From NCBI GenBank assembly GCA_006503475.1, contig RSEH01000362.1, positions 1 to 35,396 on the forward strand: a DNA stretch of 35,396 nt, written 5' to 3'. Shown here piece after piece: positions 1 through 35,396 of this stretch; the stretch's first letter is position 1; each line of letters opens with the position of its first letter. The notes below the pieces were generated by a model. It had not been told where the DNA came from, searched no databases, and worked only from the letters and a program-made list of their open reading frames with translations. The translations under genes and the position numbers were made by a program. The stretch is from Stentor roeselii. Its lineage: Eukaryota; Ciliophora; Heterotrichea; Heterotrichida; Stentoridae.

Positions 1-1
1 T

Positions 2-3000
2 GAGAAGTTGATCGCAGATCTACTCAATAAAAACAATGAAAGCCCAGATCTGTTAGATGCTTTGAAAGAGAAACTTGATGAAAACCTTGAAAATGCTTTG
101 AAAAATGCAGAAGAACTTCTCAAGAACAACCCAGAAGCACTTTCTGAACTTGAAAAAATAAGAAAAGATGCAGGTTTGCTAGATAAACCACTTTCAGAAG
201 ATAAACTAAAAGACTTAGAAGCATTTTTAGACAGTTCAGATCCTGAAACTTTGGCCGCTCAGATTAAGGATAACGATAAAAACTTACCTGATGCTTTGAA
301 AGATGCTCTTAATAACAACAATGGCGATGTTGATAAAGCAATTGAAGAACTCTCAAGAAAACTGAAAAACAAACCTACCTTCAAAAAACTAAGGAAACTC
401 AGAAAACCTTTAGGATTGACTGATAGTCCAGTAGAAAATAGCTCAGTTGTTGGAGATTGTCTGAAAGATCTCAAAGCTCAAGATTTGATCAATGATCTTT
501 TAAATAACAATGATGGACTTGCTGATTTAGTTGATGATCTCAAATTAACACTAGATGAAAACCTTGAAAATGCTTTGAAATCCGCAGAAAACGAACTAAA
601 AGACAACCCAGAAGCCCTTGCCAAGTTATCAGAACTCCAAAAATCCTTCTCACCCATGCAAACCCCATCACCATCCAATCTAAAAGACCTCGAAAACTTC
701 CTATCAAGTTCAGACCTGAATTCCCAAGCCGCTCTAATCGCCTCAAACAACGAAAACTTGCCAGATCTCTTAAAATCTTCACTTTCAGACAACAAAGACG
801 ACTTATCCAAAGCCTTGGACTCGATTTCAAGAAACCTTAAATCCAAGCCTCTCATCAAAAAGCTGAGAAAACTAAGAAAACCTTTGAATCTTCCTGAATC
901 TTCTCCGCTCGGACAACTTGAAGACTGTCTTCGAGACCTTGAAGCCGAGGCACGTCTTTCAGCCCTTCTTCTTGAAAACAACCCGCTTCCTGACTTACTT
1001 GAACAGCTTCAATCAAAACTCGACGAAAACCTGGAAAATTTAATGAAAAATGCAGAAGATCAGCTGAAAAACAACCCAGAATCTGTAGAAACTCTGAAAA
1101 AAATTAAAAAATCAGCAGGTTTCCCTGAATTCAACTCAGAAAATAACGATTTTAAAGACTTAGAAGAATTTTTAGAGAGTATCGAGGAGGAGACTCTTTT
1201 AGAAATCATTAAGTCAAGGTTTGAAACTCTTCCAACCCTTTTGAAAGACTTGCTTCAAAACAACTCTCTTCCCCAGGCCCTTGAAAATCTTTCTGAAAAA
1301 TTCCGACGCAAGCCAGTCTTCAAAAAGCTGAAAAAACTGAAAAAATCTTTGAAAGTCGCTGAACCTGCCAAGCCTCTAGTCGAGTACTGTCTCGAAGACT
1401 TATACTATGAAGAAGAAATCACATCCTTGCTTAAAAAGAACAAAAAACTTTCAGAGCTTTTGAAAAAACTGAAACAAAAACTTGAAGAAAATCTTTATGA
1501 AACTATTGAAGAAGCTGAAGTTGCATTAAAATCGGACACACAAGGTTTACAGGTTTTGAAGAGAATTAAAGAAAAAGCCTTCTTAGAGGCTCAAGCTGTG
1601 GAAAGCTTGAAAGACCTTCTTGACTCGAAGGACCCTGAAGTCCTTGCTGAGGAACTTAAGAAAAATCCTGAAGTTTTAGAAAATATTTTACATTTAGATG
1701 AGAAAGACTTGAAAATGACTCTTGATAAGGCAGCGGTACTTCTTTTAGATAAACCTTCTTTTGATAAACTGAAAAAGTTGAGAAAAGCTCTGGATTTGAA
1801 GGAAGAACCGGATTTACTTGAATGTTTGGCTGAAGAGTCTTTGTGGTATGAAGAAACTGAAGAAACTGTTAGTCGTTTGGTTAAAAAGACTTATCAGTTG
1901 CCGAGTATTTTAGAAGTGCTTGAAGTTTTAATTAGAGAAGAACTTTTGAAAGATATTCTTTTTGCTGAAAAAGTTCTCAGTGATCAGAAAGATGTTGATG
2001 AACTTAATAGAATTAAAGAACTTAGAAAAAGGAATAAAATTGAAAAGGTACAGGATTTGGCTAAAGCACTTAATCAAATTGACCCTCTTGAATTTAAGGA
2101 TGCGAAGGAATTGCCTGAAAGTGTTGTGGTTGCTTTAGAATATATTGAAGAATATTCGGTTGTTTTTGAAGAACTTACATTTGTTTGTGAGAAAAATTCT
2201 AGATCGATGGAAAATATTGTGGTTTTGAAACAGCTATGGAAAAATCCGCATGGGTTAGAAGAACGTTTGAAGTCTTGTGTTGATGATCTAGAAATCGACA
2301 TCAAAGTTAAGAATCTTCTTAATTCAACATCAGAACTACCTCCACTTCTATCAAAACTTAAAGATTTACTTGATAAATCTTTAGAGCAAGTTTTGTTAGA
2401 ATCTCGAAACACATTCAAATCTTCTCCAGACTTATTAAATAAACTTGATGAAATCGAGAAGAATTCAGGACTAGCTCCTTTAGACCCAGCACTAGTAGCA
2501 CAGATTGTTGGATTAATGAAGACTCCTAATGTTTTCGAAGAGAAACCAGCAGAAGGTTTGCTTCCTGAAGCAAATCAAGCCTTAGACACAGTTAGAAATT
2601 TGGCTTCTGGACCTGCACCTTCATTTGATCTACTTGTTTTAATTTCTCTGGTGAAACATTCAATAAGCCAAGACCCGATCACTTCGAAAAACCTTGAATC
2701 TTTAAACCATTTCTTAAAACAAGTATTCAACTCAGACAATTACCTCAAAGTCCAAATAATCAACTGCTTGAAAGACATAGAAGCCGAAAAGCTTGTTCGA
2801 TCATTATTAGGCGACACTCCAGACTTACTCATTCTTCTTCAATCCCTATACGAAAATCTCGATATTCCACTGAAAAAATCTCTGAAAAACGGCGAAAGTC
2901 TTTTAGAATCCGAAGAAGAATCTCGAGCTAAACTTCAAAAGTTGAAAGACTCTTTAAGACCTGAGTCAAGTTCCAATTGTAAAGAATGGGTCTTATACTG

Positions 3001-6000
3001 TATGAAACAAACTGAAATTCTTACTTATGTTATAAATATCATTGACGAAAATTTACCATTAAAGTTGCAAAAATTAAATCAAATGTTATCTGATTGTGTT
3101 GATGAAAATCTGGAAAAAAATAGAGAAATGTTTAAGTTTGAATCAGAAGCTTGGGAAGAGATTGAAGAAATCGTTGAAATTAGAAGAAAGAAGGAAATTG
3201 AAGCGAAAAATATTGATGGAATTGTGGGATTGATTTATTTCGCTATTGTGCAGGTTGAGGTTTTAGTTTTAATCACGCGATTTAGGAAAACTATTGTGAT
3301 GCATACTGAATTGATAAAAGAAATTAGGGTAAGGACAGAGAGTAATTTGCAGGGACTGGCTCAAAAGGCCCAGATACTTTTGGAACATTACCCAGATGCT
3401 CTTGAGGAATTGAAAGTCTTGCAGAAACTTATTGATGAGTCTGATAAGAGTAAGACAACTGACCAGGATAATGTACCTGCACTCCTAAAAGAAACTCTTG
3501 AAACCATCCTAACCGAAGAAAAAGTCCAAACTCTTCTAATCAGCACCTTATCCAATCAACTCACATCCTTAACAGAAAAGCTAAACGAAGAACTATCCAA
3601 AGCCTTAAGCCTCGCAAATTCTGACTTTTTAGAAAACCCAGAAGCTTTAAACAAGCTAAAAGAAATCGAATCAGGCGCTTTTTCATCTCCAACCTTAAAA
3701 CTTGAAGCCCTAAATTCTGTAGCATCTCTAAAAGACTCTATGACTGAACTAGACCTCTTGAAACTTGATCGAAAGTCTGAAGTGCTTCTCAATAAAAACC
3801 TTGAAAAACTCTCGAAATGGTTAAATCCTGAAAATCTTCAAAGTGAATTCGAAGACACAAAACAAGTTGAAGCTTTGAAGAAATTGAATGAAGCGAAGGA
3901 AAAAGCTTTGAAAATTAATGAAATACCTGAAAGTCCGCAGTATAATAGGGTTAAACGAATTGATCTTAGACTTGACTTACTTCTGGAACTGGAAATTTTT
4001 GAAGAGGAATGGATGGAAGTGGTGGAGGAGAAGGTGAAGAAAATGAATTTAAAGGTTAAGGAACTTATTGAGGAAACTGATCAAATTAAGGATTCTTTGA
4101 AAGCTGCTGGAGATGCTTTGGAGATGAAGACTGGAGAAGTCTCCGCCCTACAAGACGCTTTAAAATCCAAAGAAGACGAAATCCAATCCTTATCCGAAGA
4201 CCTGAAAAAGGCAGAAGACGATTTATCATCTCAATCCAACCTCCTAGGCAAGAGCAACGACGAAACCTCCAAACTTCTCGAAAGCCTGCAAAAAGACCTT
4301 CAAGAAAAAGAAAAAGATCTTCAATCCCTAAAAGCCCTTCAAGAAAAATCACAAGAAGACCTTTCAAAAGCCCAATTAAACGCATCTGAATTAGAAAAAG
4401 CTCTAAACAAGGCCAACGAAGAAGTCGGGACTTTAGCAGAACTTGCAGCAACTGCCCAAATGGACCTGGAAGAAAAACAAAAGGCTTTAGACGCACTTCA
4501 AAACTTACTCGACGATAAAGAAGCGACTCTTGAAGAGCAACAAGCTGCTCTCGACAAACTCGCTGAAGAAGTCAAGTCAAACAACGAGGCCCTTGCAGAA
4601 AAAGACTCAGAGTTCCAGTCACTTTTAACAGAACTAAAGGAAAAAGAAGCAGAAGTAGAAAAACTCGCAGATTCAGTGAAAGAAAAAGAAAAACAACTAA
4701 AACAACAGGAAGAACTCGCTTCACTTGAAGGTGATTCAGCTTTAAACTCGTTAAAAGACCTTCTAAAGCAAAAAGAAGATGAAATCGCTTCACAAGGAAA
4801 TGCTTTACAGTCATTAAACGACCTGGTCACTTCCTTGCAAGACGATTTGAAAGCGAAAGAAGAAGATCTTCTTGGAAAAGACTTTGAAATCAAAAACAAA
4901 GAAGATGAACTTGCAGCGAAAGAAGTCGAAATGCAAGACTTGCAAGGACAACTTGAAGACTTACAAGATGAACTTCAGGAAAAGACTCAACAACTCGATG
5001 ATAAAGAAAATGACCTTAAAACGAAAAATGTTGAAATTATTGAAAAAGAAAAAGAAGCTGAAAAAGCCGCTCAACAACTTGCGGAACAAGCAAAAGACTT
5101 GAAAAACAAGGAAAATGAACTTAAAGGACTTAAGTTAAATCTTGATGCTGCTATTGAGGAACTTGATAGGAAAAATGATGACCTTGGAAAAGCTAATGAA
5201 GTTATTGAGGCTCAGAAAAAACAAATTGATAATCAACAGGAATTGTTAAAGGCTTCACCTGATAAGGACTCGGAAATTCTTCAGAAAATATCGAAAGATG
5301 CTGCGGATAAAACTCAGGAAGCTATTCAGAAAGGTCATGAATTGGAAAAAATTAAGAAAGAATTGGAACATGCCAAAAGTGTCAGAGGGAAACTTGAAGA
5401 TGATCTTGCTGCTAATCAAAGGGAGAAGGAAGAGTTGAATGATAAACTTAAACAGAGTCAAATTGCTCATAAAAAGGGACAGGTTAGACATGTTCTTAAG
5501 ATTTTCAAGCAGAAGGAAGGTAAAGTCTTCAAGGTGTGGGTGAAGTATTCTCCAAACCGTGAAAAAGTGATCCAAATGGTAGACTCAGAAGACCTCGACT
5601 TCATCGACGAGATCGAAGAAGTAGAACTAAAAAACGACTACATTCTCGCGGATCAACTAATAAACGAAGAAAACCGAATCCTAATCGAGACAAACCCAAT
5701 AATGATCCAATACAAGCAAATCGAAGGCAAAACCGAGAAGCCAATGAGTTACATAAACATCTTCAAGTTCCTAGAAGACCTAATGGACAAAAAGTTCGAA
5801 ACCGACAAAAAAGACATAAAAGAGTTACGTCAAATGCGTTCAATGACAGAATTCATGATGGAAAGTCTCCAACGTCAATTCGGTATTCAAAGCCTAGCTC
5901 TAAAGTTCTTAGGTCAATTTATCCCAGGTTTCTATCAAATTTACGGAGAAAACCATAAATACGCCATATTCTTCGCACGTCTTCTTCAACTTTTCCACCC

Positions 6001-7267
6001 AGAGCCAGTTTCTTACAGTTTAGCACTTTTCTTAGTCAAAGCACGTATGGACTTCCACCCACTCATCGACAAATACGAGCGAGTCATGCACGATCACGGC
6101 AAAAAAGACCTGAAAAAGAAAGACAACATGACTCACGGTCGCAGTGCTTATGAAGCTGCAGGGACTGGAGGAGTCGCTTTTGTTTCTGACGTTATTGAAC
6201 TGATTTACTCTACTTTTTCAGGTGATCGAGATAGTGGCACTAAAGCTTTAGAAATAATGAAACCTGAGAATGTCTCTCATGAAGACTTTGTATTGTTCAA
6301 GATTTGTCATAAAATGGCGAAACTTGGACAGACCCCTGAACAGATTTTTAATACTTTAGACAAAGATGGAGGAGGGTCGATAAGTGATGAAGAGTTCATT
6401 TTAGGTATTAAGAAAGACCTGGACTTATGGATTTCTAAGAGCAATATCAGCAAGTTAATGAAAAGAATGGATTCTGAAGGCACAGGGGAACTAAGCAAAG
6501 AGGTTTTCATGAAAGAGATTAACATGAAGACCTTTGCAGAAAAAGGGAAAAGTGAAATCTGGACAATAACAAAAGCAAGTTACTTGATTTCAATGATAGA
6601 GGTTTACAAGTTCAACCAAAGAAGACTCACTGCTCATCTCAATCCTAAATTCTCTAAATTCCGTAAACCTGCTCTTGACAAAGAAGAATTCGAGGAACTG
6701 ATGCTTTCTTACGAAGCTGCTCTTTCAGTGTACGACATTGACAAGTTATTCAACGAGGCCTTGACAATGGACTCAACTGCATCAGGTGCGAGTTTCAAAG
6801 CAACGACATCAATTATGTGCAAATACGGTTTAAGTTACTTAAAGAGCTTCAAAATCAAGGAACTCATGGAAACCCTTTCTTCTCGAAAGACCATTGTCGA
6901 CGTTTCTTTAACTCCTGCAGAAGGAGGGAAACGCTTAGCACCTTCCATCAGCATCACAGAAGATTCAAAGCGCGAGAAGAACAAGTCAATTGGAAGTGAA
7001 CTGGTCGGAACTCCTACTGATAAAATGACTCCTTCTTCTACTCCCCATCGAAAACTCAAGTCAGGAGTCGCTCCTCTCGGTGAAGAAGAGAAAAAATCGA
7101 AAAGAACCCTCGGCTTGCCTCCTTTACCAGAGGATAAAGGAAAGACACCCACTGCTGATGATGAAAGAAGAGCGAAAAGGACTAGTGGAAACCTTGGACT
7201 ACCTCCTATGCCTGAAGATAAAGGAAAGTCACCTAGTATGATTGGGAAAAAAGCAAGTAAAAAGTAG
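2..7267 (+). CDS. Giant helical-repeat / coiled-coil / EF-hand protein (5' end outside window)
   Basis: The frame is open to the left edge, so the start lies outside; residues are counted from the TTG codon at base 8. Residues 1 to ~1000 are tandem ~150-160-residue helical repeats, each ending in a Cys-Leu-x-Asp-Leu type motif (Cys 151, 307, 461, 606, 757, 920, 998). Residues ~1000-1330 are more diverged helical sequence. Residues ~1337-1825 form a long Glu/Lys/Leu coiled coil. A globular region follows, with a canonical EF-hand loop starting at Asp2118 (DKDGGGSISDEE) and a weaker one at Asp2155 (DSEGTGELSKEV). The tail carries a twice-repeated LGLPPxPEDKGK motif. I do not recognise a named family. 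The layout suggests a calcium-responsive structural filament or linker, for example in the cortex or contractile fibres; that role is inference. No introns are seen in 7.2 kb, and the stop is TAG. Confidence 0.9.
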   Translation, partial: EKLIADLLNKNNESPDLLDALKEKLDENLENALKNAEELLKNNPEALSELEKIRKDAGLLDKPLSEDKLKDLEAFLDSSDPETLAAQIKDNDKNLPDALKDALNNNNGDVDKAIEELSRKLKNKPTFKKLRKLRKPLGLTDSPVENSSVVGDCLKDLKAQDLINDLLNNNDGLADLVDDLKLTLDENLENALKSAENELKDNPEALAKLSELQKSFSPMQTPSPSNLKDLENFLSSSDLNSQAALIASNNENLPDLLKSSLSDNKDDLSKALDSISRNLKSKPLIKKLRKLRKPLNLPESSPLGQLEDCLRDLEAEARLSALLLENNPLPDLLEQLQSKLDENLENLMKNAEDQLKNNPESVETLKKIKKSAGFPEFNSENNDFKDLEEFLESIEEETLLEIIKSRFETLPTLLKDLLQNNSLPQALENLSEKFRRKPVFKKLKKLKKSLKVAEPAKPLVEYCLEDLYYEEEITSLLKKNKKLSELLKKLKQKLEENLYETIEEAEVALKSDTQGLQVLKRIKEKAFLEAQAVESLKDLLDSKDPEVLAEELKKNPEVLENILHLDEKDLKMTLDKAAVLLLDKPSFDKLKKLRKALDLKEEPDLLECLAEESLWYEETEETVSRLVKKTYQLPSILEVLEVLIREELLKDILFAEKVLSDQKDVDELNRIKELRKRNKIEKVQDLAKALNQIDPLEFKDAKELPESVVVALEYIEEYSVVFEELTFVCEKNSRSMENIVVLKQLWKNPHGLEERLKSCVDDLEIDIKVKNLLNSTSELPPLLSKLKDLLDKSLEQVLLESRNTFKSSPDLLNKLDEIEKNSGLAPLDPALVAQIVGLMKTPNVFEEKPAEGLLPEANQALDTVRNLASGPAPSFDLLVLISLVKHSISQDPITSKNLESLNHFLKQVFNSDNYLKVQIINCLKDIEAEKLVRSLLGDTPDLLILLQSLYENLDIPLKKSLKNGESLLESEEESRAKLQKLKDSLRPESSSNCKEWVLYCMKQTEILTYVINIIDENLPLKLQKLNQMLSDCVDENLEKNREMFKFESEAWEEIEEIVEIRRKKEIEAKNIDGIVGLIYFAIVQVEVLVLITRFRKTIVMHTELIKEIRVRTESNLQGLAQKAQILLEHYPDALEELKVLQKLIDESDKSKTTDQDNVPALLKETLETILTEEKVQTLLISTLSNQLTSLTEKLNEELSKALSLANSDFLENPEALNKLKEIESGAFSSPTLKLEALNSVASLKDSMTELDLLKLDRKSEVLLNKNLEKLSKWLNPENLQSEFEDTKQVEALKKLNEAKEKALKINEIPESPQYNRVKRIDLRLDLLLELEIFEEEWMEVVEEKVKKMNLKVKELIEETDQIKDSLKAAGDALEMKTGEVSALQDALKSKEDEIQSLSEDLKKAEDDLSSQSNLLGKSNDETSKLLESLQKDLQEKEKDLQSLKALQEKSQEDLSKAQLNASELEKALNKANEEVGTLAELAATAQMDLEEKQKALDALQNLLDDKEATLEEQQAALDKLAEEVKSNNEALAEKDSEFQSLLTELKEKEAEVEKLADSVKEKEKQLKQQEELASLEGDSALNSLKDLLKQKEDEIASQGNALQSLNDLVTSLQDDLKAKEEDLLGKDFEIKNKEDELAAKEVEMQDLQGQLEDLQDELQEKTQQLDDKENDLKTKNVEIIEKEKEAEKAAQQLAEQAKDLKNKENELKGLKLNLDAAIEELDRKNDDLGKANEVIEAQKKQIDNQQELLKASPDKDSEILQKISKDAADKTQEAIQKGHELEKIKKELEHAKSVRGKLEDDLAANQREKEELNDKLKQSQIAHKKGQVRHVLKIFKQKEGKVFKVWVKYSPNREKVIQMVDSEDLDFIDEIEEVELKNDYILADQLINEENRILIETNPIMIQYKQIEGKTEKPMSYINIFKFLEDLMDKKFETDKKDIKELRQMRSMTEFMMESLQRQFGIQSLALKFLGQFIPGFYQIYGENHKYAIFFARLLQLFHPEPVSYSLALFLVKARMDFHPLIDKYERVMHDHGKKDLKKKDNMTHGRSAYEAAGTGGVAFVSDVIELIYSTFSGDRDSGTKALEIMKPENVSHEDFVLFKICHKMAKLGQTPEQIFNTLDKDGGGSISDEEFILGIKKDLDLWISKSNISKLMKRMDSEGTGELSKEVFMKEINMKTFAEKGKSEIWTITKASYLISMIEVYKFNQRRLTAHLNPKFSKFRKPALDKEEFEELMLSYEAALSVYDIDKLFNEALTMDSTASGASFKATTSIMCKYGLSYLKSFKIKELMETLSSRKTIVDVSLTPAEGGKRLAPSISITEDSKREKNKSIGSELVGTPTDKMTPSSTPHRKLKSGVAPLGEEEKKSKRTLGLPPLPEDKGKTPTADDERRAKRTSGNLGLPPMPEDKGKSPSMIGKKASKK
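8..3100 (+). repeat. Tandem ~150-160 aa coding repeats, diverging to the right
   Basis: Seven units can be followed by two anchors: a LDENLEN-like motif at residues 23, 182, 338, 492, 642, 788 and 951, and a conserved cysteine at 151, 307, 461, 606, 757, 920 and 998. A basic FKKLRKLRKPL-like segment sits ~26 residues before the cysteine in the first four units. Units 1 and 2 share a 27-base identical stretch (77-103 and 554-580), while later units keep only the anchors; the seventh is about half length. The gradient suggests that duplication or homogenisation was most recent on the left, so more copies may lie upstream of the window. Confidence 0.85.
7100..7234 (+). repeat. Duplicated C-terminal linear motif KRT-LGLPPxPEDKGK
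   Basis: Two copies (7100-7150 and 7175-7234) lie in the disordered basic tail of the giant protein, both preceded by Lys-Arg-Thr and followed by Ser/Thr-Pro. Conservation of a short proline motif in otherwise low-complexity sequence suggests a docking or phosphorylation site. That function is inferred. Confidence 0.7.
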
Positions 7268-7305
7268 GATAATTAAGAAAGATTAGAAATATTTTATGGA
7301 GGTAA

Positions 7306-7767
7306 ATGGATCTTGTTAGGTTTTATCAAGGGTATTCAGGACATAAGAACTATTTCTTTGCCCCTGCTTCGCTTAGGAAACCGAAAAAGAAGATGGGTGA
7401 TTGTTACAAGCAAATTAATGTTTTGGGAAATAGTGACTTGCATCGGATTATCACTTCGAATGGACAATGTAGGGAGAGTAGGGAGAGGTATTTACAGAGA
7501 AAGGATGTTATTACACCTGAAAGTCTTTCTTTTCATATTCAGAAGAGAAAACTTGATTTGACACCGTTTCCTAGAATGGAAAATAGATATCAGTCAAGAG
7601 CTGGAGATTCAAGTACTTTTCGGATTAGGGGAAAGACGAAAATTTTGAAGATTTATAGAAATTCAATGGTGGATGAGGATTACATGCCTTTGAATTTGAA
7701 TATCAAAATTAACCTTAACCTGCCAACTTCCTACACTTCAACGCAAAACGCTGAAGTCCAAACATAA
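7306..7767 (+). CDS. Small basic protein of unknown function (153 aa)
   Basis: The ATG lies 38 bases after the stop of the giant gene, on the same strand, and the TAA stop is 18 bases from the convergent stop of the next gene. The protein is basic and hydrophilic with many Arg, Lys, Tyr and Ser, and shows no signal peptide, membrane segment or coiled coil. I recognise no domain. Small basic, tyrosine-containing proteins of this size are common among axonemal microtubule-binding proteins, but nothing here proves that. The frame is probably real because it fills almost the whole gap between two genes and is free of stops over 462 bases. Confidence 0.65.
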   Translation: MDLVRFYQGYSGHKNYFFAPASLRKPKKKMGDCYKQINVLGNSDLHRIITSNGQCRESRERYLQRKDVITPESLSFHIQKRKLDLTPFPRMENRYQSRAGDSSTFRIRGKTKILKIYRNSMVDEDYMPLNLNIKINLNLPTSYTSTQNAEVQT

Positions 7768-7785
7768 TTAATAAAATTAAGATAC

Positions 7786-10700
7786 TCACACATAAAACCC
7801 CCTTCCAGAGTAGCCAACACAAGCATGGCATATAGGAAGTCCCCTTCCTTCTTTAACCGGAGTTTCAAGTCCACACTGTCCACAAAGTGTCATATTTTTC
7901 GAGTAATTCAACGAAAACTCAATCCAAAGTGAATCAAGCATGAAAGCCTTTGCATTAACAACCATTTTAAACTCATTAAAACTGAGTTTTCCATCTCTGT
8001 CCTGATCATAAATCTCAAAAACCTGATTAACAAGTCCTTCCAAGCTCCCCGTCAAGCCAGGGTCATTAGCAGCGACCATATCAAACAAGTCAGACTTATA
8101 CAAAAATCCGTATTCTTTATTGCAAAAAGCATTGAAAACAATCAAAAGTTTCCTATCCACAAACGAACTTCTCAAGGCACTGACCCCTGCGACATAACTT
8201 CTAAACAAAACAAATCCATTGTGAAATTCATCAAGTCCTTCAAAAAGCTGCTGCACGAAGCTTCGCTTCGTGATTCCTTTGCTAGTCAACATGTTATGAA
8301 ACTCAAATCTATTTAGTCTTCCATCAACTCTTCGATTTGTAGTGAATCTTGAGAAGTCAAGATGAATGGCTTCTAGTTCAGGGACTGAAAGACCGTAATT
8401 TGAACTCAGTTCTCTCAGAAGCTGGTCCTTTTGATTTAAAAATTGATGAGACATGTCATCATAGTTGGTCTGATAAGCGGTCATGTTGTGAGGAGCTGGA
8501 AGTTCTGATACTATGAACTTGATTTCAACTTGAGGAATTACTAAAGGTTCACTGATCGGCTTGCCGAGCAGTTGTAAGGATTTCATCTGTTGTTGATAAA
8601 TGAAATGTGTTGAATCAAGCATTGAATAATTTAAAGAGTTCTGGTTATCGATGAGAATTTTATCGTTTTTCGAGTCGTTATACTCGATTTTTTTATAGTC
8701 TTTGTATAACTCGTTGATCTTTCTAGATTTTACCCTGTTTTTCACTGAAAAGTACTCAAAGTCTTCTTTTTGCATCATTTGAAAAACGTAGTTTTTTCCA
8801 TTCGGGTACTTGTTAGAGTCGATGGTCTTCACGATCTGAATAAAACTCACAAATCTTTGAACTGAACTTAAAAGACTCAAGTCGTCGATGTGAAAGTTAA
8901 ACTCGACTCCATTGCTAAGAACATTTTTGAAGTAAACAGAAACCCCTGTTAAAAGTTCGACAATCATGAGACTTTCACCGTTGTTTAAGTTCTGATGAGC
9001 GAGGATGAACCTGTCGAGTAAAGAGATCAAAGCACTTGAAACCTAAGAAGCAGTTACATTGACTCCAGGATACACTAACTGATGCAGGTCTTTACCTTTT
9101 TTACACTCTTCAACGAGAATTCGAACGATTTCTGCAAGGGAATTGGCTTGTTCCATCTGAAAATGAGATAAAAAAGCGTTGGTTTGTTTTGGGTCGCCTG
9201 TGATCCAACCGTTCATGAGAAATTTGATGAGGACTTGAAGACAGTCGTGTAAATATCCGAAATAATAAATTATTGGAGACTCGCAGTATAAGGTTGAGAC
9301 GGAAGATGATGTGTCTCTGAAGAATATTAAGGATTTGAATAGAATTTCAATCAGGCCTGTTCTTACCAGGTCCCTGCTTAAGACTTACTCGATTAGAAGT
9401 CGGGTCTCGCCATTTAACATCAGTTTTATTATTCGGATTGATTCTCTTCGAGTCTCTTTGTTAGCTTCGATTAGAATTTGAAGCTGGTGGCTTAGGTTTG
9501 GAAGGTTCATGATACCCCAGATGAAACCTTTTTCTATTAGTAACTTTAGGATACTGCAACCGTCGAGAACGAGACTTGTTGTTTGATTTATCAAGATTTC
9601 ATTGATTTTCAGAAATAAACCAAATTCAATCAAGACCTGACATTGCTCTTTGTTTCTGCATATCAAATTCCGAATCGTTTGAAGAACTGCTTTTTTTACG
9701 ATCAGGTCTTCATGAGAAATCAACTGGATCAGCCGCTCGAGTATCCACCTGTAAAAGTCCTTTGCGATTATGTAAGGAAGCACGTAAGACAGGCTTATTA
9801 AACTATTCGCCAGAAGGTTTGACTCATCTTGACTGCTGAACTGTCCTAGAACTGTCTCTGCTATTTCATGCAACTCATTCGGGTGGATGTTTGGAGGAAG
9901 TTGACGGTCTTGGTCCATTGTCGCTCCTGTGAATATCGACAAAGCCCAAGCAGCTCTAACAAGACTAGAAACATCAATCAATTTATTCAACCCTTTCTTC
10001 AAAATTCCCAACAAAACCTGAATAGCACCCTGAGCATACAACAAGTCCCTAATATTGCTATCATACCTAGTAATAAACCCAATAGCAAGCAACGCCTGTC
10101 CACTAACTTCAATACATTCACTATTACAAAGCATCAAAATATTCCTAATACTTCCAGAGCTCACAAGTAATCCTTTAAAAATCTCAACACATTTTTTACT
10201 TTCATTAGGAAAATTCGGTAATCTAGGTCCAGGCACAATAAGAGTAACAATATTCAAAGCTTGCCATTGAACCTGTTTAAACTTCTCATAATTCAAAAAT
10301 TTCACCACTAATGCAAGAACATTACTCGTGATCAATTTACTAAAAAGTGCCAAAAGAAACTCACTAACACCCTGTCTATCATAAGCAGATGAAAAACAAC
10401 AGAGAACTCTAAGCATTTCTTTCAATTCTTCTAGTCCAGAAAAGACTATTGCCATGTCCTGTTGTTGTATTTGGTTCAAAATTCTAAGAAATTCAGGTTC
10501 TTGAATTTTCACTGCGACTTTGCTGAAATAGTTCTTTTGTTCCTCGATTGAGTAAACTTTGCTTTCGCCTAAATAGTCCCAAGTCTCGGTTCGTGCTTCG
10601 AGACTGTCGACGTGGTACTCGTTTAGTTGCGCATTTGCGTAACCGTTACCTAGAATACCTGCTATGGCCTTGTGAATGTTTTTCTTCTCGTGTGAACTTA

Positions 10701-11004
10701 GAGGAAGGTCAGAACGTAATTTAGGACGGATCACGTTGAACTGAAGAAGCCAGAATGCGGTGAAGTTTAAAAAGTCGCTCCATGATATGATACCGTCTTG
10801 GTCTAGGTCAAGTTGGCCGTAAAGACCGGAAAGGTTTGGCCTGGTTATTTCGGAATTCTTCGTTATTCTTGATATTGCTTTTTGGAGCTTGTCAATGCTT
10901 AGATTTCCTGAGCCATCTGAGTCTAGAAGAACAAAAGCAGAATGAATTTCTTCTATTTCGTCTTCCGATAGATAACTCTGAGCTGATTTGCATGTCTCAG
11001 ACAT
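7786..11004 (-). CDS. EF-hand / armadillo-repeat / EF-hand protein with C-terminal CxxC pairs (3 exons)
   Basis: Three exons (11004-9389, 9373-9058, 9042-7786) joined across two 15-nt introns give 1062 residues; unspliced, the gene looks like two separate proteins. The N-terminus has two EF-hand loops at ~28-39 (DSDGSGNLSIDK) and ~66-77 (DLDQDGIISWSD). The middle (~180-620) is armadillo/HEAT-like, with an importin-like AAWALS segment. The C-terminal third has a diverged EF-hand and a canonical loop at ~990-1001 (DQDRDGKLSFNE). It ends with CxxC-x14-CxxC (Cys 1031, 1034, 1049, 1052), probably a zinc site. The first in-frame ATG is at 11004; an in-frame TAA lies upstream. The TGA stop is 18 bases from the convergent neighbour. 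A calcium-regulated scaffold is likely; the partner is unknown. Confidence 0.85.
9043..9057 (-). other. 15-nt intron 2 of the EF-hand/armadillo gene
   Basis: On the minus strand it reads GTAACTGCTTCTTAG. It is in phase 0 and contains an in-frame TAG at its end. Removing it joins ...Y-P-G-V-N to V-S-S-A-L-I and links the middle exon to the C-terminal exon. Confidence 0.88.
9374..9388 (-). other. 15-nt intron 1 of the EF-hand/armadillo gene
   Basis: On the minus strand it reads GTAAGTCTTAAGCAG. Without its removal the frame stops at the TAA inside the donor site. With removal ...R-L-L-I-E joins D-L-V-R-T-G and the armadillo-like region continues. It has the GTAAG donor and AG acceptor typical of heterotrich mini-introns. 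Confidence 0.88.
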
Positions 11005-11450
11005 TTTGAATATTTTCACTTTGAAATCATGGGGATTTTATCATTAAGATGATTTGGGGGATGATTTAATTGATATATGAAGATCAGAGATACCGCTATC
11101 ATGATAAACCTTAAGGGGATTTATTAATAGTTTTTTAAAAGGAAAAGAATGAAAAATTATATCAAAAGCTTCAAATGAAAAATCCTGCATAAAATAATTG
11201 AAAAATTTTGCATTAGAACCTTTTCTTTATAAACAAAAAATATTTTACACTTTCAAAACAATTCTCATAAGTGATAAAGTTCATCAATCAAATATTTCAA
11301 TAAATCCAACATTTCAACTAAAAAATCTACTCCAAAACATATCTTCATACCAAACTAACACCTTAAAATTCTTCTTCTATTTTCAATCGATTTATTTCCC
11401 ACTTAATTAAAATTTCACTTTTCCCGAACCTTGAATGAATTATTTAAATA
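11005..11450. other. Intergenic region between divergent genes
   Basis: 446 AT-rich bases between the start of the EF-hand/armadillo gene and the start of the cysteine-rich gene. Both promoters must lie here. The left part is G-rich on the + strand (GATTTGGGGGATGATTTAAT near 11051) and the right part is C-rich and G-poor. I see no RNA gene or repeat; a 70-codon frame at 11198-11410 is AT-driven and not convincing. Confidence 0.6.
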
Positions 11451-12473
11451 ATGTATTTTTTTACCCTTCTTCGAATCAGCAGTTCGATGGACACACGTTG
11501 GTGCCGAGAGATGACCTGCGATGGAACCCGTGAACCTTTTTACGATCAATGCTATTCCTACACATCAAAAGAGTTCATAATTCATGAATGTCGTCCAGGA
11601 AAAGTTTGTGAATCAGACTATTTCAATAATGTTTCAAGCCTTGCAACAATAAATGTGACATGTCTTGATATTTATGAAACTTATAATTGCAACGGAACAG
11701 GAACGCTTACAAGTGGCAGAAGATGCTGCTCAGATACTGATTGTAATACAGGAACTTGTGCGAATTTGGTATGTACACGTCCTTCTAGCTGTCAAGAACA
11801 TGAAGACTGTTCAAGTGGAACTTATTGCAATAATGGTAACTGTCTTCCAAGTGGACTAGAAGGATCATCATGTAAAGACGACGCTGAATGTAAAGCTGGT
11901 TTTGGTTGTAATTACGACAAATGCACAAAACTATTAAGTCTTGACGACGGATCAGAAGCTGAGGACAATAAATTTTGCCAATCAAACTATACATACTTGA
12001 AAAAATGTGAATCCGTTCTAGTCTACGTTAATCGAACACTAATACCTTCACCTTTCGAATGTTTTGTGACAAAAGATATGTGCAATTACACTTTAACCAT
12101 TAGTAATACAAGCATTGCCTATGAACCTTGCATTTGTGCTGGAAAAAATAATACTTTAGGGTATTGCTCAAGGTGGGTTGTCCTTACTTCCAGCTATGCA
12201 AAAAAAATGCACAAGTTTTTGGATTATGATAAGTCTAATTGTGGAGGAAAGTATAAAAGTACCACAAATCCTGATGTTTTACTTGAATGTGGAAGTATCA
12301 GCAAAAAGGATTATATTGGGTATAAAAAGGCTTGGGCTAGAGGAAGGTTTTGGAATTTAGAACAAAGTGGGTTGTTAGAGGAGTGCGGGTTTATTTTGGA
12401 TATTTTTGATCCTAATGCTAGTTTTGCGGGATTCTTGATTGTTAGCTTTGGAATGATATTTTTAACTGGTTAG
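11451..12473 (+). CDS. Cysteine-rich secreted or GPI-anchored surface protein (340 aa)
   Basis: The protein is extracellular in character. It has a short hydrophobic start (YFFTLL), more than 30 cysteines, several N-x-S/T sequons, and a hydrophobic C-terminus (~323-340) preceded by small residues (DPNAS) that resembles a GPI-attachment signal or a short tail anchor. Residues ~92-158 contain repeated Cys-poor-Cys knots (CCSDTDCNTGTC, CSSGTYCNNGNC, CKDDAECKAGFGC) like the Dickkopf-type cysteine-rich modules common in ciliate surface proteins. The signal peptide is weak and short, so a different start or a missed upstream exon is possible. Its role (cell coat, surface antigen, adhesion) cannot be told from sequence. 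Stop TAG. Confidence 0.8.
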   Translation: MYFFTLLRISSSMDTRWCREMTCDGTREPFYDQCYSYTSKEFIIHECRPGKVCESDYFNNVSSLATINVTCLDIYETYNCNGTGTLTSGRRCCSDTDCNTGTCANLVCTRPSSCQEHEDCSSGTYCNNGNCLPSGLEGSSCKDDAECKAGFGCNYDKCTKLLSLDDGSEAEDNKFCQSNYTYLKKCESVLVYVNRTLIPSPFECFVTKDMCNYTLTISNTSIAYEPCICAGKNNTLGYCSRWVVLTSSYAKKMHKFLDYDKSNCGGKYKSTTNPDVLLECGSISKKDYIGYKKAWARGRFWNLEQSGLLEECGFILDIFDPNASFAGFLIVSFGMIFLTG

Positions 12474-12841
12474 TTATTACTAGGATAGTTTAAATATAGA
12501 AATGTATTGGTAGTCAACATTAAAATATTTGATTAAATAAATAAATACTTGAATTTTTTGCGATAAATCGTAAGGTCTATCATCGATATTTAGGTTAAAT
12601 AGTTGAGCCAGAATAACTAATTAAAGTATAGAGGAGCTTTGGTCAGGGAAGATTTGCAACTAAGAGCAGTGTGGACTATAAGAAAGTGATTATTATTTAT
12701 GAATATTATTTGTTAACTTCAAGCTTACCTTTGCTTATATCTTAGGAATTCAAAATCTCAAGTTAAATTAAATCCAACTTTTCTTCATTATTTCCCTTTC
12801 AAAATCCCTTAAAATCCCAACTTAATTAATAAACATCCAGT
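12474..12841. other. Intergenic region between convergent genes
   Basis: 368 AT-rich bases between the stop of the cysteine-rich gene and the stop of the minus-strand basic protein. The left two thirds are G-rich on the + strand and the right third (from ~12710) is C-rich. No frame, tRNA-like fold or repeat was seen. Confidence 0.55.
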
Positions 12842-13369
12842 TCAATTCAACCCTCCTTCAAACTCTTCCAACATTTTCAATATTTGGTCTTTTTTATCAG
12901 GGTGCAAGTTTTCAATTCTCTGAGCAATACTACTATAATCCTTCTTACTTTCAGGGCGAATCAATGAATTTCCAGCGACTTTAAAAGTACTTTTCGTAGA
13001 ATGTCCTTCAATTCTTTCAAACTCATCTTTCGATTTTCTTCCAATTTCCGGAAAAGATTCTTCTTTCATCGACTCTTTGGCCAACATCGGAGTTTCTGGA
13101 AGATCCCATCGTCTTCTTGGAAGAGGTCTTTGAATTCCATTCCATTGTTTGCGGGCTGGACTTTTGCTTTGTTCAATGTCAGACCTTTTGCGTGAGTTTC
13201 TGATTCTTACGTCGTTGGCTCCGTTGAAGAAGAGATGAAAGTTTTCCTCTCTTTTCATGTTTTGACCGTGTTTTTTCATCTCTTCTTGTTCTTTTAATTT
13301 TTTGGTTCGGTTGCGATATTCAAGGTGCTCGATGTAGTTGTAAGGGTTCTTTTTTACATCGCCTGACAT
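12842..13369 (-). CDS. Small charged protein of unknown function (175 aa)
   Basis: The ATG is at 13369 and the stop is TGA. The first ~50 residues are a Lys/Glu/Arg-rich helix following an NPYNYIEHLEYRNR motif. The middle is basic and Pro/Arg-rich (RPLPRRRWDLPETP). The last ~30 residues form an amphipathic helix (RIENLHPDKKDQILKMLEEF). No signal peptide or membrane segment. The pattern resembles short microtubule- or centriole-associated proteins, but I cannot name a family. It stands alone between two AT-rich spacers, so neighbours give no clue. Confidence 0.7.
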   Translation of the reverse strand: MSGDVKKNPYNYIEHLEYRNRTKKLKEQEEMKKHGQNMKREENFHLFFNGANDVRIRNSRKRSDIEQSKSPARKQWNGIQRPLPRRRWDLPETPMLAKESMKEESFPEIGRKSKDEFERIEGHSTKSTFKVAGNSLIRPESKKDYSSIAQRIENLHPDKKDQILKMLEEFEGGLN

Positions 13370-14164
13370 TTATTGGAAAGTTAATGAAGTTTTTTAGGGA
13401 TTTTTTAAGGGTTGAATGTTTAGATTTGAAGGATTTTTATCAGGGTTGGAGAGAAGGTTTTTAAGAAGATGGGAAAGAATTGTAGATTTTTTTATTTTAG
13501 ATTTAAATGGTGATTTTTTAAAGAAAGATTTTGGGATTTTAGGGTATTTTAATGCCTGGATTATGATTTTTGTGATTTCATAGAAAGATTTGACACAATT
13601 ATTAATAAATATTTCAACTGCACCTTATTTAATCAATAAGAAAGTGCAGCCAACATTAGACCATTCTCAATGTTTTATCAATAATAAAGAATTGATTAAT
13701 TTACTAATCAAACAGGTTTAAATTCAAATAATCCAATAGAGCATACTTAATTAAAAACATAAAATTAATAATAGATCCAAACAATTGATAAAACAGTGGT
13801 ATAATAAAAAGAGAAATAAAGATTTGATTTATCTAATTTCTATCGGCATGATAAGATAAATTTATAATTTGATATATTTTTAAAATACCTAAATTACTTA
13901 AGTTTTATTCATGAAAACAAAATATTTTATGTAAGTTCTAGTTAGAATAAATACTTAAAATGTTTAAATATAATACCCTTTAATCATATATTACTAAAAT
14001 CAATTTCTTGTTTTTTCCTTCATATAGAATTTTAATTAGTGGTTCAGTATAAATAAACCAAGCTGAAATCAGCATAAATGAACTTATTCAATAATAAAAT
14101 TTTTGAATCAAATTCTGTTTAAGAATAATCATTTCTTAATTAGTTCTAAATTAATTATGAGCAT
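13370..14164. other. Long AT-rich spacer, no gene seen
   Basis: 795 bases hold the promoter of the charged-protein gene and the 3' flank of the K+ channel gene. 13370-13560 is G-rich and C-poor on the + strand (runs such as TTTTTTAGGGATTTTTTAAGGG). From ~13600 onward it is strongly AT-rich with many TAAT/ATTA words. I found no frame, tRNA-like element or clear repeat. It is the longest stretch without any coding-like signal in the window. Confidence 0.6.
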
Positions 14165-16021
14165 CTATACCGGGATACTAGTTGTTTGTTGAATTGCGTT
14201 TTGGTAAATTTCCATGAGGGTCACTTCTTTACGAGGAACGATTGAACTGTGAATCATATTAGATTCATTTTTATAAAGCTTTTTGATAGTCTTATGATAA
14301 GAATCATAACCGTATATTCGCATTAGATCTAACAATTTAGTAGTTCTTCTTTTCACAACTCTTTTCAGCTCTTGCAGAAATGCTGGATAATACCTAAGAA
14401 TAATCATTTTAAAAGCTTTCGCTGGTATAGCAAGGGCTTCCACTTCACTTTCTGCCATAAAAGTAGCAAAAGATTTCCTCTCCATAACAACACAATATTC
14501 CCCAACAGTAAACCACCCAGTAAAAGTTTTACACTTAACCAAAGAATCTCCAAGATCTTCAAAACAAAGCTGAACATTTCCACTTTTAACCAAAAAAATT
14601 TCATCACATTTTTCATTTTCCTTGACCAAAAACATATCACAATGAAAGATTCTCGGTAAAAAGAAGGTGCACATATAATACCTAAACTCATTTTTTTCAG
14701 GAAACAAGTACCGAAAATGCCTAAAAACATCATTAAAAAGTATATCAAGTATATTTTTTTTCAGTCTTGTCGGTAATTTCTTGAAATATTGATCATTTCT
14801 TTTCATGAACTTCTTCCAACTATTCGTGTCATTATTTTTCTTTGCAAGAGTGCCAAGTCTATCATTTTTCCAGAAATAGTTAAAAAAGTTCATAATAGAA
14901 AACTGAAGAATAATAGGCATGAAACCTTTGAAACTTTCAATAGTTCCAATCAATTTCTTTAAAGCAAGTTCATTTTTATTCTTTTTCAGTAGTTTCGACA
15001 GAGCATTGATATAATTTCCAGCAAGTGACATGGTATAAGCAAAAATCGATGCTCCAACAGTAACCAAAAGACAACAAAATCCCATTTCATAGATATTAGT
15101 CGCTGACATATCTCCATACCCAACAGTTAAAAGACTAGTCGTAATGAAATACATAGTTTTTATCACTTTATCATTAGTTTCTAGTTTTTCAATATCGTAA
15201 GTCGAAATAAAATTTTCCTGAGTAAAATTGTGTCTTTCAAATAAATCAGAATAATACCACCATATGCAAGCAAGAGTGAAAGCTAAGAAAAACATACTTA
15301 AAACAATAATAACCCAGTTCCAAATCAACTCTATTATCAACTCGATTCTTGGATATCGCTGTTCAGTTGACTTTATCTTTTTTATGCAATATCTTGCAAA
15401 GTTCTTTATGTTTATCATTTGGAAAAACCTGTTTGATTTAAATACTCGCAAAAGTTTGCAAAAACTTTCAGTGTTTGGATTTCCTGTAAATCTGAAGGGA
15501 ATCAATGTGATAAAATCGAAAAATGCCCAGGTTTTTAGGTAGTGGTTGAATATTGCGTATTTTTTGTTGAAGGTTAGATTTGCTTTTCGCTTGTTTATGA
15601 AAAAATTTGAGATGAAGTCGATTATGAACAAGCCCCAGATCAGTTCAGAGATTATTGACTTGTAAGAATAGGAGACTTTAAATGATAAATCGTTTAAACT
15701 CTCGCAGACTGAGTAAATTATGCATAGGTTTATGAGGATTTCGAAAACGATAATGCTAGTAGGAATTTGTTTCGATTGAAATTCTTTCTGTAAAAAAGCT
15801 GCAGGAAAAAGTAAAGCTTTCGAAGGGTCGAGCTTTGGCTCTACACTACCTTGGAAAACACGGGCACATTCTCCATTAATTAAGTTATTTGAACTGAAGC
15901 CCTCTGTCTCGGCAAACTGAATAATTTTTTCAGGTTTTTTCAAATATTCACCTTTGATCACTTCATTATAGTCAGAAGTAAATGAATCGAACTCTGGTAA
16001 ACTATTGTTCCTTCTGCGCAT
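14165..16021 (-). CDS. Voltage-gated-like K+ channel with cyclic-nucleotide-binding-like domain (618 aa)
   Basis: Six hydrophobic segments are visible (S1 ~90-106, S2 ~120-142, S3 ~158-176, S4 ~189-213, S5 ~227-256, S6 ~310-340). The K+ selectivity filter TVGYGD is at 299-304. A C-linker and CNBD-like fold (~440-560) follow, so this is the CNG/HCN/EAG superfamily, plentiful in ciliates, where such channels set membrane potential and ciliary behaviour. The S4 region (LLRVFKSNRFFQMINIKNFA) lacks a regular Arg-every-third pattern, so voltage sensing may be weak. In the phosphate-binding cassette the usual Arg before Thr/Ser-Ala seems replaced (VGEYCVVMERKSFATFMA), suggesting poor or no cyclic-nucleotide binding; this is inference from a by-eye alignment. 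Stop TAG. Confidence 0.92.
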   Translation of the reverse strand: MRRRNNSLPEFDSFTSDYNEVIKGEYLKKPEKIIQFAETEGFSSNNLINGECARVFQGSVEPKLDPSKALLFPAAFLQKEFQSKQIPTSIIVFEILINLCIIYSVCESLNDLSFKVSYSYKSIISELIWGLFIIDFISNFFINKRKANLTFNKKYAIFNHYLKTWAFFDFITLIPFRFTGNPNTESFCKLLRVFKSNRFFQMINIKNFARYCIKKIKSTEQRYPRIELIIELIWNWVIIVLSMFFLAFTLACIWWYYSDLFERHNFTQENFISTYDIEKLETNDKVIKTMYFITTSLLTVGYGDMSATNIYEMGFCCLLVTVGASIFAYTMSLAGNYINALSKLLKKNKNELALKKLIGTIESFKGFMPIILQFSIMNFFNYFWKNDRLGTLAKKNNDTNSWKKFMKRNDQYFKKLPTRLKKNILDILFNDVFRHFRYLFPEKNEFRYYMCTFFLPRIFHCDMFLVKENEKCDEIFLVKSGNVQLCFEDLGDSLVKCKTFTGWFTVGEYCVVMERKSFATFMAESEVEALAIPAKAFKMIILRYYPAFLQELKRVVKRRTTKLLDLMRIYGYDSYHKTIKKLYKNESNMIHSSIVPRKEVTLMEIYQNAIQQTTSIPV

Positions 16022-16340
16022 TTAAATAATAAGTCAGAAAAGTTAACAATATTAGATAAATGATTTTAAATTTGGTTGATTGACTTGGAAGATTTAATGA
16101 TTCGATTATTCTGAAATTTTTTTGGTTTATTTGAACTATAAGATTTAATAATTTATTGAAAACTACTAACATGATCTAATGCTACAAGATTTTCCCAAAC
16201 TCCTCAAAAACCACCAAAATCTTAAAAATTCCCTCAAATCCTCTCTACCTACCCTAAAAAAAACCCAATTTCCAAACCCTCTAAAATAAAATCATCAAAA
16301 ATCTCAAACCTAAATCCTTAATCAAAAAACTCTAAAATTA
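16022..16340. other. Divergent promoter region with C-rich, G-poor strand
   Basis: 319 bases between two divergent starts. The right half (from ~16190) is almost devoid of G on the + strand and rich in CCC/AAA words up to the ATG at 16341. No RNA gene or repeat recognised. Confidence 0.55.
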
Positions 16341-17684
16341 ATGGAAAAGCCATCCTCCCCTCGACGAATAATCCAAATAGAAAAGCTAATAACTCACCAC
16401 CTGAAATCTCTAGACTACCTATCCAAAGGCAACCTTGAAAAGTCTCAAAAACTCTTAGAAAGTCTTTCATCAAACAACACCTTAGAAATCCCAGCTCTGA
16501 ATAACTTATCAGTAACTTACTCAAAACAAAAAAACTACAACAAATCAATAGGCTCTCTATTAAAAGCCTTAGCAAAATGCAAGTTAAGAGCCTGTCACAA
16601 AGAACAACTAGGAACTTTAATTAACTTGACAGTCGCTGCAAGTAACCTGAACATCCACAACGAAGCTTTGAACTACGCGTTACAAGCCAAGCAGCTTCTT
16701 CGAGAAGAGGACTTTGAAGTGGCTGGAGTCGTTTTTTTTAACTTGGGACTTGAACTCTTTCATATGAATCGTTTTATCGAAGCTGAAGAAAACTTCAATA
16801 AAATTTTAAATCTTCAGGAAAATCAATTTCCTTTGAATCTTGCTGTAAAGTCACTTATCAATCAATGTATTTCTCATCAGTTCAAAGAACCCAGGCCTTG
16901 TCAAGTCTTAGATAACTTAAAAAGAACAGTAAAAAAAAACAACTCTTCACAAATCATTTCAATATTTGACAGAAAAATCGAAAAAAAAGAAGAAAAAGTA
17001 GAGAAAAAAGAAGAAAGTCAGAAAAAAGTAGAAAAAGTTTTGATTCATTATAAACAAAAATCAGCGAAAGACCTGAAAGTCAAAAGTGTCAGACCTCAAA
17101 AAGCCTTTAGAGCTGGAAGTCTCTTATCCGGAAGACAAGTCTTTCAAATTGATCGACTTAACGGCTCAAGTACTTCTTCAACTGAGTCACTTCCAAATGG
17201 TTCATTTTTAAGAAATTCTCTGAGTTCTTCAAAGTCTTTAAGAAAAATGCCAGGTTCTGAGAAGTCAAGTAAACAATCAACTCCAGTAAGCCAAGCTTGC
17301 AAGATACTAAAAAATGACTTGCGAATTGGAAGTTTTATACAAAATATTGGAGATCATCTGAATAGTTTGGAAAGAAACATGAATAGCTTTGCGGAACTTT
17401 ACAAACCTTTGAAAACTCTTACTGAAGACCCTGATGAACTTTTAGACTCGAATCGTAATGTCGCTGCTCAGGCACAGAAGATGATTTTAAGTCAGATTAA
17501 TAGGAAAAGAATTGCCGCGATTAAGATTCAAAGAGCTTTTAGAAAGTTTAGGGCGGCTAAGATGGACTCGGTTGAAAAGGCTTTGATTATTTTTAAGGAT
17601 AACCCGCTGTTTAAGTCTACCTTGCCGAGTATTAAGGGAAAAGGGAATAAGAAAGGAAGTTTTTCAGCTAGTAAGGTGAAGTGA
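16341..17684 (+). CDS. TPR-repeat protein with C-terminal IQ motif (447 aa)
   Basis: The first ~180 residues are helix pairs of TPR type: LNNLSVTYSKQKNYNKSIGS (~53-72), LINLTVAASNLNIHNEALNY (~93-112) and a third at ~131-155 (FFNLGLELFHMNRFIEAEEN). A very Lys/Glu-rich stretch (~211-232) and a Ser-rich region follow. Residues ~392-411 contain an IQ calmodulin-binding motif (AAIKIQRAFRKFRA). TPR plus IQ suggests a scaffold binding calmodulin or a centrin/spasmin-type light chain, which fits the EF-hand proteins nearby, but no partner can be named. The ATG follows a G-poor leader; the stop is TGA. Confidence 0.85.
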   Translation: MEKPSSPRRIIQIEKLITHHLKSLDYLSKGNLEKSQKLLESLSSNNTLEIPALNNLSVTYSKQKNYNKSIGSLLKALAKCKLRACHKEQLGTLINLTVAASNLNIHNEALNYALQAKQLLREEDFEVAGVVFFNLGLELFHMNRFIEAEENFNKILNLQENQFPLNLAVKSLINQCISHQFKEPRPCQVLDNLKRTVKKNNSSQIISIFDRKIEKKEEKVEKKEESQKKVEKVLIHYKQKSAKDLKVKSVRPQKAFRAGSLLSGRQVFQIDRLNGSSTSSTESLPNGSFLRNSLSSSKSLRKMPGSEKSSKQSTPVSQACKILKNDLRIGSFIQNIGDHLNSLERNMNSFAELYKPLKTLTEDPDELLDSNRNVAAQAQKMILSQINRKRIAAIKIQRAFRKFRAAKMDSVEKALIIFKDNPLFKSTLPSIKGKGNKKGSFSASKVK

Positions 17685-17923
17685 ATGGGTTAGATTATGA
17701 TTAAATTAAGTTTGGTTAGATATGGAAGAATGATGGGGATGTTGTTTTAGGTAGCAGTTTATGTTTGAAGTTTTAGATCAATTTTTTAGGATTCTTTTAG
17801 GGTTAGAATATGTTTTTTATGTGTTTCAGTAAAAACTTTTCAATATTTTTCCATTCAACTAAAAATCTTCCATAATTAAATCCATCTTAATCTCTATTTC
17901 CTCAAAAAATTCCTAAAATTCAG

Positions 17924-19576
17924 CTATTTTGCAGGTGTTTTTCTATGAACAATTTTGATATCCATTGGAAGATTCGCCCTGTTTTTGTGCCCGATACTCA
18001 ATCCAGATGAATTAAGTTTCGTAGGCTTCGGACCGAGTTCGATTTTTTGTATATTCGAAGGACTCATTTTAAGAATATTTTTGGTAGAGTCGTGATGATG
18101 ATAAATCACTTTTGGAAGTAGTTTTGTCTTCACTTTCCTTGTCGGAATTTGAGCTAGTCTTGAGTAAAGCTCGTCTGGGTCGACGTTCGCTGATGAAAGT
18201 TTTTTAACACTTTGAGACTTTTTCTTGTGGACATCGATACTTGTGCTTAAAAGATCGGGACTTAATTTTCGAGTCACTTTTTTAATGCCGGTGAATTTCT
18301 GGTAAATCTCCTCGGCTGCATCGATAAATTTGTCGTAGGTGTCTGAGTTTTCTGTTGGGTAAATCCGTTTGAATCCACCTAGATTAGTATTTTCCCAGTC
18401 ATTTCTCTTTTCCCTTATCTTATCCTTAATAGTTTCCTTCTGATCAGGGCTGAGTTTCCAAGTAAACCCATGAAACTTTCTCTGAATATGCAAAAATTTT
18501 TCCCTAAAATTCCATTTTTCTCTATTCTGTGAAGAAATATTTGCAATTTTCAAACTACTTAAAACAACTGCTTTTTTGATACTCCAATCCAAAGGACTAT
18601 TCGTAGCAAAAGAAGGAGTTTCATTGACTTCCAAAAGAAAAGGATTCAATTCTTCATCAATAAAAATATCAAAGCCAAGTATTTCAAAGCACATTGAATT
18701 CGAGTAGTCTTCAGGTTGACAAGCATGATAATTATGTGAAATAGTCGGCTTAGCCAAAATAATAGTCTTTATAATAATATCTTCAATCCTTTCCATTAAC
18801 CCATCAGTATCTTCCCTTTGTTGTTTCAAGTACTTTAAAATAGCAGTCAAAGACCTCTTGTGTCCAATGTTGTCTCTAACAGCGAATTGATTATTTCTAT
18901 AAGCTTGACTCCATTTATTGATAGCGTAGTTCGTCAGATGCATGAAGGAATTTGTGTAATTTGAAAGATTCGGAGGGTCGTATTCATCTGTTGCGAATCT
19001 TGCAAGTCCTTCGTTGAATAAGAAAATACGTAAAGGGTCACAACCGGAAATTAAAACGTAAAGTCGAAGGTCGAATTTTAAACCTTCTATTAGATAAGGG
19101 TGGCTTAGGTACTCTTGAACCATGTGTCTTCTTAGGTCTATGTCTTCAAGTCTCCGAGTTAAAAAAATTCCTCGACCTTGAGATCCTGAATCTGGCTTTA
19201 CTATTAAATATGTACTTGGCTTGTTTGACAGAAATAGCTTTAAATCAAATTTGTCGACGGGACATGGCCAACTTCTTGGCATGAAATCGAAGGAATTGGG
19301 AAAAAGTTTATTCATTCGGGATATGTTGATGGCGAGTAAATTTTTTCTGGCTATTACTGACATTCCAGGGAAATGATTTATCTTTTGAAACTTTTTCATT
19401 CGTGTCAAGTCTTCAGGGTTGATTGGATTATCGGTCCATTTAAGATCCCAGTCTTCTTTTTCGTTTTGATGAACCTTCATTTGAAGTTCTTTTATACAAA
19501 CATGCTCAACTACTATGTGTTCAGACTCGTCAAGATTGACACAAGGTTTCGAATTCACAGATTTGGCAGGTTCCAT
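17924..19576 (-). CDS. Tubulin polyglutamylase, TTLL6/13-like (550 aa)
   Basis: An ATP-grasp enzyme of the tubulin-tyrosine-ligase-like family, which adds glutamate chains to tubulin in axonemes and cortical microtubules. Visible landmarks: DWDLKWTD (42-49), the ATP-binding KPDSGSQGRGIF (127-138), FDLRLYVLISG (168-178), NEGLARFAT (188-196), HLTNYAINK (213-221), FDIFID (302-307) and the metal-binding LLEVNETPSF (314-323) with Glu316 and Asn318. After the catalytic core a GGFKRIYP motif (~400-407) sits in a basic extension, as in the TTLL6/13 group, where it helps bind microtubules. The His/Ser/Lys-rich last ~100 residues are probably disordered. The stop is TAG and the gene behind it on the same strand ends 28 bases upstream of this ATG. 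Confidence 0.93.
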   Translation of the reverse strand: MEPAKSVNSKPCVNLDESEHIVVEHVCIKELQMKVHQNEKEDWDLKWTDNPINPEDLTRMKKFQKINHFPGMSVIARKNLLAINISRMNKLFPNSFDFMPRSWPCPVDKFDLKLFLSNKPSTYLIVKPDSGSQGRGIFLTRRLEDIDLRRHMVQEYLSHPYLIEGLKFDLRLYVLISGCDPLRIFLFNEGLARFATDEYDPPNLSNYTNSFMHLTNYAINKWSQAYRNNQFAVRDNIGHKRSLTAILKYLKQQREDTDGLMERIEDIIIKTIILAKPTISHNYHACQPEDYSNSMCFEILGFDIFIDEELNPFLLEVNETPSFATNSPLDWSIKKAVVLSSLKIANISSQNREKWNFREKFLHIQRKFHGFTWKLSPDQKETIKDKIREKRNDWENTNLGGFKRIYPTENSDTYDKFIDAAEEIYQKFTGIKKVTRKLSPDLLSTSIDVHKKKSQSVKKLSSANVDPDELYSRLAQIPTRKVKTKLLPKVIYHHHDSTKNILKMSPSNIQKIELGPKPTKLNSSGLSIGHKNRANLPMDIKIVHRKTPAK

Positions 19577-19604
19577 ATTAACAAATCATTTATTTAATCC
19601 AATC

Positions 19605-20855
19605 TCAAATAGTGTCTAAATTTTCAGCCTTTTTAATTTGTTCTTCAAGAAAATCAATCATTTTTTCCTCCTCCCTTCTCCAAGTAGCAGCTGAAATTTC
19701 AGCTTTATTCAACCTACTCTGTTCAATAAGAAATTTCTTAGCAAGAGCAACATTCAAGTCTTTCCAATTAACCTTAAAAGAACTCGGATTTTTCTCTAAT
19801 AATTCATTAGCAAGAAAAAAAATCTGTTCTTCAAGGACTTCATTAAGTTCCTCTTCCCCCTTAGTCTTAATATCAAATTCAATCATAGCCCTTCCATGCC
19901 AAACACAAGAAGTAGAAACTTTCAAGATTTTCTAAATAAAACTTACAAGTTTCGCCCTAATCTCCGAGTTTTGCGCTTCAATCTCCATCAGTTCTTTTTC
20001 CATCAAATTCAATTTAACTTTATTTTTTTCCACAAATTTTTCAAATTTTCTTTTATAAGCTCTTTATGACTATTACCCTTGTGCATTTTCAATATTTTCA
20101 TAAATTTCTTCAGATTTTTTCACTTTTTCCAGTTTTTGACTAATCATTTGAATCATCTGAAGTTCGACCATCTGTTGTTCTTTAATTTTTTCATCAATTC
20201 CAGCACGTATCTTCATCAGTTCGACAAGCGCCGAGTCCAAATCGACAGGATCATTGACTTTAGTCAAAACCTCAGAATTTTCAGGTACTCGATTAAAAAG
20301 TTCCCCTGAAGGACTGGGAGACTTAGAAGGTCTTGAAGCGTTTGGAGTACTTGCCCTTGAAGAGACTTTAGGACTAGGAGGTTTCTTTGAAAAACTGGAA
20401 AATCTTGAAATTGGTCCTTTTAGAGGAGGCTTGGAATTTGAGAAAGGGAAAAAAATCTGAGAAGATGAAGACTTGTGATCAGGTTTTTTTGAAGTACAAG
20501 GAATTGATTGAGGAGTTTTTGGAGTTAAAGGAAGAGTCACAAGGGTTGTGGGGGTCCCTTGTCGTGATGACTTGGAAGTACTCTCTGGGAAGTGGAATGT
20601 TGGTAAAATTGACTGGGATGAAGAAGACTTGTGTTCTCCACGTGAAGGCGTCGGGATTCGGGTTTCTGTTGAAGAGGTCTGAGAAATTCTGCTTGTGTCA
20701 CTTTTTAGTGACTGAGGTACTTGCTTTAGTGAACTTGTAGATAATGGTGTTCCTTGAAGTGGAGGATAATTTGAAGTTGAAATAGGTTTAGCTGAATCGG
20801 TTAAGAGCTTTGCACGTTGGATAAAAGAGAGGACTCTTGATGAACTGTCTGACAT
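19605..20855 (-). CDS. Ser/Pro-rich protein with C-terminal coiled coil (3 exons, 406 aa)
   Basis: Exons 20855-20077, 20061-19947 and 19931-19605 join across two 15-nt introns; unspliced, the middle exon is missed and two unrelated short proteins appear. Residues 1 to ~195 are Ser/Thr/Pro-rich and probably disordered. From ~200 on the protein is helical: a Met/Gln/Lys coiled coil (KEQQMVELQMIQMISQKLEK), a Lys-rich helix encoded by the 115-base middle exon, and a Glu-rich C-terminal helix with one Trp in WHGRAM and one in WKDL. No domain is recognised. The layout resembles a cytoskeleton- or basal-body-associated protein, and its neighbour is a tubulin glutamylase, but that link is only positional. 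Stop TGA. Confidence 0.82.
19932..19946 (-). other. 15-nt intron 2 of the Ser/Pro-rich coiled-coil gene
   Basis: On the minus strand it reads GTAAGTTTTATTTAG and carries an in-frame TAG at its end. Removal joins ...I-R-A-K-L to K-I-L-K-V-S-T-S. Confidence 0.85.
20062..20076 (-). other. 15-nt intron 1 of the Ser/Pro-rich coiled-coil gene
   Basis: On the minus strand it reads GTAATAGTCATAAAG, containing TAA, TAG and TAA in the reading frame. Removal joins ...E-N-A-Q-G to A-Y-K-R-K-F-E-K. Confidence 0.82.
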
Positions 20856-20894
20856 TTAAGAATATAAGTAATTATTAAAGAAAATCTTAACTAT

Positions 20895-22082
20895 TTAATA
20901 TCTTGTTGTCAGTGATTTTTGTAATGATGGACTTTCTTCGAAGTACTTCACTAACTTGGTCCTGGCTTCTTCGAACTCTTTCCTCACCTCATGACTTTGA
21001 AAGAGTTTTTCCTTTAAAACTTCCAGATGTTTCTTCACATCAGCTTTAGTGCATTTAACGATGTTCATCCTATTTTTCTCTAAAACAATTTCAAGATCTT
21101 CTAATTTCGAATTGATTTTTTCCTTCATGTTGGTGAAAACGTATTCTTTATCAATCAAGTCGAATTTTTCAAATAAGCCATCAACTTTTTTCATGACTTT
21201 TTCAATAAACGAGTTGTCTTCATTATGGACTTGAGTTAAAAAAGTGATTTTTTCATTTAGTTTGTAAAGAACTTCTTTTTGGTCAATAGTGATATTTTCA
21301 AGTTTTTCAATAAGTTTCTGTTCAATTTCTTTGGACATGGCAATTTTTTCCATGTTAACTTTTTGAAGAGTTGAGAGCTGAACTTCATGATTTTCAGTCA
21401 TTTCTTGAATGTTTCTTTCGTAAGTGTTTTTCATGTTGTCTAAGCCGAGAGTCCATTGAAGGCGGACTTTTTCGAGTTCTTGGTTCCATTCTTCTTTAAG
21501 GTCTTGGATTTGGTCTTTGAGTTCCTGATTTTCTCTTAAAATTTTGGCGTTCTCGAAATAGACTTGATCGGCTTGATCTTCTCGATGACTTGAAAATCTT
21601 GATGTTTTTATCTCTTCGTTTAGGATGTTTAAGTTGTTTTTTAAAAGATTTAGCATGTCTTTGAAGATTTCTAGGTTTTCTATAGTTTTTCTTTCGATGT
21701 CTTCGATTTCGTAGGATATTTGAGTTAGGTCTTTTACTTTCTCTTTGGAGTTTAGGAAATCGGAAAAACTTTTATCGTATGTAAAAATTCGAGAGTGGCC
21801 TTGGGACTCGAGGATTACAAAAGTTTTTTCCAATACATTCTGCATACAAATCAAGCAAACCTTCAACAATTTCGTATACCCAGCCGGAACAGTTTTCGTC
21901 CTCCTAGGTGAAAAGCTAGAATCAAACCTCTTCAAAGAAAACTCATCCGAGTTCAACAACGAGTTCCTCAAATTCTGATATTTTGCCAATATATGTGAAG
22001 GTAGACTAATAGAAAAAAGAATTTCTTATTAAACCTTACCTTCCGCAACTTTTAACAAAGCTTTAACTTTATCCTGACTCAT
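20895..22082 (-). CDS. Coiled-coil protein of unknown function (2 exons, 390 aa)
   Basis: A 43-base first exon (22082-22040) encodes MSQDKVKALLKVAEE and is joined across a 15-nt intron to exon 22024-20895. Without the intron there is no ATG near the start of the long frame. The first ~75 residues look folded, with a Cys-containing helix (KLLKVCLICMQNVLEKTFVI). Residues ~100-340 are a nearly continuous coiled coil. No signal peptide or membrane segment. The start codon lies only 7 bases downstream of the ankyrin gene's stop, and the TAA stop lies 39 bases before the start of the next gene. Function unknown; a structural cytoskeletal role is the simplest guess. Confidence 0.85.
22025..22039 (-). 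other. 15-nt intron of the coiled-coil gene
   Basis: On the minus strand it reads GTAAGGTTTAATAAG. It contains in-frame stops; removal joins ...L-K-V-A-E to E-I-L-F-S-I-S and supplies the ATG at 22082. Confidence 0.85.
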
Positions 22083-22089
22083 ATTTATT

Positions 22090-22776
22090 CTAACTTTTCA
22101 AAGCTTCAGCAATCATCTTAAGAAATTCTCTGCTTTTTGACTTCTTCGCAATATCTCGACAGTTGCGATTAAGCATGTCTCTTCGAAGCACATCTGCTGA
22201 AAAGCTTATCAAAATTTTTCCGATTTCCGCGAAGTTCCTTTTCGCTGCCCAGTGAAGACCTGTCATTCCAAGACTGTCGATTGAGTTAACAAGTTCTGGA
22301 TTCGTTATTAACAACATGTTAAGGTCGTTTTCGTTGTTGTTTTTTACGTATTTGAAAAAATTTAACTCGTTTTCATCGCGTTTTAAATGATTTTCGATTT
22401 GGTCAAGTTTTTTTTTACGGTTTTGAAGAATTTGGTTGAAGTCTTTTTTGGGTTCGAATTGAGTTGATATGGATTCTGAACTTTTACTGTTTTGGATGCA
22501 GGGCTTTAAGGAAATTTCTCGGATTAGACGGAATTTTAAAGGAGGGGGCTTGAAGAGGAAGATTTCTTTTCGGTTTTGGAAGGAAAAGTAATTTGATGGA
22601 GTTTGGTTTCGGTAGAGAGGGGATTCTGGTATGTGAGTTGGGATTGATCTTTGAGGGTTTTTTCTTGTTTTTAATTTTGAGAGAGAGATTTGTGACTGGT
22701 TCGTCAGCATCTCCTCAACCAAGAACATCCTGGCAGGTGAATGACGATTAATTGACTTGAGCTGAAAAAACGACAT
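22090..22776 (-). CDS. Ankyrin-repeat protein (228 aa)
   Basis: The ATG at 22776 is chosen; an in-frame TTG six codons earlier is not a likely start. The first ~110 residues are basic and Ser/Pro/Phe-containing with no fold recognised. A Lys-rich helix follows (~115-140). Residues ~140-228 hold about two ankyrin repeats, the clearest being SLGMTGLHWAAKRNFAEIGK followed by ILISFSADVLRRD, then a shortened repeat ending at the C-terminus. Ankyrin repeats bind proteins; the partner is unknown. Its upstream neighbour on the same strand encodes a SAM-domain protein. Those two domains often occur in one polypeptide in other eukaryotes, so they may act together (inference). Stop TAG. Confidence 0.85.
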   Translation of the reverse strand: MSFFQLKSINRHSPARMFLVEEMLTNQSQISLSKLKTRKNPQRSIPTHIPESPLYRNQTPSNYFSFQNRKEIFLFKPPPLKFRLIREISLKPCIQNSKSSESISTQFEPKKDFNQILQNRKKKLDQIENHLKRDENELNFFKYVKNNNENDLNMLLITNPELVNSIDSLGMTGLHWAAKRNFAEIGKILISFSADVLRRDMLNRNCRDIAKKSKSREFLKMIAEALKS

Positions 22777-22803
22777 ATCCAAGAATCTATTCAATAAAAT
22801 ATT

Positions 22804-23430
22804 TTAATTAGCCATTTCAACATCAGTCTGTAGAATGCCCCTGATGCTCTCCTGCATATTTTTCAGTTGACTTAAAATCTTGAAATATTCCTCCAAGTCC
22901 ATCTCAGACAGTTGCTTGAGAGAGTTAATCACGGATTCTTTAGTCAAGACAACAGATTTGAGCTGATTTTTTATCGCATTCGCCTTGTCGATCAGTTCTT
23001 TTTCATGATTCACTTCGATAGGCTTCGGTATGTCTTTCTGAAGATAACTCATTTGTCCTACAGGCGGCTTGATTTGAGGAGTCATCTGATGATTAGGAAT
23101 ATTCGACTGCATCATGGGAACAGACTGACTCGGCATCATGGAATTATGAGCATTCATCAATCCAGAAGAGTTCATATTCATAGAACTTCCCATAAAAGAA
23201 CCCTGTGCATTAGTCTTAACTTTAGGAAGTATGCCGACCTTTGCATCTTCAATTGTTTTTTTCAGCTTAAAAGTATGTCCTTTCAACATCCCAATCTCCG
23301 TGAGCAACTTTTCCAAGTCATTCGGACTCAAAGAAAAAAAGTCTTCAAGAAGAGAAAATCCAGCCGCTTCAAAGGCTTCTGAATATTTTTCCAAGGAAAT
23401 CGAACTCAAAGCGTCTTGGATCGAAGTCAT
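22804..23430 (-). CDS. SAM-domain protein with Met/Asn/Gln-rich linker (208 aa)
   Basis: The ATG at 23430 is preferred over an in-frame TTG five codons upstream. Residues ~3-61 form a SAM domain: IQDALSSISLEKYSEAFEAA, then LSPNDLEKLLTEIGMLKGH and a closing basic helix. Residues ~70-125 are low-complexity and rich in Met, Asn, Ser, Pro and Gln. Residues ~135-205 are helical and likely a short coiled coil. SAM domains oligomerise or bind other SAM domains. The gap to the ankyrin gene is 27 bases. Stop TAA. Confidence 0.88.
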   Translation of the reverse strand: MTSIQDALSSISLEKYSEAFEAAGFSLLEDFFSLSPNDLEKLLTEIGMLKGHTFKLKKTIEDAKVGILPKVKTNAQGSFMGSSMNMNSSGLMNAHNSMMPSQSVPMMQSNIPNHQMTPQIKPPVGQMSYLQKDIPKPIEVNHEKELIDKANAIKNQLKSVVLTKESVINSLKQLSEMDLEEYFKILSQLKNMQESIRGILQTDVEMAN

Positions 23431-23489
23431 TTTTATAGCCCCCAATGAAGGGGATGCGAAAAATATTAAAACTTAAAAAATAATCATTT

Positions 23490-23969
23490 TCAATAAGCTA
23501 AATGAATTCCACGACGCTTGAAAAAAGTTTTTTCTGAATAAAAACTTTCAACTCTCTTCGGAATACTCAACCTTGAGTCAAGTTTCGCCTGATCTTGAGA
23601 GACTTTCACTTGTTTCCAAGAAGTTTTCTGTATACTTTTATTAAAACTTCCTAAAAAGCTTCTGTTGTTTGGTGTCCAGCTTCTAAGACTTGCTTGAAAT
23701 TGAGAAGCTTCTGAAGAATTAACTAGTCCTCCAGCATTACAGTGAACATAAGAGTCTCTTCCTGAGCCATCACTTGTATATTTAATAATTTTCGCCTTGA
23801 TCTTAGTAGGAGAATTCGCTGTTCTATCAACAGAAGTAATCACCCGTCTGACAGAAGAAGGAACTTTAAAACTTCCTCCATTGTTATAAGAAATATAAGA
23901 GTCTCTTCCAAACCCATCAGGTGAATAACTAGAAATCCTTCCAGCAAAAGTGCGATTAAGTCCTTTCAT
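23490..23969 (-). CDS. GRD-repeat protein, putative axonemal/microtubule-associated (159 aa)
   Basis: Two copies of one motif are clear: YSPDGFGRDSYISYNNGG (15-32) and YTSDGSGRDSYVHCNAGG (64-81), spaced 49 residues apart, each followed by a short Ser/Val segment. The rest is basic with many Ser, Arg, Tyr and Trp and no coiled coil or membrane segment. Short, basic proteins with a repeated Y-x-x-DG-x-GRD-x-Y motif have the look of doublet-microtubule inner proteins, but I cannot assign a named family. The gene is divergent from the PP2C gene with 48 bases between start codons. The stop is TGA, 59 bases before the SAM gene. Confidence 0.78.
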   Translation of the reverse strand: MKGLNRTFAGRISSYSPDGFGRDSYISYNNGGSFKVPSSVRRVITSVDRTANSPTKIKAKIIKYTSDGSGRDSYVHCNAGGLVNSSEASQFQASLRSWTPNNRSFLGSFNKSIQKTSWKQVKVSQDQAKLDSRLSIPKRVESFYSEKTFFKRRGIHLAY

Positions 23970-24017
23970 ACTTAAAAATAATAAACCTTAAATCTCTTCA
24001 TTCAACTAACTCCAATA

Positions 24018-25352
24018 ATGGGAATCTGCTGCAGTTCACGTTTAGACTTCTTAGAAGACCCGACCTATTCCAACAAAATCGACTTATTCATTCAAGAGCG
24101 AGACCGTTCAGGTCGAGTCATCACTCGAATGCCAGTCACTTTTCTAGTCTCATCACCTTCTGAGCAGAACAGTTTGATTTGTGATCTTCTTAAAACAAAA
24201 TTCCGTCTTTCAGGCTGCGTCATTCCAGGACTCGACCCCCGCGGCGAGTGTGACAAAGACTGTCAAGATAGTTTCGCGTTAATGTCAAAGGACAACAACA
24301 TCTTTTGTATCTTATTTGATGGCCACGGAAAAGACGGTCGAAGAGTTTCTTTATTTTGCAGGGATTTTATGTTGAATTATTTTCATAAGAATTTTGAGAA
24401 CTTCGAAGTAGACCCTTCCACTGCTATTGAAGAAATGGTTGATGGATGTGATTGTGCCCTTCATAGCAGTGGAGTTGAATGTAACTTGTCTGGGACTACT
24501 GCTGTTGTTTTAGTTATTAATTCACTTGGCATTCATGCTGGAAGTGTTGGAGATTCAAGAGCGATTATTGCGAGTTTGCCGAAATCGAATAGTTTTATTT
24601 CTCCTGAGATGAAAAAACAGACGGCTTTTAATCGACCTGTTCAACCCAAGCGCGTTTTAAATGCGGTTCAGTTGACTGTGGATCAGAAACCGAATCATGA
24701 AGAAGAACTTAAAAGGATTAGGGGGTCTGGAGGAGTTGTTGAGAAATTGGCGGATGACTTTGGAAGACCTGTCGGACCGTATAGGGTTTGGAAGAAAAAT
24801 GGAAATTTACCTGGATTGGCTATGTCTAGATCGATAGGGGATAGAATTGCTCATGAAATTGGAGTGATTTCTACACCTATTTGTCATTCGTTTAATTTGT
24901 ATCCCGCTTTTGATCAGTTTATTGTTTTGGCTTCTGATGGGGTTTGGGATGTGATGGATAACTTCGAAGTTGCAAATTTTGTCGAAAAATTCCGAAGTTC
25001 CTGTCAAAATTCAGGAATTGACTTCCCCGCTCGTACTTCCAACTCGAATATTGCAAGACTCTTATGTGAAGAAGCTCGCTTTAGGTGGTTTGGAGTAGTT
25101 GAAGAAGAAGATGTGATGATTGATGATATTTCTTGTGTTGTTATTGAAATTGGCTTTGGCGATCTTAGCGTTAGTAACGATGTCAGAAATGTGGTTGATA
25201 GAAAAGTTGATAAGTTCAAAAGTATTGCTATTGATACCTCAGCTAAGAGAAATTCTGCTGTTCGGAAAGACCCGACTAGGGGAAGTATGGCGACTGCTGA
25301 AAATGAAATCGAGCAGGCGTTGATTGATCTGCAAAACGAAGATACAAAATAA
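24018..25352 (+). CDS. PP2C-family Ser/Thr protein phosphatase, probably N-myristoylated (444 aa)
   Basis: A metal-dependent phosphatase with the standard PP2C landmarks: QDSFALM (83-89), DGHG (101-104), GTTAVVLVI (159-167), HAGSVGDSRAII (173-184), GLAMSRSIGD (266-275), ASDGVWDVM (305-313) and the C-terminal metal-binding DDISCVVIE (369-377). Asp84, Asp101, Asp307 and Asp370 are the likely metal ligands. The N-terminus MGICCSS fits N-myristoylation at Gly2 with palmitoylation at Cys4/Cys5, so membrane attachment is likely; many ciliate PP2Cs share this. The ~65 residues after the domain are disordered and contain Ser/Arg/Lys. Substrate unknown. Stop TAA, 49 bases before the next ATG on the same strand. 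Confidence 0.95.
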   Translation: MGICCSSRLDFLEDPTYSNKIDLFIQERDRSGRVITRMPVTFLVSSPSEQNSLICDLLKTKFRLSGCVIPGLDPRGECDKDCQDSFALMSKDNNIFCILFDGHGKDGRRVSLFCRDFMLNYFHKNFENFEVDPSTAIEEMVDGCDCALHSSGVECNLSGTTAVVLVINSLGIHAGSVGDSRAIIASLPKSNSFISPEMKKQTAFNRPVQPKRVLNAVQLTVDQKPNHEEELKRIRGSGGVVEKLADDFGRPVGPYRVWKKNGNLPGLAMSRSIGDRIAHEIGVISTPICHSFNLYPAFDQFIVLASDGVWDVMDNFEVANFVEKFRSSCQNSGIDFPARTSNSNIARLLCEEARFRWFGVVEEEDVMIDDISCVVIEIGFGDLSVSNDVRNVVDRKVDKFKSIAIDTSAKRNSAVRKDPTRGSMATAENEIEQALIDLQNEDTK

Positions 25353-25401
25353 GAAGGCTAACCATTCCAAATCACCCCAACTTACTTCTAGTTTAATATA
25401 A

Positions 25402-26769
25402 ATGATAACAGTTGCGCCAATGGCTTCAACCCAAACGGATTTAAAGCCAACCCAGTTACTTCCAAACATTCCCCTCAACAAGAAGATATCAAATTTGCGC
25501 CGTTCATCAATGCGTCCTTACTACTACAACGAGCTCGGTGACATAATGAGTAACCCATTGCCTTCAATGATAACCTGTTCAACTTCTCCTCATTCTCCAT
25601 TAAAATACCGTTCACTAGGCAGCAAATTCCAAGAAATTCAAGAAAAAGTCGAGAAAAAGCCTTTAAAAAAAAAAGACCCAGTCCATCATCCATCGACCCT
25701 TCCCTTAAAAGCAAGTCTTCACTCTAAAGAAGTCTTCGTAGTAGAAGCCAGTGAAGCCCCTCAAGTATTCGGCTTTTACTACAACATCAGTAGAACTGCA
25801 ATGAGCCGACAAGAAAAACAAGAAAATTTAAAAGCTTTTCTTTCAAGATGCCAACACGAATTCAATAAAACCAAGAAGTTTAAATACATCTTCTCAACAA
25901 CAGGAAAACTTTTTCAGTACCTTCAAGATATTCCCTATTCAGAAAAAGTCCTCGTCGTCAGTCATGACATCGGCTTAAACGACAGTCAAGAGTCAGCTAA
26001 CAGGTCCTTCACTCAAATCGAGGAAAAATTCGCAATAAAGGCTTCAAACTTCTCAGCTGTTCAGACTTTTACCTCAATGAGTCACAACCGCCCTGTTGAA
26101 AGACGAGTGAAGACTCCAAGATACAGTTTTAATCAATTAAAGGTCAAACTAGGTCAAACTGCAGTTAAAATCGATACAGAACTACCGAAGTTATTTGACT
26201 TGGGAATGCAGAAATTGAAGAATAAATGCAGCTTTCCAGAAGCTGAGATTCATAAACTTTATGCAAAGTATAAAATGTTGCTTCATCTTTCTATTGCTAG
26301 AAATCCTAGTCATAGTATTTGGGATGGAGTTAGTAGGGAAACTTTTGTTGATAGTTATAGGGGAAGTGAAGAACTTAACTTTGTACTTGGAAGGGTTTTT
26401 GATAATATTGATCAGGATTGTGATGGAGCGATTAGTTGGGAAGAGTACTTGACGGCTATGGATGTTATGTTTAATGGGTCTTATGAACAACAGATTGACT
26501 TGTTTTTTACTGTTTATGATACTGATGGAAATGGAAATTTAAGCTTTGAGGAAATTAAAAATCTTTGTAAGTTACAGCTTCAGAACTCGGATGCTGATAA
26601 TGTCATTGATGAACTTTCTCATAGCTTTGCTACACTTATTTTTGATATTACTGGAACTGATTATGAGAGCGAGATACCTTCTGAGAAAATTAAACAGGTG
26701 TTAACCAGACAGACTGACAAGTCGTTAATTGAAATGTTTTGCTCTTTTAGCTTTATGAAGAATAATTGA
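25402..26769 (+). CDS. EF-hand calcium-binding protein (455 aa)
   Basis: The first ~250 residues are basic, Ser/Pro-rich and of no known fold, with one more ordered part at ~112-200. Two canonical EF-hand loops follow: 337-348 (DQDCDGAISWEE) and 373-384 (DTDGNGNLSFEE), both with full acidic coordination. Flanking helices at ~280-325 and ~395-440 could be two degenerate hands, giving a calcineurin-B-like four-hand domain. The coding sequence begins ATGATAACAG; the second in-frame ATG (Met7) is also possible. The protein is likely a calcium sensor with a long targeting arm. It lies downstream of the phosphatase gene on the same strand but with its own 49-base spacer. Stop TGA. Confidence 0.9.
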   Translation: MITVAPMASTQTDLKPTQLLPNIPLNKKISNLRRSSMRPYYYNELGDIMSNPLPSMITCSTSPHSPLKYRSLGSKFQEIQEKVEKKPLKKKDPVHHPSTLPLKASLHSKEVFVVEASEAPQVFGFYYNISRTAMSRQEKQENLKAFLSRCQHEFNKTKKFKYIFSTTGKLFQYLQDIPYSEKVLVVSHDIGLNDSQESANRSFTQIEEKFAIKASNFSAVQTFTSMSHNRPVERRVKTPRYSFNQLKVKLGQTAVKIDTELPKLFDLGMQKLKNKCSFPEAEIHKLYAKYKMLLHLSIARNPSHSIWDGVSRETFVDSYRGSEELNFVLGRVFDNIDQDCDGAISWEEYLTAMDVMFNGSYEQQIDLFFTVYDTDGNGNLSFEEIKNLCKLQLQNSDADNVIDELSHSFATLIFDITGTDYESEIPSEKIKQVLTRQTDKSLIEMFCSFSFMKNN

Positions 26770-26936
26770 TATGTAATAAATAGAGGATTTAGTGTTTTTG
26801 TGAATTGATAGATTGCTGATAAAATAATTATCAACACAATAAAAACCCTAAAAATTCTCCTATATTCAACATTCATAATTTAAAATAAACATCTGATTAA
26901 TTAAATTAACTCATTCCTATCTATCTTATTAAATAC

Positions 26937-28169
26937 CTAAATCCCCTGGTCACTTTTCAAGAAGTAAAGTTCATTGATCCTGCCATGCAAATACCTCAAA
27001 TAAAACAACAAAATAATAATAAGCGAGGTATTGAGTATAAGCAAGCTATTAATCGAACTTGGTGAAGAAATCTTGACACTATCCCTATTCTTCTCACGAT
27101 AAGCCTTCAAGTCCACTTCTTCATACTTAGCAATCTGATGAATAACCTTTTCAGGAGGTTTATCAACAGGAGGTTCAGGTTCATTAAGACATCTTTTTCT
27201 CGCTTCACGAAGCCAATTTTCATGATCTTTCGGAACATCCTGCTTAGTCCTCGATTCAATAGTACCTCTAAACATAGTACTTTTCAAGAAATTAACAAGA
27301 AAAGTAATCCGAAGCATAGACTTTTCCGCACTAATAGGAGTAACTTTCCAGGTATCTTCGACTAAAAAATAAGAACAATAAGGAACATCAAGAGCCTTGC
27401 TAGAAATCTTTACTTCTAAGACACCATCAAGCCATTTATGAACCTGTGCTCGATGAACCCTGGTAGTCTTCGGTCCAATAGAAGGTCCATTGATTTTCGT
27501 TCGAAATTTCACTTCTCTTGTAAATCCTTGCATTTCTTCATTTTCCACCCAATTAGTGATTTCAAATTCTGTATCTCCTCGATTCATACAGTAGTCTTTC
27601 TGCCCGAAAGTCGCATTATCAGAGAAAAATAATTCAAAAAACTTTTGAGGAGTGACTGGAATTATAGCCTTTAAAGACTCAACTGCATCGCCGATGTCTT
27701 CTGAAGGCAACATGCTAAGACCTTCCTTTTCCTCTTCATTTTCACCTGAACCTTCTTCTGTCTGTGGAGGGTCTTCACTGTCAGACCAATGCCCGGTGTC
27801 CTTTGCTTCATCACAATAACCAGAATTACGCCAAAGGCTGTAAATGAACTGAAAAGCTTCATTTCTTCGGAGAAAGCTGCCGAAAAAGTAACTTTTTTTA
27901 TTGTTGCAGGCAACTTCAATAGAATTCGTAATGGCTCCTTTGATACGCTTTACTTGAACTACTTCTTTAAAAGGAATGACTTGTTTTGTCTTGAATCCGA
28001 GAATATTCGCGTAAAAACAAAGGTAATTGTCAGTACAAAAGAGTCGCCCATGCACAAAGATCTTCTTTTTTAATGCACAGGAAAAGTCGTCGAGGATGTC
28101 TTCGTCTTCTGATAAACTGAATAAATTGCGAACGACTTGTTGACTGCTCATTCTTCCTTGGCTCGTCAT
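26937..28169 (-). CDS. GRAM/VASt membrane protein, Aster/Lam-type lipid-transfer (410 aa)
   Basis: Residues ~13-115 form a GRAM domain (LFSLSEDEDILDDFSCAL, then GRLFCTDNYLCFYANILGF). An acidic linker (~125-150) follows. Residues ~165-325 form a VASt/StART-like domain (VTPQKFFELFFSD; NFLKSTMFRGTIESRTKQD). One membrane segment lies at ~373-393 (SINSLLILNTSLIIILLFYL), leaving a short C-terminal tail. This matches the GRAMD1/Aster and yeast Lam/Ysp2 architecture: ER-anchored proteins that move sterol at contacts with the plasma membrane. The by-eye match is to domain order and motifs, not to a specific orthologue. The gene shares a 22-base divergent spacer with the ubiquitin protease gene. Stop TAG. 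Confidence 0.9.
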   Translation of the reverse strand: MTSQGRMSSQQVVRNLFSLSEDEDILDDFSCALKKKIFVHGRLFCTDNYLCFYANILGFKTKQVIPFKEVVQVKRIKGAITNSIEVACNNKKSYFFGSFLRRNEAFQFIYSLWRNSGYCDEAKDTGHWSDSEDPPQTEEGSGENEEEKEGLSMLPSEDIGDAVESLKAIIPVTPQKFFELFFSDNATFGQKDYCMNRGDTEFEITNWVENEEMQGFTREVKFRTKINGPSIGPKTTRVHRAQVHKWLDGVLEVKISSKALDVPYCSYFLVEDTWKVTPISAEKSMLRITFLVNFLKSTMFRGTIESRTKQDVPKDHENWLREARKRCLNEPEPPVDKPPEKVIHQIAKYEEVDLKAYREKNRDSVKISSPSSINSLLILNTSLIIILLFYLRYLHGRINELYFLKSDQGI

Positions 28170-28191
28170 TTATATGAGAAAGTTATAATAA
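28170..28191. promoter_or_regulatory. 22-bp spacer between divergent start codons
   Basis: Only 22 AT-rich bases (TTATATGAGAAAGTTATAATAA) separate the two ATGs. Any core promoter and both 5' UTRs must fit here or extend into the coding sequences. The role is inferred from position. Confidence 0.55.
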
Positions 28192-30882
28192 ATGGAAACC
28201 ATTGACCCGAACTTTGTCGAATCTTGGATCCAGGGAACTGATGATGATGTTGAAAGGGAAGGTTTATGTGTGAAGGCTGGAAGTCAGTGGTATGTTGTTA
28301 GTATGAAGTGGCTTAACAAATGGAGAGCTGCTAATCATATGAAGCTTAGTGATGAGAATGAGAATGAGAGAGGCTTTGAAAATTGTGAGGATCAGGGGAT
28401 TGTTATTGGGGATTGTGAAAATATTGAGCAAGGGAGGATGAATAGGGGGAAGGAGGATGTGTTTGAAGATATGGACATTGACGCTAGTCCAGCTCCAAAA
28501 ACGACGACTGAAAATTCAATCTCAGACACTCAAATGCAAGACACGAATACTACTGAAGTAGGTCCAGTCGACAGCGAAGACATAATTGAAGTCTTCGAAA
28601 ACCACGTTCCAAGAGTCCTAATCAAGCCAGACCTAATAATCGGCAAAGAAATCGAAATAATCCCTCCAAAAGCCTGGAATTACTTCAAAGAAAAATACAA
28701 TTTCAAGCACGAAATAATCAGATACTCAATAAAAATCGGAAAATCAACAAAAGTCGAAATTTACCCAAAAAAAATACAAATCGTTTTATTCGTCAATAAA
28801 AAACTATCACAAGAACTAACAACTTTCCACATTTCTCTCAAATCAAAAAAGCAAGAACTCGAATCAAAAGTCCTCGACTACGCAGTAGAAAATTTCAACT
28901 TAGAACCTGAACGTTTAAGACTTTTCCTCTGGAAATTCACCGAAACTCACGATTTAATCAGAATAAATCAAATCGTATCATCAGGAAAGCCGATATCAGC
29001 AAGACTTTTAAAAGACAACGACGAGATATCTGATCTTGAAATAGCTGATGAAGACATAGTTTTAGCTGAAATAACAGAAAATCTTTCAACTTCCTTTAGA
29101 GAGTACCAAGCACCTTCACTTTTAAGTCAAATTTCTTCAAATTCACGAAAAGGACTGACAGGTCTTCAGAATTTAGGCAACACATGTTTTATGAACTCAG
29201 GGTTGCAGTGCTTGTCAAATACGCATCGGTTGACTGAGTACATGTTAAGTGGGCAGTTTAACAGTGATATTAACAAAAACAACAGAATAAGTACTAAAGG
29301 AAAAATAGTCACTGCTTATGCTGATCTTGTTCGTGAAATGTGGAAAGGGTCCAGTTCTAGTGTCTCGCCTTGGGCAGTGAAAAAAGCCTTAGGAAGCGTC
29401 GCTCAACAATTTATGGGATTTTCTCAGCAGGACTCACAAGAAATGCTTTGTTATTTGATTGACGGCATTCATGAAGACATTAATCAAGCACCTAAGCCGA
29501 AACCGACAGAAATTGATGAGAAAGGGAAAAATGAAGAAGAACTTGCGAATATCTGGTGGGAAAAACATTTAGAACGTAATCAAAGTATCGTCGTTGATTT
29601 GATGCATGGACAGTATAAAAGTCAAGTCAGGTGCAAAGTTTGTAATAATGTCTCTTTAGCCTTCGACCCTTTCTTAATGTTGACTCTTCCTGTCCCTTCA
29701 AAGGAAATCATTTCTAAAGAAATCACTGTCGTTGATGGGTCTAAAGCTTTTCAGTTTCGGACTGAATTGTCAGGACAGTCAAAAATCAGTGAAGCGATAA
29801 AAAAACTTCCTAGAGAAATGTCTTCTGAATTGTTTATTGTCGGAGAGTGTGATGGTCATTCGAAAGAAGTGAGAAGAATTATTGCGAAACATGAAATAAT
29901 TGATAAGAACAGAGACTATCTACTGTTTAAATACTCGCCTATTGATGAGAACTCTACTCTAGTCCTTTGCAACTTTTCTACAAAGATGTACAGTGATAAC
30001 TATGGATGTGGAACTCCTCTTGGAATCACTCGTTTATTCATCGTTGAAAAAGGAAGTTTAAAGGACTTTCACTATTCAATTTATTCACAAATTTTAAAAC
30101 TTTCAGAGGAAAAAGACTTGGAAATCTCTGAAGTTCAAGAAAGGTTTAAACAGCATTTTTCAGGTTTTTTTTCAGATAAAAAGGACTTGCTTTACACTTT
30201 GAATATTTATAACCCTGGAAGGACTCCTTGTGTCATTTGCCGAAAAGAGACTTGCTATGGATGTCCTGTTCCTTTTAATGATGAAGAGTTAAATCGATGT
30301 CTTAATGTTTGCAGAGATCCAGCTTTATTCGTGAACATCATATTCAAAGGAGACAAGCACATCATCAGTACCAAGTACAGCTCATTAAAATACTCAATCA
30401 CTCATCATCGAGAAGAAGATTCAAAATCTTTAAAGTATTCAAAAGAACTCAACATCTACGACTGTCTTCAAATCTTTCAAGAAGAAGAAGAACTTAACGA
30501 GTCAGAGTCAATTTACTGTCGAAATTGCAAGGAACATCAAACAGTCTTTAAAAAAATGAGCATCTTTCGTCTTCCAGAATATCTCATAATCCATTTAAAA
30601 CGCTTTAAAGGTCAAAGGTACTCAATGCAGAAAATCAACAGTCAAGTCAACTTTCCAATTGAAGGTTTAGAAATGGAGCAAGTTGACGGGAATCGAGCAG
30701 TTTACGACCTTTACGCAGTTTCAAATCATTACGGCTCGATGGGTGGAGGGCACTACACAGCTTACTGCAAGAACGTGAATAACCTTTGGTATGACTTTAA
30801 CGACTCTTCAGTCTCACAGGTAAGAGACCCTTCGACTGTGATATCATCAGCAGCTTATGTCTTATTTTATAAACGCAGGTAG
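28192..30882 (+). CDS. Ubiquitin-specific protease with N-terminal DUSP domain, USP4/15-like (896 aa)
   Basis: A cysteine deubiquitinase. Residues ~1-45 resemble a DUSP domain (WIQGTDDDVEREGLCVKAGS; WYVVSMKWLNKWRA), continuing after an acidic insert at ~138-180. A ubiquitin-like segment spans ~185-255. The catalytic core begins at GLTGLQNLGNTCFMNSGLQC with Cys332. The zinc ribbon is formed by CKVC (near 482) and a downstream CRNC pair. The His box is YGSMGGGHYTAYCKN with His854, and the third member is probably Asp871 in WYDFNDSSV. A large insert within the core carries a separate CVICRKETCYGC motif. Domain order matches the USP4/11/15 group. All catalytic residues are present, so it is probably active. 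Stop TAG, 25 bases before the next ATG. Confidence 0.95.
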   Translation: METIDPNFVESWIQGTDDDVEREGLCVKAGSQWYVVSMKWLNKWRAANHMKLSDENENERGFENCEDQGIVIGDCENIEQGRMNRGKEDVFEDMDIDASPAPKTTTENSISDTQMQDTNTTEVGPVDSEDIIEVFENHVPRVLIKPDLIIGKEIEIIPPKAWNYFKEKYNFKHEIIRYSIKIGKSTKVEIYPKKIQIVLFVNKKLSQELTTFHISLKSKKQELESKVLDYAVENFNLEPERLRLFLWKFTETHDLIRINQIVSSGKPISARLLKDNDEISDLEIADEDIVLAEITENLSTSFREYQAPSLLSQISSNSRKGLTGLQNLGNTCFMNSGLQCLSNTHRLTEYMLSGQFNSDINKNNRISTKGKIVTAYADLVREMWKGSSSSVSPWAVKKALGSVAQQFMGFSQQDSQEMLCYLIDGIHEDINQAPKPKPTEIDEKGKNEEELANIWWEKHLERNQSIVVDLMHGQYKSQVRCKVCNNVSLAFDPFLMLTLPVPSKEIISKEITVVDGSKAFQFRTELSGQSKISEAIKKLPREMSSELFIVGECDGHSKEVRRIIAKHEIIDKNRDYLLFKYSPIDENSTLVLCNFSTKMYSDNYGCGTPLGITRLFIVEKGSLKDFHYSIYSQILKLSEEKDLEISEVQERFKQHFSGFFSDKKDLLYTLNIYNPGRTPCVICRKETCYGCPVPFNDEELNRCLNVCRDPALFVNIIFKGDKHIISTKYSSLKYSITHHREEDSKSLKYSKELNIYDCLQIFQEEEELNESESIYCRNCKEHQTVFKKMSIFRLPEYLIIHLKRFKGQRYSMQKINSQVNFPIEGLEMEQVDGNRAVYDLYAVSNHYGSMGGGHYTAYCKNVNNLWYDFNDSSVSQVRDPSTVISSAAYVLFYKRR

Positions 30883-30907
30883 TTAGAATAAATTTGCATT
30901 ATATTTT

Positions 30908-31486
30908 ATGATTCCTCAAAGAAACTGCATTTTGACCAAAAGCATTGTTGGACAAGTCAGACCTTCTTATCATAAACTCCCTTCAGAAACTTTCGCTTAT
31001 GGAAAGTTTTCAGGGAAAGATGAAGAAGGCGCTGCTGAAGTCATTCGTCGGTGGAAGTATCATGAAAATAGTCTCAGTCCGAAAAAAGAAGGAAGTTTTT
31101 TATTGTCGAATTCACAAAGTGTCTGTAAAGGACTTTATAAAGGCTCGGAATTTGCGAAGTATAGGAAAAGTATCGTCGGTGAAATAAAAAGTCGCATTAA
31201 TAAAGTGAAGTCTTTGGGGAAAATTAATGATATCGCTCATGGGACTCCCATGAAACCTAGTACGCCTATTCAAGCTGTTGTGAATAACTTTTATGGAAAC
31301 TTGGCACAGAGTAAATATCAGGAAAAGATTAAGGAAATTTCGATGAGAAAAGAAAAAATGAATAACCCGAATTTTGTTTTGAAGACGAAATTTGTTACTC
31401 CTAGTGTGACGAAGCCGCTTTTTAAAATGAAAAAATTTTGTAAGGTGCAGAGTAGGGCGAAATGCTGGGAACAGGATGGGAGTTAG
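30908..31486 (+). CDS. CFAP77-like axonemal doublet protein (192 aa)
   Basis: Residues ~23-50 (KLPSETFAYGKFSGKDEEGA, then AEVIRRWKYH) and ~112-130 (GTPMKPSTPIQAVVNNFYG) match the order and spacing of conserved segments I recall in CFAP77/FAP77: a LP-x3-F-x-YG segment followed by a GG/GA-x-E-x-I-x-RW segment, then a RPSTP segment. CFAP77 sits at the outer junction of the B-tubule in axonemal doublets. The protein is basic, without membrane segments or coiled coils. The match is by eye, so the family call is probable and not certain. It lies 25 bases after the protease gene, and its TAG is 12 bases from the convergent RIO2 stop. Confidence 0.68.
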   Translation: MIPQRNCILTKSIVGQVRPSYHKLPSETFAYGKFSGKDEEGAAEVIRRWKYHENSLSPKKEGSFLLSNSQSVCKGLYKGSEFAKYRKSIVGEIKSRINKVKSLGKINDIAHGTPMKPSTPIQAVVNNFYGNLAQSKYQEKIKEISMRKEKMNNPNFVLKTKFVTPSVTKPLFKMKKFCKVQSRAKCWEQDGS

Positions 31487-31498
31487 ATTATAAATCCA

Positions 31499-32812
31499 TT
31501 AATTTTCTACCTTTTCTTCTTCATTTTTTATGTTTTTTTCATCGTTTACTATCTTTTCTTCTTCCTTTCCTATCTTTTCATCATTTCCTTTCTTTTCTTC
31601 ATAATTTCCTATCTTATCTCCATCATTTCCTATCTTTTCTCCATCATATCCTATCTTTTCTCCATCATTTCCTATCTTTTCTCCATCATTTCCTATCTTT
31701 TCTTCTTTCTTTTCTATCTTTTCTTCATCCTCTTCTATCTTTTCTTCATCCTCTTCTATCTTTTCTTCTTCACTTTCATCTTCTTCACTTTCTGGGTCTT
31801 CTTCTTGGTCGTCACTAGAAACATTTCCAGATTTTCCTTGATTTCTTTGGTCTTCAATCAGATTGTCCATATTTTCAATTTCTTTTTTCTTCAGTTGTTC
31901 TCTAAGATACCCACTTGCCTTGATTTCTAAGTCAAGGTTTTTCAGGACTTGAATATTTTTCAATTGTGGAATTTCAGCGAAAATCGAGAACTTCTTCTCG
32001 AAATAATCGTTGAGACATTTAAGGTCATGCTCGAAAAGATCTACTGAGTTTAAGTGGTTTGTTGATACCATCTGGGGAAAGTCAATCACGTGGACTTCCT
32101 CATCGTCTGTGACGAGTAGGTTGAATTGGTTGAAGTCACAATGAACTAGGCCGAGTTCTGCAAGTTTGACTGCCAGATCAAAACATTGGTTCAAAACTCG
32201 ATCAGGATGAACCATTTTGCAAACATTAACAAGCGGATACCCAGGTATCAGCGACATTAGGATCGCATGTCGATTATGACTAATCGGAACAGGTGTCCTA
32301 ATACCTTCATCATGAAGACTTTGCATAAAAGTAAACTCTTTAATAGCAGAAAGTCTTGAAAGATAAAGCCAATTATGTTTACTTCTCCCTTTCAAATAAT
32401 CTCTTTTATTTTTAACAGCCCGAAAAGAAACCCTTCCAAGTCTCGCAAGTTTCAACACAATTTTCTCATCATTTTCTCCATTGCAAAGATAAATATCACT
32501 TTCCTTTCCAGTCCCCAACATATTCCCAATCGCTTTAATAATCCCTCGTTTGATGAAAGTCTGAATAGCAAGAACATCATACCCAGGATAAGTAAGAAAA
32601 TACCCATCAACATGCTTGTTTAAATGAGAGACCAATTTTTTTTTCAGTAAACTTTGAACGACCTTGAAAACGCCTCCTCTTCTAAGCTTTGCAATTGATT
32701 CTATCAATGCAAGAGGGACGATTTCATGATTTTTCATTCCCATTTCAATAGCGGTCAGTACTCGGAACTCATCTTTTTCCAGGTATCGGATAATTGATGA
32801 GTCGAGTTTCAT
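31499..32812 (-). CDS. RIOK2: RIO2-family atypical protein kinase (437 aa)
   Basis: An essential ATPase/kinase for late maturation of the 40S ribosomal subunit. Residues ~1-90 are the winged-helix domain specific to RIO2. The RIO kinase core follows: GTGKESDIY (100-108) as the P-loop, Lys121 in IVLKLAR, the catalytic HCDFNQFN (224-231) with Asp226 and Asn231, and the metal-binding IDFPQ (243-247) with Asp244. After ~330 the protein becomes extremely acidic, ending in a heptad-like tail of EKIGNDG units encoded by 21-base repeats. The tail is unusual in length and regularity. The start codon is 5 bases from the divergent neighbour's likely start. Stop TAA. Confidence 0.96.
   Translation of the reverse strand: MKLDSSIIRYLEKDEFRVLTAIEMGMKNHEIVPLALIESIAKLRRGGVFKVVQSLLKKKLVSHLNKHVDGYFLTYPGYDVLAIQTFIKRGIIKAIGNMLGTGKESDIYLCNGENDEKIVLKLARLGRVSFRAVKNKRDYLKGRSKHNWLYLSRLSAIKEFTFMQSLHDEGIRTPVPISHNRHAILMSLIPGYPLVNVCKMVHPDRVLNQCFDLAVKLAELGLVHCDFNQFNLLVTDDEEVHVIDFPQMVSTNHLNSVDLFEHDLKCLNDYFEKKFSIFAEIPQLKNIQVLKNLDLEIKASGYLREQLKKKEIENMDNLIEDQRNQGKSGNVSSDDQEEDPESEEDESEEEKIEEDEEKIEEDEEKIEKKEEKIGNDGEKIGNDGEKIGYDGEKIGNDGDKIGNYEEKKGNDEKIGKEEEKIVNDEKNIKNEEEKVEN
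31550..31777 (-). repeat. 21-base minisatellite encoding the acidic RIO2 tail
   Basis: On the + strand the unit is close to TATCTTTTCTCCATCATTTCC. About ten units are seen; three are near-identical in the centre and one ~39-base unit looks like a merged pair. It encodes EKIGNDG-type heptapeptides (residues ~346-420). Unit length is a multiple of three, so copy-number change keeps the frame. Confidence 0.85.
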
Positions 32813-32830
32813 ATTTTATGAACTCGACTC
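32799..32830. repeat. Inverted repeat containing both divergent start codons
   Basis: The left arm is GAGTCGAGTTTCAT (32799-32812) and the right arm ATGAACTCGACTC (32818-32830), differing by one extra T, around a 5-base ATTTT loop. The start codon of RIO2 (minus) and the likely start of the small plus-strand gene are mirror images inside the arms. It could be a symmetric binding site or the trace of an inverted duplication. Confidence 0.75.
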
Positions 32831-33198
32831 GAATTTGCAATTTTGACTTTCAAGGAATTGTGAGTGAAAAAAAAATATTCAATCGGCAGAAGGGGAAGGT
32901 CTTTGTTCAGGGTGTTAATTATGAGTTTTACTTGATTAGGAAGAAAATTAAAGGATTTTGTGATCAAGGTGTTGCAAGGGTTTTTAGTCAGAGATTGATG
33001 AGAAGTTATGAGAGTCCTAGGGTGTTTTCCCCTGTTTTTTTTTGGAATAAATCGCAAGTTGGTAGATTTAGAGAGTTTAGAAGGCCTGGAAAAGGGGGAT
33101 TGGAAAAAAGACATTTGAATGGGATGGTTAAGGATTTTGGGTATTTGGTTAAGGGAATGAAGATTTTGGAAAATCAGAAGGGCTTGAGGGATTATTAG
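32818..33198 (+). CDS. Small basic protein of unknown function (126 aa)
   Basis: The ATG at 32818 is chosen because earlier in-frame codons overlap the RIO2 coding region; an alternative ATG at 32797 would overlap it by 16 bases. The protein is basic with many Phe, Arg, Lys and Gly (RSYESPRVFSPVFFWNK), and has no signal peptide or domain I recognise. The region is very G-rich and C-poor on this strand, so amino-acid content is partly set by composition. An opposite-strand frame of similar length (33114-32809) overlaps it. The gene is plausible, but could be a chance frame. Confidence 0.45.
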   Translation: MNSTRICNFDFQGIVSEKKIFNRQKGKVFVQGVNYEFYLIRKKIKGFCDQGVARVFSQRLMRSYESPRVFSPVFFWNKSQVGRFREFRRPGKGGLEKRHLNGMVKDFGYLVKGMKILENQKGLRDY

Positions 33199-33563
33199 GA
33201 TTTATTGATTAGGGAGTTTTAGGAGTTTTTTTTATTTGGATTGGGTTTTATATTTGGAGGATTGAGTTTTTTGGAGAATTTTACTTTTATGATAATTTTT
33301 TATTTATTTTAAGAGATTCTTTTGTTTTTATTTGAGTCACTTTAATGAAATCACTTAAAACACTAATTTTCATTGAAAATATATGTCAATGGTAAAATTT
33401 TAGAACAAATCATAGTTCGATTAAAATTTTCAGAATAATTCTCAGTTAAAATTAAATTTTCAGAATAAATATCAGTTTAAATAAAATTTCGATTATAAAT
33501 CATTATAAATTAAAAGGGTATTTTATTAGTACAGTAATTTTCTCTTTATTACAGATTATAATC
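33199..33563. other. Intergenic region upstream of the GTPase-like gene
   Basis: 365 bases. 33199-33300 is nearly free of C on the + strand (2 C and 31 G in 33181-33300). From ~33340 the bias reverses, and the right half carries the short degenerate repeats listed separately. No RNA gene seen. Confidence 0.6.
33394..33512 (+). repeat. Four degenerate ~30-base tandem repeats
   Basis: Units begin AAAATTTT / AAATTTT / AAAATTTC at 33394, 33423, 33453 and 33483, and share AAAATTTTCAGAATAAATAT-like sequence followed by CAGTT. The period is 29-30 bases. They end ~50 bases upstream of the GTPase ATG and may be promoter-linked. Confidence 0.65.
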
Positions 33564-34172
33564 ATGGAGATTTCGAATGAATCAGAAATCCTAGGTAAAA
33601 GTTTCCTAAATATTACAGAATTCCAAAAGATTTTCGGTCATGATCCAGGTAGAGACAAATATATGATAAAAATAGCTCTGCTTGGTTATCCAGGTACAGG
33701 AAAATCTTCATTCATAAAGCGATTCTGCGACCAAGTCTTCCCCACAGTCCACACCCCTTCAATAAACACTGAAATAACCTCAGAAGTGATCCGAGTAGAC
33801 GAGTCTTTAATAATCGAGGTCTTTTTATACGAAATAGCTGGTCAAACTCAATACCTCGACATTAAAGATCTTTTTGTTCACGGAGTTCAAGGAATAATAC
33901 TGATGTACGCCCCTCATTATGAATACAGCTTTCGAAGACTTGACTATCTCATCACTTTCTTGGAAAAAAACTTGATGAACTCTGTTCCCAAACTTTTAGT
34001 TTCCAATTGTTTTGAAGGAATTGAAAAAAAAGTCACACATCAACAAGCCGCTGAACTTTGTAAGAAATTTGACTGTGATTTTATGAGTGTTGATGTGAAA
34101 AGACTTCCGAAAAGTGTTGATGATTGCATTGGCTATTTCGTAAATAAATTGATTGAAGGAGTTGGGTTTTAA
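33564..34172 (+). CDS. Degenerate Ras/Rab-like small GTPase (202 aa)
   Basis: After a ~35-residue N-terminal extension, the P-loop LLGYPGTGKSS is intact (GxxxxGKS). A switch-II-like segment YEIAGQTQY keeps the AGQ core but replaces the usual Trp-Asp-Thr. The position expected for NKxD reads SNCFEG and the SAK position is close to SVDVK, so guanine specificity is doubtful. There is no C-terminal cysteine for prenylation; the protein ends EGVGF. It is therefore an atypical Rab/RJL-type protein that may bind nucleotide weakly or not recognise guanine. Length fits the family. It is the last convincing gene before the telomere. Stop TAA. Confidence 0.8.
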   Translation: MEISNESEILGKSFLNITEFQKIFGHDPGRDKYMIKIALLGYPGTGKSSFIKRFCDQVFPTVHTPSINTEITSEVIRVDESLIIEVFLYEIAGQTQYLDIKDLFVHGVQGIILMYAPHYEYSFRRLDYLITFLEKNLMNSVPKLLVSNCFEGIEKKVTHQQAAELCKKFDCDFMSVDVKRLPKSVDDCIGYFVNKLIEGVGF

Positions 34173-35020
34173 ATTGGTTTATGAAAGGAGATTTAAATTT
34201 TCATTTAGATTAAGGACAGGAGATTTTTTGTATCGGGGTAATCTTTATTTGTACTCCAACTTCATCAACACAAATCAATTTTCCTTAAAAGCCGCTGATT
34301 TCCTTCTAAAGCAGTATCTAGATCAACTCCTTCCTCAAACTTTGAATGCCTGTGGATTCGGATTATTAAAAACATCACATAAATCATTTGTTCTCACGTT
34401 TAACCCTGGAGACCTGAAAAGCTAAAAGAAACTGTCCAGTGCTTTCAAGTACCACCAAGAGACAAGCCTAAGACCATTACGATAATTAAAAAAAACCATA
34501 ATTGCTATGCTTCCTCGAATCGATTCAACTTCCAACAGAACCCACTTATCTCTACCATTAAAAAGGCTGAATCACTGAGCCTCATCTCCTATTTCCTCTC
34601 TAAACCTCCAGAAGTTGAAACACAGTCTTATTCACTCTATTCATACTATCATGCCTTATAATCATCTCCCTTATTAAATTCCTCATCATACCTCTACCAT
34701 TCTCATCGCCATTATTTAGGCACTTCTTAGAATATGAGAAAAAATATGACTTCTGCTTGCCGACTCCAGCTGTTTTAAGGAATTCACAGATGACCCGGGC
34801 ATTTCTGAATGAAAGGAAAGGTTTAAGTGAGACCTTTCCTTATGAGCTGAGAGAGGCGGTTTTATGTTGATATGGAAAATTGGTATTTATGGCATTGTGG
34901 AAATGATGAATTTTTTAGGTGGATTAAGAAGGTGTCATGTCTCTAGGCTTCTGCGTGGCTCAAGAGAATGAAGGAGATTTTATTGATGGCAGATGGGATA
35001 GCCTCACCCTTGAGGATTAA
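34173..35020 (+). pseudogene. Possible decayed subtelomeric gene (coding-like pieces in shifting frames)
   Basis: Protein-like stretches follow one another on the + strand in changing frames, none with a good ATG start: ~34189-34425 (ends FNPGDLKS), 34404-34660 (TVQCFQVPPRDKPKTITI near its start), 34619-34870 (a hydrophobic segment, then LPTPAVLRNSQMTRAFLNER), ~34857-34945 (DMENWYLWHCGNDEFFRWIK) and 34937-35020 (MSLGFCVAQENEGDFIDGRW). The shifts are both +1 and -1, so 15- or 16-nt introns alone cannot repair them. I do not recognise the family. Assembly errors near the chromosome end, or chance, are alternatives. Confidence 0.35.
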
Positions 35021-35320
35021 TTAGAGGGTTTAATGGCGGGGGTCAGATGTGTTTTGTAGAGATCGGAGATGGGTCTGATGATTGAGGCACAAAGATGAAC
35101 AGGGCGGAATTGTTCATTATGTCTAAAAATAATGAGGGTAATCTATTAGAATAATTATAAGTAGAAAGAATGTCTGATAATAACTGCGTTTGGCGATTAG
35201 ATGACCTGAGATACTGCAGGTTAATGGATTTTGTTTTTTAATTAAGGAAAAGAAAATGGTTTATTAGGGAAAAGTCGCACATGCCTTTTATTGATGGTAA
35301 TCCTTGGGATAACAGATTTG
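35021..35320. other. Subtelomeric non-coding sequence
   Basis: 300 G-rich, C-poor bases (on the + strand) between the last coding-like piece and the telomere. No frame, repeat or RNA gene was seen. Confidence 0.6.
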
Positions 35321-35396
35321 GGTGTTAGGGTGTTAGGGTGTTAGGGTGTTAGGGTGTTAGGGTGTTAGGGTGTTAGGGTGTTAGGGTGTTAGGGTG
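35321..35396 (+). repeat. Telomere array (GGTGTTAG)n
   Basis: Nine and a half perfect 8-base units run to the right edge, G-rich strand 5'->3' outward, as expected for a chromosome end. The unit equals TGTTAGGG, i.e. CCCTAACA on the other strand, the repeat reported for Stentor and Blepharisma macronuclear chromosomes. Confidence 0.97.

What the first reader, a model, noticed from the sequence alone, without database searches (positions are those of the whole stretch)
1..35396. Saw-tooth GC skew that ignores gene boundaries and gene direction
On the + strand, composition climbs from C-rich to G-rich over roughly 0.5-3 kb, then drops abruptly back, many times. Hand counts: 3121-3240 has 32 G and 4 C, while 3481-3600 has 10 G and 34 C; 4021-4140 has 38 G and 8 C, while 4141-4260 has 19 G and 34 C, all inside one gene. 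28381-28440 has 23 G and 2 C, 28801-28860 has 3 G and 16 C (inside the protease). In a minus-strand gene 9961-10080 has 9 G and 33 C. Non-coding 33181-33300 has 31 G and 2 C. Drops lie near 3480, 4140, 5540, 9940, 12710, 17840, 21830, 22700, 24960, 28480, 30310, 31490, 33340 and 34250. Synonymous codon choice switches with it. The pattern is unchanged by reverse complementing, so each tooth resembles a small domain with C-rich left and G-rich right ends, like the telomere polarity. A cause such as replication start/end sites, strand-specific damage, or past fragmentation and rejoining is open.
Basis: partly seen in the sequence, partly recalled or inferred. Interest (0 to 1): 0.78.

Follow-up and report, generated by a model that had tools for sequence, protein, structure and literature searches.

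The report
Skew footprints of recurrent DNA breaks
In the parts sampled of this ciliate's genome, base composition repeatedly flips from G-rich to C-rich at sharp points every one to two thousand bases, a scar best explained by DNA breaks whose single-stranded tails lose C over evolutionary time, which would make the plain sequence a map of where the germline breaks.

Summary
The saw-tooth is real. All eight hand counts are exact. 11 of 14 listed drops reach z<=-4.5 on all bases; the other three reappear, weakly, in a third-codon/non-coding site search. Drops are sharper than rises (37 of 46 blocks at w=60, sign-flip p 5e-5) and exceed synonymous-codon shuffles. 200 kb of a second chromosome (C40) behave alike.

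56 of 109 drops lie over 150 bp inside ORFs.

Long teeth are not ramps: skew is confined to ~400 bp on each side of a drop. There the strand whose 3' end points at the drop has lost C to T; some gain of G over A accompanies it. Simulated 300-450-nt tracts every ~2 kb come close.

That is the polarity of resected double-strand-break ends. Best explanation: recurrent germline, probably meiotic, breaks with C deamination on 3' tails. Fork barriers or germline-limited DNA are live rivals. The one recent-duplicate test showed no asymmetry.

The parts
1..35396 (.). whole contig (G000:C301): saw-tooth GC skew with opposite AT skew, 26 drops in the half-site search
   Evidence: AT skew pooled with C40
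3350..3490 (.). drop inside the large ORF 2-7267 (+); refined 3368, best z -6.0 at 3450
4130..4150 (.). drop inside ORF 2-7267; refined 4139; 38 G/8 C before, 19 G/34 C after per 120 bp
5510..5590 (.). drop inside ORF 2-7267
9895..9960 (.). drop inside minus-strand EF-hand ORF 9385-11019
12695..12750 (.). drop in the convergent gap between 12473 (+) and 12842 (-)
17820..17840 (.). drop in the convergent gap between 17684 (+) and 17924 (-)
22690..22710 (.). drop near the 5' end of minus-strand ORF 22090-22794
28470..28540 (.). drop inside the ubiquitin carboxyl-terminal hydrolase ORF 28192-30882 (+)
31485..31545 (.). drop at the 12-bp convergent gap 31486/31499; amplitude inflated by the repeat at 31502-31777
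33310..33355 (.). drop in non-coding DNA before ORF 33564-34172 (+)
34235..34260 (.). drop after ORF 33564-34172 (+), on all bases; not in the half-site set
35320..35396 (+). telomere (GGGTGTTA)n

Best explanation
Each abrupt drop marks a place where the germline DNA of this ciliate has been broken on both strands again and again. Each break is trimmed 5' to 3', leaving a 3' single-stranded tail of roughly 300-450 nt on either side. On the left the tail is the top strand, on the right the bottom strand. Cytosines in the tails deaminate to uracil and are fixed as T, perhaps with some A to G; so DNA left of the break becomes G/T-rich and DNA right of it C/A-rich on the top strand. Between breaks the tails end and skew decays towards zero, giving gradual rises. 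Breaks favour gaps between genes in every arrangement, and also fall inside genes; detected drops number one per about 1.4 kb (window) to 2.4 kb (C40). Shown: sharp drops, limbs, polarity, one-strand C loss, range, position bias. Inferred: that the cause is a resected break, that it happens in the germline nucleus, and that it is the Spo11 meiotic break.
For: Drops found on half of the third-codon and non-coding sites and measured on the other half: GC skew +0.44 (120-200 bp left) to -0.52 (120-200 bp right), AT skew -0.13 to +0.13, over 109 drops, while 97 rises change gradually. Exposed-strand C/(C+T): 0.164 against 0.309 far from drops in non-coding DNA, 0.222 against 0.361 at third positions (not held out). 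In 21 teeth >=2.6 kb held-out skew falls to -0.04 and +0.02 at 400-600 bp from the left and right drops. Same shape inside + genes (31 drops), inside - genes (25) and at gene ends or gaps (53) (not held out). Codon positions 1 and 2, not used to find drops, shift the same way, as do amino acids (Val 1.40, His 0.65). 23 of 103 gaps hold a drop against 8.1 in shifted controls, 7 of 103 a rise. Simulated 300-450-nt tracts every 2 kb give drop/rise counts close to the real ones. One SPO11-type match (PF04406) in the genome. [quoted passage not shown] deaminase mutation showers can be nucleated by an I-SceI break in yeast (passages of PMC3628087).
Against: No break map, germline (micronuclear) sequence or polymorphism data. 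The one recent tandem triplicate found (C40:102204-106418) has 119 unpolarised differences between copy A and copies B=C with no visible C/T against G/A asymmetry along the unit; small, but it does not support the model. At third positions the gain of the opposite class (+0.62 log-odds) is as large as the loss (-0.68); pure C deamination predicts only loss (in non-coding DNA +0.22 against -0.82). Divergent gaps show almost no pooled third-position drop, +0.09 left and +0.04 right within 100 bp, and minus-tandem gaps little (+0.07, -0.02). Long teeth are not perfectly flat: -0.06, -0.17, -0.11 at 600-1300 bp before the right drop. Exponential tails reproduce too few rises, and even the tract model with 2-kb spacing gives fewer 100-bp rises (7-12) than seen (18). 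No sharp motif at drops. A uracil-DNA glycosylase family gene is present, so uracil is presumably repaired. Tract length (~400 nt) is shorter than the 1-2 kb per side of human meiotic resection.
Confidence: 0.45

Rival explanations
1. Replication-fork barriers: forks from both sides stall at the drop (tightly bound protein, gene end, or DNA present only in the germline), leaving lagging-strand template single-stranded just before the barrier. Top strand is exposed on the left and bottom on the right.
For: Same polarity and a short range; excess in gaps of all arrangements; sharp drops.
Against: Needs a two-sided barrier about every 1.4-2.4 kb (density); no sharp motif found; drops also lie inside long ORFs.
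Confidence: 0.15
2. Drops are sites where germline-limited DNA (IESs) sits in the micronucleus and is cut out of the macronuclear sequence. Leaky excision or transposase cuts in the germline make the breaks, or the IES hides part of the skew wave so that the fall looks abrupt.
For: Blepharisma, a heterotrich, has about forty thousand IESs in a 41-Mb somatic genome, about 70% intragenic against 77% of the assembly in genes (passages of PMC9942806 and PMC9942856). Drop density and the mild depletion inside ORFs (51% internal against 64% random) are alike.
Against: No germline sequence here; no TA-centred motif stood out at drops (location error tens of bp).
Confidence: 0.17
3. Transcription: the non-template strand is deaminated, most near gene 3' ends, so the coding strand turns G-rich towards the stop codon.
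For: Coding strands start C-rich and end G-rich on average; convergent and plus-tandem gaps show the strongest pooled contrast, divergent gaps almost none. Halteria authors offered this for 3' subtelomeres, while also noting strand similarity that speaks against a transcription cause (passages of PMC7858049).
Against: 56 of 109 drops are over 150 bp inside ORFs, with the same shape in + and - genes; divergent gaps hold drops too, 5/24 against 8/30 convergent and 10/49 tandem; C-rich 5' ends would need loss of G on the coding strand, the wrong sign (inference).
Confidence: 0.07
4. Replication origins or fixed fork meeting points set the skew over whole replicons, as in human N-domains (recalled).
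For: Saw-tooth shape.
Against: Origins of the usual polarity give abrupt rises (simulation); long teeth have little skew in the middle; replicons of 1-2 kb would be required.
Confidence: 0.04
5. Somatic macronuclear breakage, telomere addition or old gene-sized chromosomes that were later joined.
For: Telomere polarity is alike; 6 of 6 chromosome ends examined have G>C in the last 150 bp, one by 25 to 24; Blepharisma macronuclear DNA carries numerous alternative telomere addition sites.
Against: Somatic changes are lost at sex (general knowledge); telomere-like words at drops are no denser at the drop than 60-200 bp away; subtelomere skew in Nyctotherus is purine skew over ~70-130 bp, not G/T against C/A over 400 bp.
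Confidence: 0.07
6. Selection on codon usage or protein composition.
For: Amino-acid shifts.
Against: Non-coding DNA shows it about as strongly as third positions, codon positions 1 and 2 less.
Confidence: 0.02

Closest known systems
Strand-asymmetric mutagenesis at human meiotic break hotspots (Hinch et al. 2023, PMC7615360; passages read)
   Same: C changes on one strand on one side of the break and the complement on the other; ascribed in part to ssDNA; no asymmetry in the central +/-100 bp there, somewhat reduced asymmetry within 60 bp here (location error may be the reason)
   Different: There measured as mutations around 28,286 mapped hotspots; here visible at single loci as standing composition, ~400 nt per side, no motif found
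Break-associated kataegis (Taylor et al. 2013, PMC3628087; passages read)
   Same: Strand-coordinated C changes next to a break, probably on ssDNA exposed in resection
   Different: Clusters of one-off mutations made by AID/APOBEC, mostly 6-15 kb; here an evolutionary pattern without a deaminase-like 5' context in non-coding DNA
Replication N-domains of mammals (recalled, no call)
   Same: Saw-tooth of GC and TA skew
   Different: Opposite sense (abrupt rises), hundreds of kb, ramp over the whole domain
Subtelomeric skew of ciliate nanochromosomes (Halteria PMC7858049, Nyctotherus PMC2633312; passages read)
   Same: Ends of a DNA unit carry strand bias; Halteria authors mention C deamination
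   Different: Subtelomeric, purine skew in Nyctotherus; here interior of a long chromosome, inside genes as well

Membership tests
Footprint of resected double-strand breaks | C loss on the strand whose 3' end faces the break, on both sides | tested here: met
   at third positions an equal gain of the other class goes beyond it
Footprint of resected double-strand breaks | limited tract length independent of distance to the next break | tested here: met
   21 long teeth; small residual skew further out on one side; tract model close, exponential not
Footprint of resected double-strand breaks | new mutations show the asymmetry | tested here: inconclusive
   119 unpolarised differences in one triplicate, no asymmetry seen
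Footprint of resected double-strand breaks | physical breaks at the drops | not testable with these tools
   no break map
Meiotic (Spo11) hotspots | SPO11 gene present | tested here: met
   one PF04406 match, E 3.9e-18, open frame of 385 aa (the family also rings in archaeal control genomes)
Meiotic (Spo11) hotspots | breaks in open chromatin / intergenic DNA (as in yeast, recalled) | tested here: inconclusive
   23 of 103 gaps against 8.1; but 56 of 109 drops are over 150 bp inside ORFs and chromatin was not measured
Meiotic (Spo11) hotspots | breaks made in meiosis and Spo11-dependent | not testable with these tools
   -
Replication N-domain | abrupt rises, ramp down across the domain (recalled) | tested here: not met
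   abrupt drops, little skew in the middle of long teeth
Transcription-coupled skew | sign follows gene direction | tested here: not met
   a partial gene-end gradient exists
AID/APOBEC kataegis | sharp 5' context preference (recalled) | tested here: not met
   non-coding: log-odds -0.70 to -0.86 for the four 5' neighbours; third positions vary more (-0.23 to -0.86)

The most novel reading that the evidence does not exclude
The sampled somatic sequence of this ciliate, and by inference its whole 44-Mb genome, holds a fine map of its regular germline break sites and of resection length (~400 nt), readable without any experiment, and break-tail deamination is a dominant mutational force that shifts even amino acids; the sites may coincide with germline-limited DNA.
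Probability: 0.35. Interest if true: 0.87.

Novelty: new variant of a known kind. Interest (0 to 1): 0.72.

Why it matters
If right, recombination-initiation sites and resection length in a non-model protist can be read from sequence alone, and changes of the break landscape compared among species. It would also show break-tail mutagenesis strong enough to shape codon and amino-acid composition, which could bias codon-usage, phylogenetic and gene-finding work on such genomes. If the drops prove to be germline-limited DNA sites or fork barriers instead, they are still a way to map those from somatic sequence.

Tried and rejected
Telomere-like words at drops: enriched 6-mers (30 against 10.0 in 50 bp), but nearly as dense 120-200 bp away (2.51 per kb against 2.75 at 0-60 bp; 1.55 at 200-400), hence composition (drops within 400 bp of the C40 end or beyond 35200 in the window were left out). 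Motif at drops: mostly AT-rich words; top 6-mer CATAAA, 40 against 15.2 within 60 bp, not pursued. Relatives of the first gene: 66-79% identity, too diverged for mutation counts. Tandem triplicate: no asymmetry. A correlation (rho -0.285) was computed with a wrong denominator and is replaced (rho -0.245, 853 windows of 200 bp). Context counts suggested a strong CpG effect; against the plateau the CpG excess is clear at third positions (-1.14 against -0.42 to -0.85) and slight in non-coding DNA (-0.95 against -0.69 to -0.86), and CpG o/e is the same in limbs and plateau (0.71, 0.72), so I do not claim methylation. First simulation gave too few rises and too little variance, on third-codon and non-coding sites only, compared exponential tails and fixed tracts; parameters were scanned, not fitted. 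E. coli K-12, 50 kb, as method control: 0 drops and 0 rises beyond 4.5 at three scales, 1 drop beyond 4. Telomere pattern scans of viral and prokaryote collections gave 6 and 31 stretches that were not analysed. The Pfam scan covered 10 window ORFs chosen by hand; one gave no family. No full gene models with introns were built: ORFs start at the first ATG, so some 'gaps' are introns or 5' coding sequence; neighbouring ORFs further apart than 600 bp or overlapping were left out of the gap counts. Searches use all sites, including those that located the drops, so their sizes are somewhat inflated; the profiles are held out.
Full report
WHAT THE WINDOW IS. The window is contig C301 of a 44.39-Mb assembly in 522 contigs. 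It ends in (GGGTGTTA)n, a permutation of the CCCTAACA telomere reported for Blepharisma (passage of PMC9942806; read on the other strand). ORFs are dense and all three standard stop codons end them (TAG 9, TAA 8, TGA 5 of 22 window ORFs; TAA 60, TAG 34, TGA 16 of 110 C40 ORFs). Some candidate 15-nt introns of the form GTAAG...TAG link neighbouring frames (a loose search with as many candidates at other lengths). Together with eukaryote-type domains (tubulin-tyrosine ligase, ubiquitin hydrolase, RIO2 kinase) this looks like a heterotrich ciliate macronuclear chromosome. That it is a Stentor-like species is my inference from the standard code (recalled for Stentor); no call names it. C40 is a chromosome of 249,799 bp with telomeres at both ends; I took its first 200 kb.

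Skew varies 2.5 to 2.7 times more than chance in 500-bp bins in both window and C40. At a 100-bp scale the window has 8 drops and no rise beyond |z| 4.5; C40 has 12 and 5. Shuffling synonymous codons within genes (30 shuffles) lowers drops, e.g. C40 at 300 bp, |z|>=4, from 60 to a mean of 31.3 (maximum 35), and rises from 51 to 21.9 (maximum 27); at 100 bp drops are 24 against 17.6 (maximum 23) and rises 9 against 13.5, so there only drops exceed the control. Drops beat rises in sharpness: 37 of 46 5-kb blocks have negative mean z cubed at w=60 (p 5e-5), 35 of 46, 37 of 46 and 37 of 45 at w=100, 150, 200 (no sign flip of 20,000 as extreme). A 5-kb piece of a third contig shows the same sense (strongest drop -6.0, strongest rise +4.7 at 300 bp). 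E. coli, 50 kb, shows none beyond 4.5.

WHAT A DROP LOOKS LIKE. I located drops and rises on half of the third-codon and non-coding sites and measured on the other half (109 drops, 97 rises at |z|>=2.8; window and C40 pooled). GC skew goes from +0.44 at 120-200 bp left to -0.52 at 120-200 bp right, with +0.28 and -0.27 already within 60 bp, and AT skew from -0.13 to +0.13. Around rises the change is gradual, from -0.28 at 60-120 bp left through zero to +0.15 at 60-120 bp right. At two-fold degenerate codons (all sites, not held out) 40-120 bp from drops inside + genes, top-strand C/(C+T) is 0.24 left and 0.65 right, G/(G+A) 0.48 left and 0.16 right; inside - genes 0.30 to 0.52 and 0.60 to 0.22. 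Codon positions 1 and 2, which played no part in finding drops, shift as well (+0.144 to -0.135 and +0.058 to -0.126), and amino acids follow (Val 1.40, Gly 1.37, His 0.65 between coding strands on the exposed and protected side).

RANGE AND SHAPE. In 21 teeth of 2.6 kb or more, held-out skew right of the left drop is -0.56 at 100-250 bp, -0.41 at 250-400, -0.04 at 400-600 and between 0 and +0.07 out to 1300. Before the right drop it is +0.33, +0.38, +0.02, then -0.06, -0.17, -0.11. GC is 0.30-0.36 in the first 400 bp and 0.31-0.42 beyond. So each drop carries two limbs of about 400 bp, and long teeth are not ramps, though not perfectly flat. A simulation in which every point exposes a tract of 450 nt on each side, points spaced about 2 kb, gives drops/rises of 42/7, 74/33, 84/72, 86/104 at 100, 200, 300, 500 bp against 39/18, 75/46, 83/76, 93/93 in C40, and a similar autocorrelation; 300-nt tracts give 45/12, 74/36, 76/70, 73/86; exponential tails give too few rises; no exposure gives at most 6. 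The parameters were scanned, not fitted, and the simulation shows sufficiency only.

WHICH CHANGE. More than 700 bp from detected drops C/(C+T) is 0.309 in non-coding DNA; on the exposed strand near drops it is 0.164 and on the other strand 0.357. At third positions the values are 0.361, 0.222 and 0.513. In non-coding DNA the main event is loss of C on one strand. At third positions there is an equal gain of the other class, which on the exposed strand means G over A. Undetected breaks in the plateau, or A>G changes on the tail, a type listed for human hotspots, could give this; pure C deamination would not. The 5' neighbour matters little in non-coding DNA (log-odds -0.70 to -0.86), unlike AID/APOBEC (recalled). 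These counts include the sites used to find drops, so absolute sizes are somewhat inflated.

WHERE DROPS LIE. 23 of 103 gaps of 0-600 bp contain a drop against 8.1 in 300 circular shifts (none reached 23); 10 of 49 tandem, 8 of 30 convergent, 5 of 24 divergent; rises 7 of 103. 56 of 109 drops lie more than 150 bp inside an ORF, against 64% of random points and 72% of rises. Third-position skew pooled over all such gaps drops clearly at convergent (+0.20 to -0.26 within 100 bp) and plus-tandem gaps (+0.27 to -0.12), weakly at minus-tandem (+0.07 to -0.02) and hardly at divergent gaps (+0.09 to +0.04). Spacing of detected drops: median 1274 bp in the window (26 drops), 1709 bp in C40 (83). No sharp sequence motif beyond AT-rich words.

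MECHANISM. A point-like event that exposes, for a few hundred nucleotides, the top strand on its left and the bottom strand on its right, with C lost from the exposed strand, is what 5'-to-3' resection of a double-strand break does. Human meiotic breaks leave asymmetric mutation in the flanking 2 kb, absent in the central 100 bp on either side, and an induced break nucleates strand-coordinated C changes in yeast carrying a deaminase. To be in the sequence the events must recur in the germline; meiosis is the regular source of such breaks, and a SPO11-type gene is present. Nothing here observes a break, so I put this reading at 0.45. Two-sided fork barriers make the same polarity. Germline-limited segments at the drops, abundant in Blepharisma, could be the break sites or could hide part of the wave. 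Origins of usual polarity, whole-replicon ramps, gene-direction transcription effects and codon selection each do badly in a test above.

PRINT STATUS. Searches for ciliate + macronuclear genome + GC skew (7 papers), heterotrich + GC skew (4) and three of four terms on recombination hotspots, GC skew, meiotic breaks, nucleotide composition (11) listed, by title and start of abstract, no report of this pattern. Of the 7 and 4, only Halteria and Nyctotherus were opened, for passages; the others were not. Most subscription journals are not held, so this is weak evidence of absence.

Noticed in passing
C40:102204-106418 (L078): Tandem triplication of a ~1.4-kb unit holding one gene; each unit is one tooth, C-rich start to G-rich end; two copies differ at 11 aligned sites, the third at 119.
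   Followed up: partly
31502-31777: 21-bp repeat array, 13 copies, in the C-terminal coding part of a RIO2-type kinase on the minus strand; inflates the drop there.
   Followed up: no
33393-33515: 30-bp AT-rich tandem repeat in non-coding DNA just right of a drop.
   Followed up: no
2-7267: Large ORF, open at the window start, with DNA matches of 66-79% identity on contigs C213, C242, C437, C20, C391 and C66.
   Followed up: partly
ends of window, C40, C5, C9, C11, C13: All six chromosome ends examined, read towards the telomere, have G>C in the last 150 bp, one of them by 25 to 24.
   Followed up: partly
C40 and window, several places: Candidate 15-nt introns GTAAG...TAG/CAG joining neighbouring frames.
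   Followed up: partly
window against C40: Detected drops are denser in the 35-kb window (median spacing 1274 bp) than in C40 (1709 bp); cause unknown.
   Followed up: no
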